Part shown: piece after piece, positions 1 through 64,000 of the stretch
How the letters are laid out: each line of letters starts with the position of its first letter
How positions within the stretch are numbered: position 1 is the stretch's first letter
Source of the DNA: Prevotella sp.
GTDB taxonomy: Bacteria; Bacteroidota; Bacteroidia; Bacteroidales; Bacteroidaceae
NCBI GenBank assembly: GCA_017554105.1
Contig: JAFZIY010000031.1
Coordinates: forward strand, 301,524 to 365,523
Length of the DNA: 64,000 nucleotides
Direction of reading: 5' to 3'
The notes under the pieces: model-generated
Told to the model about the DNA's origin: nothing
Seen by the model: the letters and a program-made list of their open reading frames with translations, nothing else
Databases searched by the model: none
Program-made: the position numbers and the translations under genes

Positions 1-1111
1 TGTATTTGCTCTTGGAGTCAATTGTATAGTAAGCCCACGGCAAGTTGACTGCATAGTTGCCTGTGTCGTCGAGTTTGTTCCATATCACTGCCGTGGTGTC
101 TGCCTCATAGGTGGAAACGTCGCGGTTACCTATCAGCACCACCCTTTCAACGTCGTTGTTGGTACGCAACACGCTGCAAGAGTAGTTGATATCGGTAGTA
201 GGCAACAGGGAAACGTCGCTGTCGATACCGTCTGCGGTCCATGTAGCACCGTCATTGCTGCTCTGTATCTCGCCGCTATTGTCGTAAGCATAGAGTTTAT
301 CGCTTGAAGCGGCAACCAATTGCTTCATCTCTGTAGAACCCTCCTCATCCCATGCGGAACCATCTGCTGAAGAAAGGAGTTTGCCATTGAAAATCATATA
401 CAGGCGATCGCCTTTCTTAACGATTTGCTGATACATGTCAGCGGGCAGAAGACCGTTGAAATTAAAGGTTACAGGTTCCCACGAAGAACCATCAGAAACG
501 CTTGTCTGCATTGCCGTGGTATTGGTGCCATCGCTACCGAAAGCCACTATCTTATCGTCAATGGCGAAGGCCCTGAATGCCTCGAAGGAAGCCATCTGAG
601 TATTTGTTCCAAGCAATGTCCAGCAGAAGTCATCGCCATTCTGCTTGTGAATGTTTACCTTTACGGTGTATTCACGAGAATACTTGCCGTCGCTACTACG
701 CACCACGAGAGTACGCGGAACGGAGAAATCGAGTGAATCGGTCCCAGATATAGCGGTGACAGTTGTTCCCACAAGAGCCTTCAGTCCTGCCACTCCGTTG
801 TTCACGGTGCTCACACTGACAAGCACTTTCGTGCCGTTCGTACCATAGGGAAGTGAGTCGGGATTGTAAATCTCACGCTTGTCCTGATCGATATAGAAAG
901 TGTATGAGGATGCACTTTGTGACACAGTATATGTGCTGTCCGTACCTTTGGACGACTTGGTGGTCTTCTCCACGACAATATTACTCACAGCGAAACTGCT
1001 GATTGCTGTGTCACTATAGTATGTGGTGTTGTCGTCGTCACCCTTAAGACACGACACCAACGTTGAAGCTGCAAAAAGTATAATTAAAAAAGGCGCAATA
1101 ATCCTTCTCAT
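1..1111 (-). CDS. DUF6242-like surface lipoprotein, N-terminal part
   Basis: This gene runs off the left edge; about 370 codons are visible. The start ATG (complement of 1109-1111) opens MRRIIAPFLI, a hydrophobic stretch and a lipobox LVSC with the lipidated Cys at residue 21, so it is a predicted lipoprotein. Residues about 30-150 look like a beta-sandwich with a Ser/Thr-rich region. From about residue 165 there are repeats of the type 'SSADGSAWDEEG' and 'SSNDGATWTADG', which resemble BNR/Kelch-type propeller blades. The organisation matches Bacteroidales lipoproteins annotated DUF6242; the family assignment is from memory of the pattern. The function is unknown and the C-terminus is not visible. 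Confidence 0.75.
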   Translation of the reverse strand, partial: MRRIIAPFLIILFAASTLVSCLKGDDDNTTYYSDTAISSFAVSNIVVEKTTKSSKGTDSTYTVSQSASSYTFYIDQDKREIYNPDSLPYGTNGTKVLVSVSTVNNGVAGLKALVGTTVTAISGTDSLDFSVPRTLVVRSSDGKYSREYTVKVNIHKQNGDDFCWTLLGTNTQMASFEAFRAFAIDDKIVAFGSDGTNTTAMQTSVSDGSSWEPVTFNFNGLLPADMYQQIVKKGDRLYMIFNGKLLSSADGSAWDEEGSTEMKQLVAASSDKLYAYDNSGEIQSSNDGATWTADGIDSDVSLLPTTDINYSCSVLRTNNDVERVVLIGNRDVSTYEADTTAVIWNKLDDTGNYAVNLPWAYYTIDSKSKY

Positions 1112-1361
1112 TTTTCCGTATTTTTATTTTTACGTGCAAAAGTAATGAGAATTCCGCAAATACCACATCTTTTATCAGTATTATTATTTAAAATAATGAT
1201 TTCAAGTGCATTTTTTAAGTTTTTTTTTCTCACAAGTCACTTTCCAACGACCTTTTAAGGTGTAAAACGAGTATTCTAAAGGCGGTTTTCATGCCATTAC
1301 GAACAAAAATGCCTTTTAGGCATATGAAGAAGAAGCGCTGTAAAGATTATTACAGGGGATT

Positions 1362-1393
1362 ATTGCAGGATTAAGATATTATTTGTATTTTTG
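1362..1393 (+). promoter_or_regulatory. Bacteroidetes-type promoter for the patatin-ribD unit
   Basis: The -7 box TATTTTTG (1386-1393) lies 20 bp after ATTG (1362-1365), a 3/4 match to the -33 box TTTG. The start codon follows at 1402. Confidence 0.6.
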
Positions 1394-1401
1394 CAGGTGT
1401 T

Positions 1402-2280
1402 ATGAAAACAGGACTTGTACTTGAAGGTGGCGCCATGCGAGGGTTGTTCTCGGCAGGAATTATCGACGTGCTGATGGAGAACGACGTGCAGTTCGACGGC
1501 ATCGTGGGTGTCTCGGCAGGTGCCGCGTTCGGCTGCAACATGAAGAGCAGACAGGCGGGACGTGCCATACGCTATAACACCAAGTATGCGAAGGACTGGC
1601 GCTACTGCTCTCTGCGTTCGCTTATAACCACCGGTGACATCTTCGGAGGAGAGTTCTGCTATCATTACTTGCCCAAGCATCTCGACATCTTCGACAATGA
1701 GGCATTCAACCAGAACCCGATGGAATTCTTTGCGGTATGCACCGACGTGGAGACGGGAGAACCGATATACAAACGGCTGATGAAGGCAGATGACGAGTGT
1801 TACGAGTGGATCAGGGCGTCAGCAAGCATGCCGCTGGCCTCGAAGATAGTAAATATCAACGGGCAAAAGGTACTCGACGGAGGCATCAGCGACAGCATAC
1901 CTCTGAAATTCATGCAGCAGCAGGGATACGAGAAGAATATCGTGGTGACCACACAGCCGGCTGGTTACGTGAAGGAAAAGAACTCTTTCCTGCCTCTGAT
2001 GCGACTGCAACTGCGTCGCTATCCACGTTTCCTCGATGCCGTTGCCAACCGACATGAGATGTATAACGCACAACTGGAATATGTTGCGGAGCAGGAACGG
2101 CAGGGCAAAACACTGGTGTTAAGACCTGAGTCGGCACTCACAATAGGCCACATCACCCATGATGCTGACAAGATGTGGGAGACATACAACATTGGTAGAG
2201 CGCTGGCAGAGAAACGACTGGAGGAAATAAAGGAGTATGTTGCACCCCCCTTATCCCCCCTAAGGGAGGAAATTATGTGA
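1402..2280 (+). CDS. Patatin-like phospholipase (RssA/YjdC-type)
   Basis: This is a predicted cytoplasmic lipid acyl hydrolase of 292 residues. The oxyanion loop GGAMRG lies near residue 9, the nucleophile elbow GVSAG has Ser38, and the Asp of the Ser-Asp dyad is in DGG (Asp159). No signal peptide is visible. The C-terminal third resembles the extension found in bacterial YjjU/RssA-like patatins. Its stop lies 8 nt before ribD, so the two are probably co-transcribed. The last 13 residues (APPLSPLREEIM) are encoded by a C-rich palindromic repeat of the family found across this window, so the original C-terminus may have been altered by repeat insertion. The substrate is unknown. Confidence 0.88.
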   Translation: MKTGLVLEGGAMRGLFSAGIIDVLMENDVQFDGIVGVSAGAAFGCNMKSRQAGRAIRYNTKYAKDWRYCSLRSLITTGDIFGGEFCYHYLPKHLDIFDNEAFNQNPMEFFAVCTDVETGEPIYKRLMKADDECYEWIRASASMPLASKIVNINGQKVLDGGISDSIPLKFMQQQGYEKNIVVTTQPAGYVKEKNSFLPLMRLQLRRYPRFLDAVANRHEMYNAQLEYVAEQERQGKTLVLRPESALTIGHITHDADKMWETYNIGRALAEKRLEEIKEYVAPPLSPLREEIM

Positions 2281-2288
2281 ATTAGTTT

Positions 2289-3287
2289 ATGGACCAAAGA
2301 CAAAAAGATGAGATGTACATGCGGCGCTGCATGCAACTGGCGCGCTGCGGAGAGTTCTTCGCAAAGCCGAACCCGATGGTAGGTGCGGTGATTGTTGCCG
2401 ATGGAAGAATCATCGGCGAGGGCTATCATGTGCGTTGCGGAGAAGGACATGCCGAGGTAAATGCCTTCGCATCAGTGAAGAGTGAAGACGAGCGTTTGCT
2501 GCATGAAGCGACCATTTACGTCAGTCTGGAGCCATGCTCACACTGGGGAAAGACACCGCCTTGCGCAGACCTTATCATCGAAAAAGGCGTGAAAAGAGCC
2601 GTTGTAGGATGCATCGACCCCTTTGCCGAGGTACAGGGACGAGGCATTAAGAAACTGCGAGACGCGGGAATAGAGGTGGAAGTGGGCATTCTCGAGGACG
2701 AGTGCCAACGACTGAACAAGCGATTTTTCACCTTCCACAGTCTGAAACGACCGTTCATAACACTGAAATGGGCACAGACAGCCAATGGTTTCATCGACAA
2801 TGACGGCAAGGCATTGGCCATATCGACACCCACCACACTGATGCTGATGCATAAGATGAGGGCAGAGAACGATGCTATAGTGGTGGGAAAGACCACTGAA
2901 GAACGTGAGCACCCGCAACTGACGGTGCGCCACTGGGCAGGACCGTCACCGGTGAAGATGGTGCTCTCCCACGGTACCGACCCACTGCCAGGCATCGAAG
3001 GAAAACTCTCTGACGAACAGGTACTTAGGGTTCTGATGAAAGCGGCACACGACAGTGGCGTGCAGTCGATGATGGTGGAAGGCGGCAGGCACACCCTGCA
3101 GTCGTTCATCGACAACAACCTCTATGACGAGATACGGGTGGAACAGTCGCAGCAACTCGTTGCCAGTGGGACAAAAGCACCCATCCTACCCACTGACATC
3201 GAAGAAGTGGAGCGGAAAGTGATAACAGGAAACACCATAACACTATACCGCCGGACAGCACAAAAACAACCTACTGCAATCCCATAA
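2289..3287 (+). CDS. ribD: Bifunctional riboflavin deaminase/reductase RibD
   Basis: RibD deaminates 2,5-diamino-6-ribosylamino-pyrimidinone 5'-phosphate and then reduces the ribosyl group with NADPH, the second and third steps of riboflavin synthesis. The deaminase domain (about 1-145) has the zinc site HAE (His54, Glu56) and PCS...PPC (Cys83, Cys92). The reductase domain (about 150-320) has TLKWAQTANG, the R-x3-DAIVVG segment and the VEGG motif. At 332 residues it is slightly shorter than many homologues. It sits 8 nt after the patatin gene and just before tRNA-Gln. No other riboflavin genes are present here. Confidence 0.95.
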   Translation: MDQRQKDEMYMRRCMQLARCGEFFAKPNPMVGAVIVADGRIIGEGYHVRCGEGHAEVNAFASVKSEDERLLHEATIYVSLEPCSHWGKTPPCADLIIEKGVKRAVVGCIDPFAEVQGRGIKKLRDAGIEVEVGILEDECQRLNKRFFTFHSLKRPFITLKWAQTANGFIDNDGKALAISTPTTLMLMHKMRAENDAIVVGKTTEEREHPQLTVRHWAGPSPVKMVLSHGTDPLPGIEGKLSDEQVLRVLMKAAHDSGVQSMMVEGGRHTLQSFIDNNLYDEIRVEQSQQLVASGTKAPILPTDIEEVERKVITGNTITLYRRTAQKQPTAIP

Positions 3288-3341
3288 AAGACCTGTCGGG
3301 AAACGAGAGAAGCCCAACTGCACAAAAAAGGGAGTGAAAAA

Positions 3342-3373
3342 TTTGGCAGAAGAGCAAAAAAAGCGTACCTTTG
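3342..3373 (+). promoter_or_regulatory. Promoter of tRNA-Gln
   Basis: TTTG (3342-3345), a 20-bp spacer, then TACCTTTG (3366-3373) is a full match to the Bacteroidetes -33/-7 consensus. It ends 10 bp before the tRNA. Confidence 0.85.
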
Positions 3374-3383
3374 CACCCGCTAT

Positions 3384-3454
3384 TGTCCTATGGTGTAATG
3401 GTAGCACAACAGGTTTTGGTTCTGTTTGTGGTGGTTCGAATCCGCCTAGGACAA
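3384..3454 (+). tRNA. tRNA-Gln (TTG)
   Basis: The cloverleaf is visible. The 7-bp acceptor TGTCCTA pairs with TAGGACA, and the discriminator is A (3454). The D-arm contains GTGTAATGGTAGCAC. The anticodon stem ACAGG/TCTGT closes the loop TTTTGGT with anticodon TTG at 3416-3418. The T-arm has GGTTCGAATCC. No CCA is encoded. Confidence 0.95.
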
Positions 3455-3461
3455 CGCAAAA

Positions 3462-3497
3462 GCCGCGCTGGAATCACTTCCCACGCGGCCTTTTTTT
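3462..3497 (+). terminator. Rho-independent terminator after tRNA-Gln
   Basis: The stem GCCGCG/CGCGGC is followed by a run of seven T, 8 bp after the tRNA 3' end. From here to 3624 I see nothing further. Confidence 0.8.
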
Positions 3498-3624
3498 GTT
3501 TTTAAACCACTTTCTTGTTCTTATTTTTGCATATCATTTGTGTTGGGTCTAATCAGTCCGTATCGGTTCTCAATCAAAATATTTATCATTCTACAGCTAT
3601 TATAAAACTTAATCTTCAATCGGT

Positions 3625-4407
3625 CTAATAACCTCCGAAGCCATGTGCAAGTTGCTGGATGTTGGTAGGATAGAAGTAGTCAAACTTCCCGTCGCCATTA
3701 GAATCATAACACCAAATGGTATTCTCCTTTGGAGACGACTGCTTGGATGACTGAATCCTTAAAACCAAGGCATCCTTCGATGCGGTGTAACTTCTATTGG
3801 AGAGTTCTATAGTCATTGTGTAAGGTGCTCTTGTACTGTCGAAATACGTCAGGACAGACTCCATGTAGTTGGGGTTTACCTTGCTGTTGCAGTACTGGTC
3901 TATCTGAGAATACTGCGAAGCAATGTTCAATGACTCCGGCTTTCCCGTACCCAGGTTCTTCTGTCTTCCGATATATTCGATCATTGCCTTGCCCACTGCC
4001 TTGTTCTTGGAGTACTGATAAAGTGCCGCCACGTAAAGAGGAAGCAACACATAAGGACTCTGATGGATGTCTGTCATGCGGTTCGGAAGGTTAATGGTGC
4101 GCAGGTCTTCAACGCTTTCCGGCAACTTCGATAATGTGACAATCACGTTTCCTACATACGCGTTGGGGTAGGAGTAATAGTCAAACTCGCCGTCGCCCAC
4201 CGTCACATTAGTCTTTTTGAGTCCACGGGTATTCATGGATACCGTCACCGCTCCCTTGCCCGAGCCGGTCACCATTGCCTCTGTTCCCTGACCATTTAAC
4301 ACGGATGTCAGGATGTTGGTCAGTTGTTCGCCCCCACCACAAGAGTAAGTCACGAATGCCAGAAAGACAATCATCAAACCCGTAATAATCGAAGTCAACT
4401 TTTTCAT
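3625..4407 (-). CDS. Hypothetical lipoprotein
   Basis: I do not recognise this family. The frame could open at 4458, but the signal peptide starts at the internal ATG at 4407 (MKKLTSIITG...), with lipobox TYSC and Cys23, giving 260 residues. The extreme C-terminus has a calcium-loop-like DSNGDGKFDYFY, followed by the tail HGFGGY. The mature protein shows no membrane segment and has a mixed alpha/beta look. The upstream small gene ends immediately before 4458, so the two are probably translated from one message. Confidence 0.7.
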   Translation of the reverse strand: MKKLTSIITGLMIVFLAFVTYSCGGGEQLTNILTSVLNGQGTEAMVTGSGKGAVTVSMNTRGLKKTNVTVGDGEFDYYSYPNAYVGNVIVTLSKLPESVEDLRTINLPNRMTDIHQSPYVLLPLYVAALYQYSKNKAVGKAMIEYIGRQKNLGTGKPESLNIASQYSQIDQYCNSKVNPNYMESVLTYFDSTRAPYTMTIELSNRSYTASKDALVLRIQSSKQSSPKENTIWCYDSNGDGKFDYFYPTNIQQLAHGFGGY

Positions 4408-4458
4408 AATTAGACGTTTTAAAGATTTACTGCACTCCGCGGTGATTCTCCGCATCAT

Positions 4459-4674
4459 TCATTTTAGCGACATCCTTTCTGCTATTTTCTTTAACAATGA
4501 GACTCTTTCTTCTTCTCCCGTGCCATACTTGGTATGCAGCACTGTGTTGTTCTTCCGTTCTTCCTCATCTACATTGTTGATAAATTCTTCAATCTCACTG
4601 TTCACTTTTTCATAGGCAGATGGATTCAATTCATCTGATTTGTTATGTGTTGCTTGAGGGCATTGGTTCATCAT
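4459..4674 (-). CDS. Small hypothetical protein (71 aa)
   Basis: This is a charged 71-residue protein, MMNQCPQATHNK... to ...ERMSLK, with no signal peptide or membrane segment. The central part is Glu-rich (EEFINNVDEEER) and probably helical. Its TGA stop is followed at once by ATGATG in the frame that leads into the lipoprotein gene, which suggests coupling. A CAACTTTG box lies about 55 bp upstream. No family is recognised. It is accepted because of its position and lack of a competing frame. Confidence 0.5.
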   Translation of the reverse strand: MMNQCPQATHNKSDELNPSAYEKVNSEIEEFINNVDEEERKNNTVLHTKYGTGEEERVSLLKKIAERMSLK

Positions 4675-4822
4675 ATTTTCTTATATATATTGTAATAGCG
4701 TTGGCAGTTGAATGTTGACGCTGCAAAGTTGCGAACATTTAGCAATAAACCTTGTCACGATGCGGACAAAATGTATAACAAATAAGACATTTTACCCATC
4801 ATTGATTGTAACTATAAGGACA

Positions 4823-4858
4823 AAACGAAAAGCAAGTGATTGAATAACAATCACTTGC
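4823..4858 (-). terminator. Terminator of the hybrid sensor gene
   Basis: On the minus strand, the perfect 11-bp stem GCAAGTGATTG/CAATCACTTGC is followed by TTTTCGTTTT, 28 bp after the stop codon at 4886. Confidence 0.8.
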
Positions 4859-4885
4859 AAATTTTCCAAAAGACAAATGGTATTA

Positions 4886-7594
4886 TCAGAATCCTCTGTT
4901 CTTTTTTCTGTATTCCGTAGGTGTCATTCCCACCGACTGCTTGAAGATTTTCGAGAAGTAAGAAGGCGACTCGAAACCGCATTGCACATAGATGTCGGTT
5001 ATCGAACTGTCGGTATTCTTGAGCATCTGCTTTGCAAAGAGAATACGGAACTCACGGATATAGGTTGCGGTATCAACGTTCGTCAGCATCTTCACCTTGC
5101 GGTTCAACTGACGCTGACTGATGAACATCTTCTCGGCTACGAGAGTGGAACCGAGAGCGGCGTCACCCATGTTTGCCTGTAATATCTGATGGAGTTGCGC
5201 CATGAATTTCTGGTCGGCGGCAGTGGTGTCTATCTGCTCCACACTGTCATCGAGCAGTGCCTTGGCGTATTTCTCTCGCAGCAGTCGTCGCTGTTGCAAC
5301 AGTTTCTCCACGCGAAGCATCAGTTCCTCACTGTTGAAAGGCTTGGTGATATAGGCGTCAGCACCCGCCTCGAAGCAACGGATGCGGTCGGCTGCCTCGT
5401 CACGTGCCGTCACAACAACTACCGGCACATGGTTTAACAGAGCACTCATACGTACCTCACGGCACAACTCACAACCGTTCTTCTCAGGCATCATAAGGTC
5501 TGTCAGGATGATGTCAGGCACATATTCAAGAGCCTTTGCCAGTGCCTCCTTACCGTTAGGAGCATACATCACGCGGTATTTCTCACTCAATATCTCACGC
5601 ATGTAACGCGCCACCTCGGCATTGTCTTCCACCAACAACACCTGTGCCCTACTCTCATCGGCGGGATCATCAGTGATGTCATCCGTGATTGTCTGCTTTT
5701 TGTCGTTGACTCCTGGCTCCACGATGGTACTTCCTGGCGAGAGTACCGACGGTATCCAGCGAGGCAGTTCACGGTTAGAATGTCTCTTCGGGATGGTGAT
5801 GATGAACAGAGTTCCCTTGCCCTCAATGCTCTTCACCTCAATGGTTCCCTTCATGGTGAGTACCATCTGCTGGGTGAGCGACAGCGAGATGCTCGTGCCG
5901 AGGTTTGCTTCCGTATTACTGCTATTATACGACAGGTCGAAGATATGCGGTAGGTCCTTCGGTGCAATGCCAATTCCTGTGTCGGCGATGTTTATCATTA
6001 CCTTGTCGCCTTCCTCCTTCATTGTCACGATAATCCTTCCTCCACGTGGGGTGAACTTCAAAGAGCAGGAAATCAGGTTGCTCATTATCTTCTGCATAAA
6101 CTCAGGGATGAAGTCAGCGTCTATTTGCTGCTGTTTCGGTTCGAACTCCGTCGTTATGAGTTTCTCCGCAGCATGTACCCTGAGACTTTCTATCACCATT
6201 CGCGTCAGTGCCACCACATCTCCCGTTCGCCACACATTACTTTCTGCGTCAGTATGTACCTTTGTGACATCGAGCAACTGGTTGATGAGGTTAAGCAACA
6301 CGTCCGACTGTCCCATTATGGTGTTATATCCCTTCTGTCGCTGCGGGTCGCTCTCCTGTTGCTTCATGCGACTTGCCTGACCGTGAATGACGGTGAGAGG
6401 GGTGCGGAACTCATGGGCGAGGTTGGCATAGAACTCTTGTCGTTTGTTATTCATCAGTCCCACCTTACGGTGTTGCTGTGAGCGCAAGCGCACAATATAG
6501 AACAACGCTCCACTGAGGAAGAGCAACAGCAATACCAGACCCAGACCGCCCCACATCATTACCCTGCTGTTGAAGAGTTGTGATTTCTGCTCTTCTATGG
6601 TGTCTTGTTGCTTTGCCACCTCGAACATGGCGGCATAGTGCTCCTTCAGTTCGTTGGTGCGGTCATTGTATATGCTGTCTTTCAGTGCGTTAGCCTGTTG
6701 CATGTAACTGACGGCAAGTGCCGGCTGTTGTGTCTTGTATATGTCAGCAAGTGTCTCGAGGTCTTGTTGCAGGATATATCTCACGCCCATGCTGCGTGCC
6801 ATCTGCGTGCTCTTCTCCAGCGAGTTCACCGCCTCGTTGCGCTTACCCATCTTCAGATAGAGGTTGCCCAGTTGCTTCATGTTGATGCACACCGACACGT
6901 TTCGGGGCTGACTTGCCATCATCTGGTTAGACTCTATGTATCTCTTCTCGGCATTGGGGTAGTCGCCCATGGCGGAATAGACATCAGCCATCTGTGACAG
7001 TCGTCGGCCCATCTTCAGTGAGTCGTTTGCCTCCTTGTCCTTCTCGAATGCCAAAGTGGCAAACTGTAAAGCCTCATCGTAGAGTCCGAGTTTGTTATAT
7101 ACCTCACAGGCGATGCCAAGATGCACCGATGCACTCTTTGCATTACCCGCAAGACGGTCCATCTCAAGCGAGCGGTCGATGAATCTCCGTGCGTTATCCG
7201 TGTCTTTAATCGATAAATAGACAGCAGCGATGTTGTTATATTCCGAGCCCATCGCCTCGTAGTCGCGATGCAGACTGTCGATGTGCAATGCCTTAAAGCC
7301 CATGGTGAGGGCTTTCTCTGCATCGCTCGTCCGCATGTAACAAGCGCAAAGATGGGTGTAGCAGTCGCGTACGTTTATCGTGTCCTCGGCTTCCAGATAT
7401 ATCGCGAGAGCCTTCTCGCCATACTCCTGCGCCTTGGCAAAGTCGTTGGAGTCGAAGGCATCGTAAGCGGCATCGAGCAGCGTGTCGGCACTTGCCAGAC
7501 CCGCCGTCTTGAACATCTCTCTTGAGCCGTTGCCGTTACAGCCACAGAGTACCAATAAAAAGACAGTAAGGAAAATTATTGTTAGACGTTTCAT
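4886..7594 (-). CDS. Hybrid two-component regulator with TPR sensor
   Basis: This 902-residue regulator carries sensor, kinase, receiver and DNA-binding parts in one chain. It has a signal peptide (1-19, lipobox-like LCGC), TPR repeats (about 40-330), one membrane segment (about 348-370), HisKA with the phospho-acceptor His394 in LAHEFRTP, and an HATPase_c domain (about 490-602). These are followed by a receiver domain with acceptor Asp699 in ILTDLMMPEKNG and Lys751, and an AraC-type helix-turn-helix (about 800-900). Unlike most Bacteroidetes hybrids the sensor is TPR rather than a propeller. The ATP domain looks damaged: the N-box reads NLISCSLKF, with Cys for the usual Mg-binding Asn, and the G2 box reads GTSISL instead of GTGIGL. 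The Asp-box DTGIGI is intact. The target genes are unknown; neighbours are TM2 and DUF2752 genes. Confidence 0.92.
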   Translation of the reverse strand: MKRLTIIFLTVFLLVLCGCNGNGSREMFKTAGLASADTLLDAAYDAFDSNDFAKAQEYGEKALAIYLEAEDTINVRDCYTHLCACYMRTSDAEKALTMGFKALHIDSLHRDYEAMGSEYNNIAAVYLSIKDTDNARRFIDRSLEMDRLAGNAKSASVHLGIACEVYNKLGLYDEALQFATLAFEKDKEANDSLKMGRRLSQMADVYSAMGDYPNAEKRYIESNQMMASQPRNVSVCINMKQLGNLYLKMGKRNEAVNSLEKSTQMARSMGVRYILQQDLETLADIYKTQQPALAVSYMQQANALKDSIYNDRTNELKEHYAAMFEVAKQQDTIEEQKSQLFNSRVMMWGGLGLVLLLLFLSGALFYIVRLRSQQHRKVGLMNNKRQEFYANLAHEFRTPLTVIHGQASRMKQQESDPQRQKGYNTIMGQSDVLLNLINQLLDVTKVHTDAESNVWRTGDVVALTRMVIESLRVHAAEKLITTEFEPKQQQIDADFIPEFMQKIMSNLISCSLKFTPRGGRIIVTMKEEGDKVMINIADTGIGIAPKDLPHIFDLSYNSSNTEANLGTSISLSLTQQMVLTMKGTIEVKSIEGKGTLFIITIPKRHSNRELPRWIPSVLSPGSTIVEPGVNDKKQTITDDITDDPADESRAQVLLVEDNAEVARYMREILSEKYRVMYAPNGKEALAKALEYVPDIILTDLMMPEKNGCELCREVRMSALLNHVPVVVVTARDEAADRIRCFEAGADAYITKPFNSEELMLRVEKLLQQRRLLREKYAKALLDDSVEQIDTTAADQKFMAQLHQILQANMGDAALGSTLVAEKMFISQRQLNRKVKMLTNVDTATYIREFRILFAKQMLKNTDSSITDIYVQCGFESPSYFSKIFKQSVGMTPTEYRKKNRGF

Positions 7595-7636
7595 TATTTG
7601 TCTGTTTATTTGATTTAAGAGAAGGAAAGGACTTTG

Positions 7637-8068
7637 TCACGGCATGCCTATCGTGAAATGATGATAGAGATTTAATGCCTCGGCAACTATCTCGAAGATG
7701 GCGAAAGGCACTATGAAACTCCATCGTCTCGTGACCTTTTCGGCCAGTCTCAGCATCTTTATCTGGATGTTCCTGCCCGTAACCAGTCCGATAATGCCAG
7801 CCACAGGGAACGCTATATATAAAGGAATAAGGAAGAACACATTGATATTCATATGAAAAGCCTCGGCAAAGCGCCCATGGGCAGAGAGCAGGAAGGCCCG
7901 CGTCACGCCACATGTGGGACACGGTATTTGCCACACCAGTTTGGTGGGACACACCGTGATGGTTTCCCTGTAGCCGTCTTCCGTCCACCCCACGGCAAGC
8001 CACGCCAGCAGAGCAAACCACATAAGGTTGCATAGCCAAAGGTTCTTCTTTTCCTCCTTCGTCAACAT
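7637..8068 (-). CDS. DUF2752 membrane protein
   Basis: This is a predicted inner-membrane protein of 143 residues from the ATG at 8068. The frame extends to 8164, but that part overlaps the upstream TM2 gene. The family signature CPTCGVTRAFL is at residues 50-60, between hydrophobic segments at about 14-27, 75-95 and 115-135. Its start overlaps the TM2 stop (TGATG), which indicates translational coupling. DUF2752 proteins commonly sit beside TM2 proteins; the molecular role is unknown. Confidence 0.88.
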   Translation of the reverse strand: MLTKEEKKNLWLCNLMWFALLAWLAVGWTEDGYRETITVCPTKLVWQIPCPTCGVTRAFLLSAHGRFAEAFHMNINVFFLIPLYIAFPVAGIIGLVTGRNIQIKMLRLAEKVTRRWSFIVPFAIFEIVAEALNLYHHFTIGMP

Positions 8069-8403
8069 CAGAGCAGTTTCAACAGTTCTTCTATGTTCTT
8101 TTGCTTTGTCGCCTGCATTATCAGGAACCAGTCGATGATAGTCCATATACCCATACCACCGCATGTGAGGAGTTTAAGAACACCCATCGTCGTGTCGCCA
8201 ATGTAGAAACGGTCGATGCCATAGACGCCCAGGAACAATGACAGGAGCAATGATATCAGCGGACTCTTGAGGTTTGTCGTCATCAGCAGCACATCTCTGT
8301 CATCGTCCATTGCCTCCAGGCGCTCGCGCAAGACATACACATACTCTGACGGTATCTTGTCCTGTACGGAAAAAAGGAAAGTACTGACTTTATTTGAATC
8401 CAT
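8068..8403 (-). CDS. TM2 domain membrane protein
   Basis: The ATG at 8403 is chosen over the longer frame to 8448 because MDSNKVSTFLFS aligns with the start of the neighbouring paralogue. The protein has 111 residues: an N-terminal helical region, then two membrane segments with the TM2 signature (GVYGIDRFYIGD, LLTCGGMGIWTIIDW). Function unknown. It is a diverged paralogue of the gene at 8535-8873 and is translationally coupled to DUF2752. Confidence 0.88.
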   Translation of the reverse strand: MDSNKVSTFLFSVQDKIPSEYVYVLRERLEAMDDDRDVLLMTTNLKSPLISLLLSLFLGVYGIDRFYIGDTTMGVLKLLTCGGMGIWTIIDWFLIMQATKQKNIEELLKLL

Positions 8404-8449
8404 AGTCGATAATTGTTTGTTATTGAGTCTTATCCGGTCTCGCAGCATG

Positions 8450-8496
8450 AAAAAAGACTAAATGCAACGCTTTGTTTCACGCTGCAAATAGTCTTT
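8450..8496 (-). terminator. Terminator between the two TM2 genes
   Basis: On the minus strand, a 14-bp stem with two mismatches (AAAGACTATTTGCA with its partner) is followed by a T run. It separates the upstream TM2 gene from the TM2-DUF2752 pair, although read-through is possible. Confidence 0.7.
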
Positions 8497-8534
8497 GTGA
8501 TTGAATTAGGGAACGGACAAAATCCGAGATGGGA

Positions 8535-8873
8535 TTATCCGAGAACCTCCATGATCTTCTTGTAGTTGTAATCCTTGGTCATGTCACCGATCTTGAACCA
8601 GTCGATGATAGTCCAGATACCGCAACCACCACAGGTGAGCAACTTGATGATACCGTTAGTGGTGTCACCCAACATGAAACGATCAACACCATAGCTACCG
8701 AGGAAGATAGAGATGATGAGCATCATTGTCTTACCCTTCAGCGAAATAGCATTGAGAAGGTTTGCCTTGTTGTCGTCTGCGTCTGCGAGCAGTTCGCGAA
8801 GTTCGTTGATTTTTCCCTCAGGAAGATTCTCACTGTTCAGTGCTAGAAACTGATCAATCTGATTTGCGTCCAT
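8535..8873 (-). CDS. TM2 domain membrane protein
   Basis: This 112-residue protein has a soluble helical N-terminus (1-48) and two membrane segments carrying the TM2 signature: GSYGVDRFMLGD and LLTCGGCGIWTIIDWF. It is a paralogue of the next gene downstream; the aligned N-termini (MDANQIDQFLAL against MDSNKVSTFLFS) support both starts. It has its own strong promoter at 8982-9012 and its own terminator. The remaining intergenic stretch to 9180 shows nothing else. Confidence 0.9.
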   Translation of the reverse strand: MDANQIDQFLALNSENLPEGKINELRELLADADDNKANLLNAISLKGKTMMLIISIFLGSYGVDRFMLGDTTNGIIKLLTCGGCGIWTIIDWFKIGDMTKDYNYKKIMEVLG

Positions 8874-8981
8874 AATTTTATTTTAAATTTTAGATTAATA
8901 ATAATATTATCTTTTGGTATTTTTTCTACTTTTAATGTCGGCCATTGTTAATAGACGAGAGCCATTATTTCAAATGTGATG

Positions 8982-9012
8982 CAAAGATAAAGATTTTACT
9001 TTACACTGCAAA
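8982..9012 (-). promoter_or_regulatory. Promoter of the TM2 gene
   Basis: On the minus strand TTTG (9012-9009), a 19-bp spacer and TATCTTTG (8989-8982) match the Bacteroidetes consensus fully. The leader to the start codon is about 100 nt. Confidence 0.85.
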
Positions 9013-9180
9013 CATTTTTTAAGATTTTTTCTACAAAATGGCAGATTTTCTTCGTTTTACTGTTAAAAAACATGCGCCCAATGGCATATTTCCACCATTT
9101 GTATTGCTTATCTTCCAAGATATGAGGTCATTAGACACCAAGCCTTCTGCCGACATCATCCTAACCCCCATGAACAAGTC

Positions 9181-10272
9181 CTACCACCCCATAAGTTTCT
9201 GGAGGTAGGAAGTGAGTTCGCGGGCCATCTGTTCGTGCTGCGCAAGACTCGGATGCCAGTCTGCTCCATAGCCGAGACTGCCTGTCTGCGGTGTCATGTC
9301 GAAGCGATACACCTCTTTGTCACCTGCCTTAAGAGCGTGGTTGCGGGTGTTGTCAAGGGCTTGCTTCACGATGTTCAGTTCCTCTCCGTTAAGCATCGAG
9401 CCGGTCAGCAGCACTATTTTAGCCTTTGGATAATAACCGCGCAGTGTTTTCAGGAAGTCGTAATAGGCTGACTCCAGCCTTGCCTGATTGGTAATGCCCG
9501 TCGAGGTGTCGTTGGTACCGAGGTTAAGGCACACAACCTGTGGGGTGAAACGTGAGAAGTCCCATAGTTGCGACTTGTCGTGATAGCATGTGTAAGGGTA
9601 TTCTGCCGGCATGCAGTCTTCGCTTCCTGTCTCGGGTCCGTCATAGTTGCGATAGATGCCGATGCCGCTTCTGCACACCGCCTGATACTCGGCACCCAGT
9701 GCACGGGCTGTAAGTGCCGCATAACTGTAGTAGTGGTTCTCCGAGTCATAACTGTAATGCTCGTTCTTATCATCGTTCTCGTTGCCGTAACCGCATGTGA
9801 TACTGTTGCCGATGAACTCGATGCGACGGTCGGGACGCTCTGGAAGACGCATCAGCGCACCGTCCTCGTCAAGGATGAATCCCCAGAACTCAGCCCTCAA
9901 CTCATAACCCTCAATGATATAGGTGAGTTTCACGTGGTGCTCGCCGTCTGGCAATGCCGTTGCCAACTGCACTATACTGTCCTGTCTGCCCATGAACGAC
10001 ACCTTGAAAGGCTCGGCTTGGTCTATCTCTGCCATGAAATATCCGCTCCCCGGCTTCGCCATCATACGCAGTGACGTTCCCGTGAAAATAGCCTCTATCT
10101 GTGCACTGGGATAGACAAACATCGGACGGAACGGGTCGTTGATGTTTATGCGCCCGGTGTATCGTATGTTAATGTCCGTAGGCAGTATCACGGTGCCCTT
10201 TGGCTTCACTGGCGATGCATCCATGGCGACGCATGCCACCAGTAATGCGAGGAACAGGATTATTCTTTTCAT
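9181..10272 (-). CDS. SGNH esterase, carbohydrate esterase family 2-like
   Basis: Predicted secreted deacetylase acting on acetylated polysaccharides. Residues 1-19 form a signal peptide; 25-140 form a CE2-type jelly-roll domain; 150-360 form an SGNH hydrolase domain. The catalytic Ser157 is in GNSITCGYG, the oxyanion Asn254 in LGTND, and the Asp338/His340 pair in GADWHPS. The length (363) fits CE2 acetyl-xylan esterases. It is divergent from a GH97 glycosidase whose promoter abuts its own, so the two may be controlled together. The substrate is inferred from the family only. Confidence 0.88.
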   Translation of the reverse strand: MKRIILFLALLVACVAMDASPVKPKGTVILPTDINIRYTGRININDPFRPMFVYPSAQIEAIFTGTSLRMMAKPGSGYFMAEIDQAEPFKVSFMGRQDSIVQLATALPDGEHHVKLTYIIEGYELRAEFWGFILDEDGALMRLPERPDRRIEFIGNSITCGYGNENDDKNEHYSYDSENHYYSYAALTARALGAEYQAVCRSGIGIYRNYDGPETGSEDCMPAEYPYTCYHDKSQLWDFSRFTPQVVCLNLGTNDTSTGITNQARLESAYYDFLKTLRGYYPKAKIVLLTGSMLNGEELNIVKQALDNTRNHALKAGDKEVYRFDMTPQTGSLGYGADWHPSLAQHEQMARELTSYLQKLMGW

Positions 10273-10303
10273 CTATTGTTGCAGTTTTGGTTATTTTGAG
10301 ATG

Positions 10304-10335
10304 CAAAAGTACATAATAAATTTTTAAGAACCAAA
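10304..10335 (-). promoter_or_regulatory. Promoter of the SGNH esterase gene
   Basis: On the minus strand TTTG (10335-10332), a 20-bp spacer and TACTTTTG (10311-10304) form a full consensus. Its -33 box is one base away from the -33 box of the opposing promoter. Confidence 0.85.
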
Positions 10336-10336
10336 T

Positions 10337-10367
10337 TTTGTCATCTAAAGAATAATCCGTACTTTTG
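10337..10367 (+). promoter_or_regulatory. Promoter of the GH97 gene
   Basis: TTTG (10337-10340), a 19-bp spacer and TACTTTTG (10360-10367) form a full consensus. The leader to the ATG at 10404 is about 30 nt. Confidence 0.85.
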
Positions 10368-10403
10368 CAGATATTTATCTTGAAAAAAGAGAAAACTACG
10401 ATT

Positions 10404-12380
10404 ATGAAAAGACTCTTTGCTGTAATTATTTTTGCTGTTACTGCCCTTTCCGGTATGGCTAAGAGCGTTGTAAACGAACTGAAATCACCCGATGGGACAG
10501 TCAGTGTCAGCATCGAATGCGATGGAGTGATAACCCTAAGTGTATTTCAGGATGGCGTGACAGTGCTCTCCCCGTCTGAAATAGGTGTGAAAACTGCCGA
10601 AGGCCATGCTGCCTTGAAGGTGAGGAAAACCGAGAAAGGCAGTGCCGACCGCAGCATTACGATGCCAGTATATAAGCGGAACAGCGTTCGCGACAACTAC
10701 AACGAACTGCGCCTGACACTCTCCAACGGTTTCCGTCTCGATGTCCGAGCCTACAACGATGGCATCGCTTACCGCTTCGTGAACATCCTGAAAGGCGGGA
10801 AACGTACGGTGAAGGAAGAGGTGGCGCGCTATAACTTTGCGTCAGACTACAAGGCTTTCGTTCCTTATGTCAATGACAATCGTGGCGGCGACCGCTACAG
10901 CTACAGTTTCGAGTCGTACTACGATGAGCAGCGACTCTCCGAGATGTTCGCCGACTCCATCGCCACAACACCACTTGCTATATGTCTGCCGCAGGGCAAA
11001 AAGGCGGTGATACTGGAGACTGGAGTAGAGAACTATCCCGGCATGTTCCTGAAAAAAGGCAATGGCAACCAACTTGTAGCTGAGATGGCTCCCGTGCCTT
11101 CGACAGAGGAGATTGGCGGATACAACCGTCTGAACCTCATTCCGACACATCGCGAAAACTTCATCGCAAGAATCGATGCACAGCAGTCACTGCCATGGCG
11201 CATCGTAGCTATAAGCCGGGAGGACAGGGAGCTGGCGGCCACCGACATCGCCATGCGTCTTGCTCCACAGTGCCGTATCAAGGACACATCGTGGATAAAG
11301 CCAGGGAAAGTGGCATGGGACTGGTGGAACAACACCAACCTTACTGGCGTTGACTTCCGTTCGGGGATGAACACGCCGACATATAAGTATTACATCGACT
11401 TCGCCCATGACAACAACCTCGAGTATATCATCATCGATGAGGGATGGAGCGGCGCGGAGTCGCTGATGGAAACGAACGATGAAATCAACATTCCCGAACT
11501 GCTCGCATACGCTAAGGGACGCGGCGTGGGCATCATCCTGTGGAGCACATGGCGCAACATGCTCAAGGATACCGAGGCGGTGATGAGCCACTATGCCGAC
11601 ATGGGAGTGAAGGGATTCAAGGTCGATTTCTTCGACCGCGACGACCAAATAGTGACAGCTTCGGTGTCGCAACTGGCAGAAATGGCTGCGCGCCACCATC
11701 TGTTGCTCGACTTCCATGGTCTGAAACCAACAGGAATACAGTGTGCGTACCCTAACGTCGTGAACTTCGAAGGCGTGAAAGGACTTGAGAACGCCAAGTG
11801 GGAGCCACGCACCGGAGACGGTCCGTTGCACGACTTCCCGCGTTATGACGTCACCATACCATATCTGCGCATGATGCCGGGACCGCTCGACTATACCCCG
11901 GGAGCGATGAACAACGCCACGCGCGACAACTTCTTCGGCAACAACAACCACCCGATGAGCCAGGGGACGCGCGTTCATCAGATGGCGATGTATGTCATCT
12001 ATGACGCCCCGTTGCAGATGCTCGCCGACAGTCCCACAAACTATAAGCGCAACCAAGAATGCACCGACTTCATCAGCCTCATACCCACAACGTTCGACGA
12101 GACCGTGGCTCTCGCAGGAGAGATGGGCGAGTATGTGGCTATAGCAAAGCGCAAAGGCAACAAATGGTATGTGGCGGCAATGTCAAACTGGACCGCACGC
12201 ACCATCACACTTCCATTGGGCACATTGAAGAACATCGGTACGCATGCCCGGATATTCCGTGATGGCATCAATGCCTATAAAGACGCTACCGACTACCGCG
12301 CTGAGACCGTGGCACTGAAAGACAATAGCCTCAGCGTGGAGATGGCACCTGGTGGTGGCTGGGTGGCTGTGATAGAGTGA
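10404..12380 (+). CDS. Glycoside hydrolase family 97
   Basis: Predicted secreted or periplasmic alpha-galactosidase or alpha-glucosidase, 658 residues. The ATG at 10404 opens a signal peptide (MKRLFAVIIFAVTALSGMA); the upstream frame would cover the promoter. Residues 22-290 form the N-terminal super-sandwich and 300-560 the TIM barrel (VAWDWWNNTNLTGVDF, YIIIDEGWSG), followed by a C-terminal beta domain. Asp408 in GFKVDFFDRDDQ sits where retaining GH97 alpha-galactosidases have their nucleophile, with Glu456 (NFEG) as candidate acid/base. This favours the retaining, galactosidase-like subgroup, but that call is inference. The metY gene follows after 35 nt. Confidence 0.93.
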   Translation: MKRLFAVIIFAVTALSGMAKSVVNELKSPDGTVSVSIECDGVITLSVFQDGVTVLSPSEIGVKTAEGHAALKVRKTEKGSADRSITMPVYKRNSVRDNYNELRLTLSNGFRLDVRAYNDGIAYRFVNILKGGKRTVKEEVARYNFASDYKAFVPYVNDNRGGDRYSYSFESYYDEQRLSEMFADSIATTPLAICLPQGKKAVILETGVENYPGMFLKKGNGNQLVAEMAPVPSTEEIGGYNRLNLIPTHRENFIARIDAQQSLPWRIVAISREDRELAATDIAMRLAPQCRIKDTSWIKPGKVAWDWWNNTNLTGVDFRSGMNTPTYKYYIDFAHDNNLEYIIIDEGWSGAESLMETNDEINIPELLAYAKGRGVGIILWSTWRNMLKDTEAVMSHYADMGVKGFKVDFFDRDDQIVTASVSQLAEMAARHHLLLDFHGLKPTGIQCAYPNVVNFEGVKGLENAKWEPRTGDGPLHDFPRYDVTIPYLRMMPGPLDYTPGAMNNATRDNFFGNNNHPMSQGTRVHQMAMYVIYDAPLQMLADSPTNYKRNQECTDFISLIPTTFDETVALAGEMGEYVAIAKRKGNKWYVAAMSNWTARTITLPLGTLKNIGTHARIFRDGINAYKDATDYRAETVALKDNSLSVEMAPGGGWVAVIE

Positions 12381-12415
12381 GAGAAGAATAAAAACAACGA
12401 TAAATTAAAGCATAA

Positions 12416-13702
12416 ATGAAAAAGAACTTTAAACTAGCCACTCTCTGCGTTCAGGGAGGATGGGAACCGAAGAATGGAGAATCACGTGTGGTGCCTATCA
12501 TCCAGAGCACAACATTCAAATACGACAACAGCGAGGAGATGGCGATGCTCTTCGACCTTAAGAAAGAGGGTTATTTCTATACCCGCCTTCAAAACCCCAC
12601 CAACGATGCTGTGGCAAGTAAGATAGCGGCACTCGAGGGTGGTGTGGGCGCAGTGCTCACCAGCAGCGGACAAGCAGCAAATTTCTATGCCATCTTCAAC
12701 ATATGCGAGGCAGGTAGCCATTTCGTCACATCAAACGAGATCTACGGCGGTACGTTCAACCTCTTCGGTGTCACCCTCAAGAAACTGGGCATCGAATGCA
12801 CCTTCGTCAACCCTGAGGCAAGCGAGGAAGAGATACAAAAGGCTTTCCGTCCTAACACCCGTGCACTGTTCGGAGAGACCATAACAAACCCTGGATGCAA
12901 CGTGCTCGACATCGAGAAGTTCGCACGTATTGCCCACCGCAACGGGGTGCCACTCATCATCGACAACACCTTTGCGACGCCCATCAACTGCCGTCCTTTC
13001 GAATGGGGCGCCGACATCGTGACCCATTCCACCACAAAGTACATGGACGGTCATGCCACACAGGTGGGAGGTTGCGTGGTGGACAGCGGCAATTTCGATT
13101 GGGACGCACATGCAGAGAAGTTCCCGGGACTGACCACCCCCGACGAGAGTTACCACGGACTGACCTACACCAAGCAGTTCGGACGCATGGCCTACTGCAC
13201 TAAACTGGTGAGTCAACTGATGCGCGACCTCGGTTCAATACCCGCACCGCAGAACTCGTTCCTGCTCAACCTCGGACTTGAGACGTTACACCTACGCATG
13301 GCACAGCACTGCAAGAACGCACTCGCCGTGGCACGTTTCCTGCACGACGACCCGCGTGTGGCATGGGTTCACTACAGTGGACTGGAAGACGACCCCAACT
13401 ACGAACGCGCAAAGAAATACCTGCCCAACGGCTCTTGCGGTGTACTCGCCTTCGGACTGAAGGGTACTCGTGAAACAGCGATAAAGTTCATGGACTCACT
13501 GCAGCTGGCATGCATCGTGACACACGTTGCCGACGCACGCACCTGTGTGCTCCACCCCGCCAGTCACACCCATCGACAACTCTCCGATGAGCAACTGCTC
13601 GAGGCAGGTGTGGCACCCGACCTCATCCGCCTCAGCGTGGGAATAGAAGACGTGGAGGACATCATCGACGACCTCCGTCAGGCACTCGACAAGTTAAATT
13701 AA
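12416..13702 (+). CDS. metY: O-acetylhomoserine sulfhydrylase (MetY)
   Basis: PLP enzyme that makes homocysteine from O-acetylhomoserine and sulfide, in cytosolic methionine synthesis. The 428 residues include the N-terminal LATLCVQGGWEP, LTSSGQAAN, and the PLP lysine Lys208 in HSTTKYMDGH. The length fits the O-acetylhomoserine (thiol)-lyase branch of the Cys/Met metabolism family; cystathionine gamma-synthases are usually shorter. It follows the GH97 gene by 35 nt without an obvious promoter of its own. Confidence 0.94.
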   Translation: MKKNFKLATLCVQGGWEPKNGESRVVPIIQSTTFKYDNSEEMAMLFDLKKEGYFYTRLQNPTNDAVASKIAALEGGVGAVLTSSGQAANFYAIFNICEAGSHFVTSNEIYGGTFNLFGVTLKKLGIECTFVNPEASEEEIQKAFRPNTRALFGETITNPGCNVLDIEKFARIAHRNGVPLIIDNTFATPINCRPFEWGADIVTHSTTKYMDGHATQVGGCVVDSGNFDWDAHAEKFPGLTTPDESYHGLTYTKQFGRMAYCTKLVSQLMRDLGSIPAPQNSFLLNLGLETLHLRMAQHCKNALAVARFLHDDPRVAWVHYSGLEDDPNYERAKKYLPNGSCGVLAFGLKGTRETAIKFMDSLQLACIVTHVADARTCVLHPASHTHRQLSDEQLLEAGVAPDLIRLSVGIEDVEDIIDDLRQALDKLN

Positions 13703-13716
13703 ACAGACATATCCTC

Positions 13717-13821
13717 TTACCAACCATTGGTAACCTCCTTACCAGCCATCGGTAATCTCCTTACCAGATACTGGTAACAACCCTACCAGCCATCGGTAAC
13801 AACATTACCAATGGCTGGTAA
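13717..13821. repeat. Array 1 of five 17-bp palindromes, 22-bp period
   Basis: Five TTACCA-N5-TGGTAA palindromes start at 13717, 13739, 13761, 13783 and 13805, exactly 22 bp apart. The core bases differ (ACCAT-type, GCCAT, GATAC, GCCAT, ATGGC). A homologous array with the same core order is at 59109-59213. It lies just after metY and before the convergent protease gene. Confidence 0.9.
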
Positions 13822-13829
13822 TTGTTTTT

Positions 13830-14031
13830 TCGTCCATTTACGTGTCATTTACGGGCATTTACGTTAAAACATGGAAAAGTAAATTGACGTGAATGGAACG
13901 TAAATATACTTTAATAATTTGCGTTTAATTTGCGTTAATTCGCGGAGAATATTAACTCCGATAATTGCCGATAATTATACACAAATATTTTTCGGACATT
14001 TACGTGTAATTCGTGTTAATTCGCGGAGAAA
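13830..14031. repeat. ACGTAAAT/ATTTACGT-rich repeat region
   Basis: This noncoding DNA contains several copies of ATTTACGT and its complement, plus the block TTAATTCGCGGAGAA twice. It belongs to the same family as 49501-49990. No credible coding frame is present. Confidence 0.7.
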
Positions 14032-14901
14032 TCAGAAGAGCATTCCGAATACGAAATCAAGTATGCGGTCCAGCCATCCAGGGAATACCCAGAAGAACAG
14101 GATGATAAATATGAAGCCTATCCAGCTGCAGACCTTGGTGAATGCCGGTGATGGCTTCTTGCCTGTTATTATCTCGTAGAGTGCAAACACTATTGCACCA
14201 CCGTCAAGAGGATAGATGGGCAGGATGTTCAACAATGCCAATACGAGAGACATGTATAACAACGGCCAGAAGAAGGCAAAGCATTCGCTGGACATATATG
14301 GTCTGGCAATGTATAGGATGAGGAATGTGGCGATATTAAACAGCACGCCGGCAGCAGAGATAAGCAGACGCTGCCACGCCGGTTTATCCTCGATATATGG
14401 TGAGGAGACAGATGTCAGCACCTCTCCCGCACTTACGGTTCTCCTATAATCCGACTCCCGTGACTTGAACATGGTGACACCACCCAGTGGAAGGACTCCC
14501 AGGCTCCATTTGATGTCCCGCCACGAACTGCCTTTGGGACTTGGTTTGGGCCTGTAACTCAAGAAAGTGAAGAAGAACACCTGCATCTCCTTGATAAAAC
14601 ACCCGAAGGACTTACCGAAAATGACATGTCCCAGTTCGTGGATGATAACAACAACGGCTAAATAGATATAGAATGACCAGTCAGAAAATATCTTGCTTCC
14701 ATTAAACAACCCGAAAAAGAGGAACGCACCTATAAGAAGGTTTGTCCAGTTGAAGGTAATCCCATACTGGGGTTCCTTATTATTAGGGGCCGACATTGGC
14801 GCCGTCGGCTCATTGTGAATGTCAGACACTTTTTCGTTCCTTTCCTCATTGAACATAGGATTGCTCTCTGACGGAATATTGTTTATATCGTTCTCGTTCA
14901 T
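14032..14901 (-). CDS. Site-2 protease family (M50-like) membrane metalloprotease
   Basis: Predicted polytopic inner-membrane zinc protease of 289 residues. After a disordered cytoplasmic N-terminus (1-48) come several membrane segments. The zinc motif HELGH (His88, Glu89, His92) lies in one segment, and the second motif ILPIYPLDGG supplies the third ligand, Asp233. No PDZ domain is visible, so it resembles the compact M50B-type rather than RseP. The substrate is unknown. Upstream lies an 8-bp tandem repeat and then a nucleoside kinase gene on the same strand. Confidence 0.88.
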   Translation of the reverse strand: MNENDINNIPSESNPMFNEERNEKVSDIHNEPTAPMSAPNNKEPQYGITFNWTNLLIGAFLFFGLFNGSKIFSDWSFYIYLAVVVIIHELGHVIFGKSFGCFIKEMQVFFFTFLSYRPKPSPKGSSWRDIKWSLGVLPLGGVTMFKSRESDYRRTVSAGEVLTSVSSPYIEDKPAWQRLLISAAGVLFNIATFLILYIARPYMSSECFAFFWPLLYMSLVLALLNILPIYPLDGGAIVFALYEIITGKKPSPAFTKVCSWIGFIFIILFFWVFPGWLDRILDFVFGMLF

Positions 14902-14927
14902 TCTATAATCTGCAAATAAATTCTATA

Positions 14928-15020
14928 ACTCCCAAACTCCCAAACTCCCAAACTCCCAAACTCCCAAACTCCCAAACTCCCAAACTCCCAAACTCCTAAA
15001 CTCCTAAACTCCTAAACTCC
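14928..15020. repeat. 8-bp tandem repeat (CAAACTCC)n
   Basis: About 11.6 copies of an 8-bp unit, the last few reading TAAACTCC. It fills the gap between the kinase stop and the protease start, in the protease 5' region, and could be a slippage-prone tract. Confidence 0.95.
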
Positions 15021-15028
15021 TTATATTA

Positions 15029-16696
15029 TCAATACTTGAACGACGAGCCACCAAGGAACTCGCGGAGCAGCGAGGTGGGCGGTATCTCGAGGTCGGTGAT
15101 GGGCGCGATGTAACTGAGGAACTTCAGCAGTCGGTATGCCTCGGCATGCTCCGGAGCGTTCTGCGGCACCTGTCGGAGTATAGGTTCCGCTTGGTTCTTT
15201 ATCACCGCAAGTTCGAAAAGCATGGCGGTGTTGAACATCGCATCGGCATTTTCCTGATATGGGAATATCCACTTGTTCTCACCGGCGCGCACCGAGGCCC
15301 AGCGGTGTATGGTGTCCTGAGCCGAACAACCACGGTATTTATAATCGCGGATGATGCGTCGCAGCAGTCGGTTGTCGGTAGTCGGGATGTAGTTATGATT
15401 GTCAAGAAGAATCGTTGTGAGCGCGGAGGCATAGACACGATACTTCTTCTCCTCTGGAATCTGAGCCGTCAGTTCGGGGTTCAGTGCATGGATGCCCTCC
15501 ACCACGAGGATGTCATTCTCGCGCAATACGAGTTTCCTGCCACCCTCCAGTTCACTCGTTCCGCTATGGAAATTATAGTGCGGCAGCGTTATCTCCTCAC
15601 CGTCAAACAACTGTTGCAGGTGTTTGTTCAGCAGAGGGATATTGAGCGCATATAGACTCTCATAGTCGTAGTCGCCCGAAGCGTCGCGCGGTGTCTTTGT
15701 ACGGTCGACGAAATAGTCGTCGAGGGATATCTGCACGGGGTGCAGTCCGCACGTCATCAGTTGTATGGAGAGTCGCTTGCATGTTGTCGTCTTACCACTC
15801 GATGACGGTCCGGCGAGCAGTACCATGCGCACACCCTTGCGGTGGAAGATGTCCTCCGCCATGTGTGCAATCTTCTTTTCCTGCAAAGCCTCCGAGACGT
15901 TGATGATGTCTGTGGCATTACCCAGCGCCACCTGCTCGTTGAAGTCGCCGACGGTGGATATGCCCATGATGCTCTGCCAGCGGTGATGTTCCTGGAAAAT
16001 CTCGAACATCTTGTCCTGCTTCACCATAGCGCCCAGTACGTCAGGGTTTTCTATTGACGGTATGCGCAACAACAGTCCGTCGTAGTATTTCTCCAGTCCG
16101 AACAGGTAAATCTGACTCGTATTGGTGAGAAGGGTACCGTAGTAATAGTCCATGTAGCCGTCAATCTCATAATACACTGTGTATAGCGAGCCTATGGAAC
16201 GCAGCAGTTTCACCTTCGACGAGTGGGTGGTATTACGGCTGAACACCTCTATTGCCTCCTCTGTGGGACATTCGTGACGACGAATGGGAATCTTGGCATC
16301 GATAATCTCCTGCATCTTCTGTCTCAGCATCGTCACATCCTCCAGTGTAACGGCACGTCCCAGTTGCAGGTTACAGTAGTATCCGTTGCTCACCGGAATA
16401 TCTATAATGACATGACCGTCGGAATAAACCTCATGCACTGCCTTGCACAGGACGAAGAACAGCGAGCGCACATAGGCACGGCGGCCGCTGGAAGAGTTTA
16501 TGTCAAGAAACTCCACGTCCTGGTTATGATATACGCGATAGTGCATTCCCTCCACCTTGTTGTTCACCTCCGCGCTTATCGGTCCGTGTTTCATTTCCAC
16601 ACCTGAAACGGAAAAAATATCATAAAGTGTGCTTCCAATTTCTACATTTACCGTTTTTTTATTATTTTTGCAACGGATTTTGACTGTTTGTTTCAT
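15029..16696 (-). CDS. Nucleoside (uridine) kinase-like protein with TGS-like N-terminus
   Basis: Predicted ATP-dependent nucleoside kinase of 555 residues from the ATG at 16696 (MKQTVKIRC). The 24-codon upstream extension reads through the promoter region. The N-terminus (1-65) resembles a ubiquitin-like TGS fold, followed by a region like the threonyl-tRNA synthetase second domain (HECPTEEAIEVF). The C-terminal half is a P-loop kinase with GPSSSGKTT, DDYFVDR and VVEGIHALNPEL as in uridine kinase. This arrangement is conserved in Bacteroidetes and Firmicutes; the preferred nucleoside cannot be read from the sequence. Confidence 0.88.
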   Translation of the reverse strand: MKQTVKIRCKNNKKTVNVEIGSTLYDIFSVSGVEMKHGPISAEVNNKVEGMHYRVYHNQDVEFLDINSSSGRRAYVRSLFFVLCKAVHEVYSDGHVIIDIPVSNGYYCNLQLGRAVTLEDVTMLRQKMQEIIDAKIPIRRHECPTEEAIEVFSRNTTHSSKVKLLRSIGSLYTVYYEIDGYMDYYYGTLLTNTSQIYLFGLEKYYDGLLLRIPSIENPDVLGAMVKQDKMFEIFQEHHRWQSIMGISTVGDFNEQVALGNATDIINVSEALQEKKIAHMAEDIFHRKGVRMVLLAGPSSSGKTTTCKRLSIQLMTCGLHPVQISLDDYFVDRTKTPRDASGDYDYESLYALNIPLLNKHLQQLFDGEEITLPHYNFHSGTSELEGGRKLVLRENDILVVEGIHALNPELTAQIPEEKKYRVYASALTTILLDNHNYIPTTDNRLLRRIIRDYKYRGCSAQDTIHRWASVRAGENKWIFPYQENADAMFNTAMLFELAVIKNQAEPILRQVPQNAPEHAEAYRLLKFLSYIAPITDLEIPPTSLLREFLGGSSFKY

Positions 16697-16745
16697 AGGA
16701 ATGATGGGTGTTATGTGATGGGTGATATGTGTTTTTATTTTAATG

Positions 16746-16777
16746 CAAAGATAAGAAGAAACTTTCACAGGGGGAAA
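16746..16777 (-). promoter_or_regulatory. Promoter of the nucleoside kinase gene
   Basis: On the minus strand TTTC (16777-16774), a 20-bp spacer and TATCTTTG (16753-16746) give a 3/4 match at -33 and a full match at -7. Confidence 0.7.
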
Positions 16778-16826
16778 TTTGGACCTTATTATATAATTAG
16801 AATTAGAGTTTTTTAATTTATCCGAT

Positions 16827-18545
16827 ATGGATGTTTGGGTATTTTTCAGGTTGTTGGGATCACTTGCTCTGCTGATGTTCGGTATGAAGTCGATGAGCGA
16901 AGCCTTGCAGAAGATGGCCGGTCCGCAACTGCGTCATGTGCTGGGTGCCATGACCACCAATCGTTTCACCGGTGTACTGACGGGTATGTTCGTCACTGCC
17001 GCTGTGCAGAGTTCTACGGCGACGACGCTGATGACGATGTCGTTCGTCAATGCCGGACTGCTTACGCTGCTGCAAGCCATCTCGGTCATCATGGGAGCAC
17101 ATATCGGTACGACGGTAACAGCATGGCTGATGACGCTCATCGACCTGTTCAACGTGTCGTTCCTCATCTATCCCGCGTTCTTCATCGGCATCATCCTTAT
17201 ATACATGAAGAAGCGGCGCATCGTGGGCGACTTCCTCTTCGGCATTGCTTTCCTGTTTCTCGGACTGCTCACACTAAGGGAGACAGGCTCTGCGTTAGTG
17301 GAAAACCCTGAGACAAACGCCGTTATCAGCAACTTCTTCGCGAACTTCAACGAGCCTACATTCTGGAATGCGCTACTCTTCCTCGTGATGGGTACGGTGC
17401 TGACACTCTGCGTACAGTCGTCGGCAGCCATCATGGCAATAACCATGACACTCTGCTCCACGGGTGTGCTGCACATCGACCAGGGTATCATGCTCGTACT
17501 CGGCGAGAACATCGGAACAACCATTACCGCCAACATCGTGGCTGCCAGTGCCAATACTCCGGCACGCCGTGCCGCCTTCGCCCACTTCACCATCAACGCC
17601 ATCGGTGTGACATGGGCACTATTCCTGTTGCAGCCCTTTGTCAACCAAGTATGCTCGTTTGTTGGATTCGACCGCACCTTAAGCAGTGACGCACAGGGTT
17701 TTGCAGCCAACCTGGCAAAGGCAAGTATCGTACTTGCTACATTCCACTCAGTATTCAATATCGCCAACACACTGCTGCAGATATGGCTCATACCTTACAT
17801 CGAACGCTTCGTGTGCTGGGTTATAAAGCCGAAGAAGGTTGACGAGGAGGAAGATTTCCGCCTGAACTTCATCACTTCGGGTATCATGGAGACCCCGGAA
17901 CTCTCTTTGCTCAATGCCCAGAAGGAGATAGTAAGTTTCTCCGAGCGCATGCAGCGCATGTTCGGCATGGTACGCGAACTACTGCTTGAGAAAGACGAAG
18001 CCAAGTTCGCGAAACTGTTTACGAGGATAGAGAAATATGAAAGCATTTCCGACAACATGGAACTGGAAATCGCCAAATATCTCGATGAAATCGGTGATGC
18101 GCACCTCTCCGACGACACGAAGGCGAAGATACGTGCCATGCTACGCGAGATAAGCGAACTGGAGAGTATCGGTGACTCATGTTATAACATCGCACGAACC
18201 ATCACCCGCAAGGTGCAGAACAAGCAGGACCACTTCACTGAGAAGCAATACGAGCACATGCACCAGATGATGGAACTCACCGACAACGCACTCACGCAGA
18301 TGAACGTGCTCATGGGAGGACGCAAGGACGCGTACAACGTGAACCGCTCGTTCAACATCGAGAACGAGATAAACAACTTCCGCGACCAACTGAAGAGCCA
18401 GAACATCTATGATGTGAACAACCACGTCTATTCATACGGCGTAGGCACAATCTATATGGACATAATAAGCGAGTGCGAGAAACTTGCCGACTACGTGGTG
18501 AATGTCGTCGAGGCTCGCATGGGAGCAAAATATCACGATGCTTAA
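16827..18545 (+). CDS. Na+/phosphate symporter (NptA/YjbB-type) with PhoU-like tail
   Basis: Predicted inner-membrane sodium-phosphate cotransporter of 572 residues. Hydrophobic segments fill residues 1-320. The duplicated Na/Pi signature is seen as AAVQSSTATTLM and LCVQSSAAIMAI (QSS repeats), each followed by a GxNIGTT/GAHIGTT segment. The C-terminal 220 residues are helical and PhoU-like (ELESIGDSCYNIAR). It is divergent from the kinase gene; no consensus promoter was found. After the stop come a large GC-rich inverted repeat and then the B12 riboswitch. Confidence 0.93.
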   Translation: MDVWVFFRLLGSLALLMFGMKSMSEALQKMAGPQLRHVLGAMTTNRFTGVLTGMFVTAAVQSSTATTLMTMSFVNAGLLTLLQAISVIMGAHIGTTVTAWLMTLIDLFNVSFLIYPAFFIGIILIYMKKRRIVGDFLFGIAFLFLGLLTLRETGSALVENPETNAVISNFFANFNEPTFWNALLFLVMGTVLTLCVQSSAAIMAITMTLCSTGVLHIDQGIMLVLGENIGTTITANIVAASANTPARRAAFAHFTINAIGVTWALFLLQPFVNQVCSFVGFDRTLSSDAQGFAANLAKASIVLATFHSVFNIANTLLQIWLIPYIERFVCWVIKPKKVDEEEDFRLNFITSGIMETPELSLLNAQKEIVSFSERMQRMFGMVRELLLEKDEAKFAKLFTRIEKYESISDNMELEIAKYLDEIGDAHLSDDTKAKIRAMLREISELESIGDSCYNIARTITRKVQNKQDHFTEKQYEHMHQMMELTDNALTQMNVLMGGRKDAYNVNRSFNIENEINNFRDQLKSQNIYDVNNHVYSYGVGTIYMDIISECEKLADYVVNVVEARMGAKYHDA

Positions 18546-18599
18546 TAAAGAAAGAAGGGGATATATTATTTGACCCTGCAATGAGCAGTGTCATTCCTG

Positions 18600-18704
18600 A
18601 CCCCACCCCTACCCCTCCCCTTGAGGGGCGGGGAGTCGTTAGATACATCATTTAAAATAATCAGTTCACGATGTTTCCCCGCCCCTCAAGGGGAGGGGTG
18701 GGGT
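18600..18704. repeat. Long C/G-rich inverted repeat
   Basis: The arm at 18600-18634 pairs with 18676-18704; the left arm has an extra six bases. Both arms belong to the dispersed 'CCCCTCCCCTTGAGGGGCGGGG' type. It may end transcription from the symporter gene. Confidence 0.85.
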
Positions 18705-18828
18705 CCTAAAAGTATATTATTTCCAAAAGAAGAATAGTAAAACGTCGGTTTTGCTTTGTATTTACCAAGATAATAACAACGAAAAGCATAAAATAGACCA
18801 AAAATTTCTTCTTTATGCGAATTATTAA

Positions 18829-19078
18829 TACCTTTGCAAGTACAATGTAGGTACTCACGTGAAGAGTTGAAAAGGGAACCGGGTGAGAATCCCGGACAGT
18901 CCCGCTGCTGTGAGCCGACCTTAATGACGCAAACAACAAGTCACTGGGTTTATTGATGCTGAGCGTTAGGTGTTTTATGCTTGGTATTTCCTGGGAAGAC
19001 GTTTTGCGATTGTCGGTAAGTCAGAATACCTGCCTGCATGGTCTTCATTCAGGCCTTCCCCCGGGGATGGGAGGCATG
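18829..19078 (+). ncRNA. Cobalamin riboswitch 1
   Basis: A TACCTTTG -7 box (18829-18836) is followed by an AdoCbl-type aptamer. It contains the GGGAACCGGGTGAGAATCCCGG arm, the conserved GTCCCGCTGCTGTGAG core and the B12 box AAGTCAGAATACCTGCC at 19018-19034. Downstream, GCCTTCCC can pair with GGGAGGC; there is no T run, so control of translation is more likely than termination. It precedes the TonB-dependent receptor gene. The aptamer boundaries are approximate. Confidence 0.93.
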
Positions 19079-19100
19079 ATAGTTTAAACACATAGGCAAA

Positions 19101-21152
19101 GTGCTTAGATATTGCGTTGCATTGATAATGCTTCTCTCTTTCCAGTTAGCCTACGGACAGAAGAAGGGTAGCCGACTCGACAGCATTCAAAGTGTCGGGG
19201 AGGTGGTGGTGACCTCGCGTCTGACGTTCCGCGAGGTGATACCATCGCACACGATGAAGGGAGAGCAACTGCAACGGCTCAACACTCATAACATCGCCGA
19301 CGCACTGCGCTACTTCGCGGGACTGCAACTGAAGGACTACGGTGGCGTGGGAGGAATAAAGACGGTGAACATACGCTCGATGGGCAGCAACCATCTGGGT
19401 ATCTTCTACGATGGCATTCAATTGGGTAATGCACAGAACGGACAGGTCGATCTGGGACAGTTCTCAATGGATAACGTTGACGAGATAACGCTATATAACG
19501 GACAGAAGAGCGCCATCTTCCAGCCTGCCTCGGAGTTCGGCAATGCCGGTTCGGTATATATCAAGACACGACGCCCGAAGTTCACTGAGGGAAAGAGAAC
19601 CAACCTGAAGTTCAAGACGAAGTATGGCTCCAGCGACCATTTCCGTTTCTCCACCCTGTGGGAGCAGAAAATATCACGCATGCTGACAAGTTCGGTGAAC
19701 GCGGAGTTCCTCAACTCAAGCGGTAAGTATGACTTCCGTTACCGACGAAAGAATGCCGATGGCACAGTGGCATACGACACCACGGCAACACGTCAGAACG
19801 GTGACATCTGGGCACTGCGCGCCGAGGCGAATATCTATGGTATCTTCAGCGAGGGAGGATGGAACATGAAGGCATACACCTACCACTCCAAGCGAGGTAT
19901 ACCTGGCGCCATCGTCAACAACGTATGGCGGCGCGGAGAGCGACAGTCGGACCACAATACCTTCGTTCAGGCATACGTGAACAAAAGCATAGGGCAGAAG
20001 TTCAGCACCCGACTGCTCACGAAATATGCCCACTATGGCACACACTACATCAACCGAGACACCACCACCCTGCGCGTCGATAACACCTACCGACAGCAGG
20101 AGTTCTTCATCTCCACGTCGAATGTCTATGAGATACTGCCGTTCTGGAGCGCCAGCGTGGCATACGACTTCAAATGGAACAAACTGGATGCTGACATGCG
20201 TAACTTCGTGCATCCACACCGATTGAGCCACTACGCATCTGTTGCCACCGCCTTCAACCACCCGTGGTTCAATGCACAGGGTTCACTGATGATGCAGTTC
20301 GTCGATGACACCCGCCACACCACTGCCAGTCAACAGTCGGCAACCATCACCAAACACCAGTCGGCACTCACGCCGGCATTATTCATCAATGCCTATCCTC
20401 TGAGAAACAAGATATTGTCGTTGCGCGCCTTCGCAAAGAAGAGTTTCCGCATGCCAACGTTCAACGACCTTTACTATACCGACCTTGGCAACGCCTCACT
20501 AAAACCCGAGACGGCACTGCAATACGACCTCGGTTTCGTTATTGAGGCCCCCCTCTCATCCCCCCTGGGGGGGAAGAGTGGTTCCCACAGATGTATAGTT
20601 AGGCGAGTTAGGTTGCAAACCGATGTTTACTATAACTCCGTGCACGACAAGATAGTGGCTTATCCGAAGGGCCAGCAGTTCCGATGGACGATGCTGAACC
20701 TCGGCAAGGTACATATCAAAGGTATCGACGTTGAGGGTGAGATTGACCTTGAGCCGTGGAAAGACGTGCGACTCTCGGGGCGCGTGCAATATACCTATCA
20801 GGATGCACGCGACGTCACTGACCCCACAACACCCTACTATAACGACCAGATACCATATATCCCATGGCACAGCGGCTCGGCAATAGTAGGTATAGGTTAC
20901 AAGCAATGGGACTTCAACTACAGTTTCCTGTATGCCGGAGAGCGCTATAATCAGCAAGAGAACATCATCTACAACTACATGCAGCCATGGTACACCAGCG
21001 ACTTGTCGCTGAGTTACCGCTTCGAGCGCTGGGGCTGTAAGTTCAAGGTTCTGCTGGAAGTGAACAACGTCTTCTCGCAAGATTATGACGTAATCCTCAA
21101 CTACCCGATGCCCAAGCGCAACTATGGCATCTCGCTGGATGTAGGGATATAA
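19101..21152 (+). CDS. btuB: TonB-dependent cobamide receptor (BtuB-like)
   Basis: Predicted outer-membrane receptor that imports cobamides with TonB energy. It has 683 residues and a GTG start at 19101 giving signal peptide MLRYCVALIMLLSFQLAYG. Residues about 30-150 are the plug domain (GEVVVTSR, ALRYFAGLQLKDYGG, NIRSMGSNHLGIFYDGIQLG) and the rest a beta-barrel ending in ...YGISLDVGI. The substrate is inferred from the riboswitch directly upstream and the BtuG/BtuF/BtuC-like genes downstream. At residues about 483-502 (20548-20605) an in-frame C/G-rich repeat encodes APLSSPLGGKSGSHR, probably in a surface loop. Confidence 0.93.
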   Translation: MLRYCVALIMLLSFQLAYGQKKGSRLDSIQSVGEVVVTSRLTFREVIPSHTMKGEQLQRLNTHNIADALRYFAGLQLKDYGGVGGIKTVNIRSMGSNHLGIFYDGIQLGNAQNGQVDLGQFSMDNVDEITLYNGQKSAIFQPASEFGNAGSVYIKTRRPKFTEGKRTNLKFKTKYGSSDHFRFSTLWEQKISRMLTSSVNAEFLNSSGKYDFRYRRKNADGTVAYDTTATRQNGDIWALRAEANIYGIFSEGGWNMKAYTYHSKRGIPGAIVNNVWRRGERQSDHNTFVQAYVNKSIGQKFSTRLLTKYAHYGTHYINRDTTTLRVDNTYRQQEFFISTSNVYEILPFWSASVAYDFKWNKLDADMRNFVHPHRLSHYASVATAFNHPWFNAQGSLMMQFVDDTRHTTASQQSATITKHQSALTPALFINAYPLRNKILSLRAFAKKSFRMPTFNDLYYTDLGNASLKPETALQYDLGFVIEAPLSSPLGGKSGSHRCIVRRVRLQTDVYYNSVHDKIVAYPKGQQFRWTMLNLGKVHIKGIDVEGEIDLEPWKDVRLSGRVQYTYQDARDVTDPTTPYYNDQIPYIPWHSGSAIVGIGYKQWDFNYSFLYAGERYNQQENIIYNYMQPWYTSDLSLSYRFERWGCKFKVLLEVNNVFSQDYDVILNYPMPKRNYGISLDVGI

Positions 21153-21214
21153 GGAGCCCTCCTAACCTCCCAGAAGGAGGAGATGATAACACTACGGGAA
21201 CTAAGCCAATAAAC

Positions 21215-21872
21215 GGTCTGAAAGACCAACAGAACATAGCCCAGGGCATCGCCCTGGGTGAAAAGACAAGAAAAAAACGCCCTGAAAGGGCAAAAGCAAT
21301 AACAACATGGCACAATCACTTTGCAAATTATACGTTCATATTGTGTTCCATATTAAGACCACAAGTCCAACTATTAAGACTGAACACTTAGAGCGATTAC
21401 ACGAATACATCGGGCAACTGGTGAATACAACTGGCTGCAAAGTAATTCGTGTGGGCGGTATCAACGACCACGTTCATGTTGTTTGTTTGCTTTCAAAAGA
21501 CGTTACCGTGTCACATCTTATTGAAGAACTGAAAAGGAATAGCAGCCGTTGGATAAAGACATTGGATTCCAGATACGCAAACTTTGCTTGGCAAGGTGGC
21601 TATGCAGCATTTTCCATCAGCCAGTCAGTTGTGGAAAAGACAATAGAATATGTTAGCAAACAAGAAGAACATCATCGACAAATGTCATTCAATGACGAAT
21701 ATATTCATTTTCTGGAACTATACCAAATAAATTATAACGAGAAATATGTATTCACAGACTAAGGGTAAGAGAGAATGCTTATATAATGCTTTTGCCCTTT
21801 CAGGGCGAATGCTATTGCGCACTATTACCCAGGGCGCTGCCCTGGGCTGTGTGCTTGTTGCCCTTTCAGGGC
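21215..21872 (+). mobile_element. RAYT element flanked by inverted triple-hairpin REP modules
   Basis: Left hairpins: 21215-21227, 21240-21258 (CCCAGGGC stem) and 21279-21291 (GCCCTGAAAGGGC). Right hairpins: 21794-21806, 21828-21846 and 21860-21872, in mirrored order with matching spacers. The innermost 20 bp (21279-21298 and 21787-21806) are a perfect inverted repeat. The transposase gene lies between them. This is the layout of a REP-associated tyrosine transposase with its REP sequences. Confidence 0.85.
21307..21762 (+). CDS. REP-associated tyrosine transposase (Y1/IS200-like)
   Basis: This is a 151-residue HUH single-strand nuclease. The metal-binding HUH motif is His55-Val-His57 in NDHVHVVC, and the nucleophile is probably Tyr115 in KTIEYVSKQEEHH. 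The length and the C-terminal 'YxxxQxxHH' pattern fit IS200/IS605-type and RAYT transposases. All motifs are intact. The flanking inverted REP hairpins and the lack of classical IS ends favour RAYT. Its 3' end overlaps, by 17 bp, an upstream extension of the next reading frame. It sits inside the B12 operon without breaking a gene. Confidence 0.9.
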   Translation: MAQSLCKLYVHIVFHIKTTSPTIKTEHLERLHEYIGQLVNTTGCKVIRVGGINDHVHVVCLLSKDVTVSHLIEELKRNSSRWIKTLDSRYANFAWQGGYAAFSISQSVVEKTIEYVSKQEEHHRQMSFNDEYIHFLELYQINYNEKYVFTD

Positions 21873-23812
21873 TTTTACTGCTCTCTTCCTGTCGCACCGA
21901 CGACCCTATAATATATTCCACCACATACGACACGGGGGGTGGCACACAACCGAGTGGTGACATCACCGGGATGTATGTGCTGTGTGAGGGTAACATGGGC
22001 AGCAATAAGTGCACTCTCGACTACCTCGACATGACAACAGCACAGTATCACCGCAACATATACTCCGAGCGAAACCCTGAAACAGTGAAGGAACTAGGTG
22101 ACGTGGGCAATGACATCAAGGTATATGGCTCCCGGTTGTGGATGGTCATCAACTGCTCTAACAAGGTAGAGGTTGCCAATGTCAAGACAGCAAAGCGCAT
22201 AGGACAGGTGAATATCCCCAACTGCCGCTATCTCGCCTTCCACGATGGCTATGCATACGTGAGCAGTTTCGCCGGTCCCGTGATGGGCGGTGACATGCAA
22301 CTGGGCCTTGTATATAAGGTGGACACCCTGTCGCTCGAGATAGTAGGGAGCGTGGAAGTGGGCTACCAACCTGAGGAGATGGCGATACTTGACGGTTATC
22401 TCTATGTGGCTAACAGCGGCGGCTATATGCCACCGACCTACGACAATAGGGTGAGTGTTATCAATCTGCACACTTTCAAGGTAGAGCGCACCATCGATGT
22501 TGGACTCAACCTGCACCGATGCCGTGCCGACCGTTACGGACAGTTGTGGGTTACCTCACGAGGAAACTATGAGGATGTGCCTGCAAAGGTGTATTGCCTG
22601 CAACAGAGCAGCGATGGATATGCGGCAGTAGGTGACGAGATTCCGGCATCCATCAGCGACATGTGCATCGTGGGCGACTCCTTATATTATATAGGTACGG
22701 CGTGGAGCGAGATAGAACAGCGCAACACCGTAAGTTACGGTATCATCAACGTGAGAACGCATCAAGTGGTTGCCGACTATCTTAGCACATCACAGGAAAT
22801 AAGTAAGATACGCATGCCTTACGGCATAATAGTGAACCCATACACCAAGGATTTCTATGTGATGGATGCCAAGAACTACGTGTCGAGCGGCGAACTATTT
22901 CACTTCAAGTCTGACGGCACATTCGACTGGAGTGTTCGCACTGGCGACATCCCTGCCCATGCAGTCTTTGTGGGTAGTGAGATGACGTTCGATGACAACA
23001 CTACCCCGCAGACAGCAAGTCCCTATATCCAAGCCGTTGACGAATATGTTCCGGCTCCGGGACAGTTTGTCAATACCCTGCCGGAGGCTACTGCCGATGA
23101 CTCTCCCGAGACAATGGCTACAAAATGCACGCAGGCACTGGCTGCCAATGCCAAAGGAATGGTGACTCTGGGAGGTTATGGAGGATATATCACCTTCCAT
23201 TTTGACCATCCTGTAGTGAACAGACAGGGACAATACGACCTTGCCATCTATGGCAATGCATATGAGGGCAACAGCGAACCAGGCATCGTAATGGTGTCGC
23301 AGGACGTGAATGGTAACGGCAAGCCCGACGACCCCTGGTATGAACTGTCGGGTAGTGCTGATACGGACAGTGTGGGAAAGGTGACCTACAACTATGAAAT
23401 CACCTACACGCGTCAGGAAATGCAGAATATTCCGTGGACGGATAATCAGGGACAAACGGGATATATTCCTCGCAATGGTTACCATACGCAAGAGTATTTC
23501 CCAATGTGGCTTCCCTCACCGCTCACGCTGGGCGGTACACTTCTCCCACGTAACGGTCACCAGGGCACAGATGGGCTTTGGACTCTCGACTACCTGCGCT
23601 TTGGCTATGTGGACAATATGCCCAACAGTGACGAAGAAGGATGTTGCTTCAAGATTGACTGGGCTGTTGACAGCAAACGCCATCCCGTCAACCTAAGTCA
23701 TATAGACTTTGTGCGCATATATAATGCACAGAACCAAGTCTGCGGTTGGTTAGGCGAGACATCCACCGAAATCACAGGTGCTGTAGATTTAGGAGTGGTT
23801 AGTGATAAATGA
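21809..23812 (+). CDS. BtuG-like propeller lipoprotein with extra C-terminal domain
   Basis: Predicted surface lipoprotein, 667 residues from the ATG at 21809. The lipobox is LSSC with Cys28. The frame could open at 21746, but that part overlaps the transposase gene. Residues about 45-395 show repeated propeller blades of YncE type (CRYLAFHDGYAYVSS, PEEMAILDGYLYVAN). BtuG of Bacteroides is such a propeller and binds B12 tightly outside BtuB. Residues about 407-667 form a second domain starting AVDEYVPAPGQF, shared with the gene at 24970. The position directly after the receptor supports a cobamide role. Signal-peptide residues about 7-21 are encoded by REP hairpins of the RAYT element. Confidence 0.85.
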   Translation: MLLRTITQGAALGCVLVALSGLLLLSSCRTDDPIIYSTTYDTGGGTQPSGDITGMYVLCEGNMGSNKCTLDYLDMTTAQYHRNIYSERNPETVKELGDVGNDIKVYGSRLWMVINCSNKVEVANVKTAKRIGQVNIPNCRYLAFHDGYAYVSSFAGPVMGGDMQLGLVYKVDTLSLEIVGSVEVGYQPEEMAILDGYLYVANSGGYMPPTYDNRVSVINLHTFKVERTIDVGLNLHRCRADRYGQLWVTSRGNYEDVPAKVYCLQQSSDGYAAVGDEIPASISDMCIVGDSLYYIGTAWSEIEQRNTVSYGIINVRTHQVVADYLSTSQEISKIRMPYGIIVNPYTKDFYVMDAKNYVSSGELFHFKSDGTFDWSVRTGDIPAHAVFVGSEMTFDDNTTPQTASPYIQAVDEYVPAPGQFVNTLPEATADDSPETMATKCTQALAANAKGMVTLGGYGGYITFHFDHPVVNRQGQYDLAIYGNAYEGNSEPGIVMVSQDVNGNGKPDDPWYELSGSADTDSVGKVTYNYEITYTRQEMQNIPWTDNQGQTGYIPRNGYHTQEYFPMWLPSPLTLGGTLLPRNGHQGTDGLWTLDYLRFGYVDNMPNSDEEGCCFKIDWAVDSKRHPVNLSHIDFVRIYNAQNQVCGWLGETSTEITGAVDLGVVSDK

Positions 23813-23846
23813 CGATTAATTTATTCATCATAAAATTTTAACAACA

Positions 23847-24602
23847 ATGAAAACAAACAAAATTCTGAATGGTATTATGGCCCTCGCCCTGATTGGCGGG
23901 TCATTTACAGTGATTTCATGTGATGACGACGATGACAACAATGGTGGCTCCAAGGTCGCTGTTGTATCGTTCGAGAACCAGACTCTCAATAGCGATGGCT
24001 ATTGGATTGGAGAAGAGAACAATACCGGCGTTGACGACGGATGGGGTGGCAAGACTTACACCTGCACCTACACGGAGAACGGCCTTACGACAACCTCTCT
24101 CTATTCTGTCTATTATTTCATGGGTATCGGTATCTCTAACCGCACTGCCACTACCTTTGCTGACGATACGGTAACACCTGACCAGTATAACAATGTGACA
24201 GGCAAGGCAAATACCGGTAAGAATTTTGCTGTAGTCTATGGAGATGGGAGCACCATTACCGTTAATAACGCAAACGGTGTGGATATCAAGGGTCTCTACT
24301 TTACCAACTCTGCATACGTGAAGCAGGTGGTGGAAAATGGTAATAAATTTGCCAGAAAGTTTGATTCCGGCGACTATCTGAAGGTTATCATCACCGCTGA
24401 CAATGGCAAGAAGGTGGAGTTCTATCCCGCTGACTATCGTTCAGGCAAAACCATCATAGACAAATGGACATGGCTTGACCTCAGTTCACTGGGTACAGTG
24501 AAGTCGCTGACCTTCACCTTCGACGGAACAGACAAGTCAGGTGACTGGATGAACACACCTACTTACGTTTGCATCGACGATGTGACATACATAGCAAAGT
24601 AA
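23847..24602 (+). CDS. DUF4465 surface lipoprotein
   Basis: This 251-residue lipoprotein has lipobox VISC (Cys25) followed by an acidic DDDDDNN stretch, a layout seen in surface-exposed Bacteroidetes lipoproteins. The rest is one DUF4465 domain (DGWGGKTYTCTYTENG, GLYFTNSAYVKQVV, DKWTWLDLSSLGTVKSLTFTFDG). The same domain occurs near the C-terminus of the giant protein at 26140-32637. It is the third gene after riboswitch 1 and is followed by a terminator, so a part in cobamide capture is likely; direct B12 binding is not shown by the sequence. Confidence 0.88.
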   Translation: MKTNKILNGIMALALIGGSFTVISCDDDDDNNGGSKVAVVSFENQTLNSDGYWIGEENNTGVDDGWGGKTYTCTYTENGLTTTSLYSVYYFMGIGISNRTATTFADDTVTPDQYNNVTGKANTGKNFAVVYGDGSTITVNNANGVDIKGLYFTNSAYVKQVVENGNKFARKFDSGDYLKVIITADNGKKVEFYPADYRSGKTIIDKWTWLDLSSLGTVKSLTFTFDGTDKSGDWMNTPTYVCIDDVTYIAK

Positions 24603-24625
24603 TCGAAAACACTTTTCTACATCTC

Positions 24626-24663
24626 AAGCTTATTCCCCACTTTATGGAGAATAAGCTTTTTTT
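24626..24663 (+). terminator. Terminator after the DUF4465 gene
   Basis: A perfect 10-bp stem AAGCTTATTC/GAATAAGCTT is followed by T7. It ends the first riboswitch-controlled unit. Confidence 0.9.
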
Positions 24664-24736
24664 GTCAATCTTTTGAAAAAAACACCATTGCCAATAAAAT
24701 TTCTTAATTCTTCATTCTTAATTCTTCTTTTTTTTA

Positions 24737-24925
24737 TATCTTTGCTCCCAGAAACGTGATTGGTTCGCCCTAAGGCGATTAAAATGGGAATCAGGTGGAA
24801 ATCCTGGACTGTCCCGCAGCTGTAAGTTGCCCTTCATGGTGCAAACAAATGCGTCACTGAACTTTTTCGGGAAGACGTTTGCATCGGCAACAAGTCAGAA
24901 GACCTGCCTCTCACTATTGTTCTTT
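24737..24925 (+). ncRNA. Cobalamin riboswitch 2
   Basis: The -7 box TATCTTTG (24737-24744) is followed by an aptamer with GGGAATCAGGTGGAAATCCTGG, GTCCCGCAGCTGTAAG and the B12 box AAGTCAGAAGACCTGCC (24891-24907). The leader ends 45 nt before the ATG at 24970. It is a second, independent B12-sensing leader in the same locus, and it drives surface proteins rather than a receptor. Confidence 0.93.
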
Positions 24926-24969
24926 TCCGTCTCGAGGAAGACGTGGAAGATAATTTTAAATGACATGCG

Positions 24970-26067
24970 ATGAAAAACCCAGCTATCGGGGCATTGGTAT
25001 GCCTTTTAGCAGTCGCTGGTGTTATGCCGATTCAGGCTCAGCAGATGACCGACGATGCTGTTCACAGCCAATATTTGTTGGCTGTAGATGAGTATGTACC
25101 TGCCCCAGGACAGTTTATCAACGATTTGCCTGTTTTCGAGACAGGTGATGATGCCGCTTCGATGGCAGCGAAATGCACTGCCGCCATTGCAGGCGACTAC
25201 AGTGATGATGACCACAGCATGATATCGCTTGGTGGTTTCGGAGGATACGTCACCTTCCACTTCGACCATAGCATAGCGAACATCGCTGGAGAACGCGACT
25301 TCTGTATTAGAGGAAATTCCATGCAAAGCCTTATGTTCCCTGAAGTGGAGGGCGGTGCCAGCGAACCAGGCATCGTAATGGTGTCTAAGGACGTTAACCA
25401 CAACAACCTGCCTGACGACCCTTGGTACGAGATATCAGGCAGTGCCGATGTTGACAGCGTGGGAAAGGTGATTTACAACTACGAGATTACATATACCGAG
25501 GCACCCATGCAGGACATACCCTGGACAGACAACAAGGGAGGTAGTGGTGTGGTTGAGCGCAACACGTTCCACGCACAGGAGTATTTCCCACAGTGGCTGA
25601 GTGGTCCACTCACATTCAAAGGCACGCGACTTCCGCAAAACGGATGGTACTTCGTGTCGGGAACCAGAAAGCAATGGGTGCTGATGTTCCTGCGCTATGG
25701 CTATGCCGACAATGTGCCTAACAGCAACGAGGATGGCTGTTCGATAGACATCTCGTGGGCAGTGGATGAGAACCGACAGCCTGTAAGTCTCGATTTCGTT
25801 GACTTCGTGCGCGTCTATACGGGCATGAACCAGACATATCCCCAACTCGGAGAAACCTCGACAGAGGTGGTAGGAGCACACGACCTACACCTCGATGCAT
25901 CGATTAATGCCATTATCGCTTCGGGCATCAATGGCGTTTACGGCAATGGCAAGGCAACGGAGACTGCACGCTACAGCGCCGATGGTACACGTATAGCAAA
26001 GCCTCAGCGCGGACTGAACATCATCAGAATGAGCGACGGCACGGTGCGTAAGGTGTATGTCAAGTAA
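24970..26067 (+). CDS. Secreted protein sharing the BtuG-like C-terminal domain
   Basis: Predicted exported protein of 365 residues with a type I signal peptide (cleavage near IQAQ). Residues about 36-305 align closely with residues 407-667 of the BtuG-like lipoprotein: AVDEYVPAPGQF, FHFDHS, EPGIVMVSKDVN, PDDPWYEISGSAD, LGETSTEVVGA. The last 35 residues are a tail ending GTVRKVYVK, shared with other large surface proteins here and reminiscent of a type IX secretion signal. It lies directly under riboswitch 2, so a cobamide-related role is strongly suggested. The domain function is unknown. Confidence 0.85.
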   Translation: MKNPAIGALVCLLAVAGVMPIQAQQMTDDAVHSQYLLAVDEYVPAPGQFINDLPVFETGDDAASMAAKCTAAIAGDYSDDDHSMISLGGFGGYVTFHFDHSIANIAGERDFCIRGNSMQSLMFPEVEGGASEPGIVMVSKDVNHNNLPDDPWYEISGSADVDSVGKVIYNYEITYTEAPMQDIPWTDNKGGSGVVERNTFHAQEYFPQWLSGPLTFKGTRLPQNGWYFVSGTRKQWVLMFLRYGYADNVPNSNEDGCSIDISWAVDENRQPVSLDFVDFVRVYTGMNQTYPQLGETSTEVVGAHDLHLDASINAIIASGINGVYGNGKATETARYSADGTRIAKPQRGLNIIRMSDGTVRKVYVK

Positions 26068-26139
26068 TCAAGAAAAAGAGAAATCAAGATTTTTTTGAAT
26101 AAGAATATAATCGTATTGTTAATATTAAATTTAAATCGT

Positions 26140-29100
26140 ATGAAACAAAAAGTACTATCATCATTGTTGATGCTGATTACGATGCTGCTCGGAGTGCCTA
26201 TCGAGGCACTTGCCGACCGCGAGGTAAATCAGTTACAATTTGGAAAGCAGACCATAGAGGTCGCCACCGATGAGGTTATTACTTTCTACGACTGGAAAGG
26301 TACGGAAAACATCAGTTCGACATCGAGCAACAACTCGCAGTCGCTGACTGTCTTCAAGCCTGTCGAGGAAGGTAAGTCAATCCAAATCACATTCGAATCG
26401 TGCGATGTTGCCAACGATGGAGCCAGCTGGCCAGGTAAGGTCATCGTCTATGATGGCACACCCGATGCCGACAACTCCTTTACTTGGGCAACCACGACGA
26501 GTGAAGTAAACGCAAGTTCCACCATGCCCGAAGGTACTATCCTTGCGACACTTGACGGCACATACTCGAACCTTACTTATACATCGGGCGTTTCCGATGG
26601 TTCACTTTCTGTCGGTATGTTGTGGCGTTATGCCGCAAGTTGCTCTGGATGGGTGGCAAAGGTTAAGGTGGTGACACTGGAGAACCAGACCGTGACAGGT
26701 GCTGGCTCAAGTTACGACAACGTTACTGCAACCATCACAAAGAAACAAAATGTGGACCTTGCAATGGCTTTCGTCACCACCACTGGTGTAATGAATCCCG
26801 ACAAGGTGACTTCTATCTCATTCAACCTGACGCAGAACGAGGGTATGGTTGACCCCACAGCCCTGAAGCTTTTCTATGGAGACGCAGCCATCAGTGCTAC
26901 TGTTTCCGAGGAAGGTAGCGGTTATAAGTTTGCTCTGGAGCAGGCACTCAGCGACGGAACGAACAACTTCGACATCAAGGGTGACATCCTCGGCACTGCC
27001 GAGATAGGCGCTAAGGTACAACTCGACGTGACGAAGATAGCGACGGCAGGGCAACCCGATGGTGTAAGCCCATTCATAGCAGGCACATCGGTGGCTATCG
27101 AGAATCCTGCCATCGTCATCATGACATCCACCCCACAAACCGTAACAGTGGGCGAGACACCGCTGCAGTTCTATGACGAAGGCGGTAAAGACGGTGGCAT
27201 TGTGTCTAAAACCAATGGTCAGGTGACATTCCTTTCTGGCGTGGATGGCAAGAAAGTAATGGTGGATTTCACCACGAACAACATCTGGCACGGAAGTTAT
27301 TACAATCAGGAACTGCGTATCTATAACGGACAGGCGGTTAGTGAATCCAACCTTATAAAGACATTACAGCAAGGTGAGACAGCCGCCGTACGCTCTACTG
27401 CTGACGATGGCTCGCTGACTGTCGTGCTGTTCAGTGATGCCAGCAACGAGGTTGCCGCTGACGGTTTCGAGGCAGAGGTATCGCTCTTCACTCCGCAGGA
27501 AATGGTTGCAGACGATGTGGTGACCGAGGCGGCAAGCACCGAGACGGTATGTGCAAGCGACGAAAACCAGGCAATGCTTAAGTTGAACGTCAAGACCACA
27601 AATACCGAGCCTGCACTTGTGGCAAGCAAGTTCAACTTCACAACCAACAACACCAATGCCAACGTTACACATGCCGCACTGTATTACACTGCAGGTAGCA
27701 GTGAGATATCAACGGCAGCGTCGAAAAAGATTGGTGAGGTTGATGTCACCGCCGATGCCTTTGAAATATCGACAACAGGCAAGGAAGTGACTCTCGTGGA
27801 GGGCGACAACTACTTCTGGCTTACCTATAACATTGGCGATGAGGTGGTGAACGATGACAAGGTGGGCGCAAGGTTCGAAAGCGTTACATTCACCAACAAC
27901 ACCACCGCGACGGCGACCACAAGTACCGTTGCGGAGCGTACGGTGAAGAACATCGTCCTCTCTTATGCCGATCAGGGAACGGTGACAAAGACTGTCAACG
28001 GATCACTGGCATTTGAGACAAAGCGCACATCAAGCAACTATGCAGAGTATGGAACCGACGACCGCATCAATATCTTCATTCCGAAGAACGACGGCATGGT
28101 CTGCCAGATTGACTTCTCAGAGTTCGACGTGCAGTATGCTTCTACAAGTTACGGTACAAAATCAACCTTCAAGATTTACGCCGGACAGGGCACCAGTGGT
28201 GAACTGCTTTGGGAACTGAATAGCAACGACCAGCAGTCAACAGGTCCTGGACAGACTATCCGCTCTACCGCAGCAGATGGCTCACTGACCATCGTCTTCA
28301 ATCCAAAGTCATCTTACTCATATTATTATAAGGGTTGGAAGTCAACCGTCAGCGAGTATCTGTCGAAGCCGATGGCTGTTACAGAGATAGAGGTGCAGCA
28401 GGCAAGCACTGCCGATGCCTCAATCGGTGCTACCGAACAGGATATTCTGAATGTTAATGTTAAGACTGAAGGAAATCTCGATGCCCTGCAGTTGAGTAAC
28501 ATGAAGATTAACCTGAAAGGTACTGAAGCAAACATCTCAAAGGTCAGCGTATGGAAGGAAGACACGAAACTCGGTGAGGCTGATGCTGCAGCAGAGGTGA
28601 CAGTAACCTTCGACGAGGCAGTTACACTTACCGAGGGTGACAATCTGTTCGTGGTTAAAGCGGATATAAAGGCTGACGCCGAGGAGAACAGCACTATCGA
28701 CGCCAAGTTGGTATCTGTAAATGTCGGTTCTGACATCGAGGCAACCAACGGTGACCCCGAGGGACAGCGCACATTGAAGAACCAGATACTGATGACATCA
28801 GGCAACCATGGTATAGTAAACCTTGGTCTCGGACAGAAAGTTAATCTTTATGACGACGGTGGTCCTGAGGGTGATGGTGCCGATGGAGTGACAGCGACAA
28901 TTACCTTCGCACCAACAGGCGATGCCGACTGCATCAAACTCACCGACAAGGGAATCAGCTTCTCCTACACTGCACACCTTTATATATATAAGGGCAGCGA
29001 AGACCTTGATGAAAACCAGATTGTTCACCTGACAGGATCTTCGGCTAAGTTCGAACCTATCATCTCTGATGCCGATGTCAATGGCGGTAAGATAACCATC

Positions 29101-32100
29101 AAGTATGTCGGCGCGGGCAGTTACCCCAAGCCTAACTTCGCAATGTTGGTTGAGGGTTACAAGAAGACCGATGTGGTGGTTACAGGCGTGACAACCGAAG
29201 ACATCAGTGCCAACGAAGTACTGAAGGGACAGACCGACACCAAGATGCTCAAGATAATGGTAGAGGCTCAAGGCGACCTGACACCTGCAGAGGTGACAGC
29301 CTTTGACATCACCGGCACCGACGGCGAGGCTGTAGAGAACTACCATATATATCAGACAGGTACGACAACGACATTCTCTGCCAACGAGGAATTCAACGGA
29401 AGCTACTCCATCACGAAGTCAGGAACCTACTACTTCTGGCTTACATACGACGTGAAGAGTGACGCAGAAGTAGGACAGACCGCATCGGCAACAGTCAACA
29501 GCATCACCGTTGACGGACAGACAATCACTGTTGAGGAACCTGTAACAGCATCCTTCACCGTGGCAAGCGGTAAGAGCGGCACTTACACCGTAGGCGAAGG
29601 TGGCGACTATGCCACTATCCAAGGCGCTGTCGATGATATCGGTGTACTCGGTATGGATGGTCCTGTGACGCTGAAGATCAAGGCGGGCGAGTACAACGAG
29701 AAGGTACGCATTCCTAACATCAAGGGAATGGGAGCAACCAATACTCTCACCCTTGAGAGCGAAAGTGGTGTACGAGATGTCAAGATATTCCACAACAACT
29801 ACACGACTGGAGGCTACAGCGATGACCAACATAAGAAGGACTATGGCGTAATGACACTTTATCAAGCCAACTACGTCACACTGAAGAACCTCGAAATCTA
29901 CACCACCGACAAGGCTTACAAGGCTGTGGTGATGATTAAGGACGAGAGCCGTCATGCTACGATAGAAAGCTGTTACCTGCATGCTCCTATCTGCACAGCA
30001 AGCAGCGGCGAGGATGTGATGCTAGTAGGACACACCATCATAGACGAGGAGAACAAGAACAACGACTACCTCACTGTGAAGAACTGTCTGCTCGAAGGCG
30101 GTAAGATGGGTGTCAGCATGGGTGGTACCAACTATGTTTCATTGCCCAAGGAAGTAGGTGGCATTATCGAAGGTAACACCTTCAAGAACAACGGCCAGAA
30201 AGCCATCTATGTTATGGACGAGTTGGGTGTTAAGATACGCAACAACATCATAACAATTGATGCTGACGCTGAAACGAAGATCAGCGTGGGTATTCTCGAC
30301 ATGCAGTTGCGCGATGAATACAGTGAGGCGACAGAGATTACGGGCAACATCTTCAATGTGGCACCTAAGACCTACTGCGCCGTTATGAACCTGCGTCAGT
30401 TGGAAGGAACAGTAGATGCACCAGTGCTGATTGCCAACAATGTAATCAACCTGACATCGCTAAATGCAAGCTACTGCGCATTCAAGTTCAATGGATCAAA
30501 GGTGAAGAACACCAATGTCGCCTACAACACTATACGCATGAAGGGCGAGACTGGCGGCGCTGCGTTCTGGGCTTCATCGAAACTGGATGAGGGCTATGGC
30601 AACAACAACATCGTGAACAACATCATCCAGAACGAGACAAACGGATATGCTGTCAATCTCTATAATGATGACAATCTCGGAACAGACAAGATAAACTTCC
30701 AGAACAACGTCATCTATACCGACGGAGAGACATTCTACCGCGCAGCATCAAGCACTTCAGGCGACTTCGCCAGCTTCGTGGAGAAGACGGGTGCCACTGG
30801 TTGTGTGAACAAGAAAGTGACATTCCTCGCAGAGAATGTACTAGAGCCTTCAGATGATATGGACGGTGACCTGACAACAGCAAAGGTTCTGACCTACGTC
30901 ACCACCGACATCACTGGCAAGGAACGTTCGTCAGAGAATCCTACTATCGGAGCATACGAATATGATCCTAATGCCCAAAGTGCTCCTGTGATGCAGGAGA
31001 ATTATCCAAAGGTGATAACAGCACTCGACGGACTTGCCACCATTGCAGTTAAGACCGACCTCGCCGCCACGATTTATTACATCGTGAAGAAGGCTGGCGA
31101 AACAGCACCAACCGACGATGAACTGCTTGACAGCGAACTCTCACAAGACATCTCTGCAAACACCGAGTCGCTGATAAGCATCGACAACCTGGAGGGCGAG
31201 GAGCAATATGTTGTTTACTTCCTACCGGTAAGTCTCAGAGGTGTATTGGGCGTAATGAGTCAGACCGAGACGTTCACGATGGAGGTTACTCCTCCTGTAA
31301 CCGATGCACCGGAGGCTGAAGTTTACATCAACAACTCAACCGATGAGGAAACCATTGAGTTGGGAGAGACCGTAACGCTCATGGCAATGGTACTCGTTGA
31401 CGAACGTGCTGCACCATACACCCTCACATGGATGGATGGCAAGCACAACGTGCTTCTCACCGAGACATTCGATAGCGCCGACGACATAGATGACATCTTC
31501 ATGACAACGGCGACACCGACAGAGTGTACCGACTACATCTTCGTTGTTACCGACAATGCCGAGAAGGGCGACACGGCAACTGTCCGTGCTATCGTAACGG
31601 GTGATCTTCAGATGGCAGACTTCGAGAACCTCTATCTCGACGAGGAGAGTTTCGAGAATGGTACCAACCTGCAACTCGAATCCTTCGTTAGCGGTTCGTT
31701 CAAACTTGACAATGGCGCAATGCCTGAATGGAGTTACTTCTACGACTTCATGTACGCCAACAAGACCGCAACAACATTCTCTAATTACGTGACCGACCAG
31801 TTCAACAATGCTGTCGGCGGTGGCGTCAATGGTTCAGAGAACTACGTTGTGGCTTATCCACAGGGCGGTGGCATACATGTCATGAACAATGCCAATGGCG
31901 ACGTCATCCCAGGTATGTACATCACCAATAACGCATGGGTTGTTGACAACATACTCAACGGTGACGGCATGACAGACGGTGCATTCAAGAAGGGCGACTG
32001 GTTCAAACTGACCATCACTGCCGACAATGGCAACAGCATGGAGTATTATCTCGCCGACTACCGCGCAGAGCAGGAGGCAGACCGCTACTATCTTGACGCT

Positions 32101-32637
32101 TGGCAATGGATTGACCTCAGTCAGTTGGGTACAGTGAAGAAACTCTCGTTCTCGTTCGACGGAACACGTAAGAACACATGGGGCCTGACGACAGCAACTT
32201 ACTTCTGTCTTGACAACCTGGGAGACCAGCGCCCAGAGACAACGGCAACGCTCGAAATCAGCGAAGGCACGACGGCAAGCATTGCCGACGCGTTCACTCT
32301 CGGCGAAACAGGTACCGTGACCTATGCCATTGCCGACCCATTGCCAGATGACCTCGCAGGCATAGTAAGCCTTGATGGTGACATACTCACCGTTGACACC
32401 AATGATGCCAAGGACTTCGAGATTGTCATCAGTGCGACACAGCGTGGCAAGACACAGTACGTGAGATATTCTGTTTCTAAGAGCATGACAACGGGCATCA
32501 TCGAGTTCAATGCTGACGACGAGAACATCGAGGCACGATATACTCTCGATGGTAAGAAGATTACCGATAAGAACCATCGCGGCATCGAGGTCGTTCGCAT
32601 GAAGGACGGCACCGTACGCAAGATGGTGGTTAAGTAA
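26140..32637 (+). CDS. Giant modular surface protein (CUB-like, beta-helix, DUF4465)
   Basis: A 2165-residue protein from the ATG at 26140 (MKQKVLSSLL), with a signal peptide ending near ALA. CUB-like modules with 'RIYNG/IYAGQG/IYKGSE' signatures alternate four times with modules resembling the sialidase N-terminal domain (GDNYFWLTY and the like), to about residue 1150. A right-handed beta-helix region follows (about 1150-1600, starting GGDYATIQGAVDD). After linker domains there is a DUF4465 domain (about 1825-2035) and a C-terminal tail ending GTVRKMVVK. It lies 72 nt after the riboswitch 2 gene with no terminator between, so B12 control probably extends to it. Its role is unknown; DUF4465 links it to the lipoprotein at 23847. 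Confidence 0.85.
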   Translation: MKQKVLSSLLMLITMLLGVPIEALADREVNQLQFGKQTIEVATDEVITFYDWKGTENISSTSSNNSQSLTVFKPVEEGKSIQITFESCDVANDGASWPGKVIVYDGTPDADNSFTWATTTSEVNASSTMPEGTILATLDGTYSNLTYTSGVSDGSLSVGMLWRYAASCSGWVAKVKVVTLENQTVTGAGSSYDNVTATITKKQNVDLAMAFVTTTGVMNPDKVTSISFNLTQNEGMVDPTALKLFYGDAAISATVSEEGSGYKFALEQALSDGTNNFDIKGDILGTAEIGAKVQLDVTKIATAGQPDGVSPFIAGTSVAIENPAIVIMTSTPQTVTVGETPLQFYDEGGKDGGIVSKTNGQVTFLSGVDGKKVMVDFTTNNIWHGSYYNQELRIYNGQAVSESNLIKTLQQGETAAVRSTADDGSLTVVLFSDASNEVAADGFEAEVSLFTPQEMVADDVVTEAASTETVCASDENQAMLKLNVKTTNTEPALVASKFNFTTNNTNANVTHAALYYTAGSSEISTAASKKIGEVDVTADAFEISTTGKEVTLVEGDNYFWLTYNIGDEVVNDDKVGARFESVTFTNNTTATATTSTVAERTVKNIVLSYADQGTVTKTVNGSLAFETKRTSSNYAEYGTDDRINIFIPKNDGMVCQIDFSEFDVQYASTSYGTKSTFKIYAGQGTSGELLWELNSNDQQSTGPGQTIRSTAADGSLTIVFNPKSSYSYYYKGWKSTVSEYLSKPMAVTEIEVQQASTADASIGATEQDILNVNVKTEGNLDALQLSNMKINLKGTEANISKVSVWKEDTKLGEADAAAEVTVTFDEAVTLTEGDNLFVVKADIKADAEENSTIDAKLVSVNVGSDIEATNGDPEGQRTLKNQILMTSGNHGIVNLGLGQKVNLYDDGGPEGDGADGVTATITFAPTGDADCIKLTDKGISFSYTAHLYIYKGSEDLDENQIVHLTGSSAKFEPIISDADVNGGKITIKYVGAGSYPKPNFAMLVEGYKKTDVVVTGVTTEDISANEVLKGQTDTKMLKIMVEAQGDLTPAEVTAFDITGTDGEAVENYHIYQTGTTTTFSANEEFNGSYSITKSGTYYFWLTYDVKSDAEVGQTASATVNSITVDGQTITVEEPVTASFTVASGKSGTYTVGEGGDYATIQGAVDDIGVLGMDGPVTLKIKAGEYNEKVRIPNIKGMGATNTLTLESESGVRDVKIFHNNYTTGGYSDDQHKKDYGVMTLYQANYVTLKNLEIYTTDKAYKAVVMIKDESRHATIESCYLHAPICTASSGEDVMLVGHTIIDEENKNNDYLTVKNCLLEGGKMGVSMGGTNYVSLPKEVGGIIEGNTFKNNGQKAIYVMDELGVKIRNNIITIDADAETKISVGILDMQLRDEYSEATEITGNIFNVAPKTYCAVMNLRQLEGTVDAPVLIANNVINLTSLNASYCAFKFNGSKVKNTNVAYNTIRMKGETGGAAFWASSKLDEGYGNNNIVNNIIQNETNGYAVNLYNDDNLGTDKINFQNNVIYTDGETFYRAASSTSGDFASFVEKTGATGCVNKKVTFLAENVLEPSDDMDGDLTTAKVLTYVTTDITGKERSSENPTIGAYEYDPNAQSAPVMQENYPKVITALDGLATIAVKTDLAATIYYIVKKAGETAPTDDELLDSELSQDISANTESLISIDNLEGEEQYVVYFLPVSLRGVLGVMSQTETFTMEVTPPVTDAPEAEVYINNSTDEETIELGETVTLMAMVLVDERAAPYTLTWMDGKHNVLLTETFDSADDIDDIFMTTATPTECTDYIFVVTDNAEKGDTATVRAIVTGDLQMADFENLYLDEESFENGTNLQLESFVSGSFKLDNGAMPEWSYFYDFMYANKTATTFSNYVTDQFNNAVGGGVNGSENYVVAYPQGGGIHVMNNANGDVIPGMYITNNAWVVDNILNGDGMTDGAFKKGDWFKLTITADNGNSMEYYLADYRAEQEADRYYLDAWQWIDLSQLGTVKKLSFSFDGTRKNTWGLTTATYFCLDNLGDQRPETTATLEISEGTTASIADAFTLGETGTVTYAIADPLPDDLAGIVSLDGDILTVDTNDAKDFEIVISATQRGKTQYVRYSVSKSMTTGIIEFNADDENIEARYTLDGKKITDKNHRGIEVVRMKDGTVRKMVVK

Positions 32638-32656
32638 TAATTTTATCTTTAGTTTT

Positions 32657-32695
32657 AAGGTGTGGTGCAGCAACATGTACCACACCTTTTTTTAT
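32657..32695 (+). terminator. Terminator after the giant surface protein
   Basis: The stem AAGGTGTGGT/ACCACACCTT is followed by a run of T. It closes the riboswitch 2 unit. Confidence 0.9.
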
Positions 32696-32884
32696 TATAT
32701 CAGAGTCTTTTTCTCCCCCAACAACATATGTTTGCGACATATTCTTGCAGTTATCCCCTATTTTGTCGCAAAAAAAGGCGTTTGTCCAAACAAGTACATC
32801 TTTATTTCGTGTACAGTTTACAACAAAAGATTTAAATGAGAGTAATTTTGCACCGAAAATTTGTAAATGCATAAAAGAAAGAAA

Positions 32885-34435
32885 ATGAAAAGTCAATTCA
32901 AGTGGTTTACACTTAGCCTGCTGATTGCAATGATTTTTGGTACACGGATGCAGGCATCAGGAACAACAAAGACAAACCTGAAGAATGAGGAAGGAAATTC
33001 AACTTGCAACGTCCTTTCCTTAAAGAAGTACACATTGGTCACCAAGAATGGAGAAGAGTTTGCATTCAACGGACTGACACTGACACAGGAACTTCCTGCA
33101 AATACAGACTTCTATATCAAGGACAGCGACGGAAAGATTTATTATGGAGGATATCATGGTTGTGAAATCTATGCAGAGAACCATAAGAATCTAAGTACAT
33201 ATTATCCTGTCGAGGACAAAACTGTAACAGAGAAGCCAATGCCATTCAACCTCAGAAAGGCAAACACATGGATATTCACTATTACAGAGCCTGCGAGCGC
33301 GGACGAAACAATTAAGTTGACCGCGGACATACAGAATCCGACAGGTGAAGTAAAATACATGTTTTCAACGAACTACATGGTGGAAAGCGATGAGGTATTC
33401 GACGCAGACGGTAAGATAACGAAGCAATTGTCTGCTGGAAAACCGTTCTTTATCACAAGAGACGACGACTTCGGACTCTTCAATTTGACAGCCGCTGAAA
33501 GTAACGCCCCAGACGGATACCGTTACTGGAAGTTCAGCGAGGATGCTATAGCCGTAGGATACATTCCTGCCAAGGTGATAAACGCATTCTCCGTAAAAGA
33601 TGCTGACCTTTACACCATCACTCTCGACACCGAGAACAAGAAAGTTACTGTTGAGGCTATTCCTACTGTTTATACTCTGGTTGCAGGCAACGATGAGTTT
33701 GCGTTCAACGGACTCACACTCACACAGGAACTTCCTGCACAAACGAAGTTCTACGTCAAGGACAACAAGGGTAATGAGTACCATGGTTCTGAGAGTACAT
33801 TGGAATTAATCATCAGTGCAGAGGAACATGAGAACCTGCCGACGTATGCAGAAGGAAAGAACTTCTACTTCATGAAGGCTAACACATGGGTATTCACTCT
33901 TGCCGAGACTTCAGACGACCTGACTCTGACCGTTGTACCACAATACAAAGGCGAGACAAAGTACATGATAACAGAGTCGCTCGATAAGGAGAGCGAGGAT
34001 GTATTCGTGGACAACAAACTAACGAAGGAAATGACCACCAAGCCATTCTTCATCGTTAGAAGCGATGACTACGGAATTTTCGAACTGACTGCAGTAGAGC
34101 GCAACGACCAGAAAGGATACTATATCTGGGAGTTTGGCAAGGAGAACAACACCATAGGATTCATCATAGGTGAAAGAAGAAACATGTACCGTGTAGAAGA
34201 AGACGGAATATACACCTTCACACTGGATCACGAGCAGAATACCGTATCGTCCATTCTGACATCTAACACTGCTTACAATGGCTCTTCAACCGCAGTGACA
34301 TCAATATATTCAGATGACAATTGGAGTATTGACAAGGATGGGGCATGGTACACCATCGATGGTCGTGAGTGCAACGGCAAACCAACGCAGAAAGGTTTGT
34401 ATATCCACAACGGTCGTAAGGTGACAATAAACTAA
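32885..34435 (+). CDS. Modular surface protein with two repeat modules
   Basis: A 516-residue protein from the ATG at 32885 (MKSQFKWFTL); an ATG at 32867 would add six basic residues. A signal peptide is present. Two modules of about 200 residues (KYTLVTKNGEEFAFNG..., VYTLVAGNDEFAFNG...) share the pattern 'GLTLTQELPA..FYxKD..G..Y', 'KANTWxFTxxE', 'KYMxx', 'DDYG/DDFG', 'YTFTLD'. Five copies of the same module occur in the 2057-residue protein at 42744-48917 on the other strand. The tail ends GLYIHNGRKVTIN. A TAATTTTG box at 32843-32850 may be its promoter. Function unknown; SusE/SusF-like carbohydrate-binding folds have a loosely similar look, but this is not established. Confidence 0.8.
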   Translation: MKSQFKWFTLSLLIAMIFGTRMQASGTTKTNLKNEEGNSTCNVLSLKKYTLVTKNGEEFAFNGLTLTQELPANTDFYIKDSDGKIYYGGYHGCEIYAENHKNLSTYYPVEDKTVTEKPMPFNLRKANTWIFTITEPASADETIKLTADIQNPTGEVKYMFSTNYMVESDEVFDADGKITKQLSAGKPFFITRDDDFGLFNLTAAESNAPDGYRYWKFSEDAIAVGYIPAKVINAFSVKDADLYTITLDTENKKVTVEAIPTVYTLVAGNDEFAFNGLTLTQELPAQTKFYVKDNKGNEYHGSESTLELIISAEEHENLPTYAEGKNFYFMKANTWVFTLAETSDDLTLTVVPQYKGETKYMITESLDKESEDVFVDNKLTKEMTTKPFFIVRSDDYGIFELTAVERNDQKGYYIWEFGKENNTIGFIIGERRNMYRVEEDGIYTFTLDHEQNTVSSILTSNTAYNGSSTAVTSIYSDDNWSIDKDGAWYTIDGRECNGKPTQKGLYIHNGRKVTIN

Positions 34436-34476
34436 ACGAACGAAAAAGAAACCAACATAACACTAACATATTTGAG

Positions 34477-34515
34477 AAGGTGTGGCACATCGAGAGAGTG
34501 TCGCACCTTTTTTTT
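34477..34515 (+). terminator. Terminator after the two-module surface protein
   Basis: The stem AAGGTGTGGCAC with GTGTCGCACCTT has a mismatch and is followed by T8. It resembles the terminator at 32657. Confidence 0.85.
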
Positions 34516-34615
34516 AATTGTATATAAACATGTTCAGAAAGCATGACTGTAAGGGAAAACTTTTGCGTGTTATTATATAGAAAATCAGAATAATTTCGTA
34601 ACTTTGCGGTCATAT

Positions 34616-35770
34616 ATGAGGAAGATTCTTTTTATAGCATTTGCCATTGTCCTGACATTGGCGATAGGAACGGGATGCCGCGGTGTGATGGTGAGCAATG
34701 CCGTGGGCGACACCCTGCAGATGAAGTATGCCGAACGCATAAAGATAGTGGAGTGCGACGGCTATAGTGTTGTTACTCTTGCCGACCCATGGAACGTGGG
34801 AAAGACGCTACATGCCTATCTGCTGGTGCCTTCTGACGGCAAGACGATTTCCGATGACAGTCTGAAAGCACTGCATCCAGGTGCCACAATTGTACACACA
34901 CCACTACGGAAAGCACTCATCGCGACCAGTGTACACTGTGCCCTGACAGAAGAACTGGGTGCCACTGATGCCCTTGGTGGAGTGTGTGACCTGCAGTACA
35001 TCAACCTTCCATGGGTGAAAGAGGGCGTGAAGAACGGCAGAATACGCGACTGCGGCAGTGCCATGAGTCCTACGATAGAAACGATTATCGACCTCGCACC
35101 CGATGCAATCTTTCTCTCTCCATTCCAGAATAGCGGTGGCTATGGTCGCGTCAGCGAACTGAACATACCCATCATCGAGACCGCCGACTATATGGAGACC
35201 TCACCTCTTGGACGTGCCGAGTGGATGCGTTTCTACGGCATGTTGTTCGGAAAGGAGCAGCAGGCTGACTCTTTGTTCAGCGAAGTGGACAGGACATACA
35301 AGGATTTGAAAGAGTTAAGCGTTAAGAAAAGCGAGTCAAAAGACAAGAAAACCATACTCATGGACAAACTGACTGGCTCGGTGTGGTATGTTCCAGGCGG
35401 CAAAAGCACCATAGGACAGATGATCAGCGATGCCAACATCAACTACGCATGGAGCAAGGACGAGTCGAGTGGTTCACTCTCTCTGCCGTTCGAAGCAGTG
35501 CTTGAGGCTGCTATGGATGCCGACATCTGGGCATTCAGATACAACTCGTCGCACGATATCACACTGCGCGAACTGCTCACCGAGAAGGCAGGATACAACC
35601 AGTTCCGTGCCTTCCGCGAGGGTAATGTGTATGGTTGCAACACCTTCAACTCCACATTCTACGAGGACACACCATTCCATCCAGAGAGGTTGCTGCGCGA
35701 TTTCATCTGCATCGCCCACCCAGAAATGAATCTCGGAGAACCAAAGTATTTCATAAAGGCCCCCTTCTAA
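34616..35770 (+). CDS. btuF: Cobamide ABC transporter substrate-binding protein (BtuF-like)
   Basis: Predicted periplasmic, probably lipid-anchored, binding protein of 384 residues from the ATG at 34616, with Cys21 after IGTG. It contains a Fe/B12-type periplasmic-binding fold (PF01497-like): ALIATSVHCALTEELGA, IETIIDLAPDAIFLSP, PIIETADYMETSPLGRAEWM, and a C-terminal FHPERLLRDF helix. The long helical backbone typical of class III binding proteins is at about residues 220-250. A TAACTTTG box (34599-34606) lies just before the start, so the leader is very short. BtuC follows after 42 nt. Cobamide specificity is inferred from the locus; a siderophore is the main alternative. Confidence 0.88.
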   Translation: MRKILFIAFAIVLTLAIGTGCRGVMVSNAVGDTLQMKYAERIKIVECDGYSVVTLADPWNVGKTLHAYLLVPSDGKTISDDSLKALHPGATIVHTPLRKALIATSVHCALTEELGATDALGGVCDLQYINLPWVKEGVKNGRIRDCGSAMSPTIETIIDLAPDAIFLSPFQNSGGYGRVSELNIPIIETADYMETSPLGRAEWMRFYGMLFGKEQQADSLFSEVDRTYKDLKELSVKKSESKDKKTILMDKLTGSVWYVPGGKSTIGQMISDANINYAWSKDESSGSLSLPFEAVLEAAMDADIWAFRYNSSHDITLRELLTEKAGYNQFRAFREGNVYGCNTFNSTFYEDTPFHPERLLRDFICIAHPEMNLGEPKYFIKAPF

Positions 35771-35812
35771 CCTCCCCCCCGTAGGGGAGAGAAATATTAT
35801 TTATAAGATAGA

Positions 35813-36844
35813 ATGAAGACATTGTCGCAGAAAAACGGAATCATGATGGGTGCTATTGTGCTCATTATATTCCTGTTCTTTGTCTTGAACCTGTTGCTCG
35901 GAGCGGCTGACATTCCGGCAAAAGACGTGGTGAGCATACTCTTTGGCAACGAAGACACAGCGCACCCGTCATGGAACTATATCATTCTGAACAACCGATT
36001 GCCACAAGCACTGACGGCGATGTTGTGTGGTGCATCGCTCGCCGTGAGCGGTCTGATGCTGCAAACTGCATTCCGCAACCCATTGGCAGGACCAAGCATC
36101 TTCGGTATCAACAGCGGCGCATCACTCGGTGTGGCACTCGTGATGTTGTTGCTCGGCGGCAGCATAACAGCAGGTTCATTCTCGCTGACAGGTTTCGTTG
36201 CAGTCCTCGTGGCTGCCTTCATCGGTGCCATGGCGGTGATGGCGTTAATAATGTTCTTCTCTACCTTGGTTAAAAACAATGTGATGTTGCTCATCATCGG
36301 TATCATGATAGGCTACATCACATCGGCTGCAATATCACTGCTCAACTTCTTCGCCACCGAGGAGGGAGTGCAGTCGTACATGGTGTGGGGACTGGGCAAC
36401 TTCGGTGGTGTGACGATGCAGCAGATGCCTGCCTTCGCCTCAGTGACAATACTCGGTCTTGTGGCTTCGCTATTGCTGATAAAACCACTCAATGCCCTAC
36501 TCTTGGGCGAACAATATGCAGAAAACTTAGGCATCAACACCAAGCGTGTTCGCAATCACCTGCTCTTTGTCACGGGAGTATTGACGGCGGTAAGCACCGC
36601 CTTCTGCGGTCCTGTGGCATTCATCGGTCTCGCCGTTCCACACATTGCACGAATGCTGCTCGGCACCGAGAACCATCGTCGGCTGCTGCCCGCCACTCTC
36701 TTATGCGGTGCGGCGATAGCCTTGCTTTGCAACATCATATGCGTCCTGCCAGGCAACAGCGGCATCATTCCACTGAATGCCGTCACGCCTATCATGGGCG
36801 CACCAGTGATAATTTACGTCCTTCTGAAACAACGCTCACGATGA
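35813..36844 (+). CDS. btuC: FecCD/BtuC-family ABC transporter permease
   Basis: Predicted inner-membrane permease of 343 residues with about ten membrane helices and the FecCD signatures LRLPQALTAMLCGASLAVSG-like start (NNRLPQALTA), QTAFRNPLAGPSIFGI, and GPVAFIGLAVPHIARMLLG. It should receive cobamide from the BtuF-like protein. No ATPase gene follows: the stop overlaps the prmC start by 4 nt (ATGA). The ATP-binding subunit must be encoded elsewhere or be missing. Confidence 0.9.
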   Translation: MKTLSQKNGIMMGAIVLIIFLFFVLNLLLGAADIPAKDVVSILFGNEDTAHPSWNYIILNNRLPQALTAMLCGASLAVSGLMLQTAFRNPLAGPSIFGINSGASLGVALVMLLLGGSITAGSFSLTGFVAVLVAAFIGAMAVMALIMFFSTLVKNNVMLLIIGIMIGYITSAAISLLNFFATEEGVQSYMVWGLGNFGGVTMQQMPAFASVTILGLVASLLLIKPLNALLLGEQYAENLGINTKRVRNHLLFVTGVLTAVSTAFCGPVAFIGLAVPHIARMLLGTENHRRLLPATLLCGAAIALLCNIICVLPGNSGIIPLNAVTPIMGAPVIIYVLLKQRSR

Positions 36845-37758
36845 CATTCCGGGATATCTGTCAGTTATTGCGCCACCGTTACGATGACGGTGAGGCAAAT
36901 GCCGTCGTCCGTTATCTGCTGGAAATGGGGTTCGGACTGTCGATGACTGATATTCTATGCGGTGCGACGGAACGACTGCCACAGGCCGAATTGCGTAAGA
37001 TGGTGCAAAGACTGACAGACGGTGATCCTGTGCAATATGTTGTTGGAACTGCCGAGTTCTGCGGTCGCCGTTTCCATGTAGCCCCAGGAGTGCTCATACC
37101 CCGTCCCGAGACCGCAGAACTGTGCCAATGGATAATAGGAACCCAACACCCCGCTCGACCCGAAGGGGCGCTTTCAAAGCGAAGCGGAGAAAGAACATCC
37201 CCCCCAGGGGGGAATAGAGGGGGGCGTATCCTCGACATCGGCACTGGCTCTGGTTGCATTGCAATAACACTGGCACTCGACATCCCCAATGCTGAGGTGG
37301 AGGCATGGGACATCAGCCCCGACGCATTGGCTATAGCACGGCAAAACGCCAGCGCACTCAACGCAAACGTAACATTCAAAGAAAAAGACATCATCGAACA
37401 ATCGACAAAAAGTGACCTAAACCCCTCCCTTAGGGAGGGGCATAGGGTGGGTCTCATCGTCTCCAACCCGCCATACATCGTACCGTCCGAGTCATCAGCA
37501 ATGGATGTCAATGTCCTAAGGCACGAACCGGAAATCGCTCTTTTCACGCCAGAAGACGACCCTCTGAAGTTCTACCGTGCTATAGGCAACTATGCAAGAC
37601 AAGCACTGATGCCACAAGGAAAACTCTATTTTGAGATAAACCCTCTGTTTGCCAAAGAACTGGAAAGGCTTCTCACAGAACAGGGATTTACCGATATAAC
37701 TTTCAGAAACGACCAATTTGGCAAGCAACGCTTTGTCATGGCAACACTAAATAATTGA
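36841..37758 (+). CDS. prmC: Release factor glutamine methyltransferase PrmC
   Basis: Methylates the GGQ glutamine of peptide release factors with S-adenosylmethionine. It has 305 residues from the ATG at 36841, which overlaps the btuC stop; the longer open frame upstream is the shadow of btuC. The SAM site DIGTGSG is at 132-138 and the NPPY catalytic motif at 209-212. Two in-frame C/G-rich repeats enlarge it: residues about 101-128 (RPEGALSKRSGERTSPPGGN) just before the SAM motif, and about 193-203 (NPSLREGHRVG) just before NPPY. Homologues are usually about 280 residues. Confidence 0.93.
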   Translation: MTFRDICQLLRHRYDDGEANAVVRYLLEMGFGLSMTDILCGATERLPQAELRKMVQRLTDGDPVQYVVGTAEFCGRRFHVAPGVLIPRPETAELCQWIIGTQHPARPEGALSKRSGERTSPPGGNRGGRILDIGTGSGCIAITLALDIPNAEVEAWDISPDALAIARQNASALNANVTFKEKDIIEQSTKSDLNPSLREGHRVGLIVSNPPYIVPSESSAMDVNVLRHEPEIALFTPEDDPLKFYRAIGNYARQALMPQGKLYFEINPLFAKELERLLTEQGFTDITFRNDQFGKQRFVMATLNN

Positions 37759-37761
37759 ATT

Positions 37762-38271
37762 ATGCCGTTTAACAGGAGAACATCTTCCCCCTCAGGTGGG
37801 ACAGGCGAGGGGCTTACTGAAGAGCAGGCTCTGACACGTCTTACAGCACTTTGTGCCAATGCCGAGCATTGCTCAGGCGAGATGCTTGACAAGATGAGCC
37901 GTTGGGAACTCTCCGAAGAGGTGCAGGCACGCATCATGGAGCACCTCATAAAGAACAAATACATCGATGACGAGCGTTACTGTCGTGCCTTCGTACACGA
38001 TAAAATGGAGTATAACCATTGGGGACGACGCAAGATTGAGCATGCTCTCTATGCGAAACACATGGACAAGACGATACAGAAAACCGTGCTTGATGAAATA
38101 CCCGATGAGGACTTTATCGCCATACTACGACCATTGATAGAACAGAAACGCAGGCAGACGCATGCAAACTCTGAATACGAGATGAACATGAAACTGATGC
38201 GCTTCGCTGCATCACGCGGTTTCACCATCGACCAGATACGGCAGTGCATCGATGCCCCTGATGAGTTATAA
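37762..38271 (+). CDS. recX: Regulatory protein RecX
   Basis: Predicted RecA modulator of 169 residues with three-helix RecX repeats: LTRLTALCANAEHC, RIMEHLIKNKYIDDERYCRAFVHDK, GRRKIEHALYAK. It starts 3 nt after prmC. The N-terminal stretch RTSSPSGGTGEG is encoded by a C/G-rich palindromic repeat (37784-37818) rather than family sequence, so the start region looks reshaped by repeat insertion. Confidence 0.9.
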   Translation: MPFNRRTSSPSGGTGEGLTEEQALTRLTALCANAEHCSGEMLDKMSRWELSEEVQARIMEHLIKNKYIDDERYCRAFVHDKMEYNHWGRRKIEHALYAKHMDKTIQKTVLDEIPDEDFIAILRPLIEQKRRQTHANSEYEMNMKLMRFAASRGFTIDQIRQCIDAPDEL

Positions 38272-38286
38272 GACGAGTAATTTGAT

Positions 38287-38778
38287 ATGCGAAACTTTGC
38301 TGCAATAGACTTTGAAACGGCCAATAACGAACGTTCTTCTGTTTGCTCCGTGGGTATTGTCATCGTGCGCGATGGTGAGATTGTTGATACTTTCTACTCA
38401 CTCATCCAACCGGAACCCAACTACTATAATTTCTGGTGCAGTCAAGTACATGGTCTCTGCCGGGAGGATACGGAAGAGGCCCCCGTCTTTCCAAAGGTAT
38501 GGGCACAGATAGAGCCTTTGATTGAAGGTCTTCCCCTCGTTGCTCACAACAAGCCCTTCGACGAAGGTTGTTTGAAGGCTGTGTTCCGCGTCTATCAAAT
38601 GGATTATCCTGATTATGAGTTCTACGATACCCTGTGTGTTGCCCGTCGTCGTCTGCCATATCTGCCCAATCATCAGCTTCATACCGTTGCCTCCGCATGT
38701 GGCTACCAGTTAGATAACCATCACCACGCCCTCGCCGATGCCATAGCCTGCGCCTGGATAGCACGGGAACTATTGTAA
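38287..38778 (+). CDS. DnaQ-like 3'-5' exonuclease (DEDDh)
   Basis: This 163-residue exonuclease domain has Asp8 and Glu10 in AAIDFETAN, an Asp in HNKPFDEGCL, and the final His/Asp in HHALADAIACA. It resembles the DNA polymerase III epsilon exonuclease but stands alone, as is common in Bacteroidetes for nucleases that process DNA or short RNA ends. It follows recX by 15 nt in the same unit. Confidence 0.9.
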   Translation: MRNFAAIDFETANNERSSVCSVGIVIVRDGEIVDTFYSLIQPEPNYYNFWCSQVHGLCREDTEEAPVFPKVWAQIEPLIEGLPLVAHNKPFDEGCLKAVFRVYQMDYPDYEFYDTLCVARRRLPYLPNHQLHTVASACGYQLDNHHHALADAIACAWIARELL

Positions 38779-38796
38779 CGGAAAAGTTAAATTATA

Positions 38797-38828
38797 TTTG
38801 GCTTTTCTCTCATTTTAATGTAACTTTG
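38797..38828 (+). promoter_or_regulatory. Distal pyrE promoter
   Basis: TTTG (38797-38800), a 20-bp spacer and TAACTTTG (38821-38828). The 33 bp at 38796-38828 recur with one change at 38952-38984. Confidence 0.8.
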
Positions 38829-38838
38829 TCATTAATAA

Positions 38839-38928
38839 TGACGAAGATACTCCATCTCGGCATAAAAAAGAACAAGTTCTTTTGTTCTGCACTCGATTTT
38901 TCGTAACTCTGACTTCGCCGAAGATACA
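38839..38928 (+). repeat. Dispersed element between the twin promoters
   Basis: About 90 bp containing CCATCTCGGCATAAAAAA, the palindrome AGAACAAGTTCT and TTGTTCTGCACTCG. A second, inverted copy is at 57507-57598. It shows no coding potential. Confidence 0.8.
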
Positions 38929-38952
38929 AGCATTCGGAAAAGTCCAAATTAA

Positions 38953-38984
38953 TTTGGCTTTTCTCTCATTTTAATGTATCTTTG
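38953..38984 (+). promoter_or_regulatory. Proximal pyrE promoter
   Basis: TTTG (38953-38956), a 20-bp spacer and TATCTTTG (38977-38984) form a full consensus. The leader to the ATG at 39026 is about 35 nt. Confidence 0.85.
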
Positions 38985-39025
38985 CCCCCGAAACTTATTT
39001 AGTGACAATAATAAAAACAAGGAAT

Positions 39026-39658
39026 ATGGATAAAATGAAGAAGGCATTTGCCTCAAAACTGTTGAAAATCAAAGCCATCAAGTTGCAACCAAACGACCCG
39101 TTCACTTGGGCATCGGGGTGGAAATCACCGTTCTACTGCGATAACCGCAAGACTCTCTCATTCCCAGAGTTGCGCAACTACGTGAAACTAGAACTGACGC
39201 ACGCCATATCGGAGCATTTCCCAGAGGCTGAGGCAGTGGCTGGCGTGGCAACGGGAGCCATCGCACAAGGAGCATTGGTTGCCGACTCGCTGAATCTTCC
39301 TTTCGTTTACGTTCGTTCAAAACCAAAGGACCACGGACTGGAGAACCTCATCGAGGGTGAGCTGAAGCCTGGCATGAAGGTTGTGGTAGTGGAAGACCTT
39401 ATCTCAACCGGTGGCAGTTCACTGAAGGCTGTCGAGGCTATCCGTCGCTATGGCTGTGAGGTTATTGGAATGGTGGCAAGCTACACCTATGGTTTCCCCG
39501 TTGCCAAGGAGGCTTTCGAGAATGCCAATGTTGAGTTGGTTACGCTGACCGACTATGAGCATGTGGTGGCAGAGGCCTTAGAGACAGGATATATCTCTGA
39601 TGCTGATGTTCAGCTTCTTCACGAATGGCGCAAGGACCCAGCAAACTGGAAGAAATAA
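39026..39658 (+). CDS. pyrE: Orotate phosphoribosyltransferase PyrE
   Basis: Makes orotidine 5'-phosphate from orotate and PRPP in pyrimidine synthesis. The ATG at 39026 (MDKMKKAFASKLL) gives 210 residues; a GTG at 39002 is less likely. FTWASGWKSPFYCDNRKTLS, the DHG loop region and the PRPP motif VVVVEDLISTGGSS are all present. It is driven by duplicated promoters. The following 149 nt contain short inverted repeats (GGTTGAT/ATCAACC) but no gene. Confidence 0.95.
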   Translation: MDKMKKAFASKLLKIKAIKLQPNDPFTWASGWKSPFYCDNRKTLSFPELRNYVKLELTHAISEHFPEAEAVAGVATGAIAQGALVADSLNLPFVYVRSKPKDHGLENLIEGELKPGMKVVVVEDLISTGGSSLKAVEAIRRYGCEVIGMVASYTYGFPVAKEAFENANVELVTLTDYEHVVAEALETGYISDADVQLLHEWRKDPANWKK

Positions 39659-39807
39659 TAAGAATTAGGAATGTTGAAGGTAGAAGGTTGATGTATCGCG
39701 TTTCACGCGAGGTCCAAGTTCCCCCTTCGTAAATCAACCTTCATAATTGATACTTGCGTATACGCAACACATCGTAATTCATAATTCAACCTTTAAAACT
39801 CAAGATT

Positions 39808-40221
39808 ATGAGCAAATTTGAAAGTAAAATAAAGAAAGTGGGCTATCCACAGCAGAACGTGTTCAACATGCTGAGCGACCTCAGCAACATTGAGCGCGTT
39901 CGCGACCGTATTCCCGAAGACAAGTTAAAGGACCTTACCTTCGACCACGACAGTGTATCCATATCATCACCGATGGGACCTGTGACGCTGCGCGTGGTTG
40001 AGCGCGATGAGCCAAAATGCGTTAAGTTTGAGACCGACCAGTCGCCTGTTCCCATGACACTGTGGATACAGATGTTGCCAACAAGTGAGACAGAGTCGAA
40101 ACTAAAGGTGACGCTAAAGGCCGACCTCCCCATCTTCATGGGGGCAATGGTAAAGAAACCGCTTGAAGAAGGTGTGGAGAAAATCGCCGATGCTTTGGCA
40201 ATGATACCATATGACATATAA
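39808..40221 (+). CDS. SRPBCC-family protein
   Basis: This 137-residue protein fits the START/polyketide-cyclase (SRPBCC) fold: an N-terminal strand KFESKIKKV, helices QQNVFNMLSDLSNIERV, a run of strands and a long C-terminal helix MVKKPLEEGVEKIADALAMI. The fold usually forms a hydrophobic ligand pocket. There is no signal peptide. It sits between pyrE and argH and its ligand is unknown. Confidence 0.8.
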   Translation: MSKFESKIKKVGYPQQNVFNMLSDLSNIERVRDRIPEDKLKDLTFDHDSVSISSPMGPVTLRVVERDEPKCVKFETDQSPVPMTLWIQMLPTSETESKLKVTLKADLPIFMGAMVKKPLEEGVEKIADALAMIPYDI

Positions 40222-40248
40222 GAAGGCCATCAAAATTCAACCATCAAA

Positions 40249-41580
40249 ATGAAGCTTTGGGAAAAAAACTTTGAGATAAACAAGGAGATAGAGAGGTTTA
40301 CCGTGGGACGCGACCGTGACATGGACCTCTATCTTGCCAAGTACGACGTACTGGGTAGCATGGCACATATCACCATGCTCGAGTCCATAGGTCTGCTGAC
40401 CAAAGAGGAATTGACTGCACTTCTTGCCGAGTTGCGCAACATTTATGCTGTGTGCGAGAGTGGCGACTTCGTTATCGAAGACGACGTGGAGGATGTTCAC
40501 TCACAGGTGGAACTGATGCTCACGCGCAAACTCGGTGACATGGGCAAGAAAATTCACTCGGGACGCTCACGCAACGACCAAGTTCTCGTTGACTTGAAAT
40601 TGTTTACCCGACAGGAACTGCGTGAGATTGTCGATAGTGTGAAGACGCTTTTTGATGAACTGATAGCCAAGAGCAACCAGTATAAGGACATACTGATGCC
40701 TGGCTACACCCACATGCAGATAGCCATGCCCAGTTCGTTCGGACTGTGGTTTGGTGCATACGCCGAGTCACTTGCCGACGACATGCTGTTCCTTCAGGCA
40801 GCCTATCGTCTTACCAACCGCAACCCGTTGGGCTCTGCGGCAGGCTATGGCTCGTCGTTCCCATTGAACCGTCAGATGACAACCGACCTGCTGGGCTTCG
40901 ACTCCATGGACTATAACGTGGTGTATGCACAGATGGGGCGTGGCAAGATGGAGCGCAACGTGGCATTCGCAATGGCATCAGTGGCAGGCACACTGGCAAA
41001 GATGGCATACGACGCATGCCTGTTCAACTCACAGAACTTCTCGTTCGTGAAGTTGCCGAAGGAATGTACCACTGGTTCAAGCATCATGCCTCATAAGAAG
41101 AATCCCGATGTCTTCGAACTGATACGTGCCAAGAGCAACAAACTGCAGGCACTGCCACAACAGGTGACACTGATAATGAACAACCTGCCTGTGGGATATT
41201 TCCGCGACCTGCAGATAATAAAAGAAGTGTTCCTGCCCGCCTTCGACGAACTGAAGGACTGCCTCAACATGGCGGCATATATCATAAACAAGATGGAGGT
41301 GAACGAGCATATCCTCGACAACCCCATGTACGACCCGATATTCTCCGTCGAGGAGGTGAACCGCCTCGCCGCCGATGGCATGCCGTTCCGCGACGCTTAT
41401 AAAAAAGTGGGACTGGAGATAGAGGCTGGCGAGTTCCGTGCCGACCATAATATCCACCACACCCATGAGGGAAGCATCGGCAACCTATGCAACGACCGCA
41501 TCACGGCACTGATGGACAAGATTCTCAGTGACTTCAACTTCGATAGGGTTGAGGAGGCTATTAGTCGTTTAGTAGATTAG
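40249..41580 (+). CDS. argH: Argininosuccinate lyase ArgH
   Basis: Splits argininosuccinate into arginine and fumarate, the last step of arginine synthesis. It has 443 residues of the fumarase/aspartase superfamily: HSGRSRNDQ (103-111), GYTHMQ (152-157), and the mobile signature loop GSSIMPHKKNP (276-286) with the catalytic Ser near 277. It starts 27 nt after the SRPBCC gene. Confidence 0.96.
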   Translation: MKLWEKNFEINKEIERFTVGRDRDMDLYLAKYDVLGSMAHITMLESIGLLTKEELTALLAELRNIYAVCESGDFVIEDDVEDVHSQVELMLTRKLGDMGKKIHSGRSRNDQVLVDLKLFTRQELREIVDSVKTLFDELIAKSNQYKDILMPGYTHMQIAMPSSFGLWFGAYAESLADDMLFLQAAYRLTNRNPLGSAAGYGSSFPLNRQMTTDLLGFDSMDYNVVYAQMGRGKMERNVAFAMASVAGTLAKMAYDACLFNSQNFSFVKLPKECTTGSSIMPHKKNPDVFELIRAKSNKLQALPQQVTLIMNNLPVGYFRDLQIIKEVFLPAFDELKDCLNMAAYIINKMEVNEHILDNPMYDPIFSVEEVNRLAADGMPFRDAYKKVGLEIEAGEFRADHNIHHTHEGSIGNLCNDRITALMDKILSDFNFDRVEEAISRLVD

Positions 41581-41637
41581 TCGTTTGGTCGTTTGGGAGC
41601 CAATTCCCTCCCCATAGAAGGATAAAAAACAAAGGTT

Positions 41638-42285
41638 ATGAGCATAACACATATTATATATAATAAGGTAAAGAAAAAAGTACTCGCTACTCGTGGCGTG
41701 ACCTCGCTCTCCCTCCCCTTGGGAGGGTTAGGGGTAGGCCTCTTTTTCGCTCTTTTTTTTCTTTGCTCATGTTCCAACTCCGAGTTCGAGTACAGCAATA
41801 ACCGCTGTTATTTCGTTTTCGACAATGCGCAGCATAACGACCCGACACTGACGAGTGCACTGATAGCCTCATCGCCAGGCACCTTCTGCCGGATATTCAT
41901 CAAGGGAAACAAGAGGTTCGGCTTTGAAAGTAACCGCGGACTGAAGAGTGAGTCGGTGATGAACAGCGAAGACGCACTGCGCACATGTATTCTCGGTGTT
42001 TGGGATGAGAGCGGAATAATTGTGGGATACGGCAACCTCAGTTTCGAACTTTATGCTTACGATGCACAGTGTCCCAACTGCTATGCCGAGACCAACATGC
42101 CACGTTACGCTCTCTCGATGTCCGACATCGGTCATGCCACTTGCAAGACATGCAAGCGAGTCTATGACATGAACAACGGCGGCATCGTGATAGACCAAGG
42201 GAAAGGAAATGACAAGAAACTAATACGCTACCGCGTGTCTTACTCAGACACAGGGACACGCCGTGTATTGACAGTGAATAATTAG
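41638..42285 (+). CDS. Hypothetical lipoprotein with CxxC pairs
   Basis: A 215-residue protein whose lipobox-like LCSC is followed by SNSEFEY. The mature part has two Cys pairs, CPNC and CKTC, about 30 residues apart, in an arrangement like a zinc ribbon or Rieske-like ligand set. Similar small lipoproteins occur in Bacteroidales but I do not know a function. About half of the signal region (GVTSLSLPLGGLGVGLFF) is encoded by a C/G-rich palindromic repeat at 41698-41745, and the start codon choice is therefore uncertain. Confidence 0.72.
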   Translation: MSITHIIYNKVKKKVLATRGVTSLSLPLGGLGVGLFFALFFLCSCSNSEFEYSNNRCYFVFDNAQHNDPTLTSALIASSPGTFCRIFIKGNKRFGFESNRGLKSESVMNSEDALRTCILGVWDESGIIVGYGNLSFELYAYDAQCPNCYAETNMPRYALSMSDIGHATCKTCKRVYDMNNGGIVIDQGKGNDKKLIRYRVSYSDTGTRRVLTVNN

Positions 42286-42338
42286 TCCGTCTCCCACCAC
42301 CCATCCCCCTACGGGGGGATTGAAGGGGGCCATAAAAC

Positions 42339-42368
42339 AACCGGGAGTCAGAAATCTGACTCCCGGTT
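42339..42368. terminator. Bidirectional terminator
   Basis: A perfect 14-bp stem, AACCGGGAGTCAGA with its complement around a 2-base loop, has T-rich DNA on both sides. It lies between the convergent lipoprotein gene and the small acidic protein gene. Confidence 0.92.
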
Positions 42369-42376
42369 ATTTTTAC

Positions 42377-42622
42377 TTACCAATCGAGTATTGTGCCTTT
42401 CCAATCATCGAAAGGTACGTATCGTTTGTACGACCGGACATATTTCACGGAGTCATCTTCCAGTTCCTCCTCGTCTTCTTCATCTTCAACGACAGTCGTA
42501 TCGTGCTTTTTTCCCAGTCCGTCACTCACGCTGTTGTCGAAGAAAGGGAAATCCAGAACATCATCGTTTGTGTTAAGCAGCACATTATTTGCTTCTGGCT
42601 GAATATATATTTTCCTTTTCAT
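42377..42622 (-). CDS. Small acidic protein (81 aa)
   Basis: An 81-residue protein that starts MKRKIYIQPEANNVLL, a pattern common at the start of small Bacteroidetes proteins. It contains a strongly acidic stretch (VVEDEEDEEELEDD) before the C-terminal YKRYVPFDDWKG. No signal peptide or membrane segment is visible. It is 121 nt after the large surface protein gene on the same strand, and ends at a clear terminator, which supports it as a real gene. Function unknown. Confidence 0.65.
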   Translation of the reverse strand: MKRKIYIQPEANNVLLNTNDDVLDFPFFDNSVSDGLGKKHDTTVVEDEEDEEELEDDSVKYVRSYKRYVPFDDWKGTILDW

Positions 42623-42743
42623 ATTCTGTTTTTTTTGTAGTTATGAAGTTTTGGAGTTAAGGAGCGAAGACAACACATTGTTTCTATGAATGCTTGACAT
42701 TTGTCTATACTCCTGCACTCCTCACTCCTATACTCCTTATTTA

Positions 42744-45700
42744 TTATTTAATTACCACTTTCTTACCATTATGGATATAGATGCCCTTCTGTGGAGTTGA
42801 AACCTTAACGCCCTGGAGGTTGTACCAGTCGCCATCGCTAAAGTCAACGTTCACACCGTGGATGCCTGTACCCTCGCCGTCAACTACAAATTGCAGTTTA
42901 GCACCTGCAGCCTCAACCTGCAGATAAGCCTTGCCTTCGGAAAGTTTCTTGCCAGTAGCCAGGCGTGCAAATCCTGCCTCACCGTCCTGAACAGCCAGTA
43001 CCCAGATAGTACCGTCACCAGTCACTGTACCGTCGGAAGCCTGAAGCATGTTTTCAGCTGGAAGAACACCTTCTTCAACCACAACAGCCTTATGGGTTCC
43101 TTCAGTGCCATTTACTATAACAGCAGTTCCTGCCGGTACCTCTGTAACCTGAATTCCTACGGCAACGTTTCCTTCTACCCTGCTTACAATATATGCAGTA
43201 ACATCATCTGGGAACATCACCGGTTTAGGAGCAACGAATGTAGCCCACTCTGCCGATGTGATTGGAACATCCGCAGTCTCCACATACTTCTCAGCTGTCA
43301 CCGTCTTGTTCTCCAAGTCGAGCGTGAAGGTATAAGTTCCTGTCTCGCCCACCGTGTACGATCCAAGTATTTTACCAGCGATGTATTCCACTGTAGGAGC
43401 ATCCTCGCTGAATATCCAGTAACGGCGGTCCTCCGGGGCATTGAAGGTGGCAGGTGTCAGGTTGGTCAGTCCGTAGTCATCGCTGCGAGTGAAGTAGAAC
43501 TGTTCCGTAGTCGAAGTCATCTCCTTCGTCAACTGGAGGTTCTCGTCGAACACATCGTCACTCTCCTGGAGATAGGCCGAAAGCATATACTTCGTCTCGC
43601 CTGCGGTCTCTGGGCTTACCGTCAGCATCAGACCGTCAGAAACCTCGGTAAGCGTGAACACCCAAGTGTTAGCCTTTGAGAGGTAGAAGTCCTTACCCTC
43701 TGCCGCAGTCGGCAGGTTCTCGTGGTTCTCCGCAATGATGATTACCTCCGACTGAGCGTCAGCGCTGTGGTACACATTGCCCTTGTTGTCCTTGACGTAG
43801 AACTTCGTTTGTGCAGGAAGTTCCTGTGTGAGTGTCAGACCATCGAACGGATACTCATTCAGAGCATCACCTGCTGCTACCAGAGTATAAGTAGTTTGAA
43901 CAGCCTCAACAGTAACGGTCTTGTTCTCGGTGTCAAGAGTGATGGTGTAGAGGTCAGCATCTTTTACGCGGAATGCGTTTATTATCTTGGCTGGGATATA
44001 GCCCACGGTTGGAGCATCCTCGCTGAACTCCCATACATAGTAGCCGTCAGGATCGTTAGTTTCAGCAGCTGTCAGATTGAAGAGTCCGAAACCATCTTCT
44101 CTTGAGATGTAGAACGCTTCTTTAGCAGCCAACTGCTTTGTCACCTTGCCGTTCTCGTCGAATGTCTCATCGAATACTTCATCGGTTCCTCCCAAGTACT
44201 CTGACGAAAGCATGTATATCGTTTCATCTTCTATTGTAGATGGAACCACGGTCAGTTTAATGGTTTCACCATCTTCTGTTGGCTCAGTGATGGTGAAATG
44301 CCATACTGCATTCTTCTTGAGTTTGAACGTCTCGGGCTTCTCCGTTACACCTGAATCCTCAATTGGATAATATGTACTCAGATTCTCATGGTTCTCTGCA
44401 TAGATTACAGAATTGTTATATTGTCCGTAGTAAATATTACCCTTGCTGTCCTTGATGTAGAACTGTGTTCCGTTAGGGAATTCCTCATTGAGTATAAGGC
44501 CATCGAACTCATACTCTGCCCAATGGTCGCCCTCATTTGCCATCAGAGAGTAGGTGATAGGAACAGCCTCGGCAGTAATGGTCTTGTTCTCGAGGTCGAG
44601 CGTGAAGGTATAAGTTCCTGCCTCGCCCACCGTGTACGATCCAAGTATTTCACCTGCGATGTATTCCACTGTAGGAGCATCCTCGCTGAATATCCAGTAA
44701 CGGCGGTCCTCCGGGGCATTGAAGGTGGAAGGTGTCAGGTTGGTCAGTCCGTAGTCATCGCTGCGAGTGAAGTAGAACTGTTCCGTAGTCGAAGTCATCT
44801 CCTTCGTCAGCTTGAGGTTCTCGTCGAACACATCGTCGCTCTCCTGGAGATAGGCCGAAAGCATATACTTCGTCTCGCCTGCGGTCTCTGGGCTTACCGT
44901 CAGCATCAGACCGTCAGAAGCCTCAGTAAGCGTGAACACCCAAGTGTTAGCCTTTGAGAGGTAGAAGTCCTTACCCTCTGCCGAAGTCGGCAGGTTCTCG
45001 TGGTTCTCCGCAATGATGATTACCTCCGACTGAGCGTCAGCGCTGTAGTACACATGACCCTTGTTGTCCTTTATGTAGAACTTCGTTTGTGCAGGAAGCT
45101 CCTGTGTGAGTGTCAGTCCGTCGAACGGATACTCGGTTTCGCCTACCACCAGAGTGTAAGTGGTCGGAACAGCCTCGGCAGTAATGGTATTGTTCTCGAG
45201 GTTGAGCGTGAAGGTATAAGTTCCTGCCTCGCCAACCGTGTACGATCCACGTATTTCACCAACGATGAATTCCACTGTAGGAGCATCCTCGCTGAATATC
45301 CAGTAACGACGGTCCTCAGGGGCATTGAAGGTGGCAGGTGTCAGGTTGGTCAGTCCGTAGTCGTCGCTGCGAGTGAAGTAGAACTCTTGCGTAGTCATCT
45401 CCTTCGTCAGCTTGAGGTTCTCGTCGAAGACATCCTCGCTCTCCTGGAGATAGCCCGAAAGCATATACTTCGTCTCGCCTGCGGTCTGTGGGGTTATGGT
45501 CAACTTGATGGTTGCTCCCTCTTCTGTAGGTTCAGTGAGAGTGAAGTTCCATGTGTTAGCCTTCATGAAGTAGAACTTCTCAGGATTATCCGCTGGAGTA
45601 TCATCTTCAACAGGATAATACGTACTCAGATTCTCATGGTTCTCTGCAGAGATGATATTCTTTCCATGTTCTGCATAGTACGTCTTTCCGTAGTTGTCCT

Positions 45701-48700
45701 TGATATAGAACTCTGTACTTGCAGGAAGTTCCTTTCCCGTAATCTTGAGTTCACTGTCGAAGGCAATCTCATCACCGCCTGCTACCAAGGTATATTTCCT
45801 TACGGAAGGCAGAGCAGTAATGGTATTGTTCTCGAGGTCGAGAGTGAAGTTATAGGTGTCAGCCTCGCTCACGCGATATTTGATGCTTAGGTCGCCTTCT
45901 GAGAATCCTACGGTATTGTCTTCCCCGCTGAATTCCCATACTGAAAGTCCGTTTCCGTCCTCAGCGTTACTTTCTGCTGCTCCCAGAGAGTAGTATATAT
46001 AATCATCGCCCTTCACAATGCAGAACGTGGCAGTTGTCATTTCCTTCGTCAACTTGCCGTCTGCGTCGAAGACATCCTCGGTCTCCTGGAAAGTTCCTGA
46101 TGGATCAAAGTCATCTGCCATCATGTACTTCGTCCCTGCTGGGGTCTCTGGGTTCACGGTCAACTTCAGACCTTCAGCGTCTGTTGGCTCGGTAATAGTG
46201 AACACCCATGTGTTCGCCTTTCTGAATGAGAACATATATTCATCATTCTCAGATGTATTCAGATTCTCATGGTTCTCTGCAACGATGACATAATGAGTAC
46301 CATCTTCTGCATAGTACTTCTTTCCCTTGCTGTCCTTAATGTAGAAATCTGTCCAAGCAGGAAGTTCCTTAGTGAGTGTGAGTTCTTCGAACGGAGTCTC
46401 TTCTTCTCCAACAACCAGAGAGTATGTTGTCACTTCGGCTTCCCTCATATATAGTTGGATTGCCTGTTGACCACTTGCATAGCACGAGAATAAATCACTA
46501 CCAGAATTATACCTTAACAAATTTCGAGTGTTAGAACCCTTGAACTTAACTGTTGTTTCATCACCACTGATAGTTATTTCTGCCTTCGCATTGTCATCTT
46601 TCTCTGTTTCCGTCTTCAGTTGATTTGCAGAACTACTTGCTGCATAGATATAACCTTCATCCGTTTTGAAATACCATCCTTCTGCATCACCTTCAAGTGT
46701 GAACACCTGAATACCAGAGGTTGTTGGTACAACAGCCTGATCTTCAGTGTTGAAGGGAACTGTTGCTGCGCCACGATTGTTATTATTCTGGGTCGTGCTC
46801 ATTGCTTTTTCATACTCCTTGTTCACGATAATCACAGTATTGCCTGCTTTGAGGTCATCAACACTTGTAACCAAGGTATAAGCATCACCGGTCAATTCTT
46901 CCACGTTAATCGTGCACGCACCAAATATGTCATTATCGTCCTCAGCCGATGCTTTGATAATGATTGTTCCTACTCCGACTGCCGTCACCTCGCCATTCTC
47001 GTCAACGGTAGCAACAGACTCGTCTTCTGAAGTCCATATCAATTTTTTGTTTGTCGCATTCTCAGGCTCTATAGTAGCCGTGATTTTCAGTTTCTGGCCC
47101 ACATATAATGTTTCTTCGATAACATTGAGAGTAATTCCCGTCACAGCCACTGTGCTTACGGTAATGTCATAAGTAGCGGTCTTTGTCACCTCGCCCTTTG
47201 TATATGATACCGTTACAGTCTGAGTTCCTGCGGTGTTCATGTCATAGCCCTCGAATGTAGCGTCTGCAGTTACATCCTCCGTAGTACTGTCATCGTAACT
47301 GGCGGTTACCGTCATTCCCTCATGCGAGAACTCATCACCAACGTTGAATGTTGTAGGATAATCGCCACTAAGGGTGATTTCTGTAAGTTGTACAGCACTC
47401 ACGGTGATATCATAAGTAGCGGTCTTTGTGACACTGCCCTTTGTGTAAGAAACAGTTACTGTCTTCGTTCCTGCGGTTGACATGTCAGGTTCCGAGAACA
47501 CAGCACCTGAAGTTACATCCTTTGTCGTTCCGTCATCAAAAGTAGCAATTACCGTCATTCCCTCATGTGAGAACTCATCACCAATCTTGAATGTTGTAGG
47601 ATAGTCGCCACCGAGGGCAATCTCTGTCAATGCAGCGGTGCTTCCCGGTTTTTTGTAAAGTTGGATTGCCAACTGGCCACTTTCATAACATGAGAATATA
47701 TTATTTCCGGAATTATACCTTATTATATTACGAGAGTTATTACCCTGGAACTTAACAGTTGCCTCATCACCACTGATGCTTATGCTTGCCTTCGCATTGT
47801 CATTTGCGTCTTTCTCTGTTTCTGTCTTCAAGTGATTTGAACTATTACTTGCAGCATAGATATAACCTTCACCTGTATAGAAATACCATCCATTATTAGC
47901 ATTACCTTCAAGGGTGAACACCTGAATGCTGCTGTTCGAAGTAACAATAGCATTGTCATCCGCATCGAAGGTAACGTCAGTGGCAGCACGATTGTTACTA
48001 TTCTGGCCACCCATGGCTTTGCTATTAGCTTTATTCACAATTATTACATTGTCGCCTTCTTCAAGGTCATTAGCATTTGTAACCAAAGTATAAGCATCAC
48101 CCGACAATGCGTTCACCGTGATGTTATAAGTGGCAGTCTTTGTTATACCGCCTTCTTTATAAGAGACTGTCACCTCATACGTGCCAGCCGTGTTCATGTC
48201 ATATCCCGAGAACGTGGCTTTATTGGTTACCACCATCGTCGAATTGTCGTCATATAATGCCGTCACTGTTCCTTCTTCTCCGAACGTAAACTCATCGCCC
48301 ACATTGAACTCGGAACGATAACCACTGAGCATTATGCCTACCAAAACTTTATCAGAGACAGTTGTTACCTTCTTGAAGAAGGCAGTTTTGGTATTTTTGA
48401 TATTGGTATTAACAGATGAATAGCAACGCCAATCAGAACTATTGTAGACTCCCACAAAACGTGAGGTAGCCTCATTCTTAAGATACTTGTCAGTACTATT
48501 CTGTGTACTTGCAGCATCATTTTCAAATGTAAACTTATTATTGCTATTAGTACCTACACGAACACCGTTGTTACTATTGTTGCAATAAAGATAATTAGTT
48601 GTCGTTTCCGATGTTACACCAAACATGTAAGAACCATTGTCAATAGTAACTTCCCATTGCAAAGTCTCAGCAACAGCTGACGTAATCTCAGATTTATCAG

Positions 48701-48917
48701 AACTCAGAGTCACTGCCATTGCAGTTGGTGCAGAGTCAGCTCCTCCGTTGTTAGACATAGCCTTGCCCGTTGTAAGGTCAACGATAGCCACAACATCGCC
48801 AGTTGCCAAATCAGATGGGTCTGTTTTCACCCACGTGTCATCGGCATTAGCGACATTAATTCCAATCACCATCATTAAAAGTGATAGGAAAAAGGATTTA
48901 AAATAGAATTGTTTCAT
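42744..48917 (-). CDS. Giant modular surface protein with Ig-like domains and five repeat modules
   Basis: A 2057-residue exported protein with a signal peptide ending near NVANA. There are two further copies of the module opening 'YTLVT..ddL..Gd..IIVNK' after a related N-terminal domain. Four bacterial Ig-like domains (pattern 'ItLsGdYpTtFnvGDEFsheGMTVtA') include one Big_2-type domain at about residue 600. Five modules of about 200 residues then occupy about 830-1880; the third and fifth are nearly identical in DNA. The tail ends GIYIHNGKKVVIK. The modules match those of the protein at 32885-34435. Likely a surface adhesin or glycan-binding protein; this is inference from architecture. Confidence 0.82.
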   Translation of the reverse strand: MKQFYFKSFFLSLLMMVIGINVANADDTWVKTDPSDLATGDVVAIVDLTTGKAMSNNGGADSAPTAMAVTLSSDKSEITSAVAETLQWEVTIDNGSYMFGVTSETTTNYLYCNNSNNGVRVGTNSNNKFTFENDAASTQNSTDKYLKNEATSRFVGVYNSSDWRCYSSVNTNIKNTKTAFFKKVTTVSDKVLVGIMLSGYRSEFNVGDEFTFGEEGTVTALYDDNSTMVVTNKATFSGYDMNTAGTYEVTVSYKEGGITKTATYNITVNALSGDAYTLVTNANDLEEGDNVIIVNKANSKAMGGQNSNNRAATDVTFDADDNAIVTSNSSIQVFTLEGNANNGWYFYTGEGYIYAASNSSNHLKTETEKDANDNAKASISISGDEATVKFQGNNSRNIIRYNSGNNIFSCYESGQLAIQLYKKPGSTAALTEIALGGDYPTTFKIGDEFSHEGMTVIATFDDGTTKDVTSGAVFSEPDMSTAGTKTVTVSYTKGSVTKTATYDITVSAVQLTEITLSGDYPTTFNVGDEFSHEGMTVTASYDDSTTEDVTADATFEGYDMNTAGTQTVTVSYTKGEVTKTATYDITVSTVAVTGITLNVIEETLYVGQKLKITATIEPENATNKKLIWTSEDESVATVDENGEVTAVGVGTIIIKASAEDDNDIFGACTINVEELTGDAYTLVTSVDDLKAGNTVIIVNKEYEKAMSTTQNNNNRGAATVPFNTEDQAVVPTTSGIQVFTLEGDAEGWYFKTDEGYIYAASSSANQLKTETEKDDNAKAEITISGDETTVKFKGSNTRNLLRYNSGSDLFSCYASGQQAIQLYMREAEVTTYSLVVGEEETPFEELTLTKELPAWTDFYIKDSKGKKYYAEDGTHYVIVAENHENLNTSENDEYMFSFRKANTWVFTITEPTDAEGLKLTVNPETPAGTKYMMADDFDPSGTFQETEDVFDADGKLTKEMTTATFCIVKGDDYIYYSLGAAESNAEDGNGLSVWEFSGEDNTVGFSEGDLSIKYRVSEADTYNFTLDLENNTITALPSVRKYTLVAGGDEIAFDSELKITGKELPASTEFYIKDNYGKTYYAEHGKNIISAENHENLSTYYPVEDDTPADNPEKFYFMKANTWNFTLTEPTEEGATIKLTITPQTAGETKYMLSGYLQESEDVFDENLKLTKEMTTQEFYFTRSDDYGLTNLTPATFNAPEDRRYWIFSEDAPTVEFIVGEIRGSYTVGEAGTYTFTLNLENNTITAEAVPTTYTLVVGETEYPFDGLTLTQELPAQTKFYIKDNKGHVYYSADAQSEVIIIAENHENLPTSAEGKDFYLSKANTWVFTLTEASDGLMLTVSPETAGETKYMLSAYLQESDDVFDENLKLTKEMTSTTEQFYFTRSDDYGLTNLTPSTFNAPEDRRYWIFSEDAPTVEYIAGEILGSYTVGEAGTYTFTLDLENKTITAEAVPITYSLMANEGDHWAEYEFDGLILNEEFPNGTQFYIKDSKGNIYYGQYNNSVIYAENHENLSTYYPIEDSGVTEKPETFKLKKNAVWHFTITEPTEDGETIKLTVVPSTIEDETIYMLSSEYLGGTDEVFDETFDENGKVTKQLAAKEAFYISREDGFGLFNLTAAETNDPDGYYVWEFSEDAPTVGYIPAKIINAFRVKDADLYTITLDTENKTVTVEAVQTTYTLVAAGDALNEYPFDGLTLTQELPAQTKFYVKDNKGNVYHSADAQSEVIIIAENHENLPTAAEGKDFYLSKANTWVFTLTEVSDGLMLTVSPETAGETKYMLSAYLQESDDVFDENLQLTKEMTSTTEQFYFTRSDDYGLTNLTPATFNAPEDRRYWIFSEDAPTVEYIAGKILGSYTVGETGTYTFTLDLENKTVTAEKYVETADVPITSAEWATFVAPKPVMFPDDVTAYIVSRVEGNVAVGIQVTEVPAGTAVIVNGTEGTHKAVVVEEGVLPAENMLQASDGTVTGDGTIWVLAVQDGEAGFARLATGKKLSEGKAYLQVEAAGAKLQFVVDGEGTGIHGVNVDFSDGDWYNLQGVKVSTPQKGIYIHNGKKVVIK

Positions 48918-49128
48918 TTGTCAGTATATTTTATTATGTTATTATAACGATGTAAATACTTTTTATCTTGGTAATTACCGGATTAATCTTTCATAGGTTT
49001 CAATTTGCAAAAATATGAATTGTTTTTGAAACTTCCAAATTTTATAACGATAATTTGACAGAAAGACATAAGGACTAACGACAGAAAGACAAAAAAAGAT
49101 TACCCCAATTTCATGCACTTTCTATCTA

Positions 49129-49480
49129 TTTACAAAAACAAGAATAACTCTTTTAGTGATTTCAATCTTATCAGATTATCGTTAGGCTTTGATGTTGCCT
49201 GTCTGTAAACGAGTTTACGCCATTCACCATCAACACCAACCAACGCATTTCATGCTATGAAATCACAAAAAGCAAAAACAAAGAAAAGGCCTCACCCCAT
49301 CCCCTCTCCCGCAGAGAGGGGCGTTTTTCTCTGTTTTTGCCCATGTCAGTATGTAGAGCCTCGGGAAGAGGCTAAGATGCAAGACAGGTGTTTTTATCTG
49401 GAAATACGTTTCCAAGGAAAAACAGCTGGATTGTATCTTATAAGGGCTGTAAGCACTTACATACTGACATGGGAGTTCTT
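49129..49480 (+). repeat. 350-bp hairpin repeat, copy A
   Basis: The conserved left part (49129-49280) is followed by a C/G-rich insert (49290-49321) and a 134-bp imperfect palindrome (49340-49473) with a 16-bp perfect outer stem CCCATGTCAGTATGTA. Copies B and C are at 57652-58011 and 58562-58914. The short frames across it are repeat-derived. Confidence 0.9.
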
Positions 49481-49500
49481 TTCGGTTTTTGTTTCCATTT

Positions 49501-49990
49501 GCGTGTAATTCGCGTTAATTAGCGGAGAACAGGAAACGTAAATTATCGTAAATGAAACGTAAATACAAATAATTATTTCCGGTTATTGACGTGTTATTCA
49601 CGGTCATTTACGTTTAATAATTTCCACGCTAATAAGATAATATATTTGCGTATAATTCGTGTCAATTTGCAGAGAACAAGAAACGTAAATTGTCGTAAAT
49701 GAAACGTAAATAGACGAGAATATATTTTTTTAACGGGTATTTACGTGTAATTCTCGGTCATTTACGTTAAAAATAGTCGCCGCATATAGTCACCAACTAC
49801 ACACTAATGTCTTTCATTTAATTAGCGGAGAACAGAAAACGTAAATTGTCGTAAATGAAACGTAAATACACATTAATTATTTCCGGCTATTGACGTATTA
49901 TTCACGGTCATTTACGTTAAAATGTCGCCGTCGCCGCAAATTAACGCAAATATAACGATAATATTTTTCTATTTTATTTGCGTATCATTG
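49501..49990. repeat. Tandem ACGTAAAT palindromic units
   Basis: Three units of about 150-170 bp each hold AATTAGCGGAGAACA-like sequence, AACGTAAAT...GTAAATGAAACGTAAAT and the inverted ATTTACGTT. Related sequence is at 13830-14031. No gene is present. Confidence 0.85.
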
Positions 49991-50074
49991 GCGGCAATTA
50001 TCGGAGTAAAACAAATCGTATTATCAGTGTCATCAGTGCAATCAGTGGCTGTTGTTGTAAAAAATGCTAAATGA

Positions 50075-50106
50075 TTTGGCGGTTTGGAATAATCACTGTA
50101 CCTTTG
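50075..50106 (+). promoter_or_regulatory. Promoter of tRNA-Leu
   Basis: TTTG (50075-50078), a 20-bp spacer and TACCTTTG (50099-50106) form a full consensus. Confidence 0.85.
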
Positions 50107-50174
50107 CATCCGCAATTGCAATAGGCATAGCGGCATTTGCCTTATGCCGACGTTGTTCTTTGATAATCAGTGTT

Positions 50175-50259
50175 GCCGCGATGGTGGAATGGTAGACACG
50201 AGGGACTTAAAATCCCTTGGCCAGGAATGGCTGTGCGGGTTCGAGTCCCGCTCGCGGCA
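50175..50259 (+). tRNA. tRNA-Leu (TAA)
   Basis: The 85-nt class II cloverleaf has acceptor GCCGCGA/TCGCGGC, anticodon stem AGGGA/TCCCT, loop CTTAAAA with anticodon TAA at 50208-50210, and a long variable arm. The T-arm is GGGTTCGAGTCCC. No CCA is encoded. The gap to 50373 holds a degenerate GGAGTTA tandem repeat. Confidence 0.96.
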
Positions 50260-50373
50260 CAACAATTTGATTTAGGATTTAGGAGTTAGAAATTAGGAGT
50301 TAGGAGTTGGGGATTCCGCTCAGGAACTCTAAACTCACTAACTTATGATATTTATAAACTTCAGTATTTTTAT

Positions 50374-52053
50374 ATGCGCAAAAGTATTTTCTATTTACTC
50401 GCAGCCTCAGTCTTAGTCGTAACATCATCTTGCTCATCGACGATGGGTCAACTCAGTGCGTCAAACTTTGAGGTGACACCAAACCCGATGGAGACACAGG
50501 CGGGAAAAGTGACAGTAACCATCAATGGCAAGTTCCCTGCCAAGTACATGAAGAAGAACGCCATAGTGACTATCACTCCCGAACTGCGCGGAAGCAACGG
50601 ATATAACCTTCGCGCCGAGGAAGGAACGTCGTTCCAGGGCGAGAAGGTGAGGAACAATTTCCAGACGATAAGTTACGTCAATGGAGGTAACTTCACCATG
50701 CGCCAGTCGTTCGACTATACCGATGCCCTGCACCGCAGCGACCTCTATCTGAATATCGTGGCAAAGCAAGGCAAGAAAGAGACAAAGCAACCGCTCGTAA
50801 GGGTGGCTTCGGGTATCATCGCAACATCAGAGTTGTATCAGAAGGCTCTCACCTCTGAGATGCCGTGCATCGCTCCCGACTCGTTCCAACGCGTGACAAG
50901 TCAGAAGATGGAGGCACAGGTGAAATTCCTCGTCAACCAGGCTAACCTCAGGAAGAGCGAGTTGGCAAGCAACTCGGTGAAGGACTTCGTGGAGATGCTG
51001 CGCAAGATAAACCGCGAGCACGAGAGTCTGAACCTCAGGAACGTGGAAGTGCTGGGCTATGCATCACCAGAGGGCAACTATGCCGTGAACGACCGCCTCG
51101 CCAACCAGCGCCAGTCGGTGTCTGAGGACTTCGTGAAAGGTCAGATGAAGCAGGCACGCGTGTCGGGTGATGTCACCTCGCGTTATACCGCTGAGGACTG
51201 GGACGGTTTCCAGAAACTCGTGGCTGCCAGCAACATACAGGACAAGGACGTTATCCTGCGTGTGCTCTCGATGTATCAGGACCCTGAGCAGCGCGAGCAG
51301 CAGATACGCAACATGAGCGAGGGATTCCGCGAACTCGCCGACGGCATACTGCCTGAACTGCGCCGTGCACGTATGATTATAAACTATGAGACGGTAGGTC
51401 GCAGCGACGAACAACTGAAACAGCAGTTTGCAGCAGACCCCACAAAACTGACTCTCGACGAACTGCTATATACCGCCACTCTCGAGGAGAACCCAGCAGA
51501 CCGCGAGGAGATATACAAGAAGGCGGCAGAACTGTATCCTAAAGACTACCGCGCAAAGAACAACATCGGCGTTATGGAGATGATTCGAGGTAACGAACTG
51601 AGCGCACTCGACAACTTCCAGGAGGCTATGGACAAGGGAAAGCAACCTGAGGCTTATGCCAACATGGCAATGATGGCACTGCAGCACGGTGGACTGGAGA
51701 CAGCAGAGGAGTATCTCTCTAACGCCACTGGTGCGTCAGGCATGAACCGCGTACTGGGAACACTGAACATCGCCAAGGGCAACTACAGTCTGGCACAGCA
51801 GAACCTTACGGGCGAGAAGAGCAACATGGCAGCACTGGCCCAGATACTGAACAAGGACTACAGTGCCGCAACACAGACGCTGGCTGGCATCGACAAGGGC
51901 GACGCGCTGACCGACTATCTGCGCGCTCTGCTGCTGGCACGCACCGGACAGGCTGACAAGGCAACGGAGTTCCTCCGCAAGGCAGCATTCGCCGACCCGT
52001 CACTCGCATCATTCGCTGACCGCGACATTGAGATGCAGAACGTGAGAAAGTGA
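50374..52053 (+). CDS. Lipoprotein with OmpA-like and TPR regions
   Basis: A 559-residue predicted lipoprotein (Cys20 in TSSC). The N-terminal part (25-140) looks beta-rich. A region with EVLGYASPEGNYAVNDRLANQRQ-type sequence near residue 230 resembles the OmpA C-terminal peptidoglycan-binding motif, and residues about 370-555 form helical TPR-like repeats (YRAKNNIGVMEMIRG). This architecture recurs in Bacteroidales envelope proteins; the function is unknown. The next gene starts 59 nt downstream. Confidence 0.8.
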   Translation: MRKSIFYLLAASVLVVTSSCSSTMGQLSASNFEVTPNPMETQAGKVTVTINGKFPAKYMKKNAIVTITPELRGSNGYNLRAEEGTSFQGEKVRNNFQTISYVNGGNFTMRQSFDYTDALHRSDLYLNIVAKQGKKETKQPLVRVASGIIATSELYQKALTSEMPCIAPDSFQRVTSQKMEAQVKFLVNQANLRKSELASNSVKDFVEMLRKINREHESLNLRNVEVLGYASPEGNYAVNDRLANQRQSVSEDFVKGQMKQARVSGDVTSRYTAEDWDGFQKLVAASNIQDKDVILRVLSMYQDPEQREQQIRNMSEGFRELADGILPELRRARMIINYETVGRSDEQLKQQFAADPTKLTLDELLYTATLEENPADREEIYKKAAELYPKDYRAKNNIGVMEMIRGNELSALDNFQEAMDKGKQPEAYANMAMMALQHGGLETAEEYLSNATGASGMNRVLGTLNIAKGNYSLAQQNLTGEKSNMAALAQILNKDYSAATQTLAGIDKGDALTDYLRALLLARTGQADKATEFLRKAAFADPSLASFADRDIEMQNVRK

Positions 52054-52112
52054 AACAAACTAGAAATTCTAGAGAATCTAGATGTTCTAGAAAATCTAGA
52101 AATAATTCAAAA

Positions 52113-53114
52113 ATGTCCCGAATATACCTTATTATAATAAGCGCACTACTACTCGCCTCGTGCTCCACACGAAGCGGGTGGTTTCGCATGGAGGGACATT
52201 TCCTGCACATGAACCAGGGACAACTGCTCGTTTACAGCACCGACGGTATGATAAACGGCATAGACACAATAAAAGTATCAGGCGGACGGTTCTCTTACGA
52301 GATACCATGCACCAAGCCAACGACACTGATGCTTGTCTTCCCTAACTTCTCTGAGCAACCTATCTTCGCCGAATCGGGGGAGGCGATAGACATCAGCGCC
52401 GACGCCTCACACCTTAAGATAATGGAGGTGAAAGGAACAAAGCAGAACGAACTGATGACCGACTTCCGACTGCAGACGGCACAGATGGCACCGCCCGACG
52501 TGCAGCATCATGCTGAACTGTTCATCAGCGACCACCTCGAATCCCCGGTAAGCGAATACCTCCTGAAGAGATATTTCATGATGTCCGCGAAACCCGATTA
52601 TGCCAAGGCCGACGCGCTGATAGACAAGATGATCGAAAAGCAGAAAGACAATGGCAACCTGCTGCGACTTAAGAACGACATCAAGAACATCAAGAACACG
52701 GGAACAGGAATGGCATTGCCCGAGATGTCTTTTGAAGGTATCAACGGACAGACGGTAAGCAGTGGCGACATGAAAGGACATGTGACCGTGATTATGACCT
52801 GCGCGACATGGGCTTACGAGAGCATGAACCAGTTGCGACAACTGAATAAGAAACGTAAGAGCATGGGCAACGCACTCAACGTGGTGGCCATATGCCTCGA
52901 CAGCAGTAAAGAACAGATGCAAAATGCCATTAAGCGTGACACCATCCCCTGGCCTGTCGTATGCGATGAGATGATGTTCGCAAGTCCTCTCGTTCCGAAA
53001 CTGGGAATCTATCACGTACCAGGAAATATCATACTCAACAAGCAAGGGCATGTTGTTGACCGTAATCTTGAGACACCGGCACTGCTGAGTAAGATAGACG
53101 AACTGGCGAAATAA
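52113..53114 (+). CDS. Thioredoxin-fold lipoprotein without redox motif
   Basis: A 333-residue lipoprotein from the ATG at 52113 (Cys17 in LASC); the frame is open further upstream but runs through CTAGA repeats. Residues about 25-110 resemble DUF4369, and about 205-330 a TlpA/AhpC-like thioredoxin fold (FEGINGQTVSSGDMKGHVTVIM, PWPVVCDE, VPGNIILNKQGHVVDR). Where a CxxC site would be, the sequence is TCATWAYES, with one Cys only, so disulfide exchange is unlikely. It sits between the OmpA/TPR lipoprotein and comF-like genes. Confidence 0.82.
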   Translation: MSRIYLIIISALLLASCSTRSGWFRMEGHFLHMNQGQLLVYSTDGMINGIDTIKVSGGRFSYEIPCTKPTTLMLVFPNFSEQPIFAESGEAIDISADASHLKIMEVKGTKQNELMTDFRLQTAQMAPPDVQHHAELFISDHLESPVSEYLLKRYFMMSAKPDYAKADALIDKMIEKQKDNGNLLRLKNDIKNIKNTGTGMALPEMSFEGINGQTVSSGDMKGHVTVIMTCATWAYESMNQLRQLNKKRKSMGNALNVVAICLDSSKEQMQNAIKRDTIPWPVVCDEMMFASPLVPKLGIYHVPGNIILNKQGHVVDRNLETPALLSKIDELAK

Positions 53115-53133
53115 CGGATAAATCAAAAAAAAG

Positions 53134-53823
53134 ATGCTGCGTCGCATACTTGATTTCATAGCACCCCGCCAGTGCAATATCTGCGGAAAGCGACTGGCAT
53201 ATAACGAAGAACTGATATGCGCGGCATGCAATATGCATTTGCCGCGCACTATGTTTAGTGCCAATGCCTACGACAACCCTATGGCACAACTGTTCTGGGG
53301 GCAGTTGCCCATAGAGCGTGCTGCAGCATGGTTTTACTTTGAGCCGCACTCCGAAGTCTCCAGGATGATTTACAAACTGAAATATGGCGACCGTCCTGAC
53401 TATGGCTGTTTGATGGGACAATATCTTGCAGAGGACTTCCAGAACGACGGTTTCTTCGACGGTATCGATGCTATAGTGCCGATACCGATATCAAGAAAGA
53501 GGAAACGGGGAAGGGGTTACAACCAATGCGAATACATAGCGAAGGGCATCGCCGAGGTGACTTCATTACCAGTACGCAAGGACATCGTGAAGCGTAAGTC
53601 GTTTCGTGAGAGTCAGACACACATGAACTGGTGGGAAAGACATGAGAATGTCGAGGATGCCTTCACGCTGAAAGACCCTGAATGGGTGAAAGGAAAACAC
53701 TTGCTTATCGTCGATGATGTGCTCACCACTGGAGCGACCATCCTCTCCTGCGCAAAGGAAATATGCCGTGAGGGCAACGTGAAGATAAGCATCGCCACTA
53801 TAGGGTTTGCGGGGAAACACTGA
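53134..53823 (+). CDS. ComF-family phosphoribosyltransferase-like protein
   Basis: A 229-residue protein with an N-terminal zinc-finger-like CNIC...CAAC and a C-terminal phosphoribosyltransferase domain with the PRPP motif LLIVDDVLTTGAT. In naturally competent bacteria ComF supports uptake of DNA, but in Bacteroidetes its role is not established. It follows the thioredoxin-fold gene by 19 nt. Confidence 0.9.
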   Translation: MLRRILDFIAPRQCNICGKRLAYNEELICAACNMHLPRTMFSANAYDNPMAQLFWGQLPIERAAAWFYFEPHSEVSRMIYKLKYGDRPDYGCLMGQYLAEDFQNDGFFDGIDAIVPIPISRKRKRGRGYNQCEYIAKGIAEVTSLPVRKDIVKRKSFRESQTHMNWWERHENVEDAFTLKDPEWVKGKHLLIVDDVLTTGATILSCAKEICREGNVKISIATIGFAGKH

Positions 53824-53833
53824 AATCACGTAT

Positions 53834-54292
53834 TTATTTTCTTCCAAAATCAGCGGGAATCTCACCCCATTTCGATGTCTCCCACTTGATGATAGGATTG
53901 TGGAAGTCGTGGGTGAGGAGCCATTTCTCAGCACGGAACAATATCTCGTAGAGTTTTTCTGTCTCAGGTGTATGCTCCAGTTTTGTCTTGCACTTACGTT
54001 TCTTCACCCACAAGATGGCATTATACGAGTCGCTGTAGATGGTCTTGTTAGGCATGCCACGCTGCCAGCAGAGTGCCAAGGCATGAACAATGGCGAGGAA
54101 CTCCCCGATATTATTAGTTCCCTTCATCGGTCCGAAGTGAAAGACCTTCTCACCCGTGGCAAGGTCGATACACTGATACTCCATAGGTCCTGGATTCCCT
54201 GAGCATCCTGCATCCACTGCCCATGCATCTGCCGTTACCTCCATCGGCAAGGGAAGCACCGTGTCATGTCTGTAATCTGGTGGGTTCTGCAT
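53834..54292 (-). CDS. Ribonuclease H-like protein
   Basis: A 152-residue protein from the ATG at 54292 (MQNPPDYRHD); the frame opens earlier at 54331 without support. The RNase H fold residues are Asp27 in AVDAGCSGNPGP, Glu64 in NIGEFLAI, Asp88 in IYSDSYNA, and a final Asp near the end in EIPADFGRK. This predicts cleavage of RNA in RNA-DNA hybrids. It converges with the comF-like gene. Confidence 0.88.
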   Translation of the reverse strand: MQNPPDYRHDTVLPLPMEVTADAWAVDAGCSGNPGPMEYQCIDLATGEKVFHFGPMKGTNNIGEFLAIVHALALCWQRGMPNKTIYSDSYNAILWVKKRKCKTKLEHTPETEKLYEILFRAEKWLLTHDFHNPIIKWETSKWGEIPADFGRK

Positions 54293-54463
54293 ATATCGTC
54301 GTTCTTTATTTCTAATGCAAAGATACAACATGTTTTTCGTAATAAGTCACTTTCCTTCTTTTTTTATAAATTATTTTGAACTTAAACAAAAATGTTATAC
54401 CTTTGCGAAGGGAAAAAGAGAGAGTGGAGAATTTAGAGTGTAGCACGAGTTCAACGTATTCTA

Positions 54464-54564
54464 TGTAGGGGCGAACCCCTGTGTTAGCCCGTATAGTCAT
54501 CGCAATTTATGTTCTCGCGTTATCTTCTACTCTTTGAGGGCTAACACTGGGGTTTGCCCCTACA
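54464..54564. repeat. 100-bp imperfect palindrome (MITE-like)
   Basis: The arm TGTAGGGGCGAACCCCTGTG...(54464-54490) pairs with 54538-54564; flanking bases (ACGAGTTC and GAACTTGT) extend the symmetry. There is no coding frame. It lies in the 345-nt gap between the RNase H-like and ADP-ribosylglycohydrolase genes. Confidence 0.88.
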
Positions 54565-54637
54565 AGAACTTGTAACATGGCTCATAGTGGTAATCATAAC
54601 TCTAAACTCTCATCTCTAAACTCTAAACTAAAAAAAT

Positions 54638-55432
54638 ATGTTAGGAGCAATCATTGGAGACATCGTAGGTTCGAGGTTTGAGTTCGGACCAGCGCCACAG
54701 GCAGGATTCACACTATTCACTCCTGACTGTAACTATACTGACGACACCATCTGTACCATTGCCATTGCAGATGCGATAATGAACCATCGTGACTACAGCG
54801 AGGCGTTGATTGACTGGTGCCGCCGCTATCCTGAGCCCATGGGTGGATACGGAGGTATGTTTGCCAAATGGGTGTTTGCCGACGAGCATAAGCCCTACGG
54901 CTCATACGGCAACGGCTCGGCAATGCGCGTGAGTCCCGTGGGATGGCTGTTCAACGACATCGACACGGTGATGGAAGAGGCAAAACGCTCTGCCGAGGTG
55001 ACCCATAACCACGAGGAAGGTATCCGCGGCGCCACATGCATCGCTACACTTATCTACTGGCTGCGCACAGTGAGAATAACAAAAGACGAGGTGGAGCACT
55101 CTATAAAAAGAAAGTTCGGCTATGACATCCCACCACTGAAAGACGTGATGCGCATCGGTTCGTTAGGACATTTCGATGGTACCTGTCAGGAGACGGTGCC
55201 TGCTGCAATAAGTTGCTTCCTTGAGAGTGACAGTTTCGAGGATGCCGTGCGCAAGGCGGTACTTGCAGATGGTGACACCGATACCAAGGCAGCAATAGCC
55301 GGTTCCATTGCCGAGTCATATTATGAAGTTCCCGACGAAATCATTGACAAAGCACTGAGTTTCCTTCCCAAGGACATGCTCGACATCGTAACACAATATT
55401 GTGACACGGTAATCAAGGTAATTGACAGTTGA
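54638..55432 (+). CDS. ADP-ribosylglycohydrolase family protein
   Basis: A 264-residue cytoplasmic protein of the DraG/ARH family, which removes ADP-ribose from proteins or other acceptors using two metal ions. The metal-binding motifs are visible: GDIVGSRFEF at the N-terminus, NYTDDTICT near residue 32, and DGDTDTKAAIAG near residue 211. The substrate is unknown and no ADP-ribosyltransferase is seen nearby. Confidence 0.92.
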   Translation: MLGAIIGDIVGSRFEFGPAPQAGFTLFTPDCNYTDDTICTIAIADAIMNHRDYSEALIDWCRRYPEPMGGYGGMFAKWVFADEHKPYGSYGNGSAMRVSPVGWLFNDIDTVMEEAKRSAEVTHNHEEGIRGATCIATLIYWLRTVRITKDEVEHSIKRKFGYDIPPLKDVMRIGSLGHFDGTCQETVPAAISCFLESDSFEDAVRKAVLADGDTDTKAAIAGSIAESYYEVPDEIIDKALSFLPKDMLDIVTQYCDTVIKVIDS

Positions 55433-55453
55433 TAATTGACAATTGATAAGGAT

Positions 55454-55495
55454 ACCCCACCCCTACCCCTCCCCTTCAAGGGGTGGGGGTGGGGA
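55454..55495. repeat. C/G-rich hairpin repeat
   Basis: CCCCACCCCTACCCCTCC...GGGGTGGGGGTGGGG is a member of the dispersed family and could act as a transcription stop before aroQ. Confidence 0.8.
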
Positions 55496-55532
55496 CTCAA
55501 AGTAATTCGTAATTCAAAACTCGTAACTCAAT

Positions 55533-55955
55533 ATGAAACTTCTGATTCTTAACGGACCAAACCTTAACCTGCTCGGTATTCGTGAGCCAGGCATCTACGG
55601 CAATGACAGCATGGACAGTTGTCTTGAGACTCTGCGCAAACAATTCCCTGACGTGGAAATAGAATACTTCCAAAGTAACGTCGAAGGAGAGATGATTGAC
55701 AAGATGCAGGAAGTGGGGTTCTCATACGACGGCATAATACTCAATGCCGGTGCATACACCCATACCAGCGTGGCACTGCACGACTGCATCCGTGCCATCA
55801 AGACCCCAGTCATTGAGGTGCATCTCTCCAATGTGCACGCACGCGAAGATTTCCGACACAAGTCAATGATCTCATCTGCCTGCAAGGGCGTCATCTGCGG
55901 CTTTGGCATGGATAGCTATAGACTGGCAGTATCTCATTTTGCTTTCGCAAAATGA
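55533..55955 (+). CDS. aroQ: Type II 3-dehydroquinate dehydratase AroQ
   Basis: Dehydrates 3-dehydroquinate to 3-dehydroshikimate in aromatic amino acid synthesis. It has 140 residues, typical length, with LNGPNLNLLGIREPGIYG (active-site loop and Tyr), NAGAYTHTSVALHD and EVHLSNVHAREDFRHKS. A C/G-rich repeat lies between it and the next gene. Confidence 0.96.
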   Translation: MKLLILNGPNLNLLGIREPGIYGNDSMDSCLETLRKQFPDVEIEYFQSNVEGEMIDKMQEVGFSYDGIILNAGAYTHTSVALHDCIRAIKTPVIEVHLSNVHAREDFRHKSMISSACKGVICGFGMDSYRLAVSHFAFAK

Positions 55956-55998
55956 CAAGAAATAATTCCTCCCCTCAGGGGGAGGTTAGGAGGGGGCT

Positions 55999-56628
55999 AT
56001 GTCCATCGAAAACTACATCCTTAACCACATCGACCCCGAAGGTGATTATCTCTATCGTCTCTGGCGAGCCACAAACGTGCATCTGCTACGCGGACGCATG
56101 GCAAGCGGGCATTTGCAGGGACGGTTGCTGAAGATGATTGTGGAGATGATTCGTCCGAAGAATATCCTTGAGGTGGGAACGTTCAGCGGTTACAGCGCCA
56201 TCTGCATGGCGGAGGGACTTGAGGAAGGTGGTCGTCTTTACACCTTCGAGATAAACGACGAGATGGAGGACTTTACACGTCCATGGATAGAAGGCTCGGC
56301 AGTGAGCGACAAGATAGAGTTTATCATCGGCGACGCCAACGTGGAGGCACCGAAAATGGGAATCACGTTCGACATGGCTTTCATCGATGGTGACAAGCGC
56401 ACCTATATAGAAACGTACGAGACGGTGATGCGACTGATACGACCTGGCGGCTTCATCCTCGCCGACAATACTTTATGGGACGGTCATGTGCTTGAACAGC
56501 CAAAACCTGCCGACCGCCAGACACAAGGCATCGAAGACTTCAACGACTACATAGCCCGCGATAACCGCGTGGAAAGGGTAATCCTCCCACTGCGCGACGG
56601 ACTGACAATCATTAGAGTTAGGAATTAG
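55999..56628 (+). CDS. SAM-dependent O-methyltransferase
   Basis: A 209-residue class I methyltransferase related to caffeoyl-CoA/catechol O-methyltransferases. ILEVGTFSGYSAICMAEGL forms the SAM-binding loop, DMAFIDGDKRTYIE supplies the metal-binding Asp, and FILADNTLWDG follows. The physiological substrate is unknown. It lies 43 nt after aroQ, separated by a C/G-rich repeat. Confidence 0.92.
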   Translation: MSIENYILNHIDPEGDYLYRLWRATNVHLLRGRMASGHLQGRLLKMIVEMIRPKNILEVGTFSGYSAICMAEGLEEGGRLYTFEINDEMEDFTRPWIEGSAVSDKIEFIIGDANVEAPKMGITFDMAFIDGDKRTYIETYETVMRLIRPGGFILADNTLWDGHVLEQPKPADRQTQGIEDFNDYIARDNRVERVILPLRDGLTIIRVRN

Positions 56629-56754
56629 GAGTTAGGAGTTAGGAGTTAGAAGTTAGGAGTTGTCGCCTGCGGCGATTATCAATTATAAATTATTAATTCT
56701 TCATCGCAGCGAAGCGAGAATAACTCAAAACTCGTAATTCCTAACTCCTAACTC
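56617..56754. repeat. Mirrored GGAGTTA tandem repeats
   Basis: Between the convergent methyltransferase and upp genes, 7-bp AGGAGTT units (56617-56660) face the complementary AACTCCT units (56735-56754). Together they can form a long hairpin and may terminate both genes. Confidence 0.75.
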
Positions 56755-57413
56755 TAAAGCTTTTCTCCATAGCAAAGGTCACCGGCATCGCCAAAGCCGG
56801 GAACGATATACTTATGCTCGTTCATTCCGGGGTCGATGGCGGCAGCCCATATAGTGGCGCGTTCCGACGGAAGAGCCTGCTTCACCACTTCTATTCCCTC
56901 GGGAGTGGCGATGACACATGCCACATGCACGCTCTTTGGTTTGCCATGCTTGATGATGGCCTCGTAGGCCGCAGCCATTGAACCGCCGGTGGCAAGCATC
57001 GGGTCGGCGATAATCAGAGTCTTTCCCTCCACCGAAGGACATGCGATGTACTCAGTGTGTATGCCCACCTCGGTATGCTCACGGTTGGTGTACATACGGA
57101 ATGCACTTACAAATCCGTTCTCGGCATGGTCGAAGACATTGAGAAAACCCTCGTGGAAAGGCAGTCCTGCACGCAGCACCGTTGCCACCACGATTTTGTC
57201 TTTCGGCAGTTGTAGATTTGCCGTTCCCAATGGAGTCTCCACAAACGAAGGTTCGTAAGTCAGTACTTTGGAAATCTCGTATGCCATCATCTCACCGATA
57301 CGCTGTACGTTATTACGGAACAGTGCGCGGTTCTTCTGATAGTCAATGTCTCGTATCTCTGCCAGATACTGGTTAAGCACAGAGTTTTGTTCTGAAAGGT
57401 TGATTGTTTCCAT
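56754..57413 (-). CDS. upp: Uracil phosphoribosyltransferase Upp
   Basis: Salvages uracil to UMP with PRPP. It has 219 residues with VVATVLRAGLPFHEGFLNVFDHAENGF, the PRPP loop IIADPMLATGGSM, and the C-terminal PGFGDAGDLCYGEKL uracil-binding region. It has its own consensus promoter. Confidence 0.95.
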   Translation of the reverse strand: METINLSEQNSVLNQYLAEIRDIDYQKNRALFRNNVQRIGEMMAYEISKVLTYEPSFVETPLGTANLQLPKDKIVVATVLRAGLPFHEGFLNVFDHAENGFVSAFRMYTNREHTEVGIHTEYIACPSVEGKTLIIADPMLATGGSMAAAYEAIIKHGKPKSVHVACVIATPEGIEVVKQALPSERATIWAAAIDPGMNEHKYIVPGFGDAGDLCYGEKL

Positions 57414-57437
57414 ATCGTATTCCTATTTATCTGGTTG

Positions 57438-57468
57438 CAAAGATAGTGCAAACCGAAGACAATGCAAA
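57438..57468 (-). promoter_or_regulatory. Promoter of upp
   Basis: On the minus strand TTTG (57468-57465), a 19-bp spacer and TATCTTTG (57445-57438) form a full consensus. Confidence 0.85.
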
Positions 57469-57506
57469 ATAAAAGCAGTTTTATTTTTATTGTTGAGGTG
57501 CAGCCT

Positions 57507-57598
57507 ATCTTCATGGAACGCAGTGACATAGAGTTACGAAAAAACGAGTGCAGAACAAAACAAACGTTTGTTTTTTATGCCGAGATAGAGTAACTTCA
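57507..57598 (-). repeat. Second, inverted copy of the pyrE-promoter element
   Basis: The sequence AGAGTTACGAAAAA, CGAGTGCAGAACAAAA and TTATGCCGAGAT is the reverse complement of the element at 38839-38928, with small differences in the central palindrome. Confidence 0.8.
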
Positions 57599-57651
57599 TG
57601 GCACAATGTGACATAAAGTACGATTAAGTGAGTGAAAAAACTATGTTTCCT

Positions 57652-58011
57652 TTTACAAAAACAGAAAAAACTCTTTTACCGATTTCCATCTTTCAGATTA
57701 TCGTTTGGCATTGATGTTGCCTGTCTGCAAACGAGTTTACGCCATTCACCACCAACACCAACCGTCGCATTCCATGCTGTGAAATCAGCAAAAGCAAAAA
57801 CAACGCTTACGCTAAAAACCGGCTGCGCATAAGCATACTATTGTTTTTTAGGTTTGAAAAACCGGTGTTTTCGCCCATATCAGTATGTAAAGCCTCGGAA
57901 GAGGCGAAGATACAAGGCAGGTGTTTTTCTGGAAATTAGTTTCCTAGGAAAAATAACTGGCTTGCATCTTATAAGGGCTGCAAGCACTTACATACTGACG
58001 TGGGAGTTCTT
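57652..58011 (+). repeat. 350-bp hairpin repeat, copy B
   Basis: Same organisation as copy A; the palindrome is at 57874-58004. The insert between the two conserved parts differs (a CCGGT palindrome instead of the C/G-rich segment). The GxxExxY gene follows 83 bp downstream. Confidence 0.9.
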
Positions 58012-58094
58012 TGTGTTTTTGTTTCTCTTCTATAAGACGCAATAAAAGCACATAGTATAACGTTTAAATACTGAATACAATCAATATTGCGATT

Positions 58095-58538
58095 ATGACC
58101 TACAACATTGCAAAGCTTGCAGACTTCAATCCTGCCCTTGCGACAGAACTCAAGAACTACTGCTATACAATTGTCGGCTTATGTCAGCAGGTTCATCGTG
58201 AAATGGGACCTTTCCTGAACGAATACATGTATCAGGAAGCCTTGGATATATCTCTTGAAGAGAACAACATAGAGAGGGTGAAGGAATATTATTTCTCCGT
58301 AACCTATCATGGGAGACAAATAAGGCACAAACACTATGTCGATTTCCTTGTCAACAAAGATGTTCTGATAGAGTGCAAAGCTGTTGAATGCCTTGGAACA
58401 GAGCAGCGTCAGCAACTGTGGAACTATATGAGGCTGACAAATGTGTGTATAGGAATATTATACAACTTTGCTCCAGTACACGACCAGTGTGAACGTTATT
58501 ACTTAGATAAGGAAACAGGGAACATGTATATGTTCTAA
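58095..58538 (+). CDS. GxxExxY-family protein (PD-(D/E)XK-like)
   Basis: This 147-residue protein carries the family motif as GPFLNEYMYQEAL, followed by a nuclease-like core VDFLVNKDVLIECKAVE (Asp...Glu-x-Lys) and a C-terminal QLWNYMRLTNVCIGILYNF. GxxExxY proteins are widespread in environmental and gut Bacteroidetes; their biochemical role is not established, though the fold suggests a nuclease. It is flanked by direct copies of the 350-bp hairpin repeat, copy C beginning 23 bp after its stop, so it may have moved with the repeats. Confidence 0.92.
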   Translation: MTYNIAKLADFNPALATELKNYCYTIVGLCQQVHREMGPFLNEYMYQEALDISLEENNIERVKEYYFSVTYHGRQIRHKHYVDFLVNKDVLIECKAVECLGTEQRQQLWNYMRLTNVCIGILYNFAPVHDQCERYYLDKETGNMYMF

Positions 58539-58561
58539 AGTAAACTTGACTCTGTGTTTTG

Positions 58562-58914
58562 GTTTACAAAAACCAGAAAAACTCTTTTACCGATTTCTAT
58601 CTTTCAGATTATCGTCTGGTATTGATGTTGTCTGTCTGTAAACGAGTTTAAACCATTCACCATCAACACCAACCGTCGCATTCCATGCTGTGAAATCAGT
58701 AAAAGCAAAAACAAAGAAAAAGCCCCTCTCTGCGGGAGAGGGGATGGGGTGAGGTTGTTTTTACTGTTTTTGCCCATGTCAGTATGTAAAGACTCGGGAA
58801 GAGGCGAAGATACAAGGCAGATGTTTTTATCTGGAAATTAGTTTCCAAGGAAAAATAACTGGCTTGCATCTTATAAGGGCTGTAAGCACTTACATACAGA
58901 CATGGGAGTTTTTT
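58562..58914 (+). repeat. 350-bp hairpin repeat, copy C
   Basis: Left part 58562-58715, a C/G-rich insert at 58723-58754 that is the exact inverse of the insert in copy A, and the palindrome at 58773-58906. Confidence 0.9.
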
Positions 58915-59108
58915 AGGTTTTTTGTTTTTTTCATTCATGCGAAAATTTTCGCAACGAAGTTTTTCGCATAACACGTTCTTTCATCAATTTCTATGTATCC
59001 TACATTGCACGAAGTGTCTATTGTTTCAGTTTATGAAGAGAAAAAGTGTCTAGTTTATTTTGCTTTTAAAAGCCCATCCCTTCGGGAGGGGTTTAGGGTG
59101 GGTCTGTC

Positions 59109-59213
59109 TTACACGCCGCTTGTAATCTCCTTACCAGCCATTGGTAACCGTCTTACCAGATACTGGTAACGGCATTACCAGCCATTGGTAATCGCCTTAC
59201 CAGCGGCTGGTAA
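59109..59213. repeat. Array 2 of five 17-bp palindromes, 22-bp period
   Basis: Units start at 59109 (degenerate), 59131, 59153, 59175 and 59197. The order of core sequences parallels array 1 at 13717-13821. It lies about 70 bp upstream of the -7 box of the next gene. Confidence 0.9.
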
Positions 59214-59281
59214 CAAGACGGATGAACTTTAAAAGATGTTAAATAAACCAAAATACTTATATATAATAGGTATAATAGTGT

Positions 59282-59289
59282 TACCTTTG
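59282..59289 (+). promoter_or_regulatory. Probable -7 box of the large surface protein gene
   Basis: TACCTTTG; no convincing -33 box at the right distance. The leader to the ATG at 59403 is about 105 nt. Confidence 0.55.
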
Positions 59290-59402
59290 CAGTCCAAACT
59301 CTGTAAATACTGATTGTATTGTTTTATTGAGATATTGCAAATGCTCTATTTCATATACTGCTGAAACAAAATAGCTCAAATTCAAATAACAAAATATTCA
59401 TT

Positions 59403-62400
59403 ATGAAAAAATCAATTACTAAGACTATTACCTCAAAACTATTTGAGGGAAGCGTTTCGCGTAAAAGGGTCGCCCCAATGCAAGCATCCCTTGTATTGGC
59501 GTTGTTGCTCTGCTTGCTGATGCCACAAGGGGTGAAAGCAGCTCTTGTAACTGATGCATATTATGATTTCAAAGGTTCTATTGATGCTGGAGACACCCAA
59601 GTCACTTTGTCAGGTAATTTTGATGAAACTTACACAGGATGCCAATACTTTTCAAAGATTGGAAACGTTAATAACCCAGGAAGACTCGCCTGTGGAGATG
59701 ATAGAGGTGTTTGGGATGGCAAATGGATATTGACGGAAAGCCACAAATTGGGTTTATATGCCCTTACCGGTGGTACAAGACAATTTTTAGTTAGTCAACT
59801 TTCCAAAGGAAGTATTGTTACTTTTGATGTTGTTGATACAAGTGATAATCCTCAAACAATAAGTCTTGTATCTAACAACGCAACCGCAGTAGGTAATAAA
59901 TTTTCCATGACACAAAGTGGTGTTCTGGTGGTTGGTATTCCAAGATATTATAGTATAAAGACCATCACTATCCAACACGATGATGCAGGTTCTTACAGTT
60001 ACGACCCAGCCAAAGAGGTTTACGATCTTACACAAGTAGCTTCGGGAGGGCTTGCAAGCAATAATCTTGCAGCGGCAGATTATCAGTTAGGTGATGGAAC
60101 TGCTCAGTATCTCACCAATCTGAATGGCATGGCTGCCAACAATAGAATTACTGTTACAGGAACCAATGACTGGATTTTTGACGGTGGCTTGAAGAACAAT
60201 ACAGACTGGACTGTTCTCAATTTGTCTATATCTAATTTGCTGGCAGAAGACCGCGTTAGAATTATTTACCAGAATGGTAACGGAAACTATGGAGGAAACC
60301 AGTTGAATTTCGGCAGTGATACCCAAAATGGTTCTTCCGTGTTGAATAGTGCTGCATTTAAGGATACCGATAAAGACGGTGAACTGGACGAAGACGAACA
60401 CATGATTACAAGAGATGAAGCTGTTGAGAGTGGTGTCTACTACACCATGACAGAGGACGGCCATCTTGATCTTATTGTCTTCCCAGGAGTGAAAATCACC
60501 AAGATAGAGATTTACAGCGACCACCAGGCCGTAATGCTCGACCGTTACAACGGTTCTGCCGCAACAGGCTACACGGCTTATTTCTCGGAGACTGGTCAGT
60601 TGTTGGCCAAGGAACACATTGTTCCCGGCGGTCTGAATGTGTATGTTGGTAATAGTGATGACACCCAGCATGCAGAGGTCGTTATGTCTGACCGAGGTCC
60701 TGTTTCCTTTGTTTACGACCAAGGACATTACAAGATGGCCAGACAGTCAGGCAACAGTATGAATGTAGACGATGCTATTCCTGCAACGGGTACGTTCTAT
60801 AAGTTTATCCCAGAAGTTGATGGATACATGTCCATGAATTTCAAGGCGGTTAGCATAAGATATGCTAATTATTGGAATGGAAATGGTCAATCTGATGGGA
60901 ATGAACAAATAAAGAACCAGTCTTGTCCATATTATCTGATGCAATTAAATGGAAATACTTTTGGAAAGTATGTTCATCCAAATGGTAATACAGAGAATGG
61001 ACGTACTCTTAATAATGGTGCAAGTGGAAGCTTTAATAATATTCGAGTAGAAGCTGGTAAGACCTACTATATGTATGGTTGGTGGAATGCTTCTTCAGAT
61101 CTTGGTAATGAGAATGTCAGTTGTGGTGTTGCTCATCTCATTGACGTTACCTTCATTCCCGACAACATGGTTACTCCGCTGGCTAAGTGGGTAGCCAGCA
61201 GCACAGCATCTGATGAAGATTTGGCTGACGTTACAGGATTCACAACTAACGATCTTCATATCAAGAAGTTGTCGGATAATATCACAGGTTGCGAACCATA
61301 TATTGAAGGCGGCAAGCTGAAGATTAGAAATATCACTTTTGCCGATGGAGCAAATCCTGGCGGTACCATCTTGATTAAGCTTGGCGATCCAGGCAACGAT
61401 GCTAACCCAGTTTTCGCCTATACGATTGCTTATGATGCAAGCTGGCAATCAAGCAATTGGACAGACAACAGCCGCAGCGAAGGACATACTTGGGACTTCT
61501 CAACAAATCCGCTTAGAGGTTTGGATTGGACCGACACAAGCGGTCAGGCCGACGATGTAGATTTCGGAACGGAAGCAGGTCCTGGTTTGCTTTACGATGA
61601 GATGCACGAATCGAACCCCGACGGAACTGTTCACTCTGACTGGATGAAGACCTGGCGCGTAATCAACGGTTCAGGCATTGGCACCCACGACCTGATGTTC
61701 CTGAACAAGTACGACATGGAGGGCGACAACGCCGACATGATGTGGGACACCGAAGGAATTATCATCAACACTTCTTCTAACCAGAGCTGTATCAACAACG
61801 AGTTTGGTAGTGTCGTTGACCATAGTAAAACAGGTACTCGCAACGATCCCGACCGTTATGTGGGTATCCTGCCTGGCGGTTCGTTTACCATTCCTGCATT
61901 AAAGGCTGGCGACCGCGTATGCATCTTTATGGGCAGTGGTGATGGTAGCGGTGCCGATGCCTGCAGATTCAACATTACTGGCGCCCTCGATGCCATCGGA
62001 CAGACAATTTCTTCTACTGACATCTACAATGCCGGCGGTTCGCATTGGCAGTATAACATGGGAAATGAAAGCCGATATCGCGGTGCTTACCAGTTCATTT
62101 CCACAGGCGGCGATATGACGTTCACAATGAACGGTGGATCGATGACTAAACTCTACTCCATCACGATTTACACAGGTGTAAAGTCTGCCACCAATGATGC
62201 TACGAAATATAATTATGATATGAGTTATAACGGTGATGAATACATAGCTTCGAATAATGCATGGTATATGTATAATGATTATCGTACAGAAACACCAGCT
62301 CGCAGCGTCTACACCGTGCACTACCGTGGTAAGGGTGAGAGACTTAAGACTCCAGTTGTCCTTTATAAGAGCGGAAACATCAACACGGACGCTGACCATC

Positions 62401-63965
62401 TGATTTACACCGAGACAGGAGATAATAATGCGCCCGTCATCATCTTTAAGTCAGAGAAGGAACAGTATGGTATGTTCAGAATGCGTGTTGAAGACTATGA
62501 GTTGAATTATAAATACGTGGCCGACTATGGTCTGCAGAACATCGCTGTGGGCTATCTTGAGAAAAAAGGCTATCCCTATACATGGGACTTCACAGACCTG
62601 AAGGGTTATGCTGATACTGATACCCGTATTCAGAAGGAGCGTACAAATGTGGGTAATTACGACCCAAGAACCGTAGATGCAAACGAAACCTACGAGATTG
62701 AGTTTATGAACAACTCTGTTGGAGAGAACGTGAAGTCCGTTGAACAGTGGAAGCAGTATGCTGCAGACGGAGACATTCCTGCAGGATATGGTCTGCATGT
62801 CAGGAACGAGCCTTATAGCGGAGGTGTGATGTGGGAGAGCGGACAACTCTATGCCGGTGAAGAACAATTTGGTGAGGCTCTCGGTCTCAGCATTTCAGCA
62901 CCTGGAGTTCATGAGAATTACAATGGTGGTCTTCGTATCAGCGATGAAGAGGGCAAGGAAGGTCTCTGCCTGACAGGAGGAAACTGGAAGATTACAATTC
63001 CTGAGGTAGGCGCTTTAAACGCTGTATATGTCAGAGCCACGCCAATAGGCAGTAGTAACGTTGCTGGTGTCGGTGCTGCAAATACTGCATTCACTTACGC
63101 AGAGGAAGCTACCGACGGCTCAGGTGATATGATTTATGCCGTGAAGGGTACTGGCGCAGACATGAGCCTCTTCTTCAACAACGTAATCATCAAGAAGATT
63201 TCTATCTCTGAAGATCCAAAGGCCGTAAACAGCAAGGGTTGGACATCCGAAAGCCGCACCCGTGATATTGATGCATCACTGACCGCCTATATGACAGGTA
63301 AGGACATAAAGACTTATCTTGTAGGAAGTCCCGACCACACCAAGCGCACATTGGTACTCACCGATATCAGCGGAAGTGAAGCCAACTATGTGCTGCCAGC
63401 AAACACTGGCTGTGTGATGTTCAATACAGCAGAAGGCAAGGCAGAAATCCTTGATGGAGGTTTCCACCTCTTCGTTCCAGACATGCACGACGGTGAGAAG
63501 GTGGCTTCAACTACTGGAAACATGATGAAGGTAAATTCTGTAGAGGGAAAGGTTATCCCCGATTCAGAAGGCGACCTGACAAACTATGTTCTTGCGTATA
63601 AGTATTATCAACTGGACGATAATGGCTATCCTGTAGGTGATCCGATTTCAGGCGATGAGATGTTCTACCGTGCTGCTAATACAGGTATCAAGTTGCATAC
63701 AAACTCCGCATATCTGCAGATGCCGACAGCTGACGTGAAACCTAAGGGTGCAGTTGGCGCCAAGTATACCTTCCTCTTCGCAGAATATGATGAGGAGAAC
63801 GCTGGCACTTCTACTGCTATCGAGGAGATTGAAACAATATCCACTGACGATGTTAATGGTGAAAGCAAGGCACAATGGTATAACCTGAATGGCCAGAAAC
63901 TCAACGGTAAACCATCTGCAAGAGGCATTTACATCAAAGATGGGAAGAAAGTTTATATTAAATAA
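59403..63965 (+). CDS. Large surface protein with C-terminal sorting-like tail
   Basis: A 1520-residue exported protein. The signal peptide is long (about 46 residues, basic N-region, core LVLALLLCLLMPQG, cleavage near VKA). The mature part is beta-rich with no family I can name; it repeats motifs of the type 'TWDFS/YTWDFTDLKG' and 'KIxxIxIYSD/SITIYTG'. A calcium-loop-like DTDKDGELDEDE lies near residue 325. The tail WYNLNGQKL...GIYIKDGKKVYIK matches the tails of the other large surface proteins in the window, suggesting a common export route. Palindrome array 2 lies upstream. Function unknown. Confidence 0.8.
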   Translation: MKKSITKTITSKLFEGSVSRKRVAPMQASLVLALLLCLLMPQGVKAALVTDAYYDFKGSIDAGDTQVTLSGNFDETYTGCQYFSKIGNVNNPGRLACGDDRGVWDGKWILTESHKLGLYALTGGTRQFLVSQLSKGSIVTFDVVDTSDNPQTISLVSNNATAVGNKFSMTQSGVLVVGIPRYYSIKTITIQHDDAGSYSYDPAKEVYDLTQVASGGLASNNLAAADYQLGDGTAQYLTNLNGMAANNRITVTGTNDWIFDGGLKNNTDWTVLNLSISNLLAEDRVRIIYQNGNGNYGGNQLNFGSDTQNGSSVLNSAAFKDTDKDGELDEDEHMITRDEAVESGVYYTMTEDGHLDLIVFPGVKITKIEIYSDHQAVMLDRYNGSAATGYTAYFSETGQLLAKEHIVPGGLNVYVGNSDDTQHAEVVMSDRGPVSFVYDQGHYKMARQSGNSMNVDDAIPATGTFYKFIPEVDGYMSMNFKAVSIRYANYWNGNGQSDGNEQIKNQSCPYYLMQLNGNTFGKYVHPNGNTENGRTLNNGASGSFNNIRVEAGKTYYMYGWWNASSDLGNENVSCGVAHLIDVTFIPDNMVTPLAKWVASSTASDEDLADVTGFTTNDLHIKKLSDNITGCEPYIEGGKLKIRNITFADGANPGGTILIKLGDPGNDANPVFAYTIAYDASWQSSNWTDNSRSEGHTWDFSTNPLRGLDWTDTSGQADDVDFGTEAGPGLLYDEMHESNPDGTVHSDWMKTWRVINGSGIGTHDLMFLNKYDMEGDNADMMWDTEGIIINTSSNQSCINNEFGSVVDHSKTGTRNDPDRYVGILPGGSFTIPALKAGDRVCIFMGSGDGSGADACRFNITGALDAIGQTISSTDIYNAGGSHWQYNMGNESRYRGAYQFISTGGDMTFTMNGGSMTKLYSITIYTGVKSATNDATKYNYDMSYNGDEYIASNNAWYMYNDYRTETPARSVYTVHYRGKGERLKTPVVLYKSGNINTDADHLIYTETGDNNAPVIIFKSEKEQYGMFRMRVEDYELNYKYVADYGLQNIAVGYLEKKGYPYTWDFTDLKGYADTDTRIQKERTNVGNYDPRTVDANETYEIEFMNNSVGENVKSVEQWKQYAADGDIPAGYGLHVRNEPYSGGVMWESGQLYAGEEQFGEALGLSISAPGVHENYNGGLRISDEEGKEGLCLTGGNWKITIPEVGALNAVYVRATPIGSSNVAGVGAANTAFTYAEEATDGSGDMIYAVKGTGADMSLFFNNVIIKKISISEDPKAVNSKGWTSESRTRDIDASLTAYMTGKDIKTYLVGSPDHTKRTLVLTDISGSEANYVLPANTGCVMFNTAEGKAEILDGGFHLFVPDMHDGEKVASTTGNMMKVNSVEGKVIPDSEGDLTNYVLAYKYYQLDDNGYPVGDPISGDEMFYRAANTGIKLHTNSAYLQMPTADVKPKGAVGAKYTFLFAEYDEENAGTSTAIEEIETISTDDVNGESKAQWYNLNGQKLNGKPSARGIYIKDGKKVYIK

Positions 63966-63991
63966 TTAAATGACGTTTGAATAGAAGAATT

Positions 63992-64000
63992 ATGAAAAAG
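63992..64000 (+). CDS. Possible start of a further gene
   Basis: The window ends in ATGAAAAAG after an A-rich stretch, 26 nt after the previous stop. This is a typical start of an exported Bacteroidetes protein, but only three codons are visible. Confidence 0.35.

Follow-up and report, generated by a model that had tools for sequence, protein, structure and literature searches.

The best explanation of the locus, which we hold to be fairly probable as a whole, is that it comprises two cobamide-capture sets, each with its own cobalamin riboswitch upstream, and that set 1 is lipid-anchored, whereas the proteins of set 2 end in a tail that would take them to the cell surface by the type IX secretion system (T9SS). 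The locus lies in a stretch of 64,000 nucleotides of a Prevotella genome, here called the window. In set 1, riboswitch 1 is followed by genes for BtuB, BtuGH and BtuJ, a lipoprotein-type arrangement that also includes an IS200-type transposase gene. In set 2, riboswitch 2 is followed by a BtuH protein gene, the gene of a giant protein of 2165 residues and a terminator-like hairpin; neither protein has a lipobox, and both have a C-terminal tail.

Two riboswitch-led gene sets

The features of set 1 and the start of set 2 are as follows (positions are those of the window).

18829-18836, TACCTTTG box of riboswitch 1, matching the two-part promoter pattern with 1 mismatch
18832..19051, plus strand, cobalamin riboswitch 1 (RF00174, 100.9 bits)
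19101..21152, plus strand, BtuB-type TonB-dependent receptor, 683 aa (Plug 9.1e-16; TIGR01779 9.5e-30, under that model's cut-off)
21307..21762, plus strand, IS200-like Y1 transposase gene (PF01797 2.7e-21)
21746..23812, plus strand, BtuGH lipoprotein with a BtuG propeller at about 21968-22957 (8blw 4e-93, residues 70-682) and a BtuH domain at about 23033-23788 (7biz 1.1e-49, residues 426-682)
23847..24602, plus strand, BtuJ-type DUF4465 lipoprotein, lipobox VISC (PF14717 1.9e-39; 9fct 1.9e-12)
24626..24658, plus strand, terminator-like hairpin and T-run 3' of set 1, seen by eye and not listed by the terminator scan
24737-24744, TATCTTTG box of riboswitch 2, seen by eye
24744..24925, plus strand, cobalamin riboswitch 2 (RF00174, 100.7 bits)

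Both riboswitches score above the RF00174 gathering score of 31.5, and two further cobalamin riboswitch matches over the cut-off lie elsewhere in the genome. Together with the Plug and DUF4465 matches (the latter 5.2e-48 in the giant), these scores confirm what the earlier note had observed, namely two B12 riboswitches accompanied by the genes that it named. The same note was correct in seeing a BtuG-like propeller in the protein at 21746, whose propeller is homologous to BtuG1, but it overlooked the second domain of that protein, a homolog of the BtuH domain of 7biz. The true start of BtuGH is probably at about 21809. The BtuJ-type protein extends only 4 residues beyond its DUF4465 domain; both this protein and the giant combine DUF4465 with the conserved loop tyrosine of BtuJ, as judged from the PF14717 matches and alignments.

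Set 1 resembles locus 1 of B. thetaiotaomicron, where btuB1 is BT1489, BtuG1 carries a fused BtuH domain (btuGH, BT1490; PMC10404256) and BT1491 is BtuJ1 (PMC12751083): both loci have btuB, a btuG-btuH fusion and btuJ, place a riboswitch before btuB and encode lipoproteins. The window differs in that a transposase gene separates btuB from btuG and that a second riboswitch precedes the tail-bearing BtuH and the giant. The transposase falls slightly short of the NF033573 cut-off (53.9 bits against 55) and is the single such match in the whole genome; a REP-associated transposase was ruled out on that single match and on a score of 23 bits for the corresponding model, whose cut-off is 80.

The set 2 proteins

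Set 2 comprises the following features.

24970..26067, plus strand, stand-alone BtuH-domain protein without lipobox (8blw 1.5e-59; 7biz 3.3e-37; alignment), with the BtuH domain at about 25081-25884 and a sorting-type tail at 25945-26064
26140..32637, plus strand, giant, 2165 aa, without lipobox, counted from ATG 26140 (the ORF as called mechanically opens at TTG 26095)
26227..29538, plus strand, four tandem units of ~280 aa with approximate limits, each combining a CUB-like part with a BNR_assoc_N part (PF14873 5.2e-24 in 4 stretches; CUB 0.046, under the cut-off)
29650..31455, plus strand, right-handed beta-helix region (PF13229 1.2e-6)
31615..32226, plus strand, DUF4465 domain of the giant with the loop tyrosine kept (TATYFCLDN; PF14717 5.2e-48; 9hmu 1.7e-23)
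32515..32634, plus strand, C-terminal sorting-type tail of the giant (tail model A5, see below)
32657..32688, plus strand, terminator-like hairpin 3' of the giant, 13 pairs and a T-run (terminator scan)

The protein at 24970 has a domain of the B12-binding type of BtuH2 (PDB 7biz). It differs from BtuH2, which is a lipoprotein with PKD domains (PMC8941943), in that it stands alone, has no lipobox and bears a tail. We had considered AVDEYVPAPGQF as a new domain and dropped this candidate, as the profile and structure-chain matches in both window proteins identify it as the BtuH domain. The claim of new B12-related domains does not hold for DUF4465 either: both domains are already published B12 binders, the first as BtuH (PMC8941943) and the second as BtuJ (PMC12751083 and PMC13398666). 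The absent lipoboxes and the sorting-type tails of the set 2 proteins had been overlooked in the earlier note.

The repeat array of the giant occupies its first ~1130 residues, and its units detect one another in profiles built from a 14-row alignment (the window and 13 relatives). The N-terminal array or the helix occurs in 19 frames, all of which contain DUF4465; this is by construction, because the loci were fetched by DUF4465. Among 16 same-family frames with the giant's N-terminal array, 12 have a BtuH gene at most 200 nt away (upstream in 11, downstream in 1). With one place counted per frame and additional domains of the same frame dropped, 42 of 57 DUF4465 frames (47 genomes) have a cobalamin riboswitch on their own strand no more than 15 kb upstream, compared to ~0.5% expected by a rough estimate; of the 15 frames without such a riboswitch, 5 sit at most 3 kb from where their contig begins. 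For DUF4465, the co-occurrence that the earlier note proposed to survey is borne out. Because DUF4465 frames are tied to riboswitches in this way and the loop tyrosine is kept, the giant is likely to act in cobamide capture, as had been suggested; its domain differs from BtuJ proteins (9fct, 9i2l, 9hmu), with which it shares the domain and the loop tyrosine, in lying within a 2165-residue multi-domain protein, whereas the solved BtuJ chains have 256 and 305 residues.

Alternatively, the giant could be mainly an adhesin or glycan binder, in which DUF4465 has lost B12 binding or serves another ligand. The CUB-like/BNR_assoc_N units and the beta-helix do make up most of the protein, and the second binding aromatic, in the DE-helix, seems by our reading of the alignments to be Trp, where solved relatives have Tyr. 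We nevertheless regard this alternative as unlikely, given the retained loop tyrosine, the BtuH genes that adjoin most of the related array frames, the cobalamin riboswitch upstream of the giant in the window and the finding, reported in PMC13398666, that DUF4465 proteins down to 16% identity bind B12.

Lipobox or tail among relatives

DUF4465 is present in 47 of 119 genomes of a first set and in 95 of 249 genomes of a second, with two genomes common to both, and loci were fetched from 139 of the 140 DUF4465 genomes. With lipoboxes called by a text pattern, not SignalP, and a tail defined as at least 40 residues beyond the domain (which takes in a few dockerin-like ends), the 166 DUF4465-ending frames in the loci of these 139 genomes include 91 with a lipobox and no tail, 69 with a tail and no lipobox, none with both and 2 with neither; a further 4 frames, 3 of them cut at the N-terminus and 1 lacking a stop, were left out. 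BtuH and BtuG follow this lipobox-or-tail pattern, less perfectly. Specifically, the 87 BtuH-ending frames divide into 44 with a lipobox only, 27 with a tail only, 1 with both and 6 with neither (excluding 8 frames that lack a stop and 1 truncated frame), and the 75 BtuG-ending frames into 43, 14, 1 and 4, respectively (excluding 10 that lack a stop and 3 truncated ones). The BtuH frame with both marks rests on an implausible upstream start, and 4 of the 6 with neither have a lipobox by eye that the pattern missed, which leaves two real exceptions (L115 and L119). Three of the 4 BtuG frames with neither also have a lipobox by eye; the one with both (L058) stands.

Tail-bearing DUF4465 frames have a median length of 662 residues, with 33 of 72 longer than 1000, compared to a median of 276 and 0 of 93 for tail-less frames (lengths run from stop to stop, and about 3 are clipped by contig ends). 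Mapped on a FastTree phylogeny of 160 DUF4465 domains, the lipobox/tail class requires at least 13 changes, 5 of them forced by well-supported branches, compared to ~53 in shuffles. A tree of 79 BtuH domains requires 5 changes, 2 of them forced, and in the BtuG tree the tail-bearing members form one side of a single branch. Additionally, wherever BtuG is tail-bearing, the DUF4465 of the same locus is tailed as well (17/17); in loci with a tail-less BtuG, DUF4465 is tailed in 19, short in 43 and mixed in 1.

We take IPR026444 to be the T9SS sorting domain. Section 8 of PMC12751083 assigns, among 824 DUF4465 proteins, 229 to IPR026444, 88 to IPR013424, 275 to lipoproteins and 170 to the periplasm, without co-occurrence; we therefore dropped the view that the split is wholly unreported, as its DUF4465 part is already in that section.

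The tail most likely directs the set 2 proteins through the T9SS. On SprA (2643.7 bits) and PorU (1019 bits, including neighbours in the frame), the window genome has the secretion machinery, and it has 7 TIGR04183 matches over the cut-off. SprA was found in 45/47, 32/47 and 34/46 DUF4465 genomes in three batches. In 28 SprA-negative genomes, a count that excludes G041 (61% complete, with tails present and a SprA match absent), tails occur in 0/33 DUF4465, 0/27 BtuH and 0/5 BtuG frames. SprA-positive genomes have 71 tailed and 60 short DUF4465 frames, 28 tailed and 23 short BtuH frames, and 16 tailed and 43 short BtuG frames; for BtuG the difference between SprA-positive and SprA-negative genomes is not significant (P = 0.32).

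Tail model A5, built from 18 tails of B12 proteins and used with a match threshold of E up to 0.05, gave 10-71 matches per genome in 10 genomes with SprA and a single match in total in 14 without it; the comparison is confounded by genus, as the 10 positives all come from the genus of the window and the 14 negatives all from other genera. Of the window genome's 54 matches, 2 are rows of the model itself, as is one match each in G054 and G060. PorU was found in 10/10 and 0/14 of the same genomes, respectively. Curated models recognize many tails at the same place in relatives: at E up to 0.01, 16 of 38 aligned DUF4465 tails match TIGR04183 and 15 match PF18962; 2 of the 38 are dockerin-like. 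The set 2 proteins share with type A cargo a C-terminal tail, the absence of a lipobox and a genome with SprA and PorU, but their tails are short, and neither the giant's tail nor the BtuH protein has a C-terminal match to TIGR04183 or PF18962.

That the curated models miss the window tails would fit proteins that stay in the periplasm as signal peptidase I substrates, with a tail that is no secretion signal and a role as periplasmic B12 buffers, and the 170 DUF4465 proteins counted as periplasmic by their signal in section 8 of PMC12751083 point the same way. We think this improbable: the A5 matches follow SprA (with the genus confounding noted above), none of the 160 classified DUF4465 frames that bear a lipobox or a tail bears both, and 16 of 38 tails at the same place in relatives match a curated T9SS model.

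Extent of set 2 and the proposed route of capture

Three genes follow set 2.

32867..34435, plus strand, exported repeat protein P0007, with its own TAnnTTTG box at 32843-32850 and a hairpin and T-run after it, by eye
34616..35770, plus strand, BtuF-like lipoprotein (PF01497 5.1e-27), with its own TAACTTTG box at 34599-34606, by eye
35813..36844, plus strand, BtuC-like permease (PF01032 4.5e-78)

TAnnTTTG is a Bacteroidetes promoter element. Riboswitch 2 probably governs two genes only, those for BtuH and the giant, because a hairpin follows the giant and TAnnTTTG boxes precede the genes at 32867 and 34616; we hold this with moderate confidence. BtuF and BtuC are probably transcribed apart from set 2, and the protein at 32867 is probably outside it. 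A lone terminator-like site is no proof, because the scan of the region gives 25 such sites compared to 15.6 in shuffles. The two-part promoter pattern has 21 matches in the window compared to 5.1 in shuffles; it lists riboswitch 1 and misses riboswitch 2 and the boxes at 32843 and 34599, so that separate promoters for the 32867 and BtuF genes are weakly indicated. A single operon from riboswitch 2 to BtuC, as implied by the extent that the earlier note gave the locus, is improbable: all genes from 24970 to 36844 share a strand, and BtuF lies close behind the capture genes in L041, L052, L059 and L206, but against it stand the 13-pair hairpin, a second hairpin and T-run near 34478-34511 after the 32867 gene (by eye) and the two boxes, neither of which the two-part pattern lists. 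Riboswitch control of a surface set, as first proposed, is considered probable for BtuH and the giant and not for all genes up to 36844, and the earlier interpretation as a whole is partly supported.

For the 32867 protein, the best relative was a repeat protein at 0.0024, which is not convincing, and no Pfam or NCBIfam family matched at 0.1. BtuF likely starts at the ATG at 34616 rather than at the ORF start at 34604. Inspection by eye of the ORFs of 120 aa or more listed from 36700 to 50000 revealed no BtuD ATPase.

On the two-set reading, scarcity of B12 would let both riboswitches permit expression. Set 1 would supply the familiar lipid-anchored system of BtuB receptor, BtuGH and BtuJ. In set 2, the tail of BtuH and the giant would take the place of the lipid anchor and lead to export by the T9SS. 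Type A tails are cut off by PorU, and the cargo then becomes attached to A-LPS or is set free (PMC10202324); PorU may likewise cut the set 2 tail, leaving the protein linked to surface LPS or released. Set 2 would then bind cobamide farther out and pass it to BtuBG, and BtuF and BtuC would complete the uptake.

Gut communities are shaped by competition for B12, and the Bacteroides proteins that have been studied for their part in its capture are lipoproteins. Export of set 2 by the T9SS would mean that Prevotella-type bacteria capture B12 via a different surface route and that the BtuBG model with its lipid-anchored BtuG lid has to be revised where BtuG itself is tailed; it would also provide a likely secretion route for very large DUF4465 proteins and for a short C-terminal tail unmatched by the curated T9SS models used. 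More tentatively, and with somewhat less than even confidence, we suggest that Prevotella-type bacteria rebuilt B12 capture on type IX secretion: in BtuG, BtuH and DUF4465 proteins alike, a T9SS tail would have replaced the lipid anchor, and the repeat-stalk giants would reach far out to catch B12, possibly while linked to LPS or after release, and would correspond to the BtuJ that Bacteroides carries on vesicles.

In the open-licence literature, we found no published report of a tail-bearing BtuH, a tail-bearing BtuG or the giant. Neither 'type IX' nor 'T9SS' appears in PMC13398666, PMC12751083 or PMC6143338 (main text), and 'type IX' is absent from PMC10404256 and PMC8941943; in the relevant passages of PMC12578637, BtuG and type IX both occur and are handled separately. 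The host genome comprises 3.12 Mb in 32 contigs, and Prevotella sp. UBA4330, the sole named relative in which the DUF4465 region of the giant was found, is 86% identical in that region.

A third cobalamin riboswitch and a fourth, weaker match

Outside the window, the genome that contains it carries two further cobalamin riboswitch matches at fetched loci:

L076 (contig C23), 9849-10290: third cobalamin riboswitch, with counterparts at loci L212, L213, and L227
L077, 741-988: fourth cobalamin riboswitch match, weaker (35.2 bits)

In four genomes (L076, L212, L213, and L227), the third riboswitch adjoins the same sigma-factor gene; after the riboswitch come a stretch that is conserved in part and a hairpin with a T-run. 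The fold z of the own-genome copy (L076) is -3.2, and an Rfam scan there returned no family above its own cut-off. Downstream of the third riboswitch, no obvious coding gene was found on the same strand. A small RNA may be the target controlled by the third riboswitch.

Downstream of the L077 match lies a gene for a 501-aa protein that, by eye, resembles a membrane transporter.

Surroundings of riboswitch 1 and BtuC

Directly upstream of riboswitch 1 lies a repeat:

Window 18607-18703: inverted repeat with G+C-rich arms of 28 nt

By eye, pieces resembling it also occur within btuB (near 20550) and past btuB (near 21160).

The next frame after the BtuC-like permease gene is methyltransferase-like. 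Inspection by eye of the ORFs of 120 aa or longer 3' of BtuC (window 36845-50000) revealed no BtuD ATPase.

Protein endings and a protein matching the 32867 protein

At the end of some DUF4465 or BtuG proteins (loci L038, L039, and L052), dockerin-like repeats replace the sorting tail; the ending of the L052 BtuG was read by eye. The two short DUF4465 paralogues at loci L066 and L067 lack both a lipobox and a tail.

The exported repeat protein encoded from window position 32867 is matched in part by a larger protein:

Window 42744-48917 (-): 2057-aa protein

Five stretches of this protein match the 32867 protein, and its C-terminal tail is of the same kind.
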